Assembly (NCBI RefSeq): GCF_024347315.1
Contig: NZ_AP025460.1
Location: 2,170,001 to 2,234,000, forward strand
DNA length: 64,000 nucleotides
Source: Vibrio atlanticus
Lineage (GTDB): Bacteria; Pseudomonadota; Gammaproteobacteria; Enterobacterales; Vibrionaceae
Direction of reading: 5' to 3'
The notes under the pieces were generated by a model. It worked only from the letters and a program-made list of their open reading frames with translations. It searched no databases and was not told the origin of the DNA. The position numbers were made by a program, and so were the translations under genes. Each line of letters opens with the position of its first letter. Position 1 is the first letter of the stretch. Of the stretch, positions 1-64,000 are shown piece after piece.

Positions 1-95
1 TTATGAATTAATATAAACAGGAATTCTCCAGTTCTTAATTTGAATAGCAAACTCACAACGCTTGGTATAAGAATCAGTATATTGGAGATATCACT

Positions 96-1526
96 GTGAA
101 AAAGCATTGGATACGTAATTCGGTCACAGCACTATTAATGGTTAGCGCATCACTAGCAAGCGCGACCAGTTTTGCTGCGTCTGAACAAAAAGAAATTGGC
201 GACCCTCGTAACGACCAGTTCGAGCAAAACCACCCAGATCAATATCATTCATGGAGACAAACTTCAGAAAGCGAAGTTATTGAAGACGCACTAAAAGAAG
301 ATCCAAACATGGTCATCATGTGGGCTGGCTACGGCTTCGCAAAAGATTACAACAAAGCACGCGGCCACTTTTATGCCATTGACGATGTAAGACAAACACT
401 TCGTACTGGCGGCCCAACGGACGAAAGCTCTGGCCCAATGCCAATGGCATGTTGGAGTTGTAAGAGCCCAGATGTCGCCCGTGTTATCGAAGAGCGTGGT
501 GAAGATGGTTACTTTGAAGGTAAATGGGCGCGTCTTGGCAACGAGATCATAAACCCTATTGGCTGTTCAGACTGTCACGACACCCAAAGCGAAGGCTTTA
601 AGAATGGTGAGCCAGCACTGAAGGTGACTCGTCCTTATGTTGAACGTGCATTTGAAACGATTGGTAAAAAGTTTGATGAACAAAGCCGCTTAGACCAACA
701 AGCTTCTGTTTGTGCTCAGTGCCACGTGGAATACTACTTCACAGGGCCAACCAAAGGTGTGAAATTCCCTTGGGACCAAGGTACAACCGTTGGCGACATG
801 GAACGTTACTATGATGCAATCAACTTTAAAGATTGGACGCATAAAGTATCGAAAGCACCCATGCTGAAAGCACAGCACCCAGGTTTCGAAACATGGCGCG
901 AAGGCATCCACGGTAAGAACAAAGTCGTTTGTGCTGACTGTCATATGCCGAAAGTGACCAAAGAAGATGGCACCGTTTATACCGACCATAAAGTGGGTAA
1001 CCCATTCGACCGCTTCGAAGATACGTGTGCAAACTGTCACACTCAATCGAAAGAAACCATGCGTAACATCGTTTCAAGCCGTAAAGCGCAAGTACTGAAC
1101 ATGAAGCTGACAGCAGAGAAACAAATCGTTGCTGCTCACTTTGAGGCAGGCGCAGCATGGGAAGCGGGGGCGACAGAGCAAGAGATGGAACCTATCTTAC
1201 TCGATATCCGTCACGCTCAATGGCGTTGGGACTACGCTATCGCGTCTCACGGTATTCACATGCACGCACCTGAAATCGCTCTAGAAGTGCTAGGTACTGC
1301 CGTTGACCGCGCAGCGGATGCTCGTACTAAGATTGTTCGTCTACTGGCGAAGAAAGGCATCACCGATCCAATCGAGATTCCAGATATCTCGACAAAAGAA
1401 GCAGCTCAAAAAGCCCTTGGAATGGACATGGATAAGATGAACGCTGAGAAACAACACTTCTTAGACACGGTTGTTCCTAAATGGGAAGAGCAAGCTGAAA
1501 AGCGTGAAGCCAACTACGAATACTAG
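96..1526 (+). CDS. nrfA: Ammonia-forming cytochrome c nitrite reductase (c552)
   Basis: This is the periplasmic pentaheme enzyme that reduces nitrite to ammonium with six electrons during anaerobic respiration. The 476-residue protein has a signal peptide ending near residue 28 (ATSFAA). Heme 1 uses the diagnostic CWSCK motif (119-123), where lysine replaces the usual distal histidine at the catalytic heme. Four normal CXXCH sites follow, at about 157, 206, 279 and 311. The length matches the family. I chose the GTG start at 96 because a GGAG lies 8 bases upstream and the signal peptide begins there. No nrfB, nrfC or nrfD gene follows, so the electron donor is encoded elsewhere. I see no clear FNR site in the 95 bases upstream. 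Identification is very secure. Confidence 0.97.
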
Positions 1527-1551
1527 TTTCTTCAATTAGACCATTAAGTAA

Positions 1552-1588
1552 AAACCAGTCACACTATTGTTGTGTGGCTGGTTTTTTT
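1552..1588 (+). terminator. Rho-independent terminator of nrfA
   Basis: A 12-bp stem with one G-T pair (AACCAGTCACAC with GTGTGGCTGGTT) and a short TATTGT loop is followed by a run of seven T. It lies 25 bases after the nrfA stop codon. Confidence 0.9.
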
Positions 1589-1653
1589 AGGTTTTGGGGG
1601 AATACACATCAATATCAAACCCCCGATCCACTCGCCAATTCGAGGAATAAACA

Positions 1654-1998
1654 ATGAAAATCTTACTTTCGCTTTCGGCATTATGTATTGCACTACTCAG
1701 TTCAAGCGTTCACGCCTCTGAGCGTGCTGAGACTGGGTGGGAATTAATAGAGAAAGGCGCATTAGTGGTTGATGTCAGAACACCTGCAGAGTTCGAACAA
1801 GGGCATCTAGACAACGCCATCAACTACCCTCTTTCTGAAGTGGCTACTCACTTTGCTAAGATAGATAAAGACCAACCCATCGTGTTGTACTGCCGCAGTG
1901 GCAATCGTTCAGGGCAAGCTTATCAATTCTTGCGCGCTCAAGGGTTTACTCGAATCCACAATGCTGGTGGCTTAATCGAAATGCAGGAAAACCAATAG
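1654..1998 (+). CDS. Periplasmic single-domain rhodanese (PspE-like)
   Basis: This is a small sulfurtransferase of 114 residues. An N-terminal signal peptide (about residues 1-21, ending VHA) is followed by one rhodanese domain. The domain contains the DVRTPAEFEQGHL segment and the active-site loop CRSGNRS, whose cysteine would carry the persulfide. The size and export signal resemble PspE/GlpE-type proteins. It follows nrfA after a terminator, so it probably has its own promoter. A role in periplasmic thiol or cyanide chemistry is plausible, but the physiological substrate cannot be read from sequence. Confidence 0.85.
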   Translation: MKILLSLSALCIALLSSSVHASERAETGWELIEKGALVVDVRTPAEFEQGHLDNAINYPLSEVATHFAKIDKDQPIVLYCRSGNRSGQAYQFLRAQGFTRIHNAGGLIEMQENQ

Positions 1999-2049
1999 TC
2001 TTCGAAATGAGATCTTAAGTAAGGTCGCCTCTTTAGCAATTAGCCAAGC

Positions 2050-2679
2050 TTAACGGATCATCTGTTTGGCTTGGTTGATCGAATGAATAATAGAGACACG
2101 ATCAATGCCCTTTTGATTGGAATCTAAGATTTGAGTCCACGCATCGATCGCTTGTTGATAGCGCATGCTGATGAAGTGATCGGTCGCAATCAACATCAAT
2201 GCCGTACGATCATTGGGATCAAGCTGCATTGAGTGCTCCAACAGCGCATTAACATCATCACTCATCGCTTGAGAGCTCAGATAATAAAGTGCGGTTGCTT
2301 TGGCAGCATAGAGGCCAGAAGGCGCTTGAGGATCTAAGCGAATCGCATAATCGTAGCAAGTGAATGCCGCATCAAACTCCCCTCTCTGCATGTACACACC
2401 ACCAAGCTTAAACCACAAGTCGGATTGATTCGGGTCTTGTTTGAGGCTTTGTTGAAGCTCATCTTCGAAATCTGTTGCCGTGTAGTTATTGCTATCATCC
2501 AAAGGAAGTTGAGGTAACTCTTGTTTCAGTTGAGACCAAACCAGCACGCTCAAAGCCACCGCAGTAAGAGAAATCACCACATTGCCTTTTAGATGGCTGC
2601 CATTATTGCTCGCGGCAATAACGACCACAATCAAAAACAGACTCATTAGTACCAACGCAACCAACAACCAGATATCCAT
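2050..2679 (-). CDS. CcmI/NrfG-like membrane protein with TPR domain
   Basis: The 209-residue protein has two N-terminal membrane helices (about 4-22 and 33-49) followed by tetratricopeptide repeats. These include the clear unit WFKLGGVYMQRGEFDAAFTC near residue 90. This is the architecture of CcmI/CycH/NrfG, which hold apocytochrome c for heme attachment. Proximity to the pentaheme nrfA fits a part in its maturation, as NrfG does in E. coli. Nothing in the sequence proves that the client is NrfA, and a general TPR scaffold is the alternative. It converges on the rhodanese gene, and its upstream region holds a 7-bp tandem repeat. Confidence 0.7.
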   Translation of the reverse strand: MDIWLLVALVLMSLFLIVVVIAASNNGSHLKGNVVISLTAVALSVLVWSQLKQELPQLPLDDSNNYTATDFEDELQQSLKQDPNQSDLWFKLGGVYMQRGEFDAAFTCYDYAIRLDPQAPSGLYAAKATALYYLSSQAMSDDVNALLEHSMQLDPNDRTALMLIATDHFISMRYQQAIDAWTQILDSNQKGIDRVSIIHSINQAKQMIR

Positions 2680-2813
2680 TCCGCATCCCTTTTATTTAGA
2701 TCTGCCCCTACTCTATCGTTTTCGCCCTGCCTCGTTATTGATCAAAGTTTAGCGTTCGAGATTTAGTGCTCAAACTTTCGCATAAAAGCGACGGGTTAAG
2801 GTTGGTGTTCAGA

Positions 2814-2890
2814 CCTAAACCATAAGCCATAAGCCATAAGCCATAAGCCATAAGCCATAAGCCATAAGCCATAAGCCATAAACCATAAGC
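2814..2890. repeat. Tandem array of a 7-bp unit (CATAAGC)
   Basis: Eight perfect consecutive CATAAGC units run from 2821 to 2876. A variant CATAAAC and one more perfect unit follow, and a related CCTAAAC precedes the array. It lies between the gyrA terminator and the start of the TPR gene, about 135 bases upstream of that start. The open frame through it is an artefact of the repeat. Confidence 0.95.
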
Positions 2891-2926
2891 CACATGAGAA
2901 GAGAAGTGAAGTGGAATGACAGGCAA

Positions 2927-2957
2927 TAAAAAACCGAGCACTTAGGCTCGGTTTTTT
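2927..2957 (-). terminator. Rho-independent terminator of gyrA
   Basis: The stem AAAAAACCGAGC with GCTCGGTTTTTT encloses a 6-base loop, and T runs flank both sides. It sits about 35 bases after the gyrA stop codon and could work in both directions. Confidence 0.88.
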
Positions 2958-2991
2958 CATTGGTAAGCTTAATTACTTAACGTAATCGAGA

Positions 2992-5742
2992 TTACTCAGT
3001 GTCTTGCTCGCTATCACTTTCAGAGTCAGAAGCATCAGATGCTTGCTCTTCACTTGATTCAGAAACATCAGCCGTTTCAGCGTTTACTGCGTCAGCATTT
3101 GCTTCTTCAGTTTCTTCGCCTTCAACAATCTCCGCTTCTTCTACTTCGTCGATACGTTGTAGACCTACAACATTCTCGTCTTCAGCAGTACGAATCAGTG
3201 TTACACCTTGAGTGTTACGACCAACTTGGCTTACTTCCGCTACGCGAGTACGTACAAGTGTACCTGCGTCGGTGATCATCATCATTTCATCGCCTTCTTC
3301 AACCTGAACAGCACCAACTACTGGGCCATTACGATCAGAGACTTTGATAGATACTACACCTTGCGTTGCACGGCCTTTCGTTGGGTATTCAGCCAGCTCA
3401 GTACGCTTACCGTAACCGTTTTCAGTCACAGTCAATACATCACCTTCAACTCGTGTTCTAAATGCTGGAGTAAGTAAAGCATTAGTGCCACTAAAGTTAC
3501 TCACTTTATTCGGTTGTGGTACAGATGCTACAGGAACAATCAGTGAAACCACTTGGTCGTCACCCGCTAGCTTCATACCACGTACACCAGAGGCAGTACG
3601 ACCCATTGGACGTACTTTGTCCTCGTTAAAGCGAACAACTTTGCCCGACTTCGAGAACAGCATGATGTCGCTATTACCGTCAGTAATATCAACGCCAATC
3701 AGTGAATCATCGTCACGTAGGTTAACTGCGATTAGGCCGTTAGCACGTACGTTTGCGAATTGATCCAGTGATGTCTTCTTAACGGTACCGTCGCCTGTTG
3801 CCATGAAGATGAATTTCTCGTTAGAGAACTCAGAAACAGGCAGGATAGCCGTAATACGCTCACCCTCTTCTAGAGGAAGAATGTTAACGATAGGCTTACC
3901 ACGAGCGGTGCGGCTTGCTTGAGGCAGTTGGTAAACTTTCAGGCGGTACGTTTTACCACGAGTAGAGAAACATAAGATGTTATCGTGAGTATTAGCAACA
4001 AGCAGACGCTCAATGTAATCCTCATCTTTCATCTTAGTTGCACTCTTACCTTTACCACCACGACGCTGAGCTTCGTAGTCGCTTAGGATTTGGTACTTAA
4101 CGTAACCTGCGTTAGAAAGCGTTACTACAACGTCTTCTTGAGCGATTAGCTCTTCCATGTCGATGTCATGAACCGCTGCTGTGATTTCTGTACGACGTTC
4201 GTCGCCATAGATATCACGTACCGCTTCAAGTTCTTCACGGATCACTTCCATCAAACGCTCAGTGCTTGCAAGGATATGCATTAGCTCAGCGATCTCTTCT
4301 AGAAGTGCTTTGTATTCGTCTAGAATCTTCTCGTGCTCAAGGCCAGTTAGGCGGTGAAGACGAAGTTCTAGAATAGCTTGCGCTTGAGTTTCCGTTAGGA
4401 AGTATTGACCATCACGGATACCGTATTGGTCTTCAAGCCAATCTGGACGAGCTGCATCAGTACCAGCACGTTCAAGCATTGATGCAACATTACCAAGATC
4501 CCAACCACGAGATACTAGACCAACTTTAGCTTCTGCTGGTGTTGGTGCGTTCTTGATCAGTTCAATGATTTCATCAATGTTTGCAAGCGCTAAAGATAGA
4601 GCTTCCAAGATATGTGCACGGTCGCGCGCTTTCTTCAATTCGAAGATAGTACGACGTGTCACAACTTCACGACGGTGATCAACAAAACACTTCAACATAT
4701 CTTTAATGTTGAAAAGTTGTGGTTGGCCGTTGTTCAGAGCAACCATGTTGATGCCGAAAGTTGTTTGCAGTTGAGTTTGTGAGTAAAGGTTGTTTAGTAC
4801 AACTTCACCGACAGCATCACGCTTACATTCAATAACAATACGCATACCATCTTTATCAGATTCGTCACGCAGTGCACTGATGCCTTCAACTTTCTTGTCT
4901 TTTACAAGTTCTGCAATCTTCTCGATCAGACGAGCTTTGTTCACTTGATACGGAATTTCAGTAACGATAATAGTTTCTTTACCGTTCTTTTCCGTTTCAA
5001 TTTCAGCTCTCGAGCGCATGTAGACTTTGCCTCGGCCAGTCTTATATGCATCGACAATGCCCTTACGGCCACTGATTAATGCTGCTGTCGGGAAGTCTGG
5101 ACCCGGGATGTAGTCCATTAGCTCATCAATAGTGATGTCTTCATTATTGATAAATGCTAAACAGCCATCAACAACTTCGCCAAGGTTATGCGGCGGGATG
5201 TTGGTAGCCATACCTACTGCGATACCAGAAGCACCGTTAACCAATAGGTTTGGTATTTTTGTTGGTAAAACTGCTGGTATTTGCTCGGTTCCATCATAGT
5301 TAGGAACGAAGTCAACCGTATCTTTATCAAGATCCGTTAATAGCTCACCAGCTATTTTTGACATACGAACTTCGGTATAACGCATTGCCGCAGCTGAATC
5401 GCCGTCAACCGAACCAAAGTTACCTTGGCCATCGACTAACATATAGCGTAGTGAAAACGGCTGAGCCATACGAACAATTGACTCGTATACCGCACTATCA
5501 CCGTGTGGGTGATATTTACCGATTACATCGCCTACTACACGAGCAGACTTTTTATATGCTTTGTTCCAATCATTACCTAATACATTCATCGCGAACAAAA
5601 CGCGGCGGTGTACTGGTTTTAGGCCATCACGCACATCTGGAAGGGCACGACCAACGATGACGGACATCGCGTAGTCTAGGTATGAACCTCTAAGCTCATC
5701 TTCAATATTTACGGGCGTGATCTCTTTCGCTAGATCGCTCAT
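2992..5742 (-). CDS. gyrA: DNA gyrase subunit A
   Basis: This is the DNA breakage-reunion subunit of gyrase, which introduces negative supercoils together with GyrB. The 916-residue protein has the winged-helix core with catalytic Tyr122 in AAMRYTE and the GyrA box QRRGGKG that marks the DNA-wrapping C-terminal domain. The quinolone-resistance region reads HGDSAVYES, so Ser83 is the sensitive form. Position 87 is Glu rather than the Asp of E. coli. The last ~50 residues form an unusually long acidic tail rich in Glu, Asp and Ser, which accounts for the extra length over the 875-residue E. coli protein. It is divergently transcribed from ubiG, as in E. coli. Confidence 0.98.
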
Positions 5743-5960
5743 AGAGCCATTTTCCCTCTATAGTCAGATCGTATTTTTGAATACGTATAAGACCGAAAAA
5801 TATAACACAAATTTACCTACGGAGGCATCACTTTCCCTCTCCTTTTACCATCTTGTGACCCTTGTAGCCAATCTATTGATGAGAAATTGCACCTCAGCGT
5901 CATATCTTGCTGAAACATGGTCACTTTACACTCAATAAACTAGCAAAATTGTAGATCTTC

Positions 5961-5988
5961 TGGTCAGCAGGAAAAGGCAAGTTATAAT
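5961..5988 (+). promoter_or_regulatory. Probable ubiG promoter
   Basis: A perfect TATAAT at 5983-5988 is preceded, at 16-bp spacing, by TGGTCA (4 of 6 matches to the -35 consensus). Transcription would start near 5995, upstream of the chosen ubiG start at 6034. This is a reading by eye. Confidence 0.55.
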
Positions 5989-6033
5989 GCCTGCAATTTC
6001 ATGGATGCATTATTTAACTTGGAAATGCCGATT

Positions 6034-6747
6034 ATGACTAAATCACAAAACGTAGACCCAGCAGAAATCAAAAAATTCGAAGACATGGCGTCGCGCTGGT
6101 GGGATCTAGAAGGCGAGTTTAAGCCACTACATCAAATCAACCCACTGCGCCTAAATTACGTTCTAGAGAAAACCGAAGGCCTATTTGGCAAGAAAGTTCT
6201 CGATGTTGGCTGCGGTGGCGGTATTTTGGCTGAGAGCATGGCCGTTGAAGGTGCGCTAGTCACTGGTTTAGATATGGGTAAAGAACCGCTAGAAGTCGCT
6301 CGTCTGCATGCATTAGAAACCGGCACCAAGCTTGATTACATTCAAAGCACCATTGAAGATCATGCTGAGCAAAACCCACAAACTTACGATGTGGTGACCT
6401 GCATGGAAATGCTAGAGCACGTACCAGACCCACAGTCGGTTATCTCGGCTTGTTCAAAGTTAGTTAAACCGGGCGGCCATGTGTTCTTCTCGACATTGAA
6501 CCGTAACTTTAAGTCTTACCTATTCGCTATAGTAGGTGCAGAAAAGCTACTTAAGATTGTCCCAGAAGGTACTCACGACCACGAAAAGTTCATTCGCCCA
6601 GCGGAACTTATCAAGATGATAGACAACACTCCGCTGCAAGAATTGGGGATTACAGGGCTACACTACAACCCGTTAACGGACACTTATCGTTTGGGCACAA
6701 ATGTAGATGTTAACTACATAGTCCACACGCAAAATCTCACCCAATAA
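6034..6747 (+). CDS. ubiG: Ubiquinone biosynthesis O-methyltransferase
   Basis: UbiG performs both O-methylations of the ubiquinone ring using S-adenosylmethionine. The protein has the SAM-binding motif [12 protein letters not shown], the acidic LDMG that ends strand 2, and the [11 protein letters not shown] segment typical of the family. It matches E. coli UbiG along its whole length as I remember it, including [15 protein letters not shown] near the N-terminus. The frame is open from an ATG at 6001, but I prefer the ATG at 6034. It has a GGAA 10 bases upstream, it aligns with the family N-terminus, and 6001 lies right at the predicted transcription start. The resulting length is 237 residues. 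It sits divergently next to gyrA, as in enterics. Confidence 0.96.
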
Positions 6748-7040
6748 CTATTAATATCCCCAGCTTAAAATCTTTTAGAAAAAGACGATTGAAAAGAGTT
6801 GTAATTAACATAACTTTACGACTTTTTTCAGTCTAAATTTCGTGCGCTCGCTTCCATTTTGACCACCTAGATTTAATTTTAATCATCCAAAATCCATTGC
6901 CCATTTTGCTCAAAGATCAAGGGATTTTTTTTTATGTGTGCGCAAAAATAAAGCAACCTTAAAAGGCTATTTTTATACAATCAAGTCACATCGAACCTCG
7001 TCAGTTAGTGGTCACTTACAGTTTTTTTTCAATCCACCAC

Positions 7041-7049
7041 TTATCCACA
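7041..7049 (+). promoter_or_regulatory. DnaA box TTATCCACA
   Basis: This is a perfect 9-mer match to the high-affinity DnaA box, about 200 bases upstream of nrdA. E. coli nrdAB is known to be controlled by DnaA through boxes in its promoter, so this is probably a regulatory site and not an origin. I see no cluster of further boxes. Confidence 0.7.
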
Positions 7050-7086
7050 AGCACTCCCATTTCTTTACCTTGAAAAATATAAGCTG

Positions 7087-7134
7087 TAGCACTATCTTGT
7101 AACCCAACAAACAAATGACCCCTATATGTTGTGT
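7087..7134 (+). promoter_or_regulatory. NrdR-box pair upstream of nrdA
   Basis: The proximal site at 7119-7134 matches the 16-base NrdR consensus (ACACWATATATWGTGT) at 13 positions. A weaker site with 9 matches lies at 7087-7102, so the starts are 32 bp apart, which is the usual three-helical-turn spacing of paired NrdR boxes. NrdR is the ATP/dATP-sensing repressor of ribonucleotide reductase genes. The weaker box is less certain. Confidence 0.65.
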
Positions 7135-7251
7135 TTGAACTACAATGTATGGGTAGACCAAGATCACAAAGCCGAAACGTAATTTACAAAAATTACACAG
7201 AAATACACAAAAACACGGCTTTGTTCAGTTTTGTTAGGGAAATTAAGCAGA

Positions 7252-9534
7252 ATGAACCAACAACTTACTGTTACCAAACGTAACGGGCGCAAAGAAACAA
7301 TCGATTTAGAGAAAATCCATCGAGTGATCACTTGGGCAGCTGAAGGCTTGCACAATGTTTCTGTATCACAAGTAGAATTGAAAGCTCACATTCAGTTTTA
7401 CGATGGCATCACCACTACTGATATTCATGAAACTATCATCAAGTCAGCAGCGGATTTAATCTCTGAAGAGACTCCTGATTACCAATATCTAGCAGCACGT
7501 CTGTCTGTATTCCACCTACGTAAAAAAGCGTACGGCGAATACGAGCCGCCTGCACTGTATGACCACGTTGCAAAACTGGTTGATATGGGTAAATACGATA
7601 GCCACCTTATGGAAGACTACACGAAAGCTGAATTCGAAGAGCTTGACGAGTACATCGACCACAAACGTGACTTAGACTTCTCTTACGCAGCGGTTAAGCA
7701 GCTCGAAGGTAAATACTTCGTGCAAAACCGTGTAACGAAAGAAATCTACGAGAGTGCTCAGTTCCTTTACATTTTAGTTGCTGCGTGTCTATTCGCTAAA
7801 TACCCGAAATCGACTCGTCTTGACTACATCAAACGTTTTTACGACGCATCGTCTACGTTTAAGATTTCTCTACCTACACCGATCATGTCTGGTGTACGTA
7901 CGCCTACTCGTCAATTCAGTTCTTGTGTACTGATCGAGTGTGGTGACAGCCTTGATTCAATCAACGCAACAGCAAGCTCAATTGTTCGTTACGTATCTCA
8001 ACGTGCTGGTATTGGTATCAACGCAGGTCGTATCCGTGCGCTTGGTTCTGAAATCCGTAATGGTGAAGCGTTCCACACGGGCTGTATCCCTTTCTACAAA
8101 TACTTCCAGACAGCAGTAAAATGTTGTTCTCAAGGTGGTGTTCGTGGCGGTGCAGCAACAGTGTTCTACCCACTATGGCACGGTGAAGTTCAGTCTCTAT
8201 TAGTACTGAAAAACAACCGCGGCGTTGAAGAGAACCGTGTTCGTCACATGGATTACGGCGTACAACTGAACAAGCTTATGTACTCTCGCCTAGTTCAAGG
8301 TGGCAACATCAGCCTGTTCTCCCCTTCAGATGTACCTGGACTTTACGACGCGTTCTTCGAAAACCAAGAACGTTTTGAAGCGCTTTACGTTAAGTACGAA
8401 AACGATCCTTCAGTGAAGCGTGAAACTGTGAAAGCGGTTGAACTGTTCTCTCTACTAATGCAGGAACGTGCTTCTACTGGTCGTATCTACATTCAGAACG
8501 TTGACCACTGTAATACACACAGCCCATTTGATTCTGAAGTAGCACCTGTTCGCCAATCGAACCTATGTCTAGAAATCGCGCTACCAACTAAGCCGCTTTC
8601 TAACGTAGAAGATGACGAAGGTGAGATTGCACTATGTACGCTGTCTGCGTTCAACCTAGGCGCAATCAACGAGCTTGACGACTTAGCAGAACTTTCTGAA
8701 TTGGTTGTTCGTGCTCTAGATGCACTACTTGATTACCAAGACTACCCGCTTCCAGCAGCACGTAAGTCGACAATGAACCGTCGTACTCTAGGTGTGGGTG
8801 TCATCAACTACGCATACTACCTAGCGAAGAATGGTGTTAAGTACTCAGATGGCAGCGCAAATGGCCTGACTCACCGTACTTTTGAAGCAATTCAATACCA
8901 CTTGCTAAAAGCGTCCGTTGAACTAGCGAAAGAGCAAGGCCGTTGCCCATCTTTCCACGAAACCAACTACGCGAAAGGCCTACTGCCAATCGATACTTAC
9001 AAGAAAGATATCGACTTAGTATGTGAAGAGCCACTGCATTATGATTGGGACACGCTACGTGAAGAGATCATGGAGCACGGCCTACGTAACTCTACGCTGA
9101 CTGCACTTATGCCTTCTGAGACTTCGTCTCAAATCTCGAACGCGACTAACGGTATCGAACCACCACGTGGTTACGTATCAGTGAAAGCATCGAAAGATGG
9201 CATCCTGAAGCAAGTAGTTCCTGACTTCCTAAATCTTAAAGAGAACTACGAGCTACTTTGGAATATTGGTAATAACGATGGTTACTTGCACTTAGTGGGT
9301 ATCATGCAAAAATTCGTTGACCAAGCTATCTCTGCAAACACTAACTATGATCCAAGTGTTTACGACAGCGGTAAGGTACCAATGAAGCAGCTGCTTAAAG
9401 ACTTGCTAACAGCTTACAAGTACGGTGTTAAGACGCTTTACTACCATAACACGCGTGATGGTGCTAAAGACGACCAAGGCGATGCAGTTCAAGTGCCGGA
9501 AGAAGATTGTGAAGGCGGCGGTTGTAAGATCTAA
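7252..9534 (+). CDS. nrdA: Class Ia ribonucleotide reductase, alpha subunit
   Basis: NrdA reduces ribonucleoside diphosphates to deoxyribonucleotides in the cytoplasm, using a radical supplied by NrdB. The 760-residue protein begins MNQQLTVTKRNGRKE, the ATP-cone domain that sets overall activity. It has the active-site strand RQFSSCVLIECGDS and the NLCLEIALP loop with a redox cysteine and the catalytic Glu. It ends in the thioredoxin-reactive tail CEGGGCKI. The frame is open from a TTG at 7231, but the ATG at 7252 has an AGGGA about 11 bases upstream and matches the family N-terminus. nrdB follows after 103 bases. Confidence 0.97.
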   Translation: MNQQLTVTKRNGRKETIDLEKIHRVITWAAEGLHNVSVSQVELKAHIQFYDGITTTDIHETIIKSAADLISEETPDYQYLAARLSVFHLRKKAYGEYEPPALYDHVAKLVDMGKYDSHLMEDYTKAEFEELDEYIDHKRDLDFSYAAVKQLEGKYFVQNRVTKEIYESAQFLYILVAACLFAKYPKSTRLDYIKRFYDASSTFKISLPTPIMSGVRTPTRQFSSCVLIECGDSLDSINATASSIVRYVSQRAGIGINAGRIRALGSEIRNGEAFHTGCIPFYKYFQTAVKCCSQGGVRGGAATVFYPLWHGEVQSLLVLKNNRGVEENRVRHMDYGVQLNKLMYSRLVQGGNISLFSPSDVPGLYDAFFENQERFEALYVKYENDPSVKRETVKAVELFSLLMQERASTGRIYIQNVDHCNTHSPFDSEVAPVRQSNLCLEIALPTKPLSNVEDDEGEIALCTLSAFNLGAINELDDLAELSELVVRALDALLDYQDYPLPAARKSTMNRRTLGVGVINYAYYLAKNGVKYSDGSANGLTHRTFEAIQYHLLKASVELAKEQGRCPSFHETNYAKGLLPIDTYKKDIDLVCEEPLHYDWDTLREEIMEHGLRNSTLTALMPSETSSQISNATNGIEPPRGYVSVKASKDGILKQVVPDFLNLKENYELLWNIGNNDGYLHLVGIMQKFVDQAISANTNYDPSVYDSGKVPMKQLLKDLLTAYKYGVKTLYYHNTRDGAKDDQGDAVQVPEEDCEGGGCKI

Positions 9535-9554
9535 ACCGCAATAAACATTAAGAC

Positions 9555-9580
9555 CCCAGAGAAGAGTTATCTTCTCTGGG
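9555..9580 (+). other. Perfect intercistronic hairpin between nrdA and nrdB
   Basis: An 11-bp perfect stem (CCCAGAGAAGA with TCTTCTCTGGG) encloses a GTTA loop. Only three T follow, so it is a poor terminator. It more likely stabilises an mRNA end, marks a processing site, or partly attenuates transcription between the subunit genes. Confidence 0.85.
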
Positions 9581-9637
9581 TTTAAAGCATTAACAGGGTC
9601 CGTTTTATTACGGGTCTTTAAAGGATTTGAGGCATTT

Positions 9638-10771
9638 ATGGCTTACAGTACTTTTTCTCAGCAAAAAAATGACCAACTAAAAGAACCAATGTTCTTGGGT
9701 CAGTCGGTAAACGTTGCACGTTACGACCAACAAAAATTCGAAATCTTCGAAAAACTTATCGAGAAGCAGCTTTCGTTCTTCTGGCGTCCAGAAGAAGTAG
9801 ACGTGTCTAGCGACCGTATCGACTACAACAAGCTTCCTGAGCATGAAAAGCACATCTTCATCTCTAACTTGAAGTATCAAACACTTCTAGATTCGATCCA
9901 AGGCCGCAGCCCTAACGTTGCCCTACTTCCATTGGTATCTCTACCAGAAGTAGAAACTTGGATTGAGACATGGTCATTCTCTGAAACGATTCACTCTCGT
10001 TCTTACACGCACATCATCCGTAACATCGTAAATGATCCAGGCGTAGTATTCGACGACATCGTTGAAAACGAAGAGATCCTGAAGCGTGCGAAAGACATCG
10101 CATTTTACTACGACGATTTGATCAAGCTGACGGCTGACTACCACCGCTACGGTGAAGGCAACCACAACATCAACGGCGAAGACGTTAAGATTTCACTTCA
10201 CGACCTGAAGAAGAAGCTTTACGTATGTCTAATGTCTGTAAACGCACTGGAAGCGATTCGTTTCTACGTGAGTTTTGCATGTTCATTTGCATTCGCTGAG
10301 CGTGAGCTAATGGAAGGTAACGCGAAGATCATCAAGCTCATCGCTCGTGATGAAGCACTTCACCTTACTGGTACACAGCACATGATCAACTTGCTACGTA
10401 ACGGCCAAGATGACTTCGCATTCATGCAGATTGCTGAAGAGTGTAAGCAGGAGTGTTTCGACCTGTTTAAAGAAGCGGCTGAGCAAGAGAAAGAGTGGGC
10501 AGAATACCTATTCAAAGATGGCTCTATGATTGGTCTAAACAAAGACATTCTTTGCCAATACGTTGAGTACATTACTAACATCCGTATGCAGGCTGTTGGT
10601 CTAGGTACCGCTTACCCAGAAGCAACGTCGAACCCAATTCCATGGATCAACGCTTGGTTGTCTTCAGATAACGTTCAAGTTGCTCCACAAGAAGCTGAAA
10701 TCAGTTCTTACCTAGTTGGCCAAATCGACAACGAAGTAAAAGCTGACGACTTTGAAGGATTTGAGCTGTAA
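9638..10771 (+). CDS. nrdB: Class Ia ribonucleotide reductase, beta subunit
   Basis: NrdB houses the diiron-tyrosyl radical cofactor that starts NrdA catalysis. The 377-residue protein agrees with E. coli NrdB (376) along its length. It has [23 protein letters not shown], which carries the first Glu, the His and the radical Tyr near 122. A second ligand set follows in [13 protein letters not shown] and [14 protein letters not shown]. The C-terminus EGFEL is the tail that docks on NrdA. The stop codon overlaps the start of the ferredoxin gene by one base, so the two are translationally coupled. Confidence 0.97.
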
Positions 10772-11049
10772 TGCCAACAATCAAAATCAACAAGCTGACT
10801 TCTATTGAATCTAACCCTTCAAATACTCTATTGGAAACAATGGAACAAGCAGGGTTAGAGCCAGAATACAACTGCCGAGATGGGCACTGTGGCGCTTGTC
10901 GGTGCACGTTGGATTCAGGTGAAGTCGAGTACGTTGGTTTTGCTATGGCTTACACACAAGGCGATGAAATTTTGCCTTGTATCTGTAAAGCAAAAACAGA
11001 ACTATCGCTGAGTAACGTTATTCACAGAAATAAGCAAAAAAGTGCTTAG
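10771..11049 (+). CDS. yfaE: YfaE-type 2Fe-2S ferredoxin
   Basis: This is a 92-residue plant-type ferredoxin that in E. coli maintains the NrdB diiron-tyrosyl cofactor. The cluster ligands are the CRDGHCGACRC group plus the later cysteine in LPCICKAK. Its ATG overlaps the nrdB stop as TAATG. Gene order nrdA-nrdB-yfaE is the same as in E. coli, which makes the functional assignment strong. Confidence 0.93.
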   Translation: MPTIKINKLTSIESNPSNTLLETMEQAGLEPEYNCRDGHCGACRCTLDSGEVEYVGFAMAYTQGDEILPCICKAKTELSLSNVIHRNKQKSA

Positions 11050-11138
11050 ATGCTTGTACTTAGATCTTATACTTAGCTACTTAGCTACTTAGCGCGATTA
11101 GTACAATGTTGAATCGTTAACAGAAAGCTTAAAAATTT

Positions 11139-11173
11139 AAGGGCCCGATAATCTTCATTATCAGGCCCTTTTT
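11139..11173 (+). terminator. Terminator after nrdAB-yfaE
   Basis: The stem GGGCCCGATAAT with ATTATCAGGCCC has one C-A mismatch and a short CTTC loop. It is flanked by AA and a T run. It lies between yfaE and the convergent cinA-like gene and may serve both. Confidence 0.85.
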
Positions 11174-11260
11174 GTATTTCATGCTGGCTCAATCAGACAA
11201 CTCGCTGATAGCACCGAATTAGTTTTATAGTACAGGGCTGGTTTTAAGCGCCAAGTTGGT

Positions 11261-12496
11261 TTATAGCTCCGATTTAGGGATGAACAGCTCTTTAACTCGC
11301 TTAAGTGAAGCGAATTGACCAAACATCGGTTTGTTGTCTAAGTGTCTTCTCAGCATATCGGCGGCAACAGTTTTAATCACGTTACGCTGGTCTTCGCGTG
11401 AGTACTGACGATAAAACTCAAGCACCTGTCCCCACTCTCCGGCTTCAGTCGATAATGCGACGCTGAAAGTATTGCCTTCTAACTTACCAGTAACCAAAGC
11501 CAGTTCTGTACCGCACTTCTCTCTTGTAGCGCCAGCCAGTGCAAAGGTTGCGGCTAATGGATCACTCTTTTCAAGTTCGCTCTCTTTTGGCTCAGCCATG
11601 ACCCATGAATGCCCAAAGCAGTCTTCAACCTGCTCATTCAATTGCAGCCACGCTGATAGGGCGCCTTTGGTCGACACTTCAGAGACAGATAATGTCTTCT
11701 TTCTTTCCGCCATGATGTGTCCAATATGGTCAATCATTGGCTCATCAACGCTCACGACATTACTCTCTAGGAGCTTGTAAACCATTTGCAGAAGTTTAAC
11801 GCGAGTTTCTAAGTCTGCCTTAGGACCAAACAGTTTGACCTCAATAAAAGGCAGATAAGAGCGGTAGCCAAGTTCATAGCCTGCTGGAAGCTTAAGCTGG
11901 TCTAACACATCCGATATGCCCGATTCAGACAAACCAAACGTAAACAATCGACTGCATTCAGAGGCAACCACTTGAGGGTAGGTACGCGACAAGTCAGGAA
12001 GAATCTCAAACGTAACCATACGTTTGAATTCACTCGGTACACCAGGGGTGAAATAGAAAGTCGCATCGTTGATTTTCAGCTTGAAGCCGCAAGCCGTACC
12101 CACAGGATTATCAACAATCTCTGAACTCGCGGGTAATAAAGCTTGCTTAAGGTTACTGTCAGGCATCGGCATACCACGTCCAGAGAACATCTCTTCCATA
12201 CGAGTCAGCCACTCAGGGAACATGACAAGCTTTTGATCTGAGGCCGCAGCCGCAGCGGCCGCACTCATATCATCAGTTGTCGGCCCCAAACCACCATTGA
12301 CGATAACCACATCATAGTTGAAGCTCAGCATCAGCAGTTCTTCGATCAGAGCGTTCATTTGGTCGCCCACAGTTGAACGCTTTGCCAAAGCAAAGCCGTG
12401 CTGATAAAACTCAGCAGACATCCAAGCTGCGTTTGTGTCGACAATGTCCCCATGAAGAACTTCTTCACCAGTGCTTAACATTGCGATTTTCGTCAT
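11261..12496 (-). CDS. CinA-like protein (YfaY type), degenerate C-terminal domain
   Basis: The N-terminal half is a MoaB/MoeA-type molybdopterin-binding fold with STGEEVLHGDIVDTNAAW and VIVNGGLGPTTDD. In CinA proteins this half hydrolyses pyrophosphates such as ADP-ribose or FAD. The C-terminal half normally deamidates nicotinamide mononucleotide and carries a TAESCTGG active-site motif. Here the matching position reads VSEVSTKG, so the nucleophile appears lost, as in the enteric YfaY branch. I chose the ATG at 12496 (411 residues) because AAGGG lies 8 bases upstream and the conserved domain begins at once. An in-frame upstream ATG at 12532 is less likely. Confidence 0.82.
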   Translation of the reverse strand: MTKIAMLSTGEEVLHGDIVDTNAAWMSAEFYQHGFALAKRSTVGDQMNALIEELLMLSFNYDVVIVNGGLGPTTDDMSAAAAAAASDQKLVMFPEWLTRMEEMFSGRGMPMPDSNLKQALLPASSEIVDNPVGTACGFKLKINDATFYFTPGVPSEFKRMVTFEILPDLSRTYPQVVASECSRLFTFGLSESGISDVLDQLKLPAGYELGYRSYLPFIEVKLFGPKADLETRVKLLQMVYKLLESNVVSVDEPMIDHIGHIMAERKKTLSVSEVSTKGALSAWLQLNEQVEDCFGHSWVMAEPKESELEKSDPLAATFALAGATREKCGTELALVTGKLEGNTFSVALSTEAGEWGQVLEFYRQYSREDQRNVIKTVAADMLRRHLDNKPMFGQFASLKRVKELFIPKSEL

Positions 12497-12704
12497 ATTT
12501 ATATCCCTTGTGGCCATTAAAAGACACGGCATTATTTACAAACTAGTCTAAGGTTGAGTTTGAGTCATTCACCTTTTCACAAATATTACTAATGCTTAAT
12601 CTAAGGTTTTCTTAGGAAAAGCAATAAATTATTAGTTCCCTAAACTAAGCATTTAATAGATAATTGTGACTCGGATCAATTATTAACTTCTCATGGAGAC
12701 CCTT

Positions 12705-13616
12705 GTGGCCAAATCACCGTTACTAACGAAGGTTACTGCTGTATTTACAATGCTAATGTCAGTTAACTCGGTTGCAAGCCAATACGACTTCGACCAACCA
12801 ATCAACCTTTCTTATTCGGATGAATGCGCTCAAGATTACTGTGTTAATGAAAGCTTGTACACCTATAAGCCTAGTAACAATTATGCGCTAAGCGAAACAA
12901 GCGACCAATATGATTTAACGATCGAAAAACAACCACTCTACCTTACCGTTAGCGATGGCAAAGATTGGGATTACCTCATGGGACAAACTTATACCATTCT
13001 TGGTTTAAGTGTCGCAACCGTTGGCCTAATGACACTTTTACCTGAAAGTATCACTAAGTGGGATGATGACCAACGTGATATCAGTGCACTAGGTAAAAAA
13101 TGGAAAGATAACGTTTCTGAAGGCCCTGTATGGGACCGTGATGAGCACTTCCTAAACTACGTAATGCATCCGTATTTCGGTGGTGTTTACTACACCGCAG
13201 CTCGACATGCTGGTTATGACGAGTTTGAGTCTTTCTTATACTCTTGGACAATGTCGACATTTTTCTGGGAATACGGCGTAGAAGCGTTTGCTGAAGTACC
13301 GTCATGGCAAGATATCTTTATTACACCATTCTTTGGGGCTGTTGTCGGTGAAATGATGCTAGAAGCAGAGCAAGACATTGTTGCTTCAGGTGGCGAAGTG
13401 ATGGGCTCTCAAACCATGGGTGATGTTTCGTTGTTCTTCCTCAACCCTGTTGGCCATATCCACTACTGGGTAAGTGATGCATGGGGTGGTGACGCAGAAG
13501 TTAATCTGAATACTAACCCTTGGTGGGATAACAAAGACGCAGCCCGATTCGCCTACGATGCAGGGGCAACATATGACTCTCAGTTTGTTGGTATGAACTT
13601 TAAAGTAACGTTTTAA
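12705..13616 (+). CDS. DUF3943 family exported protein
   Basis: The protein (303 residues) has an N-terminal signal sequence ending near SVASQ. It also has the DUF3943 core: LNYVMHPYFGGVYYTAARHAG, STFFWEYGVEAFAEVPSW and ITPFFGAVVGE. A hydrophobic helix lies near residue 105. The repeated aromatic, acidic and His motifs suggest an envelope enzyme or outer-membrane protein, but no activity is established for the family. I start at the GTG at 12705, which has GGAG six bases before it. The frame's upstream ATG at 12693 overlaps that ribosome binding site. It is monocistronic, with a terminator directly downstream. Confidence 0.75.
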   Translation: MAKSPLLTKVTAVFTMLMSVNSVASQYDFDQPINLSYSDECAQDYCVNESLYTYKPSNNYALSETSDQYDLTIEKQPLYLTVSDGKDWDYLMGQTYTILGLSVATVGLMTLLPESITKWDDDQRDISALGKKWKDNVSEGPVWDRDEHFLNYVMHPYFGGVYYTAARHAGYDEFESFLYSWTMSTFFWEYGVEAFAEVPSWQDIFITPFFGAVVGEMMLEAEQDIVASGGEVMGSQTMGDVSLFFLNPVGHIHYWVSDAWGGDAEVNLNTNPWWDNKDAARFAYDAGATYDSQFVGMNFKVTF

Positions 13617-13677
13617 ACCGGCTTCCAGTCTCTGAACTCTAAGTTGTTGCATTTCAAATAAAAGCGACAACTCTTCT

Positions 13678-13702
13678 AAAAGCGGCTCTCTAGCCGCTTT
13701 TT
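13678..13702 (+). terminator. Terminator after the DUF3943 gene
   Basis: The stem AAAGCGGCT with AGCCGCTTT has a CTCT loop and is followed by a run of T. Confidence 0.9.
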
Positions 13703-13868
13703 TTGTGCCCTACTCTTCATTCTCTTTTTTTGCATCACAGCTTAGTTTCAAAAATTGACACAGGTCAAACATTGTTCGATGTAACCTTCTACACTGAAAT
13801 TAAAGAACTTTATCACGTGATATCAAACATTTAATTAGCAACGAACAATTGAGACTTTGGGGGCTGAT

Positions 13869-14381
13869 ATGAACAGTACATTTATCGTAAACTTTATCGG
13901 ACAAGCATCACCAGCAACAATCAAGCAACTTGCTGCGGTTACTCACGAAAACGACGGAAAATGGCTCATCAGTAAAGTTAACTTTATTGAAGATCAAGTT
14001 GCAGGCGTATTAAAGATTCAACTTCCTGCCATCAACGAATCAATTGTTAAGGATGCTTTCAGTGCCAATGCTGACTTGATCGTGCAGTTTGTTGATTCAG
14101 ACCACACTCACAACGCACAAGACACAATACATCACTTACGACTCGACTCTAACGACAGAGCGGGTATCGTCAACGAAGTGACACATGTACTAGACAGACA
14201 AGGGATTAGCATTCTAGATATGGATTGCCACCGAGTATTTATCGCTGGTGGTGGCGGTGTTAGCTCAAGTCTATTTACTTCCAAGATCGCCGTGAAGTTG
14301 CCAATTGAAGTCTTGATTGATGATGTCGTGAATGAATTAGAAACGCTCAGCGAAGATACTCGAGTGATGATTGAGAGCTAA
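13869..14381 (+). CDS. GcvR-like ACT-domain protein
   Basis: The 170-residue protein consists of two ACT-type modules. The first spans residues 1-85 (MNSTFIVNFIGQASPATIKQL) and the second begins near LRLDSNDRAGIVNEVTHVLDRQGI. This layout matches GcvR, the accessory repressor of the glycine cleavage system that binds glycine and controls GcvA. It contains no DNA-binding domain, as expected for GcvR. No gcv gene is next to it, so the target is unproven and a general amino-acid sensor is the alternative. I use the ATG at 13869; a TTG four codons earlier is open but lies in the G-rich ribosome binding site. Confidence 0.75.
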   Translation: MNSTFIVNFIGQASPATIKQLAAVTHENDGKWLISKVNFIEDQVAGVLKIQLPAINESIVKDAFSANADLIVQFVDSDHTHNAQDTIHHLRLDSNDRAGIVNEVTHVLDRQGISILDMDCHRVFIAGGGGVSSSLFTSKIAVKLPIEVLIDDVVNELETLSEDTRVMIES

Positions 14382-14437
14382 CGGATAGCATTTCACTTCT
14401 ATCGTTACTCTTTTCTCTGGTAACAGTTATCTAAAAA

Positions 14438-14469
14438 CAAAAAGAGCAGCTCACCGGCTGCTCTTTTTA
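14438..14469. terminator. Bidirectional terminator between the ACT gene and nspC
   Basis: The stem AAAAAGAGCAGC with GCTGCTCTTTTT encloses a TCACCG loop. It has A and T runs on either side and lies between convergent genes. Confidence 0.9.
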
Positions 14470-14492
14470 TTGTTCTGAAGCTTATGACTCAG

Positions 14493-15626
14493 TTACTTAA
14501 CTGACCACTGTGACAGAGAACGTTTAAAGTCTTCATAGCCAAACTCATTCAGCTTTTGAACGTCGCCATTGGCGCGCTCGCAGTAGATTGAAGGCATTTT
14601 AAGGCCGTTGAACCAGTTCAGTTTCACCATGGTGTAACCTGCACTGTCTAGCAGGTGCAGCTTTTGACCAATCTTAAGTGGCTCGTCAAAGCTAGCTTCG
14701 CAGAACTGATCGCCAGCAAGACATGAGCATGAACCAATCACATAGTCATGGCTACCGTTTTCAGAGGCTTCTAATACCGATGCTGGTTCATTATAGATAA
14801 GCGTATCAAGGCGATGTGCCTCGGTAGCTGAATCCACAATAGCGGTTTTCTTCACGTTCTCTACGATATCAACCACTGTCACAACCAAGTCAGTTGTTTT
14901 AGTGATGATGGCTTCACCCGGCTCAAGGTACATCTGCACGCCGTGCTTTTCAGAGAAGGCTTTTAGCGCAAGACCAAGCTTTTCAATGTCATAGCCCGGC
15001 CATGTGAAGAACACACCACCGCCCATGCTCACCCAGTCCAATTTATCTAAATGCTCACCAAACTGTTCTGAGATTGAATCAAGTAGGCCGATAAACGCAT
15101 CAACGTCTTTGTTCTCGCAGTTCATGTGGAACATTACACCATTAATCTCATCGAAGATTTCTGGTTTGATGTGGTCAGCTTGCACACCCAAACGCGAGAA
15201 TTGACGCGCAGGGTTTGCCAAGTCTTGCCCTGCGTAGCTTACGCCCGGATTCAGACGTAAACCCAGCGACGCTTTGCCTTCAACAATATGACGGTACGCT
15301 GCGAATTGGCTTTGCGAGTTGAAGATCATCTTGTCGCAGATATCGGCAACTTCTCTCACGTCATCTTCGCTGTAACCGACACTGTAAGCGTGCGTTTCAC
15401 CACCAAAGGTTTCGTGACCAAGCTTCACTTCGTATGGACCAGAGCTTGTCGTGCCATCGAGGTAAGGTTTGATGATGTCAAACACACCCCATGTCGAGAA
15501 ACACTTGAGTGCCAATACCAGCTTCACACCTGAAATCTCTTTCAGTTGCTTGGCTTTCTCTAGATTCGCAATCAACTTCTCTTCGTTGATCATGAAATAA
15601 GGCGTTTTTAGTTCGTTGTTTTGCAT
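14493..15626 (-). CDS. nspC: Carboxynorspermidine decarboxylase
   Basis: NspC performs the last step of norspermidine synthesis, the PLP-dependent decarboxylation of carboxynorspermidine. The 377-residue protein has the alanine-racemase fold. The cofactor lysine is Lys41 in [11 protein letters not shown], and the SMGGGVFF and LEPGEAI segments bind PLP phosphate. [13 protein letters not shown] supplies the active-site cysteine and aspartate from the partner subunit. It is the third gene of the norspermidine operon but is separated from the dehydrogenase by 240 bases containing a REP-like palindrome. In V. cholerae, norspermidine feeds the NspS/MbaA control of biofilm formation. Confidence 0.93.
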
Positions 15627-15737
15627 GTTAATACCTTGCGGCCCTCGAGTTCACGAGGGCACATGATAATCGAACAAAGCCGACGCTAATGCATCGGCTC
15701 GATATAAGTAAGTACATTGGAAATATTTAGTGTATTA

Positions 15738-15833
15738 GAGATTCCCTATTACACTCGTCCCTCACTTTAGGGAATGACAATGTTCTTAGTCATCTCATGG
15801 AAGAAGTAACCATCAGCTTCGTCATTCCCCCAG
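15738..15833. repeat. REP-like palindromic repeat inside the norspermidine operon
   Basis: A unit at 15738-15778 starts GAGATTCCC and ends GGGAATGAC. A partial inverted partner beginning CGTCATTCCCCC lies at 15820-15833. The full unit resembles, in reverse orientation, the unit at 20752-20791. It sits between the dehydrogenase and nspC. Confidence 0.75.
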
Positions 15834-15866
15834 TAATTCAAAGCGAGGTAAGAACCTAACTATGTA

Positions 15867-17117
15867 TTACTTCAATTTGTGAATCACAGGCAGTCCTTGT
15901 GTCGGCTCTAGCTCTTGAACGTGCCAATCTAGACCGATTTCAGGCATGGTTGCTAGGAACGGGTCTGGGTTTAGCTGTTCCATGTTAAACACGCCTTTAT
16001 CAGCCCATTCGCCACGGAAGAACTGAAGTGCAGCCGTAATCGCTGGAACACCCGTAGTGTAAGAGATTGCTTGGTGTTCTACGTCTTCGTAAGCCACTTC
16101 GTGGTCTGCGTTATTGTAGATGAATACGCTGCGCTCTTTGCCGTCTTTCTTACCTTGAACCCAAGTACCGATACACGTTAAACCTGTGTAACCCGGAGCC
16201 AAAGATGTTGGATCTGGTAGCAGCGCTTTAAGAACATGTAGAGGCTGAACCACAGTACCATCGTGCAGTGTTAGCGGATCTGGGCTAAGAAGACCGATAT
16301 CACGCATGCAGTTGAAGTAATTCAGGTATGCATCACCAAAGCCCATCCAAAATTCGATGCGCTTAGCTGGGATGAACTCTTTCATTGAACGAACTTCATC
16401 GTGCGCCATTGAGTAAACTTTGTGAGAACCACAGTTTGGGAATTCAAACTCAAGCATACGAGAGTGACAAGGTACTTGTTTCCACTCTTCATTTTCCCAG
16501 TAGAAAGAATCGCCTTGAATCTCAAGCATGTTGGTTTCTGGGTCAAAGTTTGTCGCAAACTTCTTACCGTGGTCGCCAGCATTCACGTCCATTACGTCAA
16601 TTGAGTCAATCTCATCGAACAAGTGCTTAACCGCGTGCGCTGCAAATACTGAAACCACACCTGGATCAAAACCCGCACCAAGAATACCTGTGATGCCTGC
16701 TTCAGCAAACTTCTCACGGTAACCCCACTGCCAATCGTAAGCTTGTGGTACTTGTTGGCCTTCAGAACATAGGTCAACCGCTACCGATGTATCTAAGTAA
16801 GATACTTTTGCTTGGTAACACGCTTCCATGATCGCCATGTTTACCCAAGGAGGACCAGCGTTGATGACTAGATCTGGTTTCACTTCGTTAATCAGAGCAA
16901 CAAGTGCATCAACATCGTCAGCGTTTACCGCGCGAGCTTCTAGTTTTTTAGTTGAATCTTTAAGGTTGTTTTTACCTTTAATCGATTCGATGATTTTTTC
17001 ACACTTCGCGATTGTGCGCGAAGCGATTGTGATATCACCCAGTACTTCGTTATTTTGTGCTGCTTTATGTGCAACAACCCAACCCACGCCGCCTGCACCA
17101 ATTTGTAGAATAGCCAT
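15867..17117 (-). CDS. Carboxynorspermidine dehydrogenase/synthase
   Basis: This is a saccharopine-dehydrogenase-like enzyme that condenses 1,3-diaminopropane with aspartate semialdehyde and reduces the product with NADPH to carboxynorspermidine. The 416-residue protein opens with the Rossmann motif QIGAGGVGWVVAHKA and contains INAGPPWVNMAIMEAC and GILGAGFDPGVVSVFAAHA, both characteristic of the family. It lies 8 bases downstream of the diaminobutyrate fusion gene, in the same operon. Context and family together make the assignment firm. Confidence 0.92.
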   Translation of the reverse strand: MAILQIGAGGVGWVVAHKAAQNNEVLGDITIASRTIAKCEKIIESIKGKNNLKDSTKKLEARAVNADDVDALVALINEVKPDLVINAGPPWVNMAIMEACYQAKVSYLDTSVAVDLCSEGQQVPQAYDWQWGYREKFAEAGITGILGAGFDPGVVSVFAAHAVKHLFDEIDSIDVMDVNAGDHGKKFATNFDPETNMLEIQGDSFYWENEEWKQVPCHSRMLEFEFPNCGSHKVYSMAHDEVRSMKEFIPAKRIEFWMGFGDAYLNYFNCMRDIGLLSPDPLTLHDGTVVQPLHVLKALLPDPTSLAPGYTGLTCIGTWVQGKKDGKERSVFIYNNADHEVAYEDVEHQAISYTTGVPAITAALQFFRGEWADKGVFNMEQLNPDPFLATMPEIGLDWHVQELEPTQGLPVIHKLK

Positions 17118-17125
17118 AGTATTAA

Positions 17126-20053
17126 TTACCCTTGTTGTTCTGCTAGCTCAATGGCTAGAGTTTGAATTTTGTTAATTAGAGATTTGAAATCTGACGTCTT
17201 TAGGCACGGATTCAAGATAGTGAATTTAAGCGCACTCTTACCATCCACGACCGTTTCACCAAGTACTGCAACGCCACGAGTCAGCGCCTCCAGTCTTAAC
17301 GTTTGATTCAGTTTGTCTAAATCTAGCTCACCGTTTGCTGACTGCTTATTGTTCGGCTTAAATCGGAACAGCACTGTTGATAGTGAAGGCTCCGCGAGTA
17401 GCTCTAAGTCAACTTGGTTTTGAATCAGGTCTGCCACTTCTAGCGTTTGCTCAAGAAGGTGGTCATACATATCACCCAACAGCTTTGGACCAACATTTTG
17501 CATAGTCATGAAGACTTTCAATGCATCAAAACGCTTGGTCGTTGCGATAGACTTGTCGACTAAGTTCGGCAGCTCATCGTGTTCACGGTTTAGGTAATCT
17601 GCGTGATGCAGAAGGTACTTAAAGTTCGCCTTGTCTTTCAACAACACCGCACCGCAGCTGATTGTTTGATAGAAAAGCTTATGGAAGTCGACACTCACAG
17701 AGTCTGCTTTTTCGATACCTTGCAAACGAGCTTTGTGGCTACTTAAAATAAGTGCACCACCGTAAGCACTGTCAACATGGAACCAAAGGCCTTGTTGGTT
17801 GGCGATGTCAGCAATCGCGTCAAGATCATCAATAGCACCGTGATCGGTTGTGCCCGCCGTACCGACAACAGCAAAAGGAATCAACCCTTGAGCTTTAAGC
17901 GCTTTGACTTCTGCGTCTAGCAAATCTGGCTTTATGGTGCCATTGGCATTGGTATCAACACAGCACACTGCCGCTTCACCTAGCCCTAGTAGCGAGGCAG
18001 ACTTTTGAACCGTGAAGTGAGATTTGTTTGAACACAAAATACGAAGCTTGCTCGCGTAATCTGGTAAGCCTAGCTTTTGGATTGAGTGACCATCATGTTT
18101 ATCAGCAATCCAATCTCTCGCTAACAATAAGCCCATTAGGTTGCTTTGCGTGCCGCCACTGGTGAAAACACCGTCCGCTTGGTCGCCAAGTTGGTATTTG
18201 TCGCACATCCAATCCACCACACGCTGCTCAACATAAGTCGCAGCAGATGCTTGGTCCCATGAATCCATTGACTGATTCAGTGCCGCAATAATGGATTCCG
18301 CCGCTACCGATGCCATTAAAGGAGGAGTATGAAGGTGTGCAATACAGTCAGGGTGTTGCACGAAGATGGAGTTTGCAGCGACAAGGTCTGCAGTGCTATC
18401 TACAACATCAACCAAAGCGTGTTGGTTGTTGTCTAGGTCGACAGCTTTGATAGCTGCTTCTAACACTTTTGGATCTAAACCCGAATAAGGGGTTTCAACC
18501 TGTTCAAAAACGGCTTTCATCGCTTGAGTGGTTTGGTTCATCACGCTAGCAAATTCGTCGCTACCGCCTAAACCTGTCTGGATGAAATGCTTATTCCATT
18601 CTTGGTTAGTTTGCTCGCTTGAAGCTGGGTCTTGTTGTAAACCGCCACCCGCTGCGATGATCGCTTCTTCCATGACACGCAGTGCAAAGTCGATCTGCTC
18701 GAAAGAGATAATCATTGGCGGAAGGAAACGAATGACCGAACCATCACGACCACCCTTTTCAACCATCAAACCGCGCTCTAATGCTGCTCGTTGAATCGCT
18801 AGAGTCAGTTCGCCGTTTGATTGCGGCTCGCCAAATTTATTGAGCTCACCGTTTGGTTGCTTGATCTCAGCGCCAAGCATCAAGCCTTTACCGCGAACTT
18901 CAGCAATACAGCCAACGCGTGATTGAATCTTCTCAAGCCCGTGACGTAAGTATTGACCTGCGATGTTCGCGTGCTCAACCAAGCCATCACGCTCGATGAT
19001 TTCCAGTGCCTTAGCGCCAGACACCATTGCTAATTGGTTGCCACGGAATGTACCGGTGTGCTCACCCGCTTTCCATGTATCAATGCTCTTATCGAACACA
19101 AGCAGCGACATAGGCAGTCCGCCACCAATCGCTTTAGATAAACATAAGATATCAGGGTTAACGCCTGACTCTTCAAACGCGAATCGATGACCCGTTTTAC
19201 CCACGCCACACTGAATTTCATCAAAAATCAGTAGGATGCCATGCTCATCACAGATGCGACGTAGGCCTTGTAACCAAGATGCAGGAGCTGGAATCACACC
19301 GCCCTCACCTTGTACAGGCTCGACGATCATCGCTGCAGGTTTCATGATGCCAGATTCATCGTCATTCAACATACGCTCGATGTAACGAATGCTCGCGTTA
19401 GCACCCGCTTCACCACCAATGCCAAACGGGCAACGAAGGTTGTATGGGAAAGGCATGAAATGTACGTCAGACATTAAGCCACTACGACGTTCTTTAGTGC
19501 CAAGGTTACCCATCATGCCCATGGTGCCGTTAGTCATGCCGTGGTAAGCACCACGGAAAGCAAACATGGTGTTACGACCTGTAGTTTGCTTGGCGAGCTT
19601 GATCGCTGCTTCCACAGCATCAGCGCCAGACGGGCCACAGAATTGAAGAACCGAGTTCGTTGAAAAGTCTTGAGGGAGAAAAGCTTTCACTCGCTTGATA
19701 AACGTCTCTTTTGCTTGAGTCGTAATATCAAGAGTCTGGTATGGCAAACCTGAATCGAGTTGGTCTTTAAGTGCTTGGTTAATCTCAGGGTGGTTGTAAC
19801 CCAGAGAAAGTGTACCTGCACCGGCCAAGCAATCGAGAAAGAGTTGGCCACGAGTATCTTCAACTAAAACACCACATGCTCGTTTAATAGCAATCGGTAG
19901 GCGTCTTGGGTATGAACGAACATCCGATTCATGCTGTTCTTGCTCAAGCAAAATAGCGTCGGGTGTTAGGTCGTAAGTTCCCTCTACGATAGGAACCATA
20001 GTTGAAAATGAATTTGCGATAGTATTAATATCGACTTCAAAGGCGGTAGTCAT
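17126..20053 (-). CDS. Fused diaminobutyrate aminotransferase / diaminobutyrate decarboxylase
   Basis: One 975-residue polypeptide contains two PLP enzymes. Residues up to about 470 are a class III aminotransferase that makes L-2,4-diaminobutyrate from aspartate semialdehyde. They include LIFDEIQCGVGKTG and the PLP lysine in CLSKAIGGGLPMS. From about 490 onward there is a group II decarboxylase that produces 1,3-diaminopropane, with FHVDSAYGGALIL and the PLP lysine in VDFHKLFYQ. The fusion is a known Vibrio arrangement. I start at the ATG at 20053, which has AAGGGGA six bases upstream; an ATG 17 codons earlier is open but less well supported. Confidence 0.92.
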   Translation of the reverse strand: MTTAFEVDINTIANSFSTMVPIVEGTYDLTPDAILLEQEQHESDVRSYPRRLPIAIKRACGVLVEDTRGQLFLDCLAGAGTLSLGYNHPEINQALKDQLDSGLPYQTLDITTQAKETFIKRVKAFLPQDFSTNSVLQFCGPSGADAVEAAIKLAKQTTGRNTMFAFRGAYHGMTNGTMGMMGNLGTKERRSGLMSDVHFMPFPYNLRCPFGIGGEAGANASIRYIERMLNDDESGIMKPAAMIVEPVQGEGGVIPAPASWLQGLRRICDEHGILLIFDEIQCGVGKTGHRFAFEESGVNPDILCLSKAIGGGLPMSLLVFDKSIDTWKAGEHTGTFRGNQLAMVSGAKALEIIERDGLVEHANIAGQYLRHGLEKIQSRVGCIAEVRGKGLMLGAEIKQPNGELNKFGEPQSNGELTLAIQRAALERGLMVEKGGRDGSVIRFLPPMIISFEQIDFALRVMEEAIIAAGGGLQQDPASSEQTNQEWNKHFIQTGLGGSDEFASVMNQTTQAMKAVFEQVETPYSGLDPKVLEAAIKAVDLDNNQHALVDVVDSTADLVAANSIFVQHPDCIAHLHTPPLMASVAAESIIAALNQSMDSWDQASAATYVEQRVVDWMCDKYQLGDQADGVFTSGGTQSNLMGLLLARDWIADKHDGHSIQKLGLPDYASKLRILCSNKSHFTVQKSASLLGLGEAAVCCVDTNANGTIKPDLLDAEVKALKAQGLIPFAVVGTAGTTDHGAIDDLDAIADIANQQGLWFHVDSAYGGALILSSHKARLQGIEKADSVSVDFHKLFYQTISCGAVLLKDKANFKYLLHHADYLNREHDELPNLVDKSIATTKRFDALKVFMTMQNVGPKLLGDMYDHLLEQTLEVADLIQNQVDLELLAEPSLSTVLFRFKPNNKQSANGELDLDKLNQTLRLEALTRGVAVLGETVVDGKSALKFTILNPCLKTSDFKSLINKIQTLAIELAEQQG

Positions 20054-20911
20054 AAAAGTCCCCTTGAATGTGTTCATACTCACCTCCATCAGACGCAATT
20101 GCACACCGTCCCTCTATTGATTTAGAGAGAATTCATAGTGAAACACGCGTATTGTCTAGAAATGAGATATAGCTGTACGCTCGCATAAGTCAAATGACGA
20201 ATACGAAATTAGGCCGTCTTAGGACAGCAAAAATTAGTTAGCGTGAGCTCAAGGTTCAGTAATGCTACTGTTTTGAAGAATTGGACATTTGTGCAGTATC
20301 GGACAGCTATGAAGAACTGACCCTTTTGGAAATGCAGAGCTGATTAGCAATGTTGTTATTAGTGTGTTCAATGTTGGGTTTCCCATTAGCATGGCGAATT
20401 GCGCCATAAGTATCCCGTCTATCAGCTAAAGGCTAGCTGATACCTACCCTACGTAATGTCCCAATCAGCAAGAATGGTCACTACGCGTATCCCCCAGAAG
20501 CAATCGTTGCTCTTCTTGAACATTGTTCATTCCGAGATTGCGCGGAAAAGTAACATAAAGTGAAATGAACGATCAATAGTTTTTAATAATCGCTTGATAA
20601 ATAGGAGCGGTGACTGACAAATTGCTGAAAATATCGACAAGTTAATCTTTAGATAAGGAGATCCCCGGTTCGCTCGTTCCTCGCGCCCGAGGATGACGAC
20701 ATGGGTATACAGGCGGTGTTAGTGAGGGCTTTGAGGCTGTGGCGCCTTTCCGTCATTCCCTAGCACGAGGAACGAGTTCATAGGGAATCTCGCTTTTAAA
20801 AGCTAAGTAATGTAAACGAACTTGATAGCAACATTTTGAGATAGAAAAGGAAGTTTGGGTGTGTTCAAACAGAAAGAGGAATAACGCATAAAAATCAGAA
20901 CAGCAGAAACC
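20054..20911. other. Long noncoding stretch upstream of the norspermidine operon
   Basis: About 860 bases have no credible gene on either strand. The stretch contains hairpins at 20392-20408 (ATGGCG with CGCCAT) and 20421-20441 (ATCAGCTA with TAGCTGAT), neither followed by a T run. It also contains the REP-like pair at 20658-20791. The part nearest the operon should hold its promoter and 5' leader. I see no pattern I recognise as a known riboswitch. Confidence 0.6.
20658..20791. repeat. Pair of inverted REP-like units (BIME-like)
   Basis: A reverse unit at 20658-20697 (GAGATCCCC to GGATGAC, with CTCGTTCCTCG inside) faces a forward unit at 20752-20791 (GTCATTCCC to GGGAATCTC, with CGAGGAACGAG inside). 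A 54-base spacer separates them. Both are related to the unit at 15738. The arrangement is like enterobacterial REP/BIME elements. Confidence 0.75.
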
Positions 20912-20944
20912 AAAAAGCCCGAACATTTCTGTTCGGGCTTTTTA
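20912..20944 (-). terminator. Terminator of the tRNA operon
   Basis: A 14-bp perfect stem (AAAAAGCCCGAACA with TGTTCGGGCTTTTT) has a TTTC loop and lies just after the last tRNA of the minus-strand cluster. Confidence 0.92.
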
Positions 20945-20947
20945 ATT

Positions 20948-21023
20948 TGGAGCGATACATCGGGTTCGAACCGATGACCTCAACCTTGGCAAGGTTGCGC
21001 TCTACCAACTGAGCTAGTATCGC
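20948..21023 (-). tRNA. tRNA-Gly (GCC), copy 2
   Basis: The 76-base cloverleaf has acceptor GCGATAC paired with GTATCGC, the T loop TTCGAAC and the anticodon loop TTGCCAA. The CCA end is encoded. It is identical to the upstream copy at 21227. Confidence 0.96.
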
Positions 21024-21059
21024 ATTTGCTACATCCGTTAAGACGTAGACTTTAATAGA

Positions 21060-21146
21060 TGGTGCCCCGGGCCGGACTTGAACCGGCACAGCGCGAACGC
21101 CGAGGGATTTTAAATCCCTTGTGTCTACCAATTCCACCACCAGGGC
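21060..21146 (-). tRNA. tRNA-Leu (TAA)
   Basis: This is an 87-base class II tRNA with acceptor GCCCTGG paired with CCGGGGC, a long variable arm (CGGCGTTCGCGCTG) and the anticodon loop TTTAAAA. CCA is encoded. The same tRNA type (leuZ) ends the E. coli glyW-cysT-leuZ operon. Confidence 0.95.
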
Positions 21147-21226
21147 ACGCAATTCTTTATTGCAATGCCGATTACTGAAAAGTAAAACACCATCTTAATG
21201 CTGACGCCAATCAACATTACAAATTT

Positions 21227-21302
21227 TGGAGCGATACATCGGGTTCGAACCGATGACCTCAACCTTGGCAAGGTTGCGCTCTACCAACTGAGCTAGTATC
21301 GC
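21227..21302 (-). tRNA. tRNA-Gly (GCC), copy 1
   Basis: This 76-base cloverleaf is identical to the copy at 20948, with anticodon loop TTGCCAA and CCA encoded. The order Cys, Gly, Leu, Gly on the transcript differs from the E. coli cluster by an extra Gly gene, consistent with a tandem duplication. Confidence 0.96.
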
Positions 21303-21329
21303 ATTTTCATTACTCTACGAAAGAGATAA

Positions 21330-21403
21330 TGGAGGCGCCTCCCGGAGTCGAACCGAGGTCCACGGATTTGCAATCCGCTGCATAGCCACTCTGCCAAGGC
21401 GCC
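21330..21403 (-). tRNA. tRNA-Cys (GCA)
   Basis: This is a 74-base tRNA with acceptor GGCGCCT paired with AGGCGCC and anticodon loop TTGCAAA. CCA is encoded. It is the first gene of the tRNA operon. Confidence 0.96.
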
Positions 21404-21454
21404 TTAGTAACTCCAATCGAATCGCTTATTGCCATCCTCTTGGGTACGGGATGC

Positions 21455-21482
21455 ATTCTACGGATTCGAGCGTTTGAGTCAA
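21455..21482 (-). promoter_or_regulatory. Promoter of the tRNA operon
   Basis: On the minus strand TTGACT and TAGAAT are separated by 16 bp and followed by a GC-rich discriminator (GCATCCCG). This layout is typical of stringently controlled stable-RNA promoters. It lies about 50 bases upstream of tRNA-Cys. Confidence 0.75.
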
Positions 21483-21640
21483 TATTATTTTTGTATTTTT
21501 AATTCGTTTGAATAGATTTTATACGAAACAGGCTAAATAGCTGACTTTGTGTGCAAAGCACTTTGTGGACAGGCTATTCAAAGGAGATCTATATCACATT
21601 AGATATCCACTATTGATAATTTAACCCTAGGTTAAAGATC

Positions 21641-21664
21641 AAAAAAGCGAGCCTCAGCTCGCTT
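21641..21664 (-). terminator. Terminator of the varA-uvrC-pgsA operon
   Basis: On the minus strand AAGCGAGC pairs with GCTCGCTT around a TGAG loop, followed by a run of T. It lies 6 bases after the pgsA stop. Confidence 0.88.
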
Positions 21665-21669
21665 CTTCA

Positions 21670-22227
21670 TCAATGGTGTTTTTCGTCTAACAAATCATCT
21701 TTGGCGGCCATCAAGTATTGCGCCATTGACCAGTAAGTAAGAACCGTTGCAACATAGAGTGCAATGTAACCCACCCAAACCATCCAGTCATCGTATCGCC
21801 AGATAAGTACCCAAAGAGCAAACATCTGAGAAACGGTTTTCACTTTACCAACCCAAGATACCGCAACGCTTGCACGTTTACCGATTTCAGCCATCCATTC
21901 ACGAAGCGCCGAGATGATAATTTCACGACCAATCATGGTCACCGCAGGGATAGTCACCCAGATCGAATGATAGTGCTCGGTAACTAAGATAAGAGCAGTA
22001 GCAACGAGCACTTTATCCGCCACAGGGTCAATAAAGGCACCAAAGCGAGACGTTTGCCCGAGTTTACGAGCCAGCATGCCATCTAGCCAGTCAGTAAAAC
22101 CCGCTACCCAAAACACCATTGCAGCAGCAAAAGGAGCCCATTCATAAGGTAGGTAAAAAACAACAACGAATACTGGGATTAAAAATAGTCTCAGTAAGGA
22201 CAAAATGTTAGGTATATTCAAACGCAT
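21670..22227 (-). CDS. pgsA: CDP-diacylglycerol--glycerol-3-phosphate phosphatidyltransferase
   Basis: PgsA commits CDP-diacylglycerol to phosphatidylglycerol and cardiolipin synthesis in the inner membrane. The 185-residue protein has several hydrophobic helices and the CDP-alcohol phosphatidyltransferase signature [20 protein letters not shown] followed by AFIDPVADK, with all four metal and catalytic aspartates. It starts with [14 protein letters not shown], as is usual. The order uvrY-uvrC-pgsA-tRNAs is the same as in E. coli. Cardiolipin synthase, the next step, is encoded at 52.9 kb. Confidence 0.96.
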
Positions 22228-22273
22228 ATTATTAGGCTCTTATCAATTGCGCTTTAATGGTGCGGGATTTTTA

Positions 22274-24106
22274 CTATTGTTTCAATGCTTGATAAATGTT
22301 TTCTGCCAAAGAATGACTAATGCCCGGCACTTTGGCTATTTCTTCAACAGTTGCACGCTTAAGTTCTTGTAAGCCACCCATATATTTCAACAAAGATTGA
22401 CGACGTTTCGGCCCTACCCCTTCGATTCCTTCCAAAGCACTGGTTCGGCGAGTTTTACCTCGTTTCGCTCTGTGCCCTGCTATCGCATGATTATGACTTT
22501 CATCACGGATGTGCTGGATAAGGTGCAACGCTGGTGCATCGCTTGGCAAGTTAAATTCCTCACCTTCAAGAGTAACTAAGGTTTCTAAACCCGGCTTACG
22601 GGTCACACCTTTCGCGATACCCATCATTCTTGGTCGAAATGGCCAATCACCCCAATATTGAGAAACAATCTCGTGAGCGCGATTCAGTTGCCCCTTACCA
22701 CCATCAATGAAGATGATGTCTGGAATTTTATCGACATCAAGTTGCTTCGAGTAACGCCTCTCAAGAGCCTGAGCCATGGCCGCATAGTCATCACCACCAG
22801 TAATCCCGGTGATGTTGTAACGACGGTATTCGGGTTTAACCGGCCCTTCTTGATTGAACACCACACAAGACGCAATTGTGCTTTCACCCATGGTATGACT
22901 GATATCGAAACATTCCATTCGTTTAATCGCATCCATCGACAACACTTCTTGAAGCTCTTTAAAGCGCTGGTTGATGGTCATCTTGTGATTAATCTTGGTG
23001 GTAATAGCCGTCAATGCATTGGTATTCGACAGTTTAAGGTAACGACCTCGAGTACCTGAAGGGTTGGTATTAAAGTGAATCTTACGACCCGCCACTTCAC
23101 ACAAGGCTTCTTGAATCGGTGTGATATCTTCCATCAAATCGGCATTGAGAATCAAACGAGTTGGGATGGTTCTCGCTTCATTATGCGCAAGATAGTATTG
23201 GCTTAAAAAGCTCGAAAAAACCTCTTCTCGCACCGTATTGTTGGGGATTTTCGGGAAATGGCTTCTACTGCCTAAAACCTTGCCTTGGCGAATCATCAAG
23301 ATATGAATACACGCTACGCCATTCTCTTGAGCAAAGCCCAACACGTCCATATCTTCCATTGAATCGTCGGATACATATTGTTGTTCTTGCACGCGTCGAA
23401 TCGCTTGGATTTGGTCACGGAACGCGGCAGCTTGCTCAAAGCGAAGCTCTCGGCTTGCTGTGTCCATCTTTTCGATGAGCGTCTCAAGGACTAACTTGTC
23501 CTTCCCTTGCAAGAACAGACGAACGTAGTCGATAAGTTCACTGTACTCTTCATCAGAGATGATTGAGCTGACACATGGCGCAGCACAACGGCCAATCTGA
23601 TACATCAAACACGGGCGTGTTCTGTTGGCATAAACCGTATCTTCACACTGGCGAGCAGGAAAGATTTTTTGTAGTAGGTGCAACGTCTCACGCACAGCGC
23701 CGGAATCAGGGTAAGGACCAAAGTATTCGCCCTTTTTCTTTTTAGCACCACGATGCATCGACAAACGAGGATGCTTGTGACCGCTAATAAAAATATAAGG
23801 GTACGACTTATCATCACGCAAAAGTACGTTGTATTTAGGCAAGTACTGCTTGATGTAGTTATGCTCAAGGATGAGCGCTTCTGTTTCCGTGTGCGTTACA
23901 GTGACATCGATCTTGTCAATATTGCTGACTAAAGCGCGTGTTTTTTCACTGTCGACTTTTTTACGGAAATAACTGGAAAGGCGTTTTTTGAGGTTCTTAG
24001 CTTTACCGACGTAAATAACAACAGCCTCGGCGTTATACATTCGATAAACGCCGGGCTGCTCTGTTACTGTCTTGAGGAATGAGACTGAGTCAAACAAGTT
24101 GGTCAC
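22274..24106 (-). CDS. uvrC: Excinuclease ABC subunit C
   Basis: UvrC makes both incisions during nucleotide excision repair. The 610-residue protein has an N-terminal GIY-YIG nuclease domain ([24 protein letters not shown]) for the 3' cut and a Cys-rich segment ([13 protein letters not shown]). A UVR domain near residue 205 contacts UvrB. A C-terminal RNase-H-like domain ([10 protein letters not shown]) makes the 5' cut and is followed by a helix-hairpin-helix pair. It lies 15 bases after the response-regulator gene, and the two are probably cotranscribed as in enterics. Confidence 0.97.
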
Positions 24107-24121
24107 TATACGATCTCAGTG

Positions 24122-24766
24122 TTAAAGGGTCTCAGTGTCTAACATTCCATGTCTAATCGCTAAATGCGTCAGCTCTACATCGCCACTGATATCCAGCTTA
24201 CTGAACAAGCGGTAGCGGTAACTGTTGACTGTTTTAGGACTTAGATTGAGTTGTTCTGAAATATCCGTCACTTTCTGACCTTTGGTAATCATCATCATGA
24301 TTTGAAGTTCACGTTCAGATAAGTCTGCGAATGGATTTTCAGACGCAGGCGAGAATTGGCTCAAAGCCATCTGCTGCGCAATTTCTGGTGAAATGTATCG
24401 TTGGCCACTATTAACCACTCGAATTGCATTTACCATTTCATCCGGACCTGCCCCTTTAGTAAGGTAACCAGCAGCTCCAGCTTGCATCACTTTAGTTGGA
24501 AACGGATTTTCCGTATGAACAGTTAAAACGATGATTTTAACATCAGGGTTGAAACGCAAGATTTTCTTGGTTGCTTCTAAGCCACCAATACCAGGCATAT
24601 TCATATCCATCAAAATAACGTCAGTATTGTTAGTACGACACCATTTTGCAGCATCTTCACCGCTTTCAGCTTCCCCTGCTACGTTCATTCCACGGACGTC
24701 TTCAATAATACGTCGTATCCCTGTGCGAACCAGCTCGTGATCATCTACAAGGAAAACATTTATCAA
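24122..24766 (-). CDS. varA: Response regulator of the VarS/VarA (BarA/UvrY, GacA) system
   Basis: This 214-residue NarL/FixJ-type regulator has a receiver domain with phospho-acceptor Asp54 (VILMDMNMPG), the acidic pair Asp8-Asp9 and the conserved lysine in GYLTKGAG. A LuxR-type helix-turn-helix (LSERELQIMMMITKG to SPKTVNSYRYRLF) follows. Linkage to uvrC marks it as the UvrY/GacA/VarA orthologue, which activates the Csr small RNAs and through them quorum sensing and virulence in vibrios. The sensor VarS/BarA is not in the window. Confidence 0.93.
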   Translation of the reverse strand: MINVFLVDDHELVRTGIRRIIEDVRGMNVAGEAESGEDAAKWCRTNNTDVILMDMNMPGIGGLEATKKILRFNPDVKIIVLTVHTENPFPTKVMQAGAAGYLTKGAGPDEMVNAIRVVNSGQRYISPEIAQQMALSQFSPASENPFADLSERELQIMMMITKGQKVTDISEQLNLSPKTVNSYRYRLFSKLDISGDVELTHLAIRHGMLDTETL

Positions 24767-25192
24767 ACTTGTATCTCCACACTATTAATTGGCTCTGCAA
24801 TCACTGTATCGTTTCATCTGTTTGAAACAATTGAACAAAGGAACAGTGAATCGCAGCATTGAGTATATCTTAACTTAATTACTAAAAAAAAGCTCTGTTG
24901 AATATGTGCTGAAACACGAACTTTAGCAAGTACTTATTAACAAACAAGCCAACTAAAACAACAAGCTTTTTCTAAAAATCAACCAGTTAAAACAACACCC
25001 AATAAAATTACACAAGATAAAGATATTTTCAATACCATTGAATAGCCATTCGCGACAATTTCACTTATTTGCTTATAGAGTCCCGTTATTTGCCTCTGTT
25101 AACTAGAATTTAGTTAGTATTTTTGCTGCCGGTTATGCGCTGAGGGTCGCTAGGTGGTAGTATTCGATTCCCAATTTCAATAGGTTACTACA
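24767..25192. promoter_or_regulatory. Divergent intergenic region varA / polB
   Basis: This AT-rich 426-base spacer must hold the promoters of both genes. I looked for a LexA site (CTGT-N8-ACAG) because polB is SOS-controlled in E. coli, and did not find one. I see no RNA gene or terminator. Confidence 0.5.
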
Positions 25193-27556
25193 TTGGATAT
25201 TCAGCAAGGCTTTGTACTCACAAGACAAGCAAGAGACTTTTCAGGGCGCACACAAATCGACTTGTGGTTAAGCACCCCTCAAGGCCCTACTCTACTGACA
25301 ATTCAAAATGAAAAGCCTGTCTTTTTTGTTGCTCAATCTGATATCGAAACGTGCCAATCTATTGCCGATAAAGAGGCCATAGATTGTCAGTTTAAGCCTT
25401 TAGAGTTGGCGACATTTGACCAAACCCCTTTAGCCGCTTGTTACACTTCCTTATCGAGAAGCAGCTTCGGGTTAGCTCAAGCCTTTAACGGTGAAGAAAT
25501 CCAAACCTTTGAAAGCGATATTCGACTCGCCGATCGATTCTTAATGGAACGCTTTATTAAAGGCAGTATCGAATTCACAGGGACTATCACCCCAAAAAGA
25601 CAGCATCGCAGAGTATCGAACGCAAAATGTCGAGCTGGCGATTACTTGCCAAACTTGTCTGTGGTTTCGCTTGATATTGAGTGTTCGGAAAAAGGTGTGC
25701 TTTATTCCATCGGCCTAGACAGTCCAATGGATAGCCGAGTGATAATGATTGGCGATCTACAAGAAGCAGACACCAATATCCAATGGGTTACCAACGAGAA
25801 AGCGCTGCTTGAAGCTATGATTGCGTGGTTCTCCGAGTTTGACCCGGACATCATCATCGGTTGGAATGTCATTGATTTCGACTTTAGGCTGCTGCACAAG
25901 CGTTCGGAATGGAACGAAGTGAAACTCAGTATCGGTAGAGACAATCAACCAAGCTTTTTCCGTAGTTCTGCACAAAACCAGCAGGGCTTCATTACCATTC
26001 CTGGTCGCGTGGTTTTAGATGGCATCGACATGCTCAAGACAGCGACCTACCATTTCCGTTCTTGGTCTCTTGAGTCCGTCTCACAAGAGTTGCTGGGCGA
26101 AGGCAAAGACATTCATAATGTTCATGACCGCATGGATGAAATCAATCGAATGTTTAAGTTCGATAAACCTTCACTTGCCAAGTACAACCTTCAAGACTGT
26201 GTGCTCGTAAACCGAATCTTCGAACACACTCACCTACTCGATTTTGCTATTGAACGTTCTCGCTTAACTGGTGTTGAACTTGATCGCGTTGGCGGCTCTG
26301 TCGCGGCTTTTACTAACTTATACATGCCTCAGATACACCGAGCGGGTTATGTCGCGCCGAACTTAGAACCCGAGAACTGGATCGCTAGCCCCGGTGGCTA
26401 TGTGATGGATTCGATTCCCAACCTTTATGACTCGGTTTTGGTACTCGACTTTAAAAGCCTGTACCCATCGATAATTCGATCTTTCTTGATTGATCCTATG
26501 GGGTTAATTGAAGGGCTAAAGTTAGAGTTAGGCTCTGAAGAAGACCAAGCAGTAGCTGGGTTCCGTGGCGGTCAATTCCACCGTTCTAAGCACTTTCTAC
26601 CAGAGATGATCGAAAACCTCTGGGCAGCGCGTGATGTCGCAAAGAAAAACAACGAGAAAGCTTTTTCTCAAGCGATTAAGATCATCATGAACTCTTTCTA
26701 TGGCGTGCTGGGTTCTTCTGGTTGTCGTTTCTTTGATACTCGCTTAGCATCCTCTATCACCATGCGTGGGCATGAGATCATGAAGCAAACCAAGGTTCTG
26801 ATAGAAGATAAAGGGTATCAAGTAATTTACGGAGATACCGATTCAACTTTCGTGTCTCTTAATGGCAGTTTTGAGCAAGAACAAGCAGACGAGATTGGTC
26901 ACTCCCTTGTGGCTTACATCAACGACTGGTGGACGAATCACCTGAAAGAGGTCTACAACCTCACCTCGATACTTGAATTGGAATACGAGACCCATTACCG
27001 CAAGTTTCTAATGCCGACCATTCGAGGCTCTGAGACAGGATCGAAGAAACGTTATGCAGGTCTAATCAATCAAGATGACCAAGAGAAGATCATTTTTAAA
27101 GGCCTTGAAAGCGCCCGAACCGATTGGACGCCCCTCGCACAACAGTTCCAACAAACCTTGTATGAGATGGTCTTTCACGACCAAAATCCAAGTGATTATG
27201 TTAGACAGTTTGTCGATGAAACATCCGCAGGCAAACACGATGACCTACTGGTTTATCAAAAGCGCTTGCGCCGTAAATTGCATGAATACCAGAAGAACAT
27301 TCCGCCACAGGTTCGCGCAGCAAGATTAGCCGATGAGATCAATGCCCAGCTTGGTCGCCCACTTCAATACCAAAACAAAGGACGTATTGAATATTTGATT
27401 ACGCTGAGTGGCCCTGAGCCCAAGGAGTACTTAAAGAGTGGCATCGATTATCAACATTACATCGACAAGCAGATTAAACCGGTCGCAGAAGCGATTTTGC
27501 CCTTCATTGGTTTAGATTTTGAAAGAGTCAGCGGGCAGCAACTAGGCCTGTTCTAG
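25193..27556 (+). CDS. polB: DNA polymerase II
   Basis: This family B polymerase with 3'-5' proofreading acts in replication restart and lesion bypass. The 787-residue protein has the ExoI motif SLDIECSEKG (Asp161, Glu163), polymerase motif A DFKSLYPSIIRSF near 420, motif B around IKIIMNSFYGVLGS, and motif C YGDTDS near 546. Length agrees with E. coli Pol II (783). The reading frame starts at a TTG (25193); no in-frame ATG upstream is available and the first residues align with the family, so UUG is the likely start. The ribosome binding site is weak. Confidence 0.95.
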   Translation: MDIQQGFVLTRQARDFSGRTQIDLWLSTPQGPTLLTIQNEKPVFFVAQSDIETCQSIADKEAIDCQFKPLELATFDQTPLAACYTSLSRSSFGLAQAFNGEEIQTFESDIRLADRFLMERFIKGSIEFTGTITPKRQHRRVSNAKCRAGDYLPNLSVVSLDIECSEKGVLYSIGLDSPMDSRVIMIGDLQEADTNIQWVTNEKALLEAMIAWFSEFDPDIIIGWNVIDFDFRLLHKRSEWNEVKLSIGRDNQPSFFRSSAQNQQGFITIPGRVVLDGIDMLKTATYHFRSWSLESVSQELLGEGKDIHNVHDRMDEINRMFKFDKPSLAKYNLQDCVLVNRIFEHTHLLDFAIERSRLTGVELDRVGGSVAAFTNLYMPQIHRAGYVAPNLEPENWIASPGGYVMDSIPNLYDSVLVLDFKSLYPSIIRSFLIDPMGLIEGLKLELGSEEDQAVAGFRGGQFHRSKHFLPEMIENLWAARDVAKKNNEKAFSQAIKIIMNSFYGVLGSSGCRFFDTRLASSITMRGHEIMKQTKVLIEDKGYQVIYGDTDSTFVSLNGSFEQEQADEIGHSLVAYINDWWTNHLKEVYNLTSILELEYETHYRKFLMPTIRGSETGSKKRYAGLINQDDQEKIIFKGLESARTDWTPLAQQFQQTLYEMVFHDQNPSDYVRQFVDETSAGKHDDLLVYQKRLRRKLHEYQKNIPPQVRAARLADEINAQLGRPLQYQNKGRIEYLITLSGPEPKEYLKSGIDYQHYIDKQIKPVAEAILPFIGLDFERVSGQQLGLF

Positions 27557-27624
27557 ATTTAATTCTCTTTTCGACGCGACATTAGACTCGAGATATCTAT
27601 TAAAACTCGAGCCAGACATTAAAA

Positions 27625-27666
27625 CGAAAAAAGCAGAGGAGTGCTTAACTCGCTCTGCTTTTTCAT
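27625..27666. terminator. Bidirectional terminator between polB and the nucleotidyltransferase gene
   Basis: The stem AAAAAGCAGAG with CTCTGCTTTTT encloses a loop of about 14 bases and has A and T runs on either side. The genes converge here. Confidence 0.85.
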
Positions 27667-27689
27667 ATCAATGGATAGCTTACGAAGCT

Positions 27690-28457
27690 CTACCCGATTC
27701 GAAACTCAGTTTTCTGATACTGCTTAACCAACCATTCACCAAAACCATCAAGAATCCCTATCACTGAACGTTTGGGAATCGCACGCCCAGACAGCAGAAT
27801 ACCCAACCTTTGAATCTCAACTTCTTTCTCTGGATGATATTTCAAGAACTGTTGACCGCACTCCAAAGGTGCATCGAACCAATTCTTGTCTCGGTACATT
27901 ACCAAAGAGTAACTGGCTCGCAGAAGCTTCTTGGCAATAATCACCTGCGCTGCGACTTGCTGCTCTGGCGTTGTTGCTCGGGCAATCTTATTACGATAAA
28001 CCGCTAACCAATTTTCCGTGTCCATATTCCAATGTTTGGCAATTTCCCAACTCGTTTCGAAATCACCATAGCAATCTGATAAGTCTTCACCATGCACACA
28101 CACGGCTAAATGCTTGAGCATGAAGCCCCACGTAAAGATATTGTCGAAATCAACTATCTCGCTCACCAAGGTAGTTTTGATCGCCACTTGAGTGACCTGA
28201 GGGAAGCTCTTTTGGAAGCGCCATTTAATGGTATTCAGCAGCGTGGTTCGTTGATCTGGGAAAGAACGATGGGTAACCACAACCACATCTAGATTCGAGC
28301 GACCGACAACGGCTTGCTTGCGTGCCACACTGCCATAAACATAGACACTGTGCAGATTAGAACCTAGCCCACCTTTTAGAAAGGTAATCAGATCGTTAAC
28401 CACAGGTTGAAATTCAGGTTGAAATGGCTGTGTTGGGTCAATAACAGGTAGCTGCAT
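27690..28457 (-). CDS. Nucleotidyltransferase-fold protein with altered active site
   Basis: The 255-residue protein has the Pol-beta-type nucleotidyltransferase motif near the N-terminus (YVYGSVARKQAVVGRSNLDVVVV). A helical C-terminal domain follows, resembling that of aminoglycoside adenylyltransferases and kanamycin nucleotidyltransferases. The usual pair of metal-binding aspartates (SDxD) appears here as SNLD, so the first is replaced by Asn. Activity is therefore doubtful or altered. It is monocistronic and converges on polB. I cannot name a substrate; calling it a resistance gene would be unsupported. Confidence 0.65.
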   Translation of the reverse strand: MQLPVIDPTQPFQPEFQPVVNDLITFLKGGLGSNLHSVYVYGSVARKQAVVGRSNLDVVVVTHRSFPDQRTTLLNTIKWRFQKSFPQVTQVAIKTTLVSEIVDFDNIFTWGFMLKHLAVCVHGEDLSDCYGDFETSWEIAKHWNMDTENWLAVYRNKIARATTPEQQVAAQVIIAKKLLRASYSLVMYRDKNWFDAPLECGQQFLKYHPEKEVEIQRLGILLSGRAIPKRSVIGILDGFGEWLVKQYQKTEFRIG

Positions 28458-28594
28458 AGGTCGTTTCGGTAAATAAAATAATGATTTAACTGTCTCTCTA
28501 TGATCGCTTAGGTGACTTTATGATTCAAGCTATTCCTATTTATAGCGTCTACGAGATATAATCACCGGATAGACCCAATAAGGACAAACACAAA

Positions 28595-29164
28595 ATGCCT
28601 AGAGCAAGTGAGATTAAAAAAGGTTTTGCGATCAATGTTGATGGCAAAACAGTACTAGTTAAAGATATCGAAGTAACAACACCAGGTGGCCGTGGCGGTC
28701 AAAAGATTTACCGCTTCCGTGGTCACGATGTAGCAACTGGCGTTAAAACAGAAGTTCGTCACAAGGCTGACGAAATCGTTGAAACGATCGACGTAACTAA
28801 GCGTGCAGTGATGTTCTCTTACGTTGATGGCAACGAGTACATCTTCATGGATAACGAAGATTACACACAATTCATCTTCAACGGTGAAATGATCGAAGAC
28901 GAACTGCTGTTCATCAACGAAGATACGCAAGGTATGTACGCGATTCTTATCGACGGTACTGCGGCGACTCTTGAGCTACCAACTTCAGTTGAGCTAGTAA
29001 TCGAAGAGACAGACCCTTCAATCAAAGGTGCTTCTGCTTCAGCTCGTACTAAACCAGCTCGTCTGTCTACAGGCCTTACTGTTCAAGTTCCTGAGTACAT
29101 TGCAACTGGCGACAAAGTTGTTGTGAACACAGCTGAACGTAAATACATGAACCGCGCAAGCTAA
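28595..29164 (+). CDS. yeiP: Elongation factor P-like protein EfpL (YeiP)
   Basis: EfpL is a paralogue of elongation factor P that helps ribosomes through proline and related stalling motifs. The 189-residue protein opens MPRASEIKKGF, as in E. coli YeiP. At the tip of domain I it has Arg33 (PGGRGG) where EF-P has a modified Lys or Arg. The domain II signature YVDGNEYIFMDNEDYTQF and the C-terminal IKGASASARTKPA are conserved. The cognate EF-P is not in the window. A small DUF440 gene follows 10 bases later. Confidence 0.95.
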   Translation: MPRASEIKKGFAINVDGKTVLVKDIEVTTPGGRGGQKIYRFRGHDVATGVKTEVRHKADEIVETIDVTKRAVMFSYVDGNEYIFMDNEDYTQFIFNGEMIEDELLFINEDTQGMYAILIDGTAATLELPTSVELVIEETDPSIKGASASARTKPARLSTGLTVQVPEYIATGDKVVVNTAERKYMNRAS

Positions 29165-29174
29165 GATACTGATT

Positions 29175-29504
29175 ATGACCGAAGCTAACGACCTAATGTC
29201 TTACGACGACGCAATTGACACTGCATACGACATCTTTCTAGAGATGGCTGCTGACAACCTTGAACCTGCAGACGTGATCTTATTCACGGCTCAGTTTGAA
29301 GATCGTGGCGCTGCAGAACTTGTTGAAACTGGTGACGATTGGGTTGAACATGTTGGCTTTGAAGTCGACAAAGAGATCTACGCTGAAGTACGCATTGGTC
29401 TTGTAAATGAAGCTGATGATATCTTAGATGACGTATTCGCTCGTCTGCTGATCAGCCGTGACCCTGAACACAAGTTCTGTCACATGTTGTGGAAACGCGA
29501 CTAG
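29175..29504 (+). CDS. DUF440/YciU family acidic protein (putative DNA mimic)
   Basis: The protein is 109 residues, strongly acidic, and matches E. coli YciU and H. influenzae HI1450 (AYDIFLEMAADNLEPADVILF, then VFARLLISRDPEHKFCHMLWKR). Members have been proposed to mimic double-stranded DNA on the basis of charge distribution in the HI1450 structure. It lies 10 bases downstream of efpL and is probably cotranscribed. The biological target is unknown. Confidence 0.88.
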   Translation: MTEANDLMSYDDAIDTAYDIFLEMAADNLEPADVILFTAQFEDRGAAELVETGDDWVEHVGFEVDKEIYAEVRIGLVNEADDILDDVFARLLISRDPEHKFCHMLWKRD

Positions 29505-29593
29505 GCTCTTCTTAAACCAGCTCAGAGTACTGAGCTGGTTTTCTTACGACTTCATAGCCTCATCACTTTACCAAACTGCAACTCTACAAAATT

Positions 29594-30085
29594 ATGACCA
29601 AAGCAAAGACAGATACCCTATCCAAAGGCTATGCCTGTGTTGGATTAGTAAATCCCAAAACCCCTGAAAATGTTGGCTCAGTAATGCGAGCAGCTGGTTG
29701 CTACGGAGCAAACTCTGTATTTTATACTGGTACCCGTTATGACCACGCTCGACAATTTCATACCGACACCAAAGAAAAGCATCTTGAGTTGCCATTGATT
29801 GGTGTTGAAGATCTTAAAGATATTATTCCTGTTGGCTGCGTGCCCATCGCGGTTGATTTGATAGAAGGCGCGAAGCCTCTGCCTGATTATAAGCACCCAC
29901 CTCGTGCTTTTTATATCTTCGGCCCTGAAGATGGGACTCTGAAAAAAGAGATCACAGACTTCTGTCGTGAAACCATCTACGTTCCGACAAATGGCTGCAT
30001 GAACCTTGCTGCCGCGGTCAATGTTATTTTGTATGACCGCATGGCGAAGGGTGATAATTTTTCTAATCATTTGAAAGTGACCTAA
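29594..30085 (+). CDS. TrmH/SpoU-family RNA methyltransferase
   Basis: This is a 163-residue SPOUT methyltransferase with motif 1 NPKTPENVGSVMRAAGCYGA, motif 2 FYIFGPEDGTL and motif 3 GCMNLAAAVNVILYD. The last two form the trefoil-knot SAM site. There is no extra RNA-binding domain, as in TrmL-type proteins. The substrate, tRNA or rRNA, cannot be told from sequence. A terminator follows. Confidence 0.88.
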   Translation: MTKAKTDTLSKGYACVGLVNPKTPENVGSVMRAAGCYGANSVFYTGTRYDHARQFHTDTKEKHLELPLIGVEDLKDIIPVGCVPIAVDLIEGAKPLPDYKHPPRAFYIFGPEDGTLKKEITDFCRETIYVPTNGCMNLAAAVNVILYDRMAKGDNFSNHLKVT

Positions 30086-30176
30086 TATCAATCGTAGCAA
30101 GTCAGCCGAGCTGGCTAAGCACTTCTACCTGATCAAGCACTTCCACATGATTTGAACTGCGCCATATTCAAGACAT

Positions 30177-30207
30177 AAAAAACCTGCTAAGTTAGCAGGT
30201 TTTTTTG
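30177..30207. terminator. Bidirectional terminator between the methyltransferase gene and rluB
   Basis: A perfect stem AAAAACCTGCTAA with TTAGCAGGTTTTT has a one-base centre and T or A runs on both sides. Confidence 0.9.
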
Positions 30208-30245
30208 TATTCGAAACGTTGGATTAAGCTTCAGAATCCACGTAA

Positions 30246-31274
30246 TTACTTACGTGATCTTGGCTTAGCCGGTTTAGCCGGGCGTCCGTTGTTCAGTTTA
30301 GGCTTTTTGGTAGACTGAGGTTTACCATTGGTCGCTGGAGCACTACGACCTGAATCAGGTGTTGTAGTACCGCGAGTTGCAGGCTTCTTACGCTTAGTCT
30401 GGTTGCTACGGCCTTTAGGAGCATTTGCGCGCTCTTCGTGACGCTTAACAGCACGACGAATTTTCTGGCTACGAGAACGCTCACGCTTACGAGAAGTGTT
30501 TGCAGGATCAAGATCCAACAGTGTCTCTTTTTCTGGTTGAAGTTCAACAAGCTCACGCAAGTAGTTTACTTCTTGAAGATCTAGCTCTTTCCAACCGCCA
30601 CGAGGCAGTTTCTTATCAAGGTAGATATCACCGTAACGTACACGTTTAAGACGGCTTACTGTTGTTTCTTGTGATTCCCAAAGACGACGAACCTCACGGT
30701 TACGACCTTCGTTAATTGCTACGTAGAAAGTATGGTTCATACCTTCACCGCCAGCGTAAACCACATCTTCGAAACGAGCCATACCATCTTCAAGTTGAAC
30801 GCCACGAGTCACGTTCTTAACTTTTTGCTCAGTTACTTCACCAAATACACGCACTAGGTACTCACGCTCAACCTGACGGCTTGGGTGCATTAGGCGGTTT
30901 GCTAGTTCACCATCGGTTGTGAATAACAGTAGGCCTGATGTGTTTGCATCAAGACGACCAACTGAAATCCAACGAGAACCACGGATCTTAGGTAGACGAT
31001 CGAAAACAGTACGGCGACCTTCAGGATCGTGACGAGTACAAAGCTCACCTTCAGGTTTGTAGTAAGCAAGTACACGACAAACCACTTCTTCAGAGGCTTT
31101 GCCTGTAATAGTGTGGCCATCGATACGGATCACTGAGTTCTCGTCTTCAAGACGCTCACCCAATTTCGCAACTTGACCGTTAACACTTACACGACCAGAT
31201 TTGATTAAACCTTCTAGTTCACGACGAGAACCGTGACCAGCTCGCGCTAAAACCTTCTGTAATTTTTCGCTCAT
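30246..31274 (-). CDS. rluB: 23S rRNA pseudouridine synthase RluB
   Basis: RluB converts a uridine of 23S rRNA helix 89 (U2605 in E. coli) to pseudouridine. The 342-residue protein has an S4 RNA-binding domain in the first 60 residues and the RsuA-family catalytic motif [12 protein letters not shown] with the nucleophilic Asp. From about residue 265 it has a long tail rich in Lys, Arg, Pro and Asn, which is probably disordered. The order rluB-yciO-rnm next to trp is shared with E. coli. The 160 bases upstream contain several hairpins. Confidence 0.93.
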
Positions 31275-31433
31275 TTACTCTTTTCTACCTAATTGTCGTC
31301 TTCACAGACGTCGAATGAATTTTTCGCGACCAAATCGCGGTCGCGTATTATCGCAAATAACCTGCCAAAAAGCACTTGTTATTTACTCTGGCAGGTTTGC
31401 TGTTTCGTTACAGACTGTTAATCAGTAACGCTA

Positions 31434-32054
31434 TTATTCAAACGGCGCTGGATCACCGGCACCACGACGTAAAACAACGGCGTCATCGTCACTGAAGTCA
31501 ATAACCGTAGTAGGTTGTTCACCTAAGTAGCCGCCATTCAAAATGACATCAACCGCATGCTCTAAGCTGTCACGAATTTCTTCAGGATCCGATTCAGTGG
31601 TCTCGTTACCCGGAAGAATCAGAGACGTCGACATCAATGGCTCGCCCATTGCTTCTAGAAGGTCTAGGGCAATTTTGTTGTCCGGTACACGAATACCGAT
31701 CGTTTTACGCTTAGCGTTCATCAAACGCTTTGGCACTTCTTTTGTTGCTTTAAAAATAAACGTGTAAGCACCTGGCGTGTGCGCCTTAAGCAGACGGAAA
31801 GCCACGTTATCTACTCGTGCATACAGTGACAACTCAGAAAGGTCACGGCATAACAAAGTGAAATTGTGCTTATCATCGATTCGACGAATTTTACAGATGC
31901 GTTCGAGTGCTTGTTTATTTTCAAGCTGACAACCCAGTGCATAACCTGAATCTGTTGGATAAACCACAACGCCGCCATTGCGAATAATCGCAACCGCTTG
32001 AGTAATTAAGCGCGCTTGTGGGTTATCTGGGTGTACATAAAAAAACTGGCTCAT
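31434..32054 (-). CDS. yciO: YciO-type Sua5/YrdC-family protein
   Basis: This is a 206-residue single-domain member of the Sua5/YrdC/YciO family. It has the nucleotide-binding segments VVVYPTDSGYALGCQ, LCRDLSEL and PGAYTFIF, and the KRKTIGIRVPD strand. YciO is a paralogue of the threonylcarbamoyl-AMP synthase TsaC with much weaker activity and an unsettled role. It probably forms one operon with rnm upstream. It is unlikely to be the main TsaC, because it has the YciO length and genomic position. Confidence 0.88.
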   Translation of the reverse strand: MSQFFYVHPDNPQARLITQAVAIIRNGGVVVYPTDSGYALGCQLENKQALERICKIRRIDDKHNFTLLCRDLSELSLYARVDNVAFRLLKAHTPGAYTFIFKATKEVPKRLMNAKRKTIGIRVPDNKIALDLLEAMGEPLMSTSLILPGNETTESDPEEIRDSLEHAVDVILNGGYLGEQPTTVIDFSDDDAVVLRRGAGDPAPFE

Positions 32055-32116
32055 TGTTGATCCTCGTTATCGAATCTCTCGACTCTATCATCAGAAGGAG
32101 CTGGTTCACCTAAAGA

Positions 32117-32971
32117 CTATTCAGATGGTGAAACCGTTTGAAACTCCCAATCTTTCCATACTTCTTCGACCCCAGAAGGTAGCCAGAGATTACGTCCAAG
32201 TTCCATCCATGGGGATGGGTAATGGAAGTCGCTGCCTTGGGAGGCTAATAGTTTGTATTGTATAGCATAATCCGCAAGTGTGCGTCTTTCTTGTTGCGCT
32301 TGCTGAGGTTGAGCCACTTCCATAGCGTCACCATTTGCTTCAACAAATGCAGCGAGAAGGCGTTTAACCCACTTGGCGGTAAGGCCATATCGCGCAGGGT
32401 GAGCTAATACTGCTTGACCACCAGCCGCATGAATAGCCGTGACAGCATCACTCATTGAGCACCATGTTGGCGGCACATAACCTGGGTTATTGCGCGTAAG
32501 AAACTTTTTAAACACCTGCTGCATGGTTTTCGCGTAGCCATTGTCGACTAACCATTTCGCAAAGTGTGCTCGAGTAATTGGTGCATCACCTGCAATCAAT
32601 TTAACTTCTTCTAACACCCCTTCACGAGTCGCTTTCTCAAGACGGTGAGCGATCATCTCAGCACGCCCAATACGGTGTTGCTTCTGTTGTTCAATGAGCG
32701 CTTTGAGTTCTGGTGACTCAGGATCAACGTTTAACCCAACAATATGGATATCTTTGTTTTGCCAAACAGTCGAAATCTCAATGCCGTTGATCAACTGAAT
32801 CGGAAGGTTGTTATCAGCAATATAGCTGCGTGCTTCAGCAAGCCCATCAGTCGTATCATGATCTGTAATCGCTAGCGCTTCGATGTTAAAGCCAAGCGCT
32901 CGGTCAATTAGCTCAGGTGGAGTAAGTCGGCCATCTGAGGCTGTTGTATGACTATGTAGATCAATTCTCAT
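32117..32971 (-). CDS. rnm: RNase AM (PHP-domain 5'-3' exoribonuclease)
   Basis: This is a PHP-family metal-dependent enzyme known in E. coli as YciV, RNase AM. There it hydrolyses 3',5'-nucleoside bisphosphates and trims 5' ends of rRNAs. It has the metal motifs [30 protein letters not shown] and GSDFHYP. I choose the ATG at 32971, where the catalytic domain begins at the second residue, giving 284 residues. The open frame extends 21 codons upstream without similarity to the family. It is divergent from the trp operon, as in E. coli. Confidence 0.9.
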
Positions 32972-33023
32972 ATATTCTTTTTCATTGTTTTCAATTTTTA
33001 TCGTTATATTTGTGTCAACACAC

Positions 33024-33058
33024 TTGACCCGCAAGCGAAAAACTAGTTAACTAGTACA
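33024..33058 (+). promoter_or_regulatory. trp promoter and TrpR operator
   Basis: TTGACC at 33024-33029 and TTAACT at 33047-33052 are 17 bp apart. The -10 element lies inside a perfect dyad, CTAGTTAACTAG, in AACTAGTTAACTAGTACA (33041-33058). This is practically the E. coli trp operator and has the same overlap with the -10 element. Tryptophan-bound TrpR should repress here. Confidence 0.93.
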
Positions 33059-33091
33059 CAAATACGAAGTATCACATTTGATAGGTTCACC

Positions 33092-33217
33092 ATGTTACAA
33101 GAATTTAACCAAAACCATAAAGATAAAGTTTTAGAACTTTCTTCAGTAGAAGCAAGTTCAGAGCTTAATTGGTGGCGCACTTGGACAAGTTCTTGGTGGG
33201 CTAACGTGTACTTCTAG
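33092..33217 (+). CDS. trpL: trp operon leader peptide (5 Trp codons in 41 residues)
   Basis: This short gene starts at ATG 33092 and ends at TAG 33215-33217. The predicted 41-residue peptide contains NWWRTWTSSWWANVYF near its end, with five Trp codons: WW, W, WW. Ribosome stalling at these codons when charged tRNA-Trp is scarce should favour the antiterminator over the terminator 33 bases downstream. The peptide is much longer than the 14-residue E. coli one and its Trp cluster is larger. Confidence 0.93.
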   Translation: MLQEFNQNHKDKVLELSSVEASSELNWWRTWTSSWWANVYF

Positions 33218-33249
33218 TTAAACAGTTTGTTTATAAAAAAGTTATCACT

Positions 33250-33276
33250 AAGCCCGCTTTCATAGCGGGCTTTTTA
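33250..33276 (+). terminator. trp attenuator terminator
   Basis: The stem AAGCCCGCT with AGCGGGCTT has a TTCAT loop and is followed by T residues. It lies between trpL and trpE. Confidence 0.92.
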
Positions 33277-33403
33277 ATTTGTCGAACATCTCACATTCAA
33301 CTGACTAACAAATCATCGAATTGACCATATTCTAGATTGGGTGAAAGGTATCTTTATGCGACTATGTACGGCAGGGAATTTAAAGAATCATAAAGGAGGT
33401 CTT

Positions 33404-34993
33404 GTGAACAAGGCCATTGAAATCAAAAAGCTGGGAACTATTGAGGTCATCAATTCATCCGTTCCTTACTCGCAAGATCCAACCAGCGTATTTCATACTT
33501 TGTGTGAAAACAAAACAGACAGTTTGCTGTTGGAATCGGCTGAGATTGAATCTAAACAGAACCTGACAAGCCTACTCCTTATCGACTCTGCTGTTCGCAT
33601 CGTATGTCGCGGACATGAAGTAACTTTTCAAGCATTGACTGAAAACGGTCAAGCGCTAATTGAACACCTTACTCAAAACGTTAAAGCAGACATTAAATCT
33701 GACCTGACTGATAACGTTTTGACGCTCACTTTTGTCGAGCCAAGCAATGAATTAGATGAAGACTCACGTTTAAGAGAAGCCTCTTCATTCGACGCACTGC
33801 GTTTAGTTCAGCACAGCTTTGAGCAAGACGCGGATAATAAACACGCGTTATTCATGGCGGGCCTATTCGCTTACGACATCGTGGCAAACTTTGAACCACT
33901 CGGTGATGCTGAAGCAACCAACAATTGTCCTGACTTTGTATTCTACGTTGCAGAAACACTGTTGCGTTTCGACCACCAAGAGAACGAAGGCCTACTTCAT
34001 GCGAGCTTGTTTGCTCAAGATGAAAGCATCAAAGCGCAATTAACTGAGCGCCTAGCCGACATTCAAACACAGTGTCAGTCATTGAAAGCCATCACCGAAG
34101 TTACGCCACTCGACAACGTTGACGCTATACCGAGTGTTTCAGATGAAGACTTCTGCCAAACGGTTCGTGATTTAAAAGAATACGTCGTTAAAGGCGATGT
34201 ATTCCAAGTGGTACCTTCACGTCGCTTTACGCTACCTTGCCCTGCTCCACTGGCGGCTTACAAAGAACTCAAGCAAAGTAATCCAAGCCCTTACATGTTC
34301 TACATGCAAGACGAGCTGTTTACTCTGTTTGGTGCTTCTCCAGAAAGTGCACTGAAGTACGAAACTGAAACCAACCAAATCGAAATTTACCCAATTGCAG
34401 GTACTCGTCGTCGCGGTAAACGCCCAGACGGTCAAATCGATTTCGACCTAGATAGCCGTATCGAACTTGAACTGCGTACCGACAAGAAAGAAAACGCGGA
34501 GCACATGATGCTAGTCGACCTAGCGCGTAACGATGTGGCACGTATTGCTGAAGCTGGCACTCGCCACGTAGCAGACCTACTGCAAGTTGACCGCTACAGC
34601 CACGTAATGCACTTGGTTTCTCGTGTTGTTGGTCAGCTCCGTGAAGACTTAGATGCTCTGCACGCTTACCAAGCTTGTATGAACATGGGGACTCTAACGG
34701 GCGCACCAAAAATCCGCGCAATGCAGCTTATCCGTGACGTAGAAAAAACGCGTCGTGGTAGCTACGGTGGTGCAGTCGGTTACCTAACCGGTGAAGGCAC
34801 TTTAGATACTTGTATCGTAATTCGCTCTGCTTACGTTGAAGATGGCGTAGCACAAGTGCAAGCGGGCGCGGGCGTGGTGTTCGACTCTGACCCACAAGCA
34901 GAAGCAGATGAAACTCGCGGCAAAGCTCAAGCGGTCATCTCTGCGATTCAAGCAGCTCATACTAAAAACCTAACAAGTAATAAGGAGTCGTAA
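33404..34993 (+). CDS. trpE: Anthranilate synthase component I
   Basis: TrpE converts chorismate and ammonia, delivered by TrpG, to anthranilate. The 529-residue protein has the LLLESAEI element near residue 35 that forms the tryptophan feedback site. It also has the chorismate-binding core (FGASPESALKYE, IYPIAGTRRRGK, ELRTDKKENAEHMMLVDLARND, GAPKIRAMQLI). I start at the GTG at 33404 because AAAGGAGG lies 4 bases upstream. The frame is open from an ATG 63 bases earlier, but that would bury this ribosome binding site. Confidence 0.95.
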   Translation: MNKAIEIKKLGTIEVINSSVPYSQDPTSVFHTLCENKTDSLLLESAEIESKQNLTSLLLIDSAVRIVCRGHEVTFQALTENGQALIEHLTQNVKADIKSDLTDNVLTLTFVEPSNELDEDSRLREASSFDALRLVQHSFEQDADNKHALFMAGLFAYDIVANFEPLGDAEATNNCPDFVFYVAETLLRFDHQENEGLLHASLFAQDESIKAQLTERLADIQTQCQSLKAITEVTPLDNVDAIPSVSDEDFCQTVRDLKEYVVKGDVFQVVPSRRFTLPCPAPLAAYKELKQSNPSPYMFYMQDELFTLFGASPESALKYETETNQIEIYPIAGTRRRGKRPDGQIDFDLDSRIELELRTDKKENAEHMMLVDLARNDVARIAEAGTRHVADLLQVDRYSHVMHLVSRVVGQLREDLDALHAYQACMNMGTLTGAPKIRAMQLIRDVEKTRRGSYGGAVGYLTGEGTLDTCIVIRSAYVEDGVAQVQAGAGVVFDSDPQAEADETRGKAQAVISAIQAAHTKNLTSNKES

Positions 34994-34995
34994 TC

Positions 34996-35640
34996 ATGGC
35001 TGATATTGTATTCATCGATAACTTCGACTCGTTCACTTACAACCTTGTAGACCAGTTTCGTTCACTGGGTCACAGCGTGAAAATTTACCGTAACAACATT
35101 CCGGCAAAGGTTGTTGAAGCGGCGATCAACAAACTAGACAACCCTGTTGCACTGCTTTCGCCAGGCCCAGGCGCTCCGGCTGATGCGGGCTGCATGCCTG
35201 AGCTGATTCAGCTACTAAAAGGCAAAGTGCCAATGATTGGTATTTGCTTAGGCCACCAAGCGATTGTTGAAGCCTACGGTGGCACCGTTGCAGGCGCTGG
35301 CGAAATCATTCATGGTAAGGTGTCGATGATGGAACACCAAAATCATGCGACTTACCAAGGCTTACCTTCGCCGCTGGCTATCGCTCGCTACCACTCTTTA
35401 GTAGCAACGCATGTATCTGATAGCCTAACGGTGACCGCTGAAGTCGATGATTTGGTAATGTCTGTGGTTCAAGAACAAGACAAGGTTTGTGGATTCCAAT
35501 TCCACCCTGAATCAATTATGACGACCTACGGTGCAACGCTTCTTGCGAACGCTATCGAATGGGCTCTTGAGAAACCTATTCATTTAGAGAAAAGCTCTCC
35601 CCTTGAGAAGACAGCGACTCTTGACCAAAAGACTAACTAG
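34996..35640 (+). CDS. trpG: Anthranilate synthase component II (glutamine amidotransferase)
   Basis: TrpG releases ammonia from glutamine for TrpE. The 214-residue class I amidotransferase has the nucleophile Cys84 in IGICLGHQ and the His-Glu pair in FQFHPES. It is a separate gene, unlike the trpGD fusion of E. coli. It starts 2 bases after trpE ends, so the two subunits are translationally coupled. The last ~25 residues are a Lys/Glu/Ser-rich extension. Confidence 0.95.
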   Translation: MADIVFIDNFDSFTYNLVDQFRSLGHSVKIYRNNIPAKVVEAAINKLDNPVALLSPGPGAPADAGCMPELIQLLKGKVPMIGICLGHQAIVEAYGGTVAGAGEIIHGKVSMMEHQNHATYQGLPSPLAIARYHSLVATHVSDSLTVTAEVDDLVMSVVQEQDKVCGFQFHPESIMTTYGATLLANAIEWALEKPIHLEKSSPLEKTATLDQKTN

Positions 35641-35649
35641 GAAACGATC

Positions 35650-36645
35650 ATGGAACAGATTAATAAACTTTACGAACAGCAGTCTCTTACTCAAGAAGAA
35701 AGCCAACAGTTATTTGATGTGATCATCAAGGGTGAACTTGACCCAATCTTGATGGCTTCTGCTCTGACTGCATTGAAAATCAAAGGCGAAACGCCTGATG
35801 AGATCGCTGGCGCGGCGAAAGCACTGCTTGCCAATGCAAACCCGTTCCCACGCCCTGATTACGATTTCGCTGACATCGTAGGTACAGGTGGCGACGGTCA
35901 CAACACCATCAACATTTCTACAACTTCTGCATTTGTAGCAGCAGCGTGTGGCTTAAAAGTCGCGAAGCACGGTAATCGCAGTGTATCGAGCAAATCAGGC
36001 TCTTCTGACCTACTGGATTCGTTTGGCATCAACCTAGCGATGACCGCGGAAGACACTCGTACGGCTGTCGATGAGCTTGGCGTAGCATTCCTATTTGCTC
36101 CGCAATACCACGGTGGCGTGCGTCACGCGATGCCTGTTCGTCAAACTATGAAAACACGTACTATCTTCAACATCCTTGGCCCACTGATTAACCCTGCTCG
36201 CCCTAACATCGAGTTAATGGGTGTTTACAGCAAAGAGCTAGTACGCCCTATCGCGGAAACCATGCTGCAAATGGGTATGAAGCGCGCGGCAGTTGTTCAC
36301 GGTAGCGGCCTTGATGAAGTAGCTATTCACGGCGAAACCATCGTTGCTGAAATTAAAGATGGCGAAATTCACGAGTACACCGTGACACCGGCTGACTTTG
36401 GTTTGAACACTCACCCTCTTGAAGCAATCAAGGGTGGCGAGCCAGAAGAGAACAAAGCCATCACAACCGATATCCTTACGGGTAAAGGCACTGATGCTCA
36501 AGTTGGCGCAGTGGCCGTCAACGTTGCTCTATTGATGCGTCTATTTGGTCACGAAGATCTAAAAGCCAACGCACAGCAAGCGATTGACGCGATGAACTCT
36601 GGCAAAGCGTACGAGCTTGTACAAAAGCTTGCTGCGCACGCCTAA
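35650..36645 (+). CDS. trpD: Anthranilate phosphoribosyltransferase
   Basis: TrpD transfers phosphoribose from PRPP to anthranilate. The 331-residue protein has the PRPP-binding segments [20 protein letters not shown] and [18 protein letters not shown], and the anthranilate-site VHGSGLDE. It is the third structural gene of the operon, nine bases after trpG. Confidence 0.96.
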
Positions 36646-36670
36646 CGAACGACGAATTGAGACAAAGAAC

Positions 36671-38134
36671 ATGACACAGACTACCGATAAACTGTCGACC
36701 CACGTTTCAGTCAAAGAAGCTGAAATGGCGGAAGTACTAGCAAAAATCGTTCGTGACAAATACCAATGGGTTGAAGCGCGTAAGCAGACCCAACCACTGG
36801 ACGAGTTTAAAGCGGCGTTAACCGCAACAGACCGCAGCTTTTATGATGCTCTGAGCGGTGAACAAACCGTTTTCATCACTGAATGTAAGAAGGCATCTCC
36901 GTCTAAAGGTTTAATCCGTGACGAGTTTGATTTGGACTACATTGCATCGGTTTACAACAACCACGCCAACGCGATTTCAGTGCTGACAGACGAGAAATAC
37001 TTCCAAGGTGACTTTGAGTTTTTACCTAAGGTTCGCAGCATTGCTAAGCAGCCTATCCTGTGTAAAGACTTCATGGTTGATACCTACCAAGTTTACTTAG
37101 CTCGTCACTACTCTGCAGATGCTATCTTGTTGATGCTATCGGTATTAGATGACGAAGAGTACCAAGCACTGGCGGAAGTTGCTCACTCGCTCAACATGGG
37201 TGTACTAACCGAAGTCAGTAACGAAGAAGAGCTTCACCGCGCAGTCGCTTTAAAAGCAAAAGTGATCGGTATTAATAACCGTAACCTGCGTGACCTTTCG
37301 ACGGATTTGAACCGTACTAAAGAGTTGGCTCCGCTGGTTCGCGAACTGGCTCCAAACGCAGTCGTGATTTCAGAGTCTGGCATCTACACACATCAACAAG
37401 TTCGAGACCTTTCAACGTTTGCAGATGGTTTCTTAATCGGCAGCTCTCTGATGGCTGAAAAGAACCTAGAGCTTGCAGTGCGTAAAGTAACACTCGGTGA
37501 AAACAAGGTGTGTGGTTTAACTCACTCTGACGATGCCGCGAAGGCTTATCAAGCTGGTGCGGTGTTCGGTGGTTTGATTTTCGTTGAAGCGTCTAAGCGT
37601 CATGTGGATATCGAAGCGGCTCGTTTAACCATGAGTGGCGCACCGCTGAACTACGTGGGTGTGTTCCAAAACCACAGCGTAGTAGACGTTGAAAAAACGG
37701 TATCTGAGCTAGGCCTATTCGCTGTGCAACTGCACGGTGATGAGTCTCAAGCATTTGTCGATGAGTTGAAACAATCACTGCCTGAAAGCGTTGAGATTTG
37801 GAAAGCTTACGGTGTTGCTTGCAGTGCTGAAAACGGCGCTGAAAACGGCGCTAAAAGCGCGCTACCAGAATTACTGAAAAGCAACGTGACTCGTCACCTG
37901 CTAGATACTAAAGTAGGTTCTCAAACGGGTGGTACAGGTCAAGCGTTCGATTGGAGCCTAATCAACAACCAAAGCGCAATCATGTTGGCGGGTGGCCTAA
38001 ACCCAGACAATGCTAACCAAGCAGCGAAACTAGGCTGCTTAGGGCTAGACCTAAACTCAGGCGTTGAATCAGCTCCAGGTAAAAAAGACGCAGACAAACT
38101 GCAACGCGCTTTTGCAGCGATTCGTAATTACTAG
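36671..38134 (+). CDS. trpCF: Bifunctional indole-3-glycerol-phosphate synthase / phosphoribosylanthranilate isomerase
   Basis: This is a fused enzyme of 487 residues catalysing two consecutive steps. Residues up to about 255 are the IGPS barrel (TECKKASPSKGLI, PILCKDFMVD, VISESGI). The rest is the PRAI barrel (KVCGLTHSDDA, VQLHGDE, MLAGGLNPDN). Within the second domain a short ENGA-ENGA-KSA repeat looks like a small local duplication. I use the ATG at 36671; the frame is open upstream through the end of trpD. Confidence 0.95.
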   Translation: MTQTTDKLSTHVSVKEAEMAEVLAKIVRDKYQWVEARKQTQPLDEFKAALTATDRSFYDALSGEQTVFITECKKASPSKGLIRDEFDLDYIASVYNNHANAISVLTDEKYFQGDFEFLPKVRSIAKQPILCKDFMVDTYQVYLARHYSADAILLMLSVLDDEEYQALAEVAHSLNMGVLTEVSNEEELHRAVALKAKVIGINNRNLRDLSTDLNRTKELAPLVRELAPNAVVISESGIYTHQQVRDLSTFADGFLIGSSLMAEKNLELAVRKVTLGENKVCGLTHSDDAAKAYQAGAVFGGLIFVEASKRHVDIEAARLTMSGAPLNYVGVFQNHSVVDVEKTVSELGLFAVQLHGDESQAFVDELKQSLPESVEIWKAYGVACSAENGAENGAKSALPELLKSNVTRHLLDTKVGSQTGGTGQAFDWSLINNQSAIMLAGGLNPDNANQAAKLGCLGLDLNSGVESAPGKKDADKLQRAFAAIRNY

Positions 38135-38265
38135 TCCAAGCTCGGTGCTAGAAATTAGAAAGCAGAAACTAAAAACATATTTGTGAGCTTTGCCTTTTGC
38201 GAAGCTCAAGCAAGATTAAATGACTTGGTGTGAATACACATCGATAGAATTGAAGGAATAACACA

Positions 38266-39456
38266 ATGGCTAAACTCGATGCCTACTTTGGTGAATACGG
38301 TGGTCAATACGTACCGCAGATCCTAGTGCCAGCACTAGACCAACTGGAACAAGCATTTATCGATGCACAAGCAGATCCTGAGTTCCGCAGTGAATTCATG
38401 ACGCTTCTACAAGAGTACGCAGGTCGTCCAACGGCACTAACGCTAACGCGTAACCTGACCAAAGGTACAAAAACCAAACTGTACCTAAAGCGTGAAGATC
38501 TCCTTCACGGTGGTGCTCACAAGACAAACCAAGTTCTTGGTCAAGCATTGCTAGCAAAACGTATGGGTAAACAGGAAATCATCGCTGAAACTGGCGCAGG
38601 CCAACATGGTGTTGCAACGGCTCTAGCTTGTGCTCTATTGGGCCTTAAGTGTCGTGTTTACATGGGTGCAAAAGACGTTGAACGTCAAAGCCCGAACGTG
38701 TTCCGTATGAAGCTAATGGGCGCAGAGGTTATCCCTGTTCATTCTGGCTCTTCAACGCTAAAAGATGCATGTAACGAAGCACTACGTGACTGGTCTGCAA
38801 CTTATGAAGACGCGCACTACCTATTGGGTACTGCGGCTGGCCCTCACCCATTCCCAACGATTGTTCGCGATTTCCAACGCATGATTGGCGAAGAAACGAA
38901 AAACCAAATTCTAGCTCGTGAAGGTCGCCTTCCTGATGCGGTTATTGCTTGCGTCGGCGGTGGTTCAAACGCTATCGGTATGTTCGCTGACTTCATTGAA
39001 GAAGAGTCTGTTCGCCTGATCGGTGTAGAGCCTGCTGGTAAAGGTATTGATACCGACCAACACGGCGCGCCGCTTAAGCATGGCAAAACGGGTATCTTCT
39101 TCGGTATGAAAGCACCACTGATGCAAGATGAGAACGGCCAAGTAGAAGAGTCTTATTCGGTTTCTGCGGGCCTAGATTTCCCATCAGTTGGTCCTCAACA
39201 CGCGCACCTAAATGCTATTGGCCGTGCTGAATACGACAACGTAACCGATGATGAAGCGCTAGAAGCGTTCCAATTGATTGCACGCAAAGAAGGTATTATC
39301 GCAGCGCTAGAGTCATCTCATGCTGTCGCTCACGCTGTCAAAATGGCTCACGACGACCCAGAGAAAGAACAGCTATTAGTCGTTAACTTATCTGGTCGTG
39401 GTGACAAAGACATTTTCTCTGTACACGACATTCTTAAAGAGAAAGGAGCATTATAA
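38266..39456 (+). CDS. trpB: Tryptophan synthase beta subunit
   Basis: TrpB joins indole and serine with PLP to make tryptophan. The 396-residue protein has the PLP lysine Lys86 in HGGAHKTNQ, the phosphate-binding [12 protein letters not shown], and the [18 protein letters not shown] loop. A 131-base gap separates it from trpCF and may hold an internal promoter. Its stop overlaps the trpA start by one base. Confidence 0.97.
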
Positions 39457-40262
39457 TGGATCGCTATCAATCACTCTTCACTCGCTTAGCTGAAAAGAAT
39501 CAGGGCGCATTCGTACCATTCGTAACGGTTGGCGATCCTAACCCTGAGCAGTCTCTTAAGATCATGGAAACGCTAGTTGAGGCGGGTGCTGACGCACTTG
39601 AGCTTGGTATTCCATTCTCAGATCCGCTTGCAGATGGCCCGACAATCCAAGGCGCAAACATTCGCGCGTTAGATTCAAAAGTAACGCCAGATGTGTGCTT
39701 CGATCTTATCGGTCAAATTCGTGCTAAATACCCAGAGCTACCAATCGGCCTACTGATGTACGCAAACCTGGTTTACGCACGTGGTATAGAAAATTTTTAC
39801 GAACGCTGCGCAAAAGCAGGTATCGATTCAGTATTGATTGCTGATGTACCTACCAATGAAAGCGGTGAATTTGTTGCTGCAGCTGAAAAGTTTGGCGTTC
39901 ACCCAATCTTTATTGCTCCACCAACAGCAAGCGATGAAACGCTTCAATCTGTGTCTGAGCTAGGTGGCGGCTACACTTACCTACTTTCTCGCTCAGGCGT
40001 AACGGGCGCAGAAACAAAAGCAAACATGCCAGTAACGGCACTGCTTGATCGCTTGAACAAGTTCGATGCGCCACCAGCACTGCTTGGTTTCGGTATCTCG
40101 GCTCCTGAACAAGTGAAAGAAGCGATTGTAGCTGGCGCTGCAGGTGCGATCTCTGGCTCAGCGGTTGTGAAAATCATTGAAAACAACGTTGAACAACCAG
40201 AAGCAATGCTTAAAGCACTTGCGGAGTTTGTTACGCCAATGAAAGCGGCAACGCAGAAATAA
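39456..40262 (+). CDS. trpA: Tryptophan synthase alpha subunit
   Basis: TrpA cleaves indole-3-glycerol phosphate and passes indole to TrpB through an internal tunnel. The 268-residue TIM barrel has the catalytic residues Glu49 ([15 protein letters not shown]) and Asp60. The flexible loop SRSGVTGAE binds substrate phosphate. It is the last trp gene. Its terminator, about 70 bases downstream, is interrupted by an insertion sequence. Confidence 0.97.
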
Positions 40263-40328
40263 TCGACGGTCATTAAATAGACGTTCGTAATCAATGGTCG
40301 TTAAATAAAACCAGCGATTCAAATACTA

Positions 40329-40347
40329 AAAGGCTCCACAACTGTGG
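40329..40347. terminator. Left half of the split trpA/slipin bidirectional terminator, with 12-bp target duplication
   Basis: AAAAGGCTCCACA is followed by ACTGTGG and then the insertion sequence. The right half (CCACAACTGTGG, AGCC, T run) is at 41850-41871. Removing the element and one copy of CCACAACTGTGG (40336-40347 or 41850-41861) restores a 12-bp stem, AAAGGCTCCACA with TGTGGAGCCTTT, with an A/T-flanked two-base apex. Confidence 0.9.
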
Positions 40348-41849
40348 CTGTCTCTTGATCACAAGTCTGGTTAATCAAGAGACTTAGCGAGTTCATACCC
40401 TTCAAGGATGGTTTGTAACCTAAACCATCCTTGCCATAACGTCTTTATAGAAGCACGACCTGTTCGCTTGGTATTCTTCCAACCACCTAACCGAGCAATA
40501 CCGTTGTAAGCCCATGATATATTAGGCGCTTCTTTCGGTAGTTTTTTGCTCTCCAACTTGAGCCACATTAACTTCCACGCTTTGCCTTTTAATACCTGCT
40601 CACAACTGGTCTTAGATAACTCGTCTGATTCATTCATAAACCTCAATTGGAGTAACCGAGTCGCGATAAAAGCCAAAACGACGCTGAGCCTTTCTAAGTT
40701 ATCCTTACTTTGCATTCTCAGTTGCTCAACTTCAGTCCCTTCACTTTTCCAGACTTTATGAAAATCTTCTATTAGCCAGCGCCGCTCATAATAACTGACG
40801 ATTTTGAGTGCCTCTTCCTTGCTCGTTATCGGCTCTGAAGTCAGTAAGTGCCATGCGAGCTTATTACCACTCTCTCCTTGTTCTATACATCCCACGTAGT
40901 AAAGCGGAATGTTATCGAACTCTTTCTTGTTAGCAGGAGACTTGAGTGTCACGGGGGCATATTTGATATCTAAATGAGCCTTGCGAGCTTTACGACCGCC
41001 TTTTTGCGGTATTTCGAGCACTTTCTCTCCGGCTGATAACAGGGTAGAGGCATAGCTATAAAGACGATTATCATGCTCTTCAATACAGCGGCTTTGCATT
41101 GAGCGAACGAGGAACCTTTGTTGTTGCTCTCGCTTGTAAGTGAGGTATTCAAATAGGTCGGCTTCTCTATCGCACACAGAAATGACATCCGAAATTTTAT
41201 CGCCAAGTCGCTCAGCGACATGGCGAGAGGCTTGTTCCCACTTATAACTTTCTTTCTCTTTGTATGGTCGAGTCGCATGCTGGTGCCTTTGACCTCGCTT
41301 TTCTATATCACGAGTCCAGCGCTGTTGTTCAATTAAACCAATAACAGATTGAGTGTCGGGAGCAAAAAGTAAGGTTGAGTGTACGAACATGGCGCGATGT
41401 CGATTGCCTTGATTGGAGTGCCCGAGTTCATCTCGAATGCTGCGATGGGAGTAACTGAGAGAAGTGGTGTCTTCTAAGGCAAGAAGTGTCTGTTGCTCTA
41501 ATGCTTCTTGTGCAGTGACATAAAAACCCGCCTCTGCGATATCTTCTGCTTTGATTTGCTCATTACGGATGAAGCGATAAGCCCCTTCCATTTCAGCAGG
41601 GGAGATAATGAGTTTCGAGACGGGTACGCCAGGTTGCTCGGCCAGTGAGGCTGCGAGAGCAACGAGTCTTTGAGTGCGTCTAGGGTCATTAAGGTGGGCT
41701 TGACCGAACTGTTTTTGTGCCCAAAGGGTTGGCTCTATATAGGTCATGATAATCATCCTTGTCATTGCTTAGATGATCAGATCATGAAACCTAAAAATAG
41801 TTCAAAAAAATCCCCAAGCGTGGCTTAGGGATTTGTGTATAAGAGACAG
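40348..41849 (-). mobile_element. Tn5/IS50-like insertion sequence, copy 1 (1502 bp, IS4 family)
   Basis: The ends are CTGTCTCTTGATCACAAGT (left) and, read inward from the right, CTGTCTCTTATACACAAAT. The element carries one transposase gene on the minus strand and is flanked by a 12-bp duplication, CCACAACTGTGG. The left end has a GATC like the IS50 inside end. The right end shares its first 16 bases with the Tn5 mosaic end. On the minus strand, an internal hairpin with a T run (41804-41834) precedes the transposase promoter. A second, nearly identical copy lies at 55771-57273. Confidence 0.95.
40371..41747 (-). CDS. IS50-group transposase, copy 1
   Basis: This 458-residue DDE transposase is closely related in layout to Tn5 Tnp. 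It has DPRRTQRL, EGAYRFIRN and LEDTTSLSY with the first Asp. CDREADLFEYL carries the second Asp. YYERRWLIEDFHKVWKSEGTEVEQL is the Y(2)R(3)E(6)K signature with the catalytic Glu. The ATG at 41747 has AAGGA 8 bases upstream and is preferred; two ATGs lie 9 and 18 bases further upstream in frame. Two adjacent GATC sites (41775-41783) overlap a plausible promoter (TTGAAC, 18 bp, TCTGAT), so Dam methylation should limit expression as in IS50 and IS10. The gene is intact. Confidence 0.95.
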   Translation of the reverse strand: MTYIEPTLWAQKQFGQAHLNDPRRTQRLVALAASLAEQPGVPVSKLIISPAEMEGAYRFIRNEQIKAEDIAEAGFYVTAQEALEQQTLLALEDTTSLSYSHRSIRDELGHSNQGNRHRAMFVHSTLLFAPDTQSVIGLIEQQRWTRDIEKRGQRHQHATRPYKEKESYKWEQASRHVAERLGDKISDVISVCDREADLFEYLTYKREQQQRFLVRSMQSRCIEEHDNRLYSYASTLLSAGEKVLEIPQKGGRKARKAHLDIKYAPVTLKSPANKKEFDNIPLYYVGCIEQGESGNKLAWHLLTSEPITSKEEALKIVSYYERRWLIEDFHKVWKSEGTEVEQLRMQSKDNLERLSVVLAFIATRLLQLRFMNESDELSKTSCEQVLKGKAWKLMWLKLESKKLPKEAPNISWAYNGIARLGGWKNTKRTGRASIKTLWQGWFRLQTILEGYELAKSLD

Positions 41850-41892
41850 CCACAACTGTGGAGCCTTTTTTATTACTTTTCATTTGAGACAA

Positions 41893-42690
41893 TCACTCAT
41901 CGGCTTTCATCGCTTTCTTGATTGCAGCCTCATTGAGTGTTGCTTTGATCGGGTCCGTTATCTTCTCCACTAAATCGATGGGCATTGGGAAGATGATGGT
42001 GGAGGTTCTTTCGTTAGCCACCTCGGTTAACGTTTGCATATATCGCAATTGAATGGCGTTGGGCGCTTGATTTAGCACTTCGGCCGCTTCACGTAATTTA
42101 GTCGATGCTTCTAACTCACCCGTCGCATGTATCACCTTGGCTCGACGAGAACGTTCCGCCTCGGCTTGTTTAGCAAGAGCACGCACCATACTGTCATCAA
42201 GGTCGACATGCTTAATCTCGACATTGGCAATCTTGATCCCCCAGTTATCGGTGTGTTGGTCCAGTATCGCTTGTAAATCTCTATTGAGCTCTTCACGCTC
42301 AGACAGCAGCTCATCCAACTCATGCTGACCGAGCACCGAACGCAGCGTTGTTTGTGAAAGTTGGCTAGTCGCTTCAAGGTAATTCTCAACGTTGTTGATC
42401 GCCATCTTCGGATCCAGCACTCGGAAGTACACCACGGCATTCACCTTAACCGACACGTTATCGCGTGTGATCAAATCTTGTGTTGGAACATCCAAAACGA
42501 TAGTTCGTAGATCCACTCGCACAATTTGTTGGATAAAAGGAATGATGATAATCAACCCCGGTCCTTTGACGCCGTAAAAGCGCCCGAGGAAGAACACCAC
42601 TGCACGCTCGTATTCACGCAGCACTCTGAACATGCTGGCTATCAACAAGATAACGAGCACGATGACAATACCTATAGTGTGTATAAACAT
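41893..42690 (-). CDS. Slipin (stomatin/prohibitin-like SPFH protein)
   Basis: This 265-residue protein has one N-terminal membrane helix (about 5-22) and an SPFH domain ([47 protein letters not shown]). A coiled helical region ([17 protein letters not shown]) follows. Slipins form membrane-microdomain scaffolds, and bacterial slipin genes commonly neighbour an NfeD protease, which is the next gene here. It is a probable cleavage partner of that protease, by analogy with Pyrococcus PH1511/PH1510. Confidence 0.9.
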
Positions 42691-42772
42691 AACCGCCCCC
42701 TAATGGTAACGATGGATAAGCAATTAATAATTCAATAACGTTTGTACTAGCATTCCACGCTAACAGTCCGCG

Positions 42773-44179
42773 CTAGCTAGATTTCGATGATGTATCATCG
42801 GGCAGCGCCTCCACATCCAACAACAACCCAGTCAGTTTGGTCACTCTAATAAGCTGCCCCGCTTGCAATTCACTCGCGCATTTGGCTTGCCAGATCTCAC
42901 CTTCAACCAATACTCGACCCGCACCGGGGAAGCCGCTTACCACTTTCCCAGTGTCGCCGACAACCGCTTCCATCCCCGTAGTCACCGGCTTGTTTCTCAC
43001 TCGAACTAACATGGATATAGTGACGACGATAAAGGCGACAGAGAACAAACTGATCCCGATAATTAGTGGCAATGCGATTTGATAACCCGGCACCTCAGTA
43101 TCCATCAGCATGACCGAGCCCAATGTGAATGCGGCGACGCCACCCAAACCGAAGATACCAAAGCTCGGGCTAAAGGCCTCAGCCACCATTAAGGCAATTC
43201 CAAGCAGAATCAACGCAAGGCCTGCGTAACTCACCGGCAGCATTTGTAAGGAGTACATTGCCAATAACAGACAGATACCGCCCAATACACCCGGTAAGCC
43301 GACGCCAGGGTTATAGAACTCAAGCAACAAACCATAGATACCGATTAGCATCAGAATGTAAGCAACATTTGGATTAGTGATCACCGAAAGCAGACTAAAG
43401 CGCCAGTCTTGTTCTCGCTCGACAAAAGCCACATCACTCAGTTGAACTTCCTGACTGACACCGTTGATGGTGATGACGCGTCCGTTGCTCAGTTCAACCA
43501 ATTGCTGAAGGTCGCTGGCAATAAAATCAATCACGTTAAGCGAGAGTGCATTCTTAGAATCCAAACTTGCGGCCTCTCGCACCGCTTTTTCTGCCCATTC
43601 TTCATTACGGTTGTGTAACTTGGCCAAACTGACAATGTAAGCCGCTGCATCATTGATGACTTTCTTCTCCATCGCAGTGGTGGCTTTTACTTGGTCTGAG
43701 TTCTCTTGTTTCGTTGCGTCTTGCTCACTCGCAGAAGTGCTGTCGTCTTTATTGGTATCGTCTTGAGGCGACAAAGGATTAGTCGGCGCTTTGCCACCGC
43801 CAAGAGACACAGGAGTTGCTGCACCTAGATTAGTTCCGGGCGCCATAGAAGCGATGTGGCTAGCGAGTAGAATATAGGTTCCGGCGCTCGCTGCTCGTGA
43901 ACCCGCAGGCCCAACCCAAGTAGCGACTGGGATCGGTGAGGTGGTGATGGATCGAATAATATCACGCATCGACGAATCTAACCCGCCAGGCGTGTTCATT
44001 TTCAAAATGATGAGTTTTGCTTGCTCGTCGTGAGCTTGTTCTATTTCTCTAGTGAGGTAATCACTGGTCGCCGGACCTATCCCTCCGTTCACCTCAATCA
44101 CCCAGACATCATCGGCCTGAGCGAACACAGAGCTGAACAACAGAAGAAACGCAAACAAGTACTTTAATATAAAAGTCAT
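42773..44179 (-). CDS. NfeD-family membrane serine protease (ClpP-class)
   Basis: This 468-residue protein starts with a signal sequence ending near FAQA. An extracytoplasmic ClpP-like domain follows with MNTPGGLDSSMR and the nucleophile Ser in GSRAASAGTYI; the catalytic Lys is probably in MEKKVINDAAAYI. A low-complexity Asp/Ser/Gln insert lies near residue 130. Four to five membrane helices and a soluble C-terminal NfeD OB-fold complete it. It is transcribed together with the slipin, 82 bases apart. The family cleaves hydrophobic stretches of stomatins. Confidence 0.9.
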   Translation of the reverse strand: MTFILKYLFAFLLLFSSVFAQADDVWVIEVNGGIGPATSDYLTREIEQAHDEQAKLIILKMNTPGGLDSSMRDIIRSITTSPIPVATWVGPAGSRAASAGTYILLASHIASMAPGTNLGAATPVSLGGGKAPTNPLSPQDDTNKDDSTSASEQDATKQENSDQVKATTAMEKKVINDAAAYIVSLAKLHNRNEEWAEKAVREAASLDSKNALSLNVIDFIASDLQQLVELSNGRVITINGVSQEVQLSDVAFVEREQDWRFSLLSVITNPNVAYILMLIGIYGLLLEFYNPGVGLPGVLGGICLLLAMYSLQMLPVSYAGLALILLGIALMVAEAFSPSFGIFGLGGVAAFTLGSVMLMDTEVPGYQIALPLIIGISLFSVAFIVVTISMLVRVRNKPVTTGMEAVVGDTGKVVSGFPGAGRVLVEGEIWQAKCASELQAGQLIRVTKLTGLLLDVEALPDDTSSKSS

Positions 44180-44649
44180 AGCCCCTCTCCTTACAACTGA
44201 GATGCTAGATAGACGTTTTATTTAAAGCGCAGAGGTAACATCTTGGTAATAGATAGATACCTTAAGCATAGTTCAGGCTAAATTTCCCACAACAAGCTTT
44301 ATCATTTTCAGCCAGATTAATCTGTATAGAAAAAACGCAAAGATATGGATTAAATGTTAACAAAAGTAAGCAAGCGACGCGAAGCACAATCTATTCACAA
44401 AGCGATCAATAAAAACACTTTTATAAATCCTACAAATAACCGAACAACGAAAAACCAAAGCAAACGTTTGCCTTGGTGTAAAAAAACATCTAATAGCGAT
44501 TCACCTGCTGTTTTTAAGAGACTTTCACCTCTGCTCATATTGATAAATGTAAAGGATACGTGTAAAACTCTTCGCGAAATATTTATCCAATGGCGCATCG
44601 TTCATTGGTGAGTAATTCTGGGATTTTTATATTTAGTAGCACAGAGGTT
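44180..44649. promoter_or_regulatory. Divergent intergenic region NfeD / symporter
   Basis: This AT-rich 470-base spacer should carry both promoters. One small frame (44354-44611, 85 residues, very basic) lies here with a weak ribosome binding site and no recognisable domain; I do not call it a gene. No RNA gene is seen. Confidence 0.5.
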
Positions 44650-45909
44650 ATGGAAGTGTTAAAAGAAAAGAGTTTACTAAGCAATATTGGCATTCAAGTC
44701 GTTATTGCAATGATCATCGGTACCGCAGTCGGCGCGATGATGGGTGACAGCGCAACAATGTTCGCTCCACTGGGTGCTATCTTCATCAATTTGATCAAGA
44801 TGCTGGTTATTCCTCTAGTCGCAGTTGCCCTAATTTCAGGTGCTGCTGGTCTAGGTAATAGTTCATCGGCTGGTAAAGTCGGTGTAACAACACTGGGTTA
44901 CTTTGCACTAACGTCTGCACTTGCTGTAGCACTCGCGCTTGTAATGGGTGAAGTGTTCGAACCGGGTCGTGGTATCGATGTGTCTGGCGTTGAGGGAATG
45001 TTCTCTTCAGAATACGCTGCGAAAGGCGAACTTCCAACGTTCTGGGCAACCATCACTGGCATGATCCCTACCAACGTTTTCCAATCACTGAATGAAGCAA
45101 ACATTCTGCAAATTCTCGTTTTCTGCTTATTCTTTGGTATTGCGATTTCTAAACAAGCAAAAGAGAAACGTGACCCTATCATCAACGGTGTAAATGCTAT
45201 CGTTGACGCTATGGTATGGATGATCAACAAAGTTATGATCATTGCACCACTTGGCGTATTCGGCCTAATGGCTGAAGCAGTAGGTACGTTTGGTTTTGGC
45301 GCGCTTATGGTCGTGTTCAAGCTGTTCATTGTTTACATCGCTGCGATTCTTATCTTCGGCTTTGTTGCTTACCCACTGATGATTCAAATCTTCACTAAGA
45401 CTTCAGCTAAGAAGTTCCTAGTGGCAATGAAGAAGCCTCAAGCGGTTGCACTATCAACAGCATCTTCAATGGCGACACTACCAGTAACAATGGAAACGGT
45501 AGAGAAAGAACTTGGCGTTCGCAACTCTACGGCTTCATTCGTTCTGCCACTTGGTGCGACGATCAACATGTCTGGTAACGCAATTTACTACGGCCTAGTT
45601 GCTATCTTCTTCGCACAGCTGTTCAACATCGACCTATCTATGGGTGCTTACGTTGCTATCATCGTAACGTCTACGCTAGGCGCAGTTGGTCAAGCTGGTG
45701 TTCCAGGTCCTTCTTTCCTAGTGGTTGCGGTTCTTCTAGCAGCTGGTATCCCTATCGAAGGTCTACCTCTGCTGTTCGCTCTAGACCGTATCTTCGACAT
45801 GATCCGTACTGCCCTTAACATCACTGGTGATGCAGCATGTGCGGTAATCGTTGATTCTCTAATCAAAGACGAAGTGAAAGAAGCTGAGCTAGAGAAACAA
45901 CAAGCTTAA
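44650..45909 (+). CDS. Dicarboxylate/amino acid:cation symporter (SLC1/GltP-like)
   Basis: This 419-residue protein of the DAACS family has about eight membrane helices and two re-entrant hairpins. The first hairpin motif is STASSMATLPVTME. The last helix signature is DRIFDMIRTALNITGDA. In glutamate carriers the sequence before hairpin 2 reads NMDGT and binds sodium and substrate; here it is NMSGN, so the coupling ion or substrate may differ. I list the ATG at 44650, but its GAGG is only two bases away. The GTG at 44656 (spacing eight) is an equally good start. Confidence 0.85.
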   Translation: MEVLKEKSLLSNIGIQVVIAMIIGTAVGAMMGDSATMFAPLGAIFINLIKMLVIPLVAVALISGAAGLGNSSSAGKVGVTTLGYFALTSALAVALALVMGEVFEPGRGIDVSGVEGMFSSEYAAKGELPTFWATITGMIPTNVFQSLNEANILQILVFCLFFGIAISKQAKEKRDPIINGVNAIVDAMVWMINKVMIIAPLGVFGLMAEAVGTFGFGALMVVFKLFIVYIAAILIFGFVAYPLMIQIFTKTSAKKFLVAMKKPQAVALSTASSMATLPVTMETVEKELGVRNSTASFVLPLGATINMSGNAIYYGLVAIFFAQLFNIDLSMGAYVAIIVTSTLGAVGQAGVPGPSFLVVAVLLAAGIPIEGLPLLFALDRIFDMIRTALNITGDAACAVIVDSLIKDEVKEAELEKQQA

Positions 45910-45935
45910 ACTTCTTAGAAACCTAAAGACCAAAA

Positions 45936-45951
45936 AGCCACTCATTTGAGT
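45936..45951. terminator. Left half of the split symporter/methyltransferase bidirectional terminator, with 12-bp target duplication
   Basis: AAAAAGCCACTCATTTGAGT precedes the IS4-like element, and ACTCATTTGAGTGGCTTTTTT follows it at 47394-47412. One copy of the 12-bp duplication ACTCATTTGAGT joined to both flanks gives the stem AAAAAGCCACTC with GAGTGGCTTTTT and loop ATTT. Confidence 0.92.
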
Positions 45952-46009
45952 TAACACTGATCATTTAAGCATTTTCCTGATCAGTTGAACGATCCTACAG
46001 ATGGTTAAC

Positions 46010-46046
46010 AATACCCTTAAGCACTTTTGTTTAAGGGTATTTTTTT
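46010..46046 (+). terminator. Terminator-like hairpin abutting the IS4-group transposase start
   Basis: An 11-bp perfect stem (AATACCCTTAA with TTAAGGGTATT), a 10-base loop and seven T end directly at the ATG at 46047. It should stop transcripts entering from the symporter side. It also leaves no room for a Shine-Dalgarno sequence. Confidence 0.88.
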
Positions 46047-47384
46047 ATGCTGTCACACTGGTTAATCGATGTTGACGATTTTGCTAATCCAGAATCTCTT
46101 TCTTTGTTCCAAAAAGACCTTCCGCTAGATTGGATAAACCAAGCTTTATCTGAAACGAACAAAGCGAGCATGCGCCGTAGAAAGTTACCTGCCGAACTTG
46201 TTGTATGGTTAGTCGTTGGTATTGGTCTATATCGAGATAGACCGATTACTGATGTACTCGATAAACTCGACCTCAAATTGTCTAATTCATTGGGTGAAAC
46301 AATTGCACCTAGTGCAATTCCTCAGGCAAGAAAACGCCTCACCGCTAAGCCTTTAAAGTCATTATTCTCAATCACAGCAAAGCACTGGACACAGTCGGAA
46401 GATGCGGGTGATAAATGGAATGGTTTGAGCCTATTTTCAATCGATGGCACACAGTTTAGAACTCACGACAATCCAAGCTTAGCTGAGCATTATCAATATG
46501 TTTACTACCGAAAAGACAGGCACACTGAATATCCAATCGTTCGAATGTGCGCACTCACATCACTACGGAGTCGACTTATTCATGATGTGGCTTTTGGGGA
46601 AAGTTCTAAAGGTGAAATCAGCTATGCAAAAGATTTAATTTCATCAGCAGTCCCGAATTCATTGACCATTTTTGACCGTTGCTACTTGAGCGCAGAACTT
46701 ATGCTTAACTGGCAACAAGAGCATGGGACAAGTCACTGGATGACGCCAATAAAGTCGAATGTGAAATATGAAACCATCGAGCAACTCGATGATGATGGGC
46801 GAGATCTGATTGTAGAGATGAAAGTCTCTCCACAAGCTAGAAAGCAAGACCCGAGCCTCCCGGAAACGTGGAAAGCTAGGCTGGCTCTATACCCCGATGA
46901 TGGTGAACAACAACCCAATCATATACAAGGGCTGCTGACTTCTCTAACAGATAGAAAATACAGTTTAAAATCATTATTAGATGTGTACTTCGAAAGGTGG
47001 GAAATCGAGAATAGTTATGGCGAGATTAAGCATGACATGCTTGACGATGAAATTCTGCTCCGCAGTCAATCTGTAGAGGGTGTAGAGCAAGAGATATGGG
47101 GTATCCTTATCGCGTATAACTTAATCCGCCTGGAGATTAGCCGAATAGCAAAAGAGGCTGAAGTCTCACCACTTAGGATAAGCTTTACGATGGCACTTCG
47201 AGATATTCAAGATGAGCTAATGTGGTGTGCTATCGCCTCCCCAGGTTCGGTTCCCAAAAAGCTGCGAGCTATGAGAGAGCGAGTGAAACGTTATATTTTG
47301 CCCGAAAAACAAAAACGGCCCAAAGATAGGACCGTTCGTTTTAGTAAGACTCGCTACACTGTGCGATCTAAACACCTTAAATGA
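46047..47384 (+). CDS. IS4-group transposase
   Basis: This 445-residue DDE transposase follows the E. coli IS4 protein along its length, as far as I can recall that sequence. It has RRRKLPAELVVWLVVGIGLYRD, APSAIPQARKRL and FSIDGTQFRT with the first Asp. TIFDRCYLSAELM carries the second Asp, and YFERWEIENSYGEIKHDML carries the Glu in the Y(2)R(3)E(6)K signature. The gene is intact. Its stop codon lies within the right terminal repeat. Initiation without a visible Shine-Dalgarno site suggests low expression. Confidence 0.95.
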   Translation: MLSHWLIDVDDFANPESLSLFQKDLPLDWINQALSETNKASMRRRKLPAELVVWLVVGIGLYRDRPITDVLDKLDLKLSNSLGETIAPSAIPQARKRLTAKPLKSLFSITAKHWTQSEDAGDKWNGLSLFSIDGTQFRTHDNPSLAEHYQYVYYRKDRHTEYPIVRMCALTSLRSRLIHDVAFGESSKGEISYAKDLISSAVPNSLTIFDRCYLSAELMLNWQQEHGTSHWMTPIKSNVKYETIEQLDDDGRDLIVEMKVSPQARKQDPSLPETWKARLALYPDDGEQQPNHIQGLLTSLTDRKYSLKSLLDVYFERWEIENSYGEIKHDMLDDEILLRSQSVEGVEQEIWGILIAYNLIRLEISRIAKEAEVSPLRISFTMALRDIQDELMWCAIASPGSVPKKLRAMRERVKRYILPEKQKRPKDRTVRFSKTRYTVRSKHLK

Positions 47385-47446
47385 TAGGTGTTGACTCATT
47401 TGAGTGGCTTTTTTACTTTCAAACGTTGATATTTGTTTACTCTAAA

Positions 47447-48412
47447 TTAAGCGTCTTCAGAAACGTTAATTTTAAATCTCAGGACTTTCAAACTTGAATC
47501 GAGGTCGACATCGACAAACTCAGGTGGATTATCTAAACGCTCAATAAACTCAACACTTGGTGCTTCTTCTGCCATCGTCTCAATCAAGAAGTTTGGTGAC
47601 ACTGCTGGTGAGTTAACACAAGCAATCACTTCACCACCTTCGGTTAGAAGCTCAGGCAAACGACGTAAGATCTTTTTGTAGTCTTTAGTCAGTGCAAAGC
47701 TGCCTTTTTGAAACGAAGGCGGATCGATAATAACCAGCTCGTATGGGCCACCCTTCTTGATTTTTCCCCACGACTTAAAGATGTCGTAGCCAAGGAAGTT
47801 CACCGAGCGCATGTCATGCTCATTCAAGCGGTGGTTATCACGGCCTTTATTCAGTGATCCGCGTGACATGTCTACGTTCATGCATTGTCGAGCGCCACCC
47901 GCAATCGCCGCGACAGAGAAGCCACAAGTGTATGCGAACAAGTTAAGAACGTTCTTATCCTTAGCATTATCTTGTACCCACTGACGACCATTACGCATGT
48001 CTAGGAACAGACCGAAGTTCTGATTACGGCCAATGTCTAGTTGGTACTTAAGCCCATGTTCAACCACGACTGGTGAGTCGTTCAATTCACCCCACAACAC
48101 TTCAGAGGGCGCGCCATCAGCATAACGGTGTTGCAGCACAATGCTTGTGCCCTGTTTTGCTTGCCAGATATCTTTCGTGGTCAGGTTAACCAATCCAGCT
48201 TTAAGAGATGATAAGAACGCTTGGTCCACTTCTTTAAACACGTTAACCAATAACTGTCCATCAACCCAATCACAAGTGAGTTGATCTAGGCCGGGCCAAA
48301 ACTTGCCACGCCCGTGAAAAATACGACGTAGTTCATTCGGCACTTCATTCAATTGCTGTTCAATATGACTAAAAAACAGAGGTAAAGCTGATGCTTCCAT
48401 TATTTCACTCAC
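47447..48412 (-). CDS. Class I SAM-dependent methyltransferase (RlmI/RlmK-like)
   Basis: The 321-residue protein has the SAM-binding motif VLNLFAYTCGFSVAAIAGG, the acidic NVDMSRGSLNKGRDNHRLNEH and the catalytic-type motif IIDPPSFQKGSF. These are typical of the COG1092 group that includes the 23S rRNA cytosine methyltransferase RlmI and the C-terminal half of RlmKL. It lacks the PUA and THUMP domains of those enzymes. An RNA substrate is likely but not proven. Its start overlaps the stop of the pseudouridine synthase gene by four bases. Confidence 0.82.
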   Translation of the reverse strand: MSEIMEASALPLFFSHIEQQLNEVPNELRRIFHGRGKFWPGLDQLTCDWVDGQLLVNVFKEVDQAFLSSLKAGLVNLTTKDIWQAKQGTSIVLQHRYADGAPSEVLWGELNDSPVVVEHGLKYQLDIGRNQNFGLFLDMRNGRQWVQDNAKDKNVLNLFAYTCGFSVAAIAGGARQCMNVDMSRGSLNKGRDNHRLNEHDMRSVNFLGYDIFKSWGKIKKGGPYELVIIDPPSFQKGSFALTKDYKKILRRLPELLTEGGEVIACVNSPAVSPNFLIETMAEEAPSVEFIERLDNPPEFVDVDLDSSLKVLRFKINVSEDA

Positions 48413-49107
48413 TTAGTGTTTAGCTTTGGCCACGTTAATGACCAAGGTTCAAGCCAACTGTCTAAACCATTAGACACGATCTCTTGATGCCATTTCTCAC
48501 CCAAAGAGTCGAGGTTTCTTGGATCGCAGACATATTCGTAGGCTTGTGATTGATAGGTAAATCGAATCGCGAAGGCATGCAGATAGCCTCTGTCAGCCTC
48601 GTTCGATGGATTGTAAATAGGATCACCAACAATAGCCGAGCCAATGGACTTCATCGCGACACGGATCTGATGAGTTCGCCCCGTATAGGGTTTACATAAA
48701 AGTAGACGCTCACCGGGTTCAGCCGTTGCAGATAAAAATTGGGTAATCGCTGGGTTTTCTTTGGTTGTCAGCAGCTTCCAGCTTGAGCGTCGTGAACGCT
48801 CCATATCTCCTGAGATCAGCCCCTGCTTTTTCTTCGGCTTCTTGGAGCCTATCGCAAGGTAGTACTTCTCTACTTCACGCTTTGCAAACAACTGTGAAAG
48901 CTCACTCGCTGCCGGGGTATTTTTTGCCAGCAGTAGAATTCCTGACGTCATTTTATCGAGACGATGGACTAAATATAGCTTCGGCTCATTGATTGCCTTA
49001 GCAACTTCTTGCAATAACATCGTATCACCATCGTCTTTATGGACGCTGACGCCTGGATGTTTGTTTATAAGTAAAAAATCAGAGTGATTCAGAAGAATGT
49101 CGAACAT
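48409..49107 (-). CDS. RluA-family pseudouridine synthase
   Basis: The 232-residue protein has the RluA catalytic motif HRLDKMTSGILLLAKN with the nucleophilic Asp, and the GRTHQIRVAMKSIGSAIVGDPIY segment. It has no S4 domain, so it resembles the short TIGR01621-type members. I take the ATG at 49107, where the domain begins and a GGAG lies 10 bases upstream; the open frame runs a further 38 codons without similarity. The RNA target is unknown. It is paired with a methyltransferase gene in a two-gene RNA-modification operon. Confidence 0.88.
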   Translation of the reverse strand: MFDILLNHSDFLLINKHPGVSVHKDDGDTMLLQEVAKAINEPKLYLVHRLDKMTSGILLLAKNTPAASELSQLFAKREVEKYYLAIGSKKPKKKQGLISGDMERSRRSSWKLLTTKENPAITQFLSATAEPGERLLLCKPYTGRTHQIRVAMKSIGSAIVGDPIYNPSNEADRGYLHAFAIRFTYQSQAYEYVCDPRNLDSLGEKWHQEIVSNGLDSWLEPWSLTWPKLNTK

Positions 49108-49298
49108 GTAAAGGCTAGCTCCATTGTAGAACGTGGAGTATACCGTGTCTGAATCCAGATTCCAGCTACGAAAAAGCCCAACGAGTTCAATAAACATTGA
49201 ATCGTTGGGCTTATGTTTCAATAGGCAACTTTCACTGGGAAGTCTTTAATCAATTCGCTCTAAGCTTATGTTCTAGACTTATGATCCAGCTCTAAGCT

Positions 49299-50915
49299 CT
49301 AAGCAAGTTTGAACTTACCTACTAAGCCTTCAAGTTCGGCAACTTTAGCATTCAAACCTGATGTGTTCTCAGAGCTGCGAGTCGCTAACTGTAATGACTG
49401 TTCAGAGATATCACTGATTGCCGTAATATCCGCTGCGATTTCTTTTGTCACCGCTGTCTGTTCTTCTGCCGCAGTCGCAATTGAGTTAACCATGCTTTGT
49501 ACGTTGCCCGCACCGCTAACAATTGCTTCTAGAGCCGATACCGCCCCAGTACTTTGCTCTACACCAATTTCAACTAAACGACAGTTGTCTTGAGTGTAAG
49601 TCACCGCTTCTTGAGTGCCAGATTGAATAGATTGGATGATACCAGACACTTCTTGTGTTGCTTTAGTCGTTCTCTCCGCTAGCGCTCGTACTTCATCAGC
49701 TACCACGGCAAAACCACGACCGAACTCACCAGCACGCGCAGCTTCAATAGCCGCGTTCAGAGCCAAGAGGTTGGTTTGTTCTGCGATATCTTCGATTACC
49801 TTGATAACACTGCCAATCTGCTCGCCATGTGAACCCAGCGTGTTCATTTGTAACGACATGTCGCTCATTTGAGTAGACACTTGTTGGATGCTCGCAACCA
49901 TCTCCACGATCACTTTACGACCGTCTTCTGCAGACGTTTCTGAGCGGCGCGCTTCTTCATAAGTAGAAGTACCTTGTTGCGCTACTTCAGAAATGGTTAA
50001 GCTTAGTTCTTCTGCCGCAGTCGCAATCAATGTCGCTTTATCTGCTTGAGCAGAGGCGCCAGATACGATGTCGTGGCTGATTGATGATAGCTCACCAGTA
50101 ACGGATTGAACTTGGGTAGTCACTGATGAGATAGAACCGAGGAGATCGACCAATGACTTTTGCATCTGGTTGATCGATTGAGCAAGGTCAGCCAACTCAT
50201 CACCAGAATCATCAACAATGTCACCTGCCGTTAGATCACCATTTGCTACGCGTCGTGCAACTTGCTCTACACGAGTTAAGCGATTAGTAATAGAGCTAGA
50301 CAATACAAACGCAATTACGCAACCAAACACAATCGCAACCGCAGTCAACACCATAATCGTGCGTTCGATTGTAATAAACGAATCCGTTAGTGTTAGCAGA
50401 GCTCGCTCTGTATCAGCAATCTCACTTTCAGATGCTTGATCAAGCAAATTTTCAATCGGGATAAGATTATTCTCATACAAAGAGCGAAGCTGCTGGATAT
50501 TTGATAACAATGCAGTTTCGTCATTAAGCATAGGTACGAGCTTCGACTCAAACTCTTGAGTAAAGCGCCCCATTAGCTCTTCAATTCGCTGAACACGACG
50601 ATGGTCCTCTGAGCCTTTACTCTCTAAACGCTTTGCTTCTTCAATTGCTTGAGAAAATTGAGTCTTGTTAGCTCGATAATCATTGAGCGCATTACCGCCC
50701 TGAACAACCGCGCCCAAAGCATCACGGTAAACATCACCAGCTTCATCGATCAATATAAGGTAGGTAACAGTTCCTGGAACATCATCCAGTCTAATTTCAT
50801 CAGAGCTCTCGTGAGCCCCAATCACTTCTATCGATACAACCCCTACCAACGTGACAAGCACCGCCAATATAGATCCAAAACCCAAATATAGTTTTTTTCT
50901 CACTGACAATTTCAC
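49299..50915 (-). CDS. Methyl-accepting chemotaxis protein
   Basis: This 538-residue chemoreceptor has membrane helices at about 9-32 and 184-206. Between them lies a helical periplasmic domain of four-helix-bundle type. A HAMP domain follows, then a long cytoplasmic coiled coil with the conserved tip [22 protein letters not shown] and [17 protein letters not shown]. There is no C-terminal NWETF-like pentapeptide, so adaptation enzymes would bind elsewhere. The ligand cannot be inferred. It is monocistronic. Confidence 0.95.
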
Positions 50916-51036
50916 AGAACACCTACCTAAAAATAAATACAGGCCGATATAGCCTAACCGAAAGATATATCGGCCACCACACGGATAACTTTAGGGGACG
51001 ATGTTTTTATTTCTCGAAAAATAATAAGTACGTCGA

Positions 51037-51065
51037 ATAAAAAACGGGAGCCAATGGCTCCCGCT
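51037..51065 (-). terminator. Terminator after the NSS transporter gene
   Basis: On the minus strand GCGGGAGCCA pairs with TGGCTCCCGT around a two-base centre and is followed by T residues. Confidence 0.88.
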
Positions 51066-51104
51066 TATCAATTAACTTTAGTTTGCGATTAGAGTTTCTA
51101 AGAA

Positions 51105-52538
51105 TTATAGCTTCTTAGAAATAAGCGCAGAGCCGGCAATGATACCAATACCTAGTAGCATGATTGCACCTTTACCGCTGTCGAAGCCAGAAGAGATGCC
51201 CATGAACGCTACGATAGCGATAGCTACTGGGATGATGTACTTAACGAGTGTGTACCATAGACCGAATAGAGGGAAAGATACTTCACCGTCGTTAGTGATT
51301 TCTTTCTCTAGGTCAGCACGGTTTAGTCTCCAACCAGCGAAGATACATACCAACATACCGCCAACTGCTAGGAAGATCTTATCCGTTAGTAGGTCGAAGA
51401 TATCGAATGCACCAGTACCAAACAGTGTTGGACCAAAGCCACCAAGAGATAGAGAAGCGAAGATACATAGAATCGCCATTACGACACTTGCAGACAGTAC
51501 AGCTGTTACACGCTTCATGCCTTTCTCATCGATTAGGTACGAAACAACAACTTCAAGTAGAGATACTGAAGAAGTCAGTGCCGCAACACTTAGACCAACG
51601 AAGAACATAAGAGCAAATAGAAGACCAACTACGCCGCCCATTTCAGCGAATAGCTGAGGAACAACAACGAATACTAGACCAGGACCTGCTGCAGGTTCCA
51701 TACCGAATGCGAACATTGCAGGGAACATTGCAACACCAGCTAGGATAGCAACGCCTGTATCCATCGCCGTAACCATAGCTGTAGTTTGAACTAGGTTCTC
51801 TTTCTTCTTAAGGTAAGAACCGTAAGTCAACATACAACCCATACCAAGAGATAGTGAGAAGAATGCTTGACCCAGTGCAGCTAGGATTACACCGCTGTCT
51901 ACTTTAGAGAAGTCAGGGCTGAATAGGAATTCAAGACCAGCCATCGCGCCCGGAAGCATTAGGCCTTTGATTGATACCACGATAAGGATGATGAAAAGAA
52001 GCGGCATCAGAATCTTACCCGCTTTCTCAATACCGCCAGAAATACCCTTCATAACGATGACAACGTTAAGTAGTAAGTATAGGCCCATCCACATTAGTGG
52101 CTGAACTGGGTTTGAGATAAAGCCACCAAAGCTGTCGCCAATTGCTTCAGGTGCATCTAGTAGACCACCAGCAATTTTACCGATGTATGCGATAGACCAG
52201 CCACCTACTACAGGGTAGAAACCCATGATAAGTAAACCACTGACTACGCCAATAACACCAGCGAACGTCCAGCGACGGTCAGTTGATTTAAATGCACCCA
52301 CTGCTGATTTTTGCGTATGACGGCCAATCGCAAATTCAGTCAGCATCACACTGAAACCGATGAAGATTACAAAAAACAGATAAATTGCAACGAATGCACC
52401 GCCGCCACTTTCACCTGCTGTGTATGGGAATTTCCAGATGTTACCTAAGCCAACAGCAGAACCTGCTGCAGCCATTACGAATCCTAATTTCGAACCCCAG
52501 GTATCGCGGGGTGTAGTGGTTGTATTACTAGTAGCCAC
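51105..52538 (-). CDS. Sodium-dependent transporter, NSS/LeuT family
   Basis: This 477-residue protein of the neurotransmitter:sodium symporter family has about 11-12 membrane helices. The helix 1 signature is GSAVGLGNIWKFPYTAGESGGGAF, where the unwound GLGN segment binds sodium and substrate. Bacterial members carry amino acids such as tryptophan, tyrosine or leucine, but the substrate here cannot be assigned. It is monocistronic. Confidence 0.93.
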   Translation of the reverse strand: MATSNTTTTPRDTWGSKLGFVMAAAGSAVGLGNIWKFPYTAGESGGGAFVAIYLFFVIFIGFSVMLTEFAIGRHTQKSAVGAFKSTDRRWTFAGVIGVVSGLLIMGFYPVVGGWSIAYIGKIAGGLLDAPEAIGDSFGGFISNPVQPLMWMGLYLLLNVVIVMKGISGGIEKAGKILMPLLFIILIVVSIKGLMLPGAMAGLEFLFSPDFSKVDSGVILAALGQAFFSLSLGMGCMLTYGSYLKKKENLVQTTAMVTAMDTGVAILAGVAMFPAMFAFGMEPAAGPGLVFVVVPQLFAEMGGVVGLLFALMFFVGLSVAALTSSVSLLEVVVSYLIDEKGMKRVTAVLSASVVMAILCIFASLSLGGFGPTLFGTGAFDIFDLLTDKIFLAVGGMLVCIFAGWRLNRADLEKEITNDGEVSFPLFGLWYTLVKYIIPVAIAIVAFMGISSGFDSGKGAIMLLGIGIIAGSALISKKL

Positions 52539-52905
52539 GTTTACTCCAAACTTTTGTGTTATGTGATGTTGTATTTTGCTTTGTGTGGCGTCATTAAAAG
52601 ATAAGGTGTATACAATAATTTACACCATTAAAAGATTTGATTGACGCTCGTTATCTAGCAAGTAAACCAGTTTAAGAATACAATTGGAAGCCCGAACCGT
52701 ATATATTTCGTTATCAATGTAAATCTTTATGGTTAAATGCCGATTTTTCATACAAAACAATTGCATTCGTCTTAAGTTAACTAAAACTTAACAACTTTAA
52801 CCTGTTTACAGCTTTTGCTCTATTTTGTAAATAGTTGATTCCTTAAATTCCCATATCCGTAAAATAGCATTACTATCTAAGTGTCTCTTTTTTCGAGTAT
52901 TCAAT
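52539..52905. promoter_or_regulatory. Divergent intergenic region NSS transporter / cls
   Basis: This very AT-rich 367-base spacer has no gene. A weak candidate for cls is TTGATT at 52835 with TAAAAT at 52860, but the 19-bp spacing is long. No other structure is seen. Confidence 0.4.
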
Positions 52906-54360
52906 GTGGAAAAGCTCTACCATTTTTTAACTTTAGCTTCTGTCGCTTTATACTGGGTCCTTGTCGCCGGTGTGACTTTTCGTGTCGTACTAAAACGACG
53001 CTCTGTCAGCGTTTCTCTCGCATGGTTGATGGTTATCTACATTATCCCTATTGTTGGCGTCGCTTGTTACTTCCTTTTCGGAGAGCTAAATCTCGGTAGA
53101 AAGAGGGCTGAGCGTGCACATCGCATGTTTACGCCTTTTGGTGATTGGTTCCGCCAATTAAATGATTGCCAAGTCCACCTTCCAGGTAAAGTCGGCTCTC
53201 CTATCCACAAAATTGATGAGCTTTGTAACAATCGGATGGGCATTCCAGCTCTCAGCGGAAACACACTTTCACTGCAAGCTTCTCCTAATGAAATCCTACA
53301 CGCAATTATCGAAGATATAGAAAACGCCCAGACTAGTATCAAAATGGTTTTCTATATTTGGCACCCCGGCGGCTTAACTGATTCCGTTGCTTCCGCACTT
53401 ATTCGAGCTGCAAAACGTGGTGTCGATGTTAAAGTTTTACTCGATTCTGCAGGTAGCCCGCGTTTTTTCAAAAGTCACTGGCGTTCAATGATGAAAGACG
53501 CTGGCGTTCACGTTGTCCAAGCATTAGAGGTTAGTCCTTGGCGTATTTTCTTACGCCGTTTAGATCTAAGGCAGCACCGGAAGATCATCGTGATTGATGA
53601 GTCCATCGCCTATACCGGGTCAATGAATATGGTAGATCCAGCTCATTTCAAACAGAGCTCAGGGGTCGGCCAATGGATTGATGTCATGGTTCGCGTCACT
53701 GGGCCAACCGTTAACGTGTTGTCAGCAATTCATGGTTGGGATTGGGAAGTGGAAACCGGTGAACGCATTCTTCCTGATTTACCAGAGTGCCCGGTTGAAG
53801 AAATAATGACGCATCATCCAGTTCAAGTAGTGCCATCTGGGCCGGGCATGCCGGAGTATTTGATTCTGCAAGTTCTTACTATTGCGATTAATCAAGCAAA
53901 CCATTCAGTTCGTATTACAACACCCTACTTTGTACCGAGTGCCGACTTATTAGAAACACTCAAAATGACGGCACAACGTGGTGTCAGCGTAGAATTAATC
54001 ATTCCACATAACAACGATTCATTAATGGTTAAATGGGCTTCTCGCGCCTTCTATACCGAACTGCTTGAAGCCGGAGTGAAGATATATGAGTTTTACGGCG
54101 GGCTTCTTCACACCAAATCGGTAGTGATTGATGAAGAGTTTTGCTTAATCGGAACGGTCAATATCGACATGCGCAGCCTATGGCTTAACTTCGAAGTAAC
54201 GCTAGCCGTTGATGATGTGCACTTCACCAAGCAACTGTTTGATTTGCAGCAATCCTATATTGAATCATCTCATCCAGTGGAATTGGAGCAATGGGAGCAG
54301 AGAAACCTACGCAACCGCTTCTTCGAAAGGTTGTTTTACTTATTCAACCCGCTGCTTTAA
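52906..54360 (+). CDS. cls: Cardiolipin synthase
   Basis: Cls condenses two phosphatidylglycerol molecules, or phosphatidylglycerol and phosphatidylethanolamine, into cardiolipin at the inner membrane. The 484-residue protein has two N-terminal membrane helices and two phospholipase-D HKD motifs: QHRKIIVIDESIAYTGSMN near residue 222 and LHTKSVVIDEEFCLIGTVN near 400. The length and helices match ClsA. It starts with GTG at 52906 and has only a weak ribosome binding site. pgsA, the source of phosphatidylglycerol, is at 21.7 kb. Confidence 0.94.
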   Translation: MEKLYHFLTLASVALYWVLVAGVTFRVVLKRRSVSVSLAWLMVIYIIPIVGVACYFLFGELNLGRKRAERAHRMFTPFGDWFRQLNDCQVHLPGKVGSPIHKIDELCNNRMGIPALSGNTLSLQASPNEILHAIIEDIENAQTSIKMVFYIWHPGGLTDSVASALIRAAKRGVDVKVLLDSAGSPRFFKSHWRSMMKDAGVHVVQALEVSPWRIFLRRLDLRQHRKIIVIDESIAYTGSMNMVDPAHFKQSSGVGQWIDVMVRVTGPTVNVLSAIHGWDWEVETGERILPDLPECPVEEIMTHHPVQVVPSGPGMPEYLILQVLTIAINQANHSVRITTPYFVPSADLLETLKMTAQRGVSVELIIPHNNDSLMVKWASRAFYTELLEAGVKIYEFYGGLLHTKSVVIDEEFCLIGTVNIDMRSLWLNFEVTLAVDDVHFTKQLFDLQQSYIESSHPVELEQWEQRNLRNRFFERLFYLFNPLL

Positions 54361-54543
54361 TTCCATCAATGCGTCCACCGCGGCTCATCACTCGCCGACT
54401 ATCGGATTTTAAACCTTTCACGATAAACGACGTGGAAGGTTAAAAAGCGAAAGAAAAGCGCAAAAACTCCCGCTCTGCTCTTGCTTTGAAGGCTATTGGC
54501 ATGTTTTAAATAGGACATAACCGATTGATAAGGAATTCACAGC

Positions 54544-55728
54544 ATGTCCGAGAACAAAACCACTAAACTGATCACTGCAGGTCGTGATAAGAAGTGGACT
54601 AATGGTGTCGTTAACCCACCAGTACAACGCGCTTCAACTGTCGTGTTCAACACAGTAGAAGAGAAACGCAAAGCGACCATTAACCGCGCTAACAAGACAC
54701 TTTTCTACGGACGCCGTGGCACCACGACTCATTTCGCATTTCAAGATGCAATGGTTGAAGTTGAAGGTGGTGCAGGTTGCGCACTTTACCCTTGTGGTAC
54801 GGCAGCCATCTCTAATGCCATCCTCTCTTTTGTTGAAACAGGTGACCATATTCTGATGGTCGATACCTGTTATGAACCCACTCGTGATTTCTGTGACACC
54901 ATAATGAAAAAGATGGGTGTAGAGACCACTTACTACGAGCCAACGATCGGTGAAGGTATCCAAGACCTTATTAAGCCAAATACTAAGGTTCTATTTACTG
55001 AATCTCCGGGTTCAGTCACCATGGAAGTTCAAGACATCCCAACACTCGCACGTATTGCCCATGAACATGACATCATTGTAATGCTCGATAACACGTGGGC
55101 GGCTGGTGTTAACTTCTCACCGTTCGATTTTGGCGTCGACATCTCAATTCAAGCGGCGACTAAATACATTGTTGGTCACTCTGATGTGATGCTAGGAACG
55201 GCGGTAGCCAACGAAAAATGTTGGGATCAACTGAGAGAGCAGAGTTACTTGATGGGACAGTGCGTATCTCCAGATGACGCTTATCTTGGTCTTCGCGGTA
55301 TTCGCACTCTTGACGTTCGACTTCGCCAACATGCTGAAAGCAGCCTAAAAGTAGCAAAGTGGTTAGAAACACGCCCTGAGGTTGACCATGTTCGTCACCC
55401 TGCCCTTGAGTCTTGTCCCGGTCATGAATTCTTCAAACGAGACTTCACTGGCGGTAATGGTTTGTTCTCTTTCGTTCTTAAGAACTCAAACACAAAAGCA
55501 ACGACTGCTCTGCTTGATGGTATGACGCACTTTAGTATGGGTTACTCATGGGGTGGATTTGAAAGTTTGATTCTAGCGAACGAACCGAGCAGCTTTAATA
55601 GCTTGAGAACGGTAGCGAACCCTAACTTCGAAGGAACCTTGATACGCGTTCATATCGGCTTAGAAGACGTCGATGACCTGATTGCGGATCTAGAAGCTGG
55701 ACTAGATCGTTACAACGCTCTGGTTTAA
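54544..55728 (+). CDS. metC: Cystathionine beta-lyase
   Basis: MetC cleaves cystathionine to homocysteine, pyruvate and ammonia in methionine synthesis. The 394-residue PLP enzyme has Lys207 in [14 protein letters not shown], the [15 protein letters not shown] segment, and [16 protein letters not shown] with the PLP-pyridine Asp. It matches E. coli MetC throughout, including [16 protein letters not shown] residues near the C-terminus. I could not find convincing tandem MetJ boxes upstream. Confidence 0.95.
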
Positions 55729-55753
55729 GTAAAACAATAAACAAGTTTCCACA

Positions 55754-55770
55754 AAAAGGCAGGGACAACC
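55754..55770. terminator. Left half of the split metC/toxS-like bidirectional terminator, with 9-bp target duplication
   Basis: AAAAAGGCAGGGACAACC precedes the second Tn5-like copy, and GGGACAACCTGCCTTTTTT follows it at 57274-57292. One copy of GGGACAACC joined to both flanks gives the stem AAAAAGGCAGG with CCTGCCTTTTT and loop GACAA. Confidence 0.92.
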
Positions 55771-57273
55771 CTGTCTCTTGATCACAAGTCTGGTTAATCA
55801 AGAGACTTAGCGAGTTCATACCCTTCAAGGATGGTTTGTAACCTAAGCCATCCTTGCCATAACGCCTTTATAGAAGCGCGACCTGTTCGCTTGGTATTCT
55901 TCCAGCCACCTAACCGAGCAATACCGTTGTAAGCCCATGATATATTAGGCGCTTCTTTCGGTAGTTTTTTGCTCTCCAACTTGAGCCACATTAACTTCCA
56001 CGCTTTGCCTTTTAATACCTGCTCACAACTGGTCTTAGATAACTCGTCTGATTCATTCATAAACCTCAATTGGAGTAACCGAGTCGCGATAAAAGCCAAA
56101 ACGACGCTGAGCCTTTCTAAGTTATCCTTACTTTGCATTCTCAGTTGCTCAACTTCAGTCCCTTCACTTTTCCAGACTTTATGAAAATCTTCTATTAGCC
56201 AGCGCCGCTCATAATAACTGACGATTTTGAGTGCCTCTTCCTTGCTCGTTATCGGCTCTGAAGTCAGTAAGTGCCATGCGAGCTTATTACCACTCTCTCC
56301 TTGTTCTATACATCCCACGTAGTAAAGCGGAATGTTATCGAACTCTTTCTTGTTAGCAGGAGACTTGAGTGTCACGGGGGCATATTTGATATCTAAATGA
56401 GCCTTGCGAGCTTTACGACCGCCTTTTTGCGGTATTTCGAGCACTTTCTCTCCGGCTGATAACAGGGTAGAGGCATAGCTATAAAGACGATTATCATGCT
56501 CTTCAATACAGCGGCTTTGCATTGAGCGAACGAGGAACCTTTGTTGTTGCTCTCGCTTGTAAGTGAGGTATTCAAATAGGTCGGCTTCTCTATCGCACAC
56601 AGAAATGACATCCGAAATTTTATCGCCAAGTCGCTCAGCGACATGGCGAGAGGCTTGTTCCCACTTATAACTTTCTTTCTCTTTGTATGGTCGAGTCGCA
56701 TGCTGGTGCCTTTGACCTCGCTTTTCTATATCACGAGTCCAGCGCTGTTGTTCAATTAAACCAATAACAGATTGAGTGTCGGGAGCAAAAAGTAAGGTTG
56801 AGTGTACGAACATGGCGCGATGTCGATTGCCTTGATTGGAGTGCCCGAGTTCATCTCGAATGCTGCGATGGGAGTAACTGAGAGAAGTGGTGTCTTCTAA
56901 GGCAAGAAGTGTCTGTTGCTCTAATGCTTCTTGTGCAGTGACATAAAAACCCGCCTCTGCGATATCTTCTGCTTTGATTTGCTCATTACGGATGAAGCGA
57001 TAAGCCCCTTCCATTTCAGCAGGGGAGATAATGAGTTTCGAGACGGGTACGCCAGGTTGCTCGGCCAGTGAGGCTGCGAGAGCAACGAGTCTTTGAGTGC
57101 GTCTAGGGTCATTAAGGTGGGCTTGACCGAACTGTTTTTGTGCCCAAAGGGTTGGCTCTATATAGGTCATGATAATCATCCTTGTCATTGCTTAGATGAT
57201 CAGATCATGAAACCTAAAAATAGTTCAAAAAAAATCCCCAAGCGTGGCTTAGGGATTTGTGTATAAGAGACAG
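55771..57273 (-). mobile_element. Tn5/IS50-like insertion sequence, copy 2 (1503 bp, IS4 family)
   Basis: This has the same ends and organisation as the copy at 40348-41849, flanked here by a 9-bp duplication, GGGACAACC (55762-55770 and 57274-57282). Compared by eye, the copies differ by four transitions clustered near the transposase 3' end and by one extra A in the poly-A/T run of the internal hairpin. Both are oriented with the transposase on the minus strand. Confidence 0.95.
55794..57170 (-). CDS. IS50-group transposase, copy 2
   Basis: This 458-residue DDE transposase differs from copy 1 at two residues near the C-terminus: IKALWQGWL here versus IKTLWQGWF. All catalytic motifs (LEDTTSLSY, CDREAD, YYERRWLIEDFHK) are present. 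The start at 57170 and the Dam sites at 57198-57206 correspond to those of copy 1. The gene is intact and probably active. Confidence 0.95.
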   Translation of the reverse strand: MTYIEPTLWAQKQFGQAHLNDPRRTQRLVALAASLAEQPGVPVSKLIISPAEMEGAYRFIRNEQIKAEDIAEAGFYVTAQEALEQQTLLALEDTTSLSYSHRSIRDELGHSNQGNRHRAMFVHSTLLFAPDTQSVIGLIEQQRWTRDIEKRGQRHQHATRPYKEKESYKWEQASRHVAERLGDKISDVISVCDREADLFEYLTYKREQQQRFLVRSMQSRCIEEHDNRLYSYASTLLSAGEKVLEIPQKGGRKARKAHLDIKYAPVTLKSPANKKEFDNIPLYYVGCIEQGESGNKLAWHLLTSEPITSKEEALKIVSYYERRWLIEDFHKVWKSEGTEVEQLRMQSKDNLERLSVVLAFIATRLLQLRFMNESDELSKTSCEQVLKGKAWKLMWLKLESKKLPKEAPNISWAYNGIARLGGWKNTKRTGRASIKALWQGWLRLQTILEGYELAKSLD

Positions 57274-57326
57274 GGGACAACCTGCCTTTTTTAGTTCGGT
57301 AAGCTCTTGGTGTAGAAGTTATATAA

Positions 57327-57800
57327 CTACTTCTGGACCTTAAAACATACCCAATTAAAAATTTCGAAACGATTCTTATTAAATAAATAGAGTGAGTCAT
57401 CGGTGACAACAACTGAGTAATCAATATTCAGCCCCTTATACGAGCTATACTCTCGATTAATAACAGGATCATCAGTTTCAGTTGTCGGCGAATAATCAAT
57501 GATAGAGATAGACAACTCGCCATCTTCTAACGAATAACGACCTGAGGAGTGGTGCTCCAATTTACTCACCTGACCATCCTTCCTTTCAATCTTTACCGCC
57601 TCTGTAATCATAAACGTATTGTCTGATTGGAAGGTAAAAGTCATACGTTCATACAACGATTGATAAGATTGAAATGCCTGCGTCATAAAGCCTGTTTTGA
57701 TGGTTTTACAGTGCCAACGAGTGCCCGCTAATACGTTTCTATCAATCATGAAACTTGCAGCTGTGAGTGCTAATACCAATAGCAAACCAATTATTCGCAA
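57327..57800 (-). CDS. ToxS/VtrC-like periplasmic partner protein
   Basis: This 157-residue protein has one N-terminal membrane helix (about 2-20) and a periplasmic domain rich in predicted beta strands. It begins LAGTRWHCKTI and has two cysteines, Cys31 and Cys152, placed to form a disulfide. Its start overlaps the stop of the ToxR-like gene by 10 bases. Small partners of ToxR-type regulators (ToxS, VtrC) have this position and topology and form a beta-barrel that completes a ligand-binding site with the regulator. I infer the relationship from layout; residue similarity to ToxS is not evident by eye. Confidence 0.65.
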   Translation of the reverse strand: MRIIGLLLVLALTAASFMIDRNVLAGTRWHCKTIKTGFMTQAFQSYQSLYERMTFTFQSDNTFMITEAVKIERKDGQVSKLEHHSSGRYSLEDGELSISIIDYSPTTETDDPVINREYSSYKGLNIDYSVVVTDDSLYLFNKNRFEIFNWVCFKVQK

Positions 57801-58813
57801 AAGTAACTCCTTTGAGCCATGTAATTCACAAACGAATCAAAAGATGACTCAACTTCAAAAATAGATGACAAGTAATTAAGAGCTTCGCCATCCTTTCTCT
57901 CAATTAGCATATACAAAGCATCATTTTCAGGTTGGTTGACAGATGGATAAATGCGAACAAAAACATCAACATTACAGTGGCTAGGTATAACTTGTATCAG
58001 TCTCTCAGTGATCGCAGGCAACGAGTAGGCTTCATTGCGAACAATATGGAAAAAGTAGTGATTAGTTTCATCTACGAAGCTGTCGTGATACTCATTTTTA
58101 TCAACAAAGTATGGCAATGGCTGATAGTAAGCCTGAAATATATTAAACAAAGAGATCAACACACAGGTAAAGGCTAAAAAGTAGCCCACGCAGGCTAAAT
58201 GACGATGAACAAAAAGCTTAAAGCTAGGTGGTACCGCGTTGACTGAACCTCTCGGGCTAACTGTGGACAATGGCATTTCCATGTCGCCTTCAACGCTTTG
58301 TGTTACTGATGCAGGCATAACATGAGCCTGCTCATCTTGCGGCTTTTTCTCAGGTGACTCTCCTGAGGTTTGTGTTTGATTTGTCGTTATTGATGATGGG
58401 TTAAGTTCGGCTTGCGATAATCCTATCGTTTGAGGAGACTCTGATACTAAATCCGCCTCAGGGACTGTCGCTTTAGGCTCTGTATTTTGAGGTTGAGATG
58501 ATTCCTCTATCTCCAGAGAATACCCCATTTTACTGACGGTACGAATCGTGGCGCAACCACAAGTCACTCTGTTCAGTGTTTTTCTAAGCTTAGATATCAC
58601 GTTGGTCAACGCTTGCTCAGAGACAATCACATCCCCCCAACATCTATCAAAGATCAGGCCTCGCTCAATGCATTCGCCTGTATTTTCAAGCAAGAATAGG
58701 AACACTTTACCTTCTAGCGGCGCGATAGTTTCTACGTGGCCATCCTCACGCATAAACTGCCTAAGCAAGGGATCATAGTTAGCATCACATATTTGGTAGT
58801 TTTGTTGATTCAC
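57791..58813 (-). CDS. ToxR-like membrane-bound transcription regulator
   Basis: This 340-residue one-component regulator has an OmpR/ToxR-type winged helix at about 28-102 (ECIERGLIFDRCWGDVIVSE, NVISKLRKTLN, IRTVSKMGYSL). A Pro/Ser/Gln-rich linker of about 100 residues and a membrane helix at 206-228 follow. The C-terminal periplasmic domain is about 110 residues. Two periplasmic cysteines, Cys280 and the penultimate Cys339, recall the ToxR disulfide. With the overlapping partner gene it forms a ToxR/ToxS- or VtrA/VtrC-type cassette. Vibrio toxR itself usually sits elsewhere (near htpG in V. cholerae), so this is probably an additional system. Targets and signal are unknown. Confidence 0.8.
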   Translation of the reverse strand: MNQQNYQICDANYDPLLRQFMREDGHVETIAPLEGKVFLFLLENTGECIERGLIFDRCWGDVIVSEQALTNVISKLRKTLNRVTCGCATIRTVSKMGYSLEIEESSQPQNTEPKATVPEADLVSESPQTIGLSQAELNPSSITTNQTQTSGESPEKKPQDEQAHVMPASVTQSVEGDMEMPLSTVSPRGSVNAVPPSFKLFVHRHLACVGYFLAFTCVLISLFNIFQAYYQPLPYFVDKNEYHDSFVDETNHYFFHIVRNEAYSLPAITERLIQVIPSHCNVDVFVRIYPSVNQPENDALYMLIERKDGEALNYLSSIFEVESSFDSFVNYMAQRSYFCE

Positions 58814-58922
58814 TATCGTTGTCTACATTTGAATTTGGTCGCATATAATATTGAAAAGTTTATAAATGACCAGTGAATTTTTCAATTTACACACAATTAT
58901 TTCGCGTCGAGAAATAACACCT

Positions 58923-59489
58923 TTATTTATGTGGGCAACCTTCTAAATGGTCATTAACCATACCTGTCGCTTGCATTAACGCGTAACAGATTGTTTCCCC
59001 AACAAACTTAAAGCCTCTCTTCTTCAAAAACTTACTCATCGCTTTGGATTGCTCGGTAGAAGCGGGAACTTGAGTCATCTCAATCCAGTGGTTTTCGATC
59101 ACCTTGTTATCGACAAATTGCCATAAGGCGTTTGAAAGAGAACCAAACTCTTTCTGCAGTTCAAGCGTTGCTCGAGCGTTGTTATACACAGAGGCAATCT
59201 TGCCTTTATGCTTAACCACATCAAAGTTCTCTATGACGTGTGGCACATTGTCTTCATTCAATTCGGCTAACTTGTTTAGATCGTAATTATCAAAGGCAGC
59301 ACGATAGCCTTCGCGCTTTTTAAGGATCGTAATCCAGCTAAGGCCTGCTTGTGCCCCTTCTAAGGTAATGAACTCAAACAAAACTTGGTCATCATAAACC
59401 GGTACGCCCCACTCTGCGTCGTGGTACTCCCTTTCCAGTTCGTGCTTCAGTGCCCATGCACACGTTCTACCTTCAGTGTTTGTTTCCAT
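58923..59489 (-). CDS. tag: DNA-3-methyladenine glycosylase I
   Basis: Tag removes 3-methyladenine from DNA in base excision repair. The 188-residue protein has AEWGVPVYDD and LEGAQAGLSWITILKKREGYR with the catalytic Glu. Its C-terminus ICYALMQATGMVNDHLEGC completes the zinc site: Cys10, His23, and the late His and Cys as in the E. coli enzyme. It is monocistronic. Confidence 0.95.
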   Translation of the reverse strand: METNTEGRTCAWALKHELEREYHDAEWGVPVYDDQVLFEFITLEGAQAGLSWITILKKREGYRAAFDNYDLNKLAELNEDNVPHVIENFDVVKHKGKIASVYNNARATLELQKEFGSLSNALWQFVDNKVIENHWIEMTQVPASTEQSKAMSKFLKKRGFKFVGETICYALMQATGMVNDHLEGCPHK

Positions 59490-59525
59490 GTTATTGCTAC
59501 CTATTTTAAATCACTCAGAAATGAT

Positions 59526-59547
59526 AATGCCCCTAAACAGGGGCATT
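59526..59547 (-). terminator. Hairpin at the end of the RND efflux operon
   Basis: AATGCCCCT pairs with AGGGGCATT around a 4-base loop, 20 bases after the permease stop. The T run is weak, so termination may be partial. Confidence 0.65.
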
Positions 59548-59567
59548 AATTCAAAGACTCACTCGTC

Positions 59568-62500
59568 TTACGAGACTTCAATTTTATGGAATAGACGATA
59601 CAGCACAGGTACCACGATTAGCGTCAGTACGGTGGCGAAGCCTAAACCAAACATGATGGTTACCGCCATTGGCTTGAAGAAGATATCCGGTAACAATGGA
59701 ATCATACCGAGAATCGTTGTGATAGCCGCCATACATACAGGACGTACACGACTCAATGCCGCATCAACAACCGCTATATATGGGTCTTTACCTGACTTCA
59801 TCTCAATCTCAATTTGATCAAGCAATACGATACCGTTCTTCAGAAGCATTCCAGACAAACTCAAGAAGCCCAGAAGCGCCATAAAACCGAACGGTGTATT
59901 CAAGGCTAGCAAGCCTGTCGTTACCCCTATCAAGGCGAGTGGTACCGTTAACCAAACAATCAGAGGCTCTTTCACCGAATTAAACAAGAACACCGTGATT
60001 AAGAACATGAACAAGTAGCCTAACGGCATAGTTGTGAACAGTGACGCTTGAGCGTCAGCTGACGACTCGTATTCACCACCCCATTCCAATGAATAACCCG
60101 GTGGCATCTCAATCGCTTCTATTTGTGGCTGTAAGCGTTTCTGTAAAGTTGATGCTGTCTCTTCACCCAGTAGGTCAGGATCCGCCATTACCGTCAGCAT
60201 ACGCTTACGGTTCTTACGGATGATCAGTGGATCTTCCCATTCCAATTCGTAGCCTAGTGTTACTTGTTGTAGTGGGATGTATTCACTTAATGCCGGGCTC
60301 CAAATCTTCATACCTTCGATGTTGCGAATATCAATTCGCTCATCTTCAGGTAAACGAGCCACAATAGGCATCAGCGTAGTACCATCACGATACACACCAA
60401 TCGACTTACCAGAGAAAGACATCGCTAGGAAATCATCAACGTCAGATTTGGTAATACCATAACGACGCGCTTGGCTTTCGTTGAACTGAGGTTCCAGTAC
60501 CTTAGTTCTTTCACGCCAATCGTGACGAACGTTAAACGACCCATTGTCAGCACGCATGATGTCCATAACTTGAGCTGCGATTGAACGTAAAACCGTTGGA
60601 TCAGAACCCACAATTCGCGCTTCAATTTTAGCACCGCCACCAGGACCTAATTCGATCTGCTTAAGTTTGTAATTAATTTCAGGGAACTGGCCGTTTACAT
60701 GCTCACGAAAGCGCAACATCAAACCTTCAAGTACTTCATAACTCTTCACACGAACCGTTATCTCACCGTATGCGCTATAACTTTTCTCTGGCGCATAAGT
60801 CAGCATGAAACGTTGTAGGCCTTTACCTGCCGTTGTCGTGATGTGCTCAACTTCGTCCTGCTCTGCTAACCAACCTTCAAGCACTTTAAGCTTAGTGTTG
60901 GTCGCACGAATATCGGTACCTTCCGGCATCCAAACATCCACTTGGAACATTGGCGTAGTCGAAGATGGGAAGAAGGCTTGTTTTACAAAACCAAAGCCGT
61001 AAACACTCGCACCCAAACCAATAATCAGAACGAACATCGTGAGCCACGCACGCTTCATACAGAACTCAAGGAAGTTTTTATAGATAACAAAAACCATCCC
61101 GTTGTATGGGTCTTTACCTTCACTATCTGGATCGACTTTCTGGCCTTTGAAGAACATATCGGCAAAGAATGGCGTGAGTGAGATGGCCGTAAACCAACTC
61201 AGCATCAAGGAGATAAGTAGAACCGTGAACAAGGTGCCACAATATTCGCCCGTTGAGTCTTCAGACAAACCGATTGGGGCAAAAGCGGTGACCGCAATAA
61301 CCGTTGCACCAAGCAGTGGCCATTTGGTTTGGGTCACAATATCTGTAGCGGCCTGCATTCGGGTTCGCCCCTTCTGCGTGCCGATCAATATCCCTTCCAC
61401 CACCACAATGGCATTATCCACCAGCATCCCCAGAGCGATAACCAACGCGCCCAATGAAATACGTTGAAGGTCGATCTTGAAGTACTGCATGAAAATGAAG
61501 GTACCGAATACGGTCAACAGCAGTATCAAACCAATCAACAGGCCAGAGCGTAGCCCCATAAAGAACAGTAACACTACGATTACGATCGCAACTGCCTGCC
61601 CTAAACTCACCACGAACCCGCTTACCGACTTATCAACTTCTTTGGGTTGGTTATAAACCTCAGATATGTCAATACCTACGGGCTGTTGGTATTTCAGCTC
61701 GGCGAGCCTTCGGTCAAAGGCTTCACCCACTGCGACCACGTTCACGCCTTGTGCAAAAGAAACACCAAGGTTAAGTGCGAGCTTCCCGTTATAGCCAATG
61801 ATGTTAGTAGGCACTTCAACATAACCACGAGTTACATTCGCCACATCTTTTAGATAGATAAGCCCTTGAGCACCACCTTCCGTAAGAATCAAATCACCGA
61901 GCTGTTCAACATTCTGGAACTCTCCGGTTGGATGGATTCGAATGTACTCATCACCAATCCTGACAGCACCTGCACTTGAAACAATATTCTGAGTGGATAA
62001 AAGGTTAAATACAGTATTTGGAGACAAACCCAGAGAGCTGATCCGTTTCATCGATATCTCAATGAACACTTGCTCTTGCTGTTGGCCGGATACCGAGACT
62101 TTACTGACCCCATCAACAAGTTCTAGCTCTCGCCTTAAATAGTCAATGTAATCCAATAGTTCTTTATAACTGTAGCCATCGCCAGTAACAGCAAGCAAAA
62201 TACCGTAAACATCACCAAAGTCGTCTATGACTTGAGGGGCATTTACCCCAGGTGGCAGTTGACCTTTCAAATCATTCACTTTTCGACGAAGTTCATCCCA
62301 AATTTGTGGAAGATCATCAGGCCCGTAATTATTCTTCATCGTTACCGTAACCTGAGACAGGCCACGACTAGAGATAGAGTTAACTTCATCAACATAGGTA
62401 AGCTGTTGAATCGCTTTCTCTAATGGGTAAGTCACTTCCTCTTCCACTTGCTGAGGCGTCGCTCCCGGATAAGAGGTTACTACCATGGCATCTTTGATGG

Positions 62501-62678
62501 TAAAGGCAGGATCTTCTAAACGGCCCAAACCAAAGAATGCAGACACACCACCAATAAGAAAGATCAGTGATAGCATCCAGCTAATGACCTTATTTCGTAT
62601 AAAATAAGCCGCCACTCCAGTGATTTGCTCATCACCCTGTTGATCGTCACTTTGGGGCTTGTTATTGACTTCACTCAT
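59568..62678 (-). CDS. RND multidrug efflux permease
   Basis: This 1036-residue inner-membrane pump of the HAE1/AcrB-type superfamily is probably driven by the proton gradient. The protein has a first membrane helix near 30, two large periplasmic loops, and a central helix bundle. Helix 4 contains GALVIALGMLVDNAIVVVEG, with the proton-relay Asp pair region. The C-terminal ends in VVPVLYRLFHK. It is shorter in its tail than AcrB (1049). It overlaps the adaptor gene by eight bases. The layout with two adaptors resembles V. cholerae VexIJK, but orthology is not tested. Confidence 0.92.
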   Translation of the reverse strand: MSEVNNKPQSDDQQGDEQITGVAAYFIRNKVISWMLSLIFLIGGVSAFFGLGRLEDPAFTIKDAMVVTSYPGATPQQVEEEVTYPLEKAIQQLTYVDEVNSISSRGLSQVTVTMKNNYGPDDLPQIWDELRRKVNDLKGQLPPGVNAPQVIDDFGDVYGILLAVTGDGYSYKELLDYIDYLRRELELVDGVSKVSVSGQQQEQVFIEISMKRISSLGLSPNTVFNLLSTQNIVSSAGAVRIGDEYIRIHPTGEFQNVEQLGDLILTEGGAQGLIYLKDVANVTRGYVEVPTNIIGYNGKLALNLGVSFAQGVNVVAVGEAFDRRLAELKYQQPVGIDISEVYNQPKEVDKSVSGFVVSLGQAVAIVIVVLLFFMGLRSGLLIGLILLLTVFGTFIFMQYFKIDLQRISLGALVIALGMLVDNAIVVVEGILIGTQKGRTRMQAATDIVTQTKWPLLGATVIAVTAFAPIGLSEDSTGEYCGTLFTVLLISLMLSWFTAISLTPFFADMFFKGQKVDPDSEGKDPYNGMVFVIYKNFLEFCMKRAWLTMFVLIIGLGASVYGFGFVKQAFFPSSTTPMFQVDVWMPEGTDIRATNTKLKVLEGWLAEQDEVEHITTTAGKGLQRFMLTYAPEKSYSAYGEITVRVKSYEVLEGLMLRFREHVNGQFPEINYKLKQIELGPGGGAKIEARIVGSDPTVLRSIAAQVMDIMRADNGSFNVRHDWRERTKVLEPQFNESQARRYGITKSDVDDFLAMSFSGKSIGVYRDGTTLMPIVARLPEDERIDIRNIEGMKIWSPALSEYIPLQQVTLGYELEWEDPLIIRKNRKRMLTVMADPDLLGEETASTLQKRLQPQIEAIEMPPGYSLEWGGEYESSADAQASLFTTMPLGYLFMFLITVFLFNSVKEPLIVWLTVPLALIGVTTGLLALNTPFGFMALLGFLSLSGMLLKNGIVLLDQIEIEMKSGKDPYIAVVDAALSRVRPVCMAAITTILGMIPLLPDIFFKPMAVTIMFGLGFATVLTLIVVPVLYRLFHKIEVS

Positions 62679-63756
62679 TGTTCGTCTCCTGAGACAATAC
62701 TTCCACTGTCATCCCATCTCGCAATCGCGATACGCCTGCAACAACGACATGCTGCCCCATTTCTAATCCTTTAATTATCTGCAATGTTTTCTGATTCGCT
62801 TTGCCTAATACGACTTGCTGTTTAGATACTGTATTGTCGCCATTAAGAATCCACACGTAAGAGTTTTGACGAGTTAACTCATCCCCATCGGCATTGAACA
62901 CAGCCTCAATAGGAATAAGTACACCGGCTTTTAATTTCAACCCGATATCACGCCCATTTGACGTGACCTCAACGGCCATACCGTCAAGAATCAAATCACC
63001 TTCTGGCATAGGCAAAGCAAGCGTGACGGTAAATGTACCTGTGTTTGGATCGGGTTCAGTCGTAAACTCTTTTATCCCCGCACTGTATTCATTCCCACTT
63101 GGAACTCTAACTACTGCCTCAATATTCGAGATAGTCGCTTCATTTGGTTGATTTACATAGATTTGGTCAGGCAATTGGATAACAACTTCAACATCCTCAA
63201 CACTGTGAATATTCACAATCTGTTGGCCAACCTGAATATTTTCGTATTGATCAACACTGACACGAGAGATAATTCCATCAACCGGTGCGCGAAGCTTAGT
63301 AAATGACAAACGCAGTTTTGCCAATTCTAACTCGGCATAAGCAATCTGGCGTTGAGCGGCAATTTCATCGAATTGCGACTTAGCCAATAAGCCTTTTTTC
63401 ACTAGCGGACTCGAACGTCGGTATTGACTGTTAATTACCGTGTAACGCGCTTGAGCATTGTCCACATCCAATTGATAATCGGTTGGGTCAAGCTCGGCAA
63501 TGATGTTCCCTTTGGAAACACGTTCACCTTCTTTCACATCAAGTTTAAAAATCTCACCAGCGACACGGAAACTTAGGTGCGCTTTCTCAGCTGCATTAGC
63601 CACTGCTGGAAAATAGAGTTTATCGTTAAAGTCTAAGACGGAGATTTCAATGGCTTTAACAAGAGGAAGCTTTTCGACTTCAGTGACACCTTTGTCTTTA
63701 CAGGCTGTCAACAACGCCAAACATGATAGGCCAATGGCTTTTGATATTGTCTTCAT
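62671..63756 (-). CDS. RND efflux periplasmic adaptor, lipoprotein
   Basis: This 361-residue membrane-fusion protein bridges the permease to an outer-membrane channel. It has a lipoprotein signal (LSCLALLTAC, lipidated Cys near residue 19), a biotinyl-lipoyl-like domain (GEIFKLDVKEGERVSKGNIIAELD), and an alpha-hairpin. The closing lipoyl half (LRAPVDGIISRVSVDQYENI) and beta-barrel domains follow. I choose the ATG at 63756, which has GGGGG upstream and starts the signal peptide, one base after the stop of the preceding adaptor gene. Confidence 0.92.
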   Translation of the reverse strand: MKTISKAIGLSCLALLTACKDKGVTEVEKLPLVKAIEISVLDFNDKLYFPAVANAAEKAHLSFRVAGEIFKLDVKEGERVSKGNIIAELDPTDYQLDVDNAQARYTVINSQYRRSSPLVKKGLLAKSQFDEIAAQRQIAYAELELAKLRLSFTKLRAPVDGIISRVSVDQYENIQVGQQIVNIHSVEDVEVVIQLPDQIYVNQPNEATISNIEAVVRVPSGNEYSAGIKEFTTEPDPNTGTFTVTLALPMPEGDLILDGMAVEVTSNGRDIGLKLKAGVLIPIEAVFNADGDELTRQNSYVWILNGDNTVSKQQVVLGKANQKTLQIIKGLEMGQHVVVAGVSRLRDGMTVEVLSQETNNE

Positions 63757-63757
63757 G

Positions 63758-64000
63758 TTAGAGCCCCCTTTCCTTGATCCACTCACGAACTTTGACGCCA
63801 GTTTCTAATCCATTAACGCCCGAGGTCACAACGCGATCTCCGTCGTTAAGACCCGAAATAATATGACGTTTTTCATCAATGACTATCGCGACTTCTTCGA
63901 CGATACCATCACTGTTTACGCGCCATACTGAGACATCATCTCCATTGGTCATCATTGCTGAGGTTGGAATTTTTGTCGCCGCTGCTTGTGAAGAAACAAG
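63758..64000 (-). CDS. RND efflux periplasmic adaptor, C-terminal part (runs off the window)
   Basis: This is a partial gene; only the last 80 codons are present and the frame stays open to the right edge. The visible part (KIPTSAMMTNGDDVSVWRVNSDG, then IISGLNDGDRVVTSGVNGLETGVKVRE) is the terminal membrane-proximal domain of an adaptor protein. Apparent ATGs at 63955 and 63952 are internal methionines, not starts. The operon order is adaptor, adaptor, permease. Confidence 0.85.
   Translation of the reverse strand, partial: LVSSQAAATKIPTSAMMTNGDDVSVWRVNSDGIVEEVAIVIDEKRHIISGLNDGDRVVTSGVNGLETGVKVREWIKERGL

Follow-up and report, generated by a model that had tools for sequence, protein, structure and literature searches.

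In a 64,000-nucleotide window of the Vibrio atlanticus genome, three insertion sequences (ISs) each sit at the exact centre of a split terminator hairpin. They represent two site-selective elements, here called A and B, whose natural target is probably the short bidirectional intrinsic terminator, read as a pair of inverted half-sites spaced by roughly one helical turn. The target matches the definition of an intrinsic terminator, a G+C-rich hairpin followed by a T-tract, and is in this sense a predicted terminator.

The first occupied terminator, between trpA and a slipin gene, is divided into a left half at 40328..40347, with AAAA-GGCT and the duplication CCACAACTGTGG (12 bp; first copy at 40336-40347), and a right half at 41850..41871, with the second copy of CCACAACTGTGG (41850-41861), AGCC and TTTTTT. 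The symporter/methyltransferase terminator is split between 45932..45951 (AAAAA-GCC and the duplication ACTCATTTGAGT at 45940-45951) and 47394..47414 (ACTCATTTGAGT at 47394-47405, GGC and TTTTTT), and the metC-like/toxS-like terminator between 55753..55770 (AAAAA-GGCA and the 9-bp duplication GGGACAACC at 55762-55770) and 57274..57292 (GGGACAACC at 57274-57282, TGCC and TTTTTT); these halves are given without strand. At all three sites the centre of the hairpin is that of the duplication, with an A-tract 5' and a T-tract 3' of the hairpin. The coordinates, element ends and duplications reported in a first-pass annotation of this DNA were all re-found in the sequence, and its central observation, that each of the three ISs is centred in a split terminator hairpin, stands at these sites. 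The annotation had also proposed that removing an element with one duplication restores a terminator, which agrees with real empty sites for the first and third terminators; the first is uninterrupted in the sister genome G011, with the predicted sequence. The empty sites found in related genomes do show the hairpin.

Element A is a Tn5/IS50-like IS that lies on the reverse strand at both its positions in the window, with 1502 bp at 40348..41849 (ends CTGTCTCTTGATCACAAGT and CTGTCTCTTATACACAAAT) and 1503 bp at 55771..57273. CTGTCTCTT starts both ends and is also present at the ends of relatives; these ends may be of the Tn5/IS50 type. The transposase (464 aa; 40371..41765, reverse strand) is a near-full-length homologue of the Tn5 transposase, with residues 5-463 aligning with 1mm8_A (E 1.1e-79). 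The Tnp_DNA_bind domain is above the cut-off, DDE_Tnp_1 barely so (23.1 against 23) and Dimer_Tnp_Tn5 slightly below it (25.6 against 26.7 bits). Y326, R329, E333 and K340 form an invariant YREK signature, Y(2)R(3)E(6)K, around the catalytic E. Judged by this homology and the signature, element A is a member of the IS50 subgroup of the IS4 family. Element B, an IS4-group IS of 1442 bp on the forward strand (45952..47393), encodes a 445-aa transposase (46047..47384, forward strand) with Nterm_IS4 and DDE_Tnp_1 domains and an invariant YREK signature (Y314, R317, E321, K328). These domains, the signature and the similarity to IS4 place it in the IS4 subgroup of the same family.

Genome-wide, element A is present in 21 copies at 20 sites, with the tandem pair L011/L012 counted as one site. 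All 17 scoreable sites are split terminator hairpins with a dyad offset of 0 (ties being broken towards 0), and the dyad has a median of 11 pairs as against 6 for the runner-up centre. The cut falls exactly 4 bp inside the tract on the left in 16/17 sites, on the right in 16/17 and on both sides in 15/17; two copies (L013 and L014) form the pairs, with one of the tracts either shortened or displaced outwards by a base. Meanwhile, the duplication varies in length, with 8 bp in three own copies, 9 bp in one, 10 bp in eight, 11 bp in three and 12 bp in two. The outer four pairs are perfect in 16 of the 17 sites and at least three of the four are formed in every one; stems and loops differ from site to site. 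When arms were swapped between sites, perfect sites averaged 6.4 over 2000 shuffles and never exceeded 13, against the 16 observed. The RNA fold energy has a median of -20.1 at 25 own A and B sites, compared with -7.9 for 1500 intergenic windows.

To gauge the rarity of this geometry, we defined it as tracts 4 bp outside both cuts with at least three of four outer pairs, and scanned 800 kb of the own genome using crude gene calls. Only 181 of 554,550 intergenic position-by-length combinations have it, about 3 in 10,000, as against 15 of the 17 scoreable A copies that match it exactly, which bears out the suspicion that the centring goes beyond chance. Tracts and spacing alone were rejected as the signal for element A: at least three of four pairs are formed in 318 of 3092 tract-only sites of the same 800 kb, compared with 17/17 occupied ones. 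Three coincidences in one window can be dismissed, given that most of the scoreable copies, across many genomes, follow the pattern, and most of the other copies examined indeed lie in terminators.

With few exceptions for A, and in the majority of cases for B, the sites fall between called genes, mostly a few tens of bases past a called stop codon; at L014 and L027 an open frame touches one flank. Such placement might also be left by near-random insertion from which only harmless intergenic copies persist. We rejected this explanation, which retains only the slightest probability, on the rarity of the observed geometry among intergenic combinations: selection against gene damage cannot centre an element on a hairpin. 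It also sits poorly with the occupation of one orthologous terminator by A in one species and by B in another, as seen twice (L006/L273 and L018/L266). The first-pass annotation had further placed the insertions between convergent genes. This is true of the three window sites and fails as a genome-wide rule, with convergent genes flanking 14/20 A sites and 4/8 B sites and the rest being tandem, none divergent (by crude ORF calls). Among 81 free terminators of the A geometry, 31 lie between convergent genes, 37 between tandem and 3 between divergent ones, and 10 fall within called ORFs.

Element B has eight copies in the own genome, seven of which, judged by eye, split terminator hairpins; the copy L027 lies in a palindrome without tracts. 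Its duplications measure 10-13 bp in 20/20 copies from the own genome and G017, and across the same genomes those of A measure 8-12 bp, so that both are about one helical turn long. Most scoreable IS4-group relatives share the targeting of terminators. IS4 of E. coli has a match in 2659 E. coli genomes, and 7 of 10 distinct sites examined for it, sampled at one place per record in multi-copy records, fit the terminator pattern; the other three lack a good hairpin while keeping tract arms 3-5 bp from the cuts, and IS4 is also found at in-gene sites with similar arms. Sisters of A in Photorhabdus thracensis (55% identical), on the other hand, have 8-9 bp duplications and lie outside terminators. 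When mapped on the tree, with labels set by eye, terminator targeting requires 2 changes, where shuffling gives 8.2 on average. We incline, if only by a small margin over even chances, to a broader view: that terminator homing is general to the IS4 subgroup including E. coli IS4 and arose independently in a Tn5-like clade; that the target sets the stagger, with each active site placed by its own A/T-tract half-site to give 8 to 12 bp; and that A already fills about half of the best sites in the stretches examined.

The annotation had interpreted the centring as recognition by the transposases of a hairpin or cruciform, or of its symmetry. Under a structural version of this idea, the transposase captures an extruded hairpin, cruciform or dyad and cuts each strand at a constant height over the base of the stem, the stagger following the length of the hairpin. 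This would account for the exact centring, the variable duplication length and the near-constant distance from the stem base, and pairing is indeed retained across elements and hosts whose stems have different sequences. True partners also pair more often than swapped ones among own A sites (0.985 against a mean of 0.786), A relatives (0.959 against 0.553, with 13 rows set aside) and distant B elements (0.840 against 0.448). In two smaller sets the swapped-arm control does as well as the true arms, with its best equal to the 5/8 perfect own B sites and to the 6/12 perfect rows of E. coli IS4, and site-specific pairing is thus unsupported by this test in these sets.

However, the spacing of the arms tells against a structural readout. 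Capture of an extruded hairpin should work at least equally well where the stem base is the same and the hairpin longer, yet hairpins of this kind, at 13-24 bp, make up 33/72 of the free half-site hairpins and 0/37 of the used ones. All 37 used copies (17 own A and 20 from close relatives picked by the analyst) have spacings of 8-12 bp, as against 36/72 free half-site hairpins from a sample of 1.6 Mb of the 5.1-Mb genome (Fisher 5.5e-9), and 19/37 are spaced at 10 bp, thus clustering at one helical turn. Length-independent recognition of a cruciform is accordingly disfavoured, and the three E. coli IS4 sites that lack a good hairpin point the same way. Moreover, pairing could be inherited passively, because most half-site matches are hairpins anyway: with a motif taken from the occupied sites themselves, at least three of four outer pairs are formed in 39/39 intergenic matches and in 46/50 free matches of the 1.6-Mb sample. 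All four pairs are formed in 37/50 of the latter and in 16/17 occupied A sites (Fisher 0.10, not significant), which leans slightly towards pairing itself mattering; perfect hairpins among free sites number 8/16 in the 800-kb sample. The nine free matches to the extended half-site in the own-genome sample are all 4-of-4 hairpins, and there the half-site sequence and the hairpin are therefore inseparable. A stagger varying from 8 to 12 bp would be unexpected for a rigid dimer on B-DNA, and counts against a half-site readout, for which the evidence is throughout that of standing copies. On balance, the symmetry of two half-sites fits the data better than recognition of a hairpin or cruciform, to which we would give perhaps one chance in four. 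Of the annotation's proposal, the dyad-centred, non-chance insertion by two different transposases stands; recognition of the hairpin or cruciform as such is not supported.

Alternatively, the transposase might be recruited by a termination factor or by RNA polymerase during its pause at the terminator, which would suit both the nature of the targets and their usual position shortly after a called stop codon. We consider such transcription-coupled targeting quite improbable: the two strands are cut by A with a symmetry exact to the base pair (offset 0 in 17/17), and this model predicts neither the spacing limit nor the half-site sequence preference, nor does it suit the in-gene IS4 sites with similar arms.

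In the favoured half-site reading, each transposase subunit would bind duplex DNA at one half-site, made up of an A-tract, 3-4 mostly G+C pairs, the cut and further preferred bases inside it; for element A this would be AAAG(G/C)C(A/T)|NC. The dimer would require two such half-sites, inverted and separated by roughly one helical turn (8-12 bp in A, 10-13 bp in B), and a short terminator, whose stem base has an A-tract before and a T-tract after it, would supply both. The cuts lie at near-fixed distances from the two tracts, with the consequence that the stagger tracks the half-site spacing and that the upper part of the hairpin is what is duplicated. Targeting terminators brings the element to rest between genes, mostly some tens of bases past a stop codon. 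The safe-site strategy suggested by the annotation is thus upheld insofar as the target mostly spares genes, and a benefit to the element may be supposed. It is conceivable that the broken terminator is replaced by terminators near the element's own ends. A consensus scan, the sole source for these features, identified terminator-like hairpins with a T-run in element A, where the hairpin separates the transposase gene from the outer end (57232..57258, reverse strand), and just 5' of the transposase gene of element B (46010..46041, forward strand), which might stop read-in from the right-hand and left-hand gene, respectively; another terminator-like hairpin near the right end of B (47313..47337, reverse strand) faces the right-hand gene.

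These observations turn an unexplained target-arm specificity of the IS4 family into a concrete rule, namely short bidirectional terminators cut 3-4 bp inside their A/T-tracts. They offer two transposases, one of them a Tn5 homologue, for the study of target reading and variable stagger, with non-targeting sister elements at hand for domain swaps. Parallel insertion at the same position in related species is suggested, and IS sites held in common may therefore say little about descent. For insertion outside genes, a transposase directed to terminators would be of practical use.

Target-arm specificity was noted for the IS4 subgroup by De Palmenaer et al. (2008), whose main text makes no mention of terminators, symmetry, attenuators or intergenic sites; what we add is that the arms correspond to the two halves of intrinsic terminators, that the cuts are measured from the tracts and that the spacing is limited. 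A literature search found no terminator targeting by IS4- or Tn5-like elements in titles and abstract openings. With IS4 of E. coli, element B shares the Nterm_IS4 and DDE_Tnp_1 domains, the YREK signature and 33% transposase identity; in 1984, Mayaux and colleagues are said to have located an IS4 copy in the pheST operon, within its attenuator. Element A, in turn, shares near-full-length transposase homology and YREK with Tn5/IS50. Tn5 makes fixed 9-bp duplications with weak target preference, whereas those of A range over 8-12 bp and lie at terminators, departing from the fixed length. IS231A, also of the IS4 family, prefers inverted arms of G/C runs with A-tract bending and makes 10-12 bp duplications; we know of no description of it as a terminator-targeting element. 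Safe-site use of terminators by mobile elements is familiar from attTn7, which lies in the glmS terminator, and from group IIC introns. To our knowledge, these differ from A and B in using other proteins, in occupying one site or a position beside the stem, and in lacking a dyad-centred staggered cut. The REP- or palindrome-targeting IS1397, IS621, ISPpu9/10 and ISRm22 likewise insert into palindromes between genes; among them, ISRm22 belongs to the IS4 family and sits at the palindromy axis of REPs, as described by Tobes and Pareja (2006; PMC1525189). REPs, however, are families of repeated sequences, whereas the targets of A and B appear to be terminators whose stems differ within a common frame of A-tract and T-tract.

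Each of the three insertions in the window proved to be as the first-pass annotation had described. Two copies of element A, a Tn5/IS50-like insertion sequence (40348-41849 and 55771-57273), and one of element B, an IS4-group insertion sequence (45952-47393), each have a target duplication that makes up the upper part of a hairpin; the base of the stem is bounded by a left-hand A-tract and a right-hand T-tract. Both A copies encode a 464-aa transposase, of which residues 5-463 are covered by the alignment with the Tn5 transposase. The 445-aa IS4-group transposase of B shares 33% identity with the E. coli IS4 transposase, and a BLAST comparison of the A and B transposases returned no resemblance (E about 0.6). 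The pattern is wider than these three sites: terminator targeting is a real and strong habit that reaches across IS4-group elements and one Tn5-like clade, and we regard it as virtually certain that terminators are the target of these elements.

The remaining copies of A beyond the window also lie in split terminators. The 5.1-Mb genome containing the window holds 21 copies at 20 sites, two of them (L011 and L012) being one tandem pair. We scored the 17 copies with an exact duplication, leaving out the tandem pair, L003, whose flanks mismatch, and L016, one end of which carries an additional base; inspected by eye, these unscored copies too are flanked by terminator halves. The four outer base pairs, namely those of the stem base just outside the duplication, are all formed in 16/17 copies and at least three are formed in every copy, while the duplication centre coincides with the dyad centre in 17/17 (ties broken towards zero). 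When right arms were exchanged among sites in 2000 shuffles, 6.4 sites on average and at most 13 were perfect. In the tandem pair (G000:C1:1472772-1475785), the two copies occupy one terminator and are separated by a copy of the duplication plus one base; the arrangement could have arisen by tandem amplification or by renewed insertion into the duplicated half-site. The two flanks of L003 (G000:C2:566551-568053) resemble halves of two different terminators, and the right one matches the neighbourhood of an occupied site (L185) in the genome G120; this copy looks like the outcome of recombination between copies.

Element A cuts 4 bp inside the A-tract in 16/17 copies, 4 bp inside the T-tract in 16/17 and at both distances in 15/17, with duplications of 8 bp (three copies), 9 bp (one), 10 bp (eight), 11 bp (three) or 12 bp (two). 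Together with 20 sites of close relatives, these define the half-site AAAG(G/C)C(A/T)|NC, in which position 2 is C in 37/37 sites and position 4 is G in 36/37; positions 1 and 3 are variable, yet usually paired with their partners, and the second base of the duplication is C in 34/37. For the B copies of this genome and of G017, the cut falls 3-4 bp from the tract in most copies, and all 20 duplications measure 10-13 bp. Tracts alone can be ruled out as the signal for A: among 3092 sites in 800 kb outside the elements that have correctly spaced tracts, only 318 pair at three or more of the four outer positions.

The exact centring on hairpins claimed by the first-pass annotation stood for all 17 scored A copies; its proposal that the transposase recognises an extruded hairpin or cruciform fared less well. 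Free intergenic AAAGNC...GNCTTT hairpins in 1.6 Mb span cut-to-cut distances of 6 to 22 bp, with 36/72 at 8-12 bp, 33 longer and 3 shorter, whereas the sites used by A and its close relatives fall within 8-12 bp in 37/37 cases (Fisher 5.5e-9; 5.3e-5 for the 17 own copies alone). An extruded cruciform would impose no such limit, and the spacing therefore points to a transposase dimer on two inverted duplex half-sites one turn apart, an arrangement that would itself set the limit. The two readings remain partly entangled in this genome: occupied sites are somewhat more often 4/4 hairpins than free half-site matches (16/17 vs 37/50, Fisher 0.10), and every free match to the extended half-site (9/9) is also a hairpin, so that sequence and pairing are not fully separable. 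E. coli IS4 bears on the same question. Its 19 loci (L304, L314-L331), comprising the K-12 copy and 18 hand-picked, non-random loci among 60 spread hits, collapse to 10 distinct sites, of which seven, judged by eye, are hairpins bordered by a tract on one or both sides (after glgP, pdxK/crr, bamD/raiA, adhE/tdk, a fumarase gene/fumC, near cspG and one adjoining ISEcp1). Outer pairs are perfect in 6/12 rows and number at least three in 8/12, the best shuffle equalling 6. The three non-hairpin sites (the K-12 site and those within yicI and a paaE-like gene) retain a left-hand AAA and a right-hand TTT at 3-5 bp from the cuts, which again favours half-sites over an extruded structure. On balance, we consider half-site recognition the probable reading.

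Element B has eight full copies in the same genome, with 4/4 outer pairs in five and at least three in six (best shuffle equal to 5), centring exact in 6/8 and half a base off in 2/8, and a tract no more than 5 bp from the cut on the left in 7/8 and on both sides in 6/8. Only L027 (G000:C1:1753667-1755108), 1 bp away from a called ORF, sits in a palindrome that lacks A/T tracts. A third, distinct IS4-group element (L313, L427; coding match at G000:C1 about 3,165,200-3,166,500), with a transposase 42% identical to that of B, lies in a hairpin flanked by tracts, with a 12-bp duplication that is off centre by about one base. The B copies of G017 are perfect in 8/12 against a shuffle maximum of 6, and centred exactly in 9/12 and half a base off in 3/12. 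Sampling relatives of B order-wide gave 63 loci, 49 with clear ends and 47 distinct; these have 4/4 outer pairs in 33 and at least three in 39 (with swapped arms, 4.3 perfect on average and 11 at most), with exact centring in 37 and centring within one base in 46.

Among relatives of A, a 54%-identical element in G010 (L191-L198) occupies terminators with a CCC stem base, its cuts falling mostly 4-5 bp from the tracts and, for the most part, two pairs below the loop. A sister Tn5-like element of Photorhabdus thracensis (L120-L125, L135) makes 8-9 bp duplications outside terminators, several of its sites having C-runs on the left and G-runs on the right, possibly an ancestral target preference. 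Distant Tn5-like elements of Bdellovibrionales (L151, L153) lie near the centre of a tractless G+C palindrome, CCCCCGGGCATGCCCGGGGG.

Empty sites in relatives carry the expected hairpins. Downstream of trpA, the 90%-identical sister genome G011 has AAAAGGCTCCACAACTGTGGAGCCTTTTT, precisely the predicted empty site, and a close variant is present in G005 and G006; a scan of this place in 13 relatives found a hairpin in 11, its sequence differing in the more distant ones. At the metC-like/toxS-like site, the terminators of G011, G005 and G006 are intact, with an unchanged stem base but different loops. Some terminators appear to have been hit in parallel. Two orthologous terminators (L006/L273, L018/L266) hold A in the V. 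atlanticus genome and B in G017, and the terminator after the metC-like gene holds A here and its relative in G010 (L009/L196, one flank matched). Five pairs of A copies have matching flanks (L008/L092, L019/L188, L020/L035, L101/L102 and, with one flank matched, L011/L187); since their duplications differ, the sequences suggest independent hits.

The extended half-site is matched by 12/17 scoreable own A sites and, by eye, by L016 and the tandem pair. With 9 free and 8 scoreable occupied sites in 1.6 Mb, about half of the best A sites are taken, a figure inflated because the motif came from occupied sites. Insertions lie mostly 30-140 bp from the nearest ORF end, by crude ORF calls. A consensus scan found terminator-like hairpins near the ends of both A and B, which may replace the broken terminator.

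The literature searched, mostly outside subscription journals and in part only, yielded no statement of terminator targeting by these elements. Mayaux and colleagues are said to have described, in 1984, IS4 within the pheST attenuator. The 9-bp duplication rule and end sequences of Tn5 provide a reference for A, and IS231A, attTn7 and group IIC introns are further systems for comparison. De Palmenaer et al. 2008 (PMC2266710) describes target-arm specificity in some IS4-subgroup elements and ISRm22, and its main text uses neither 'terminator' nor 'attenuator'. Tobes and Pareja 2006 (PMC1525189) places ISRm22 on the palindromy axis of REPs.
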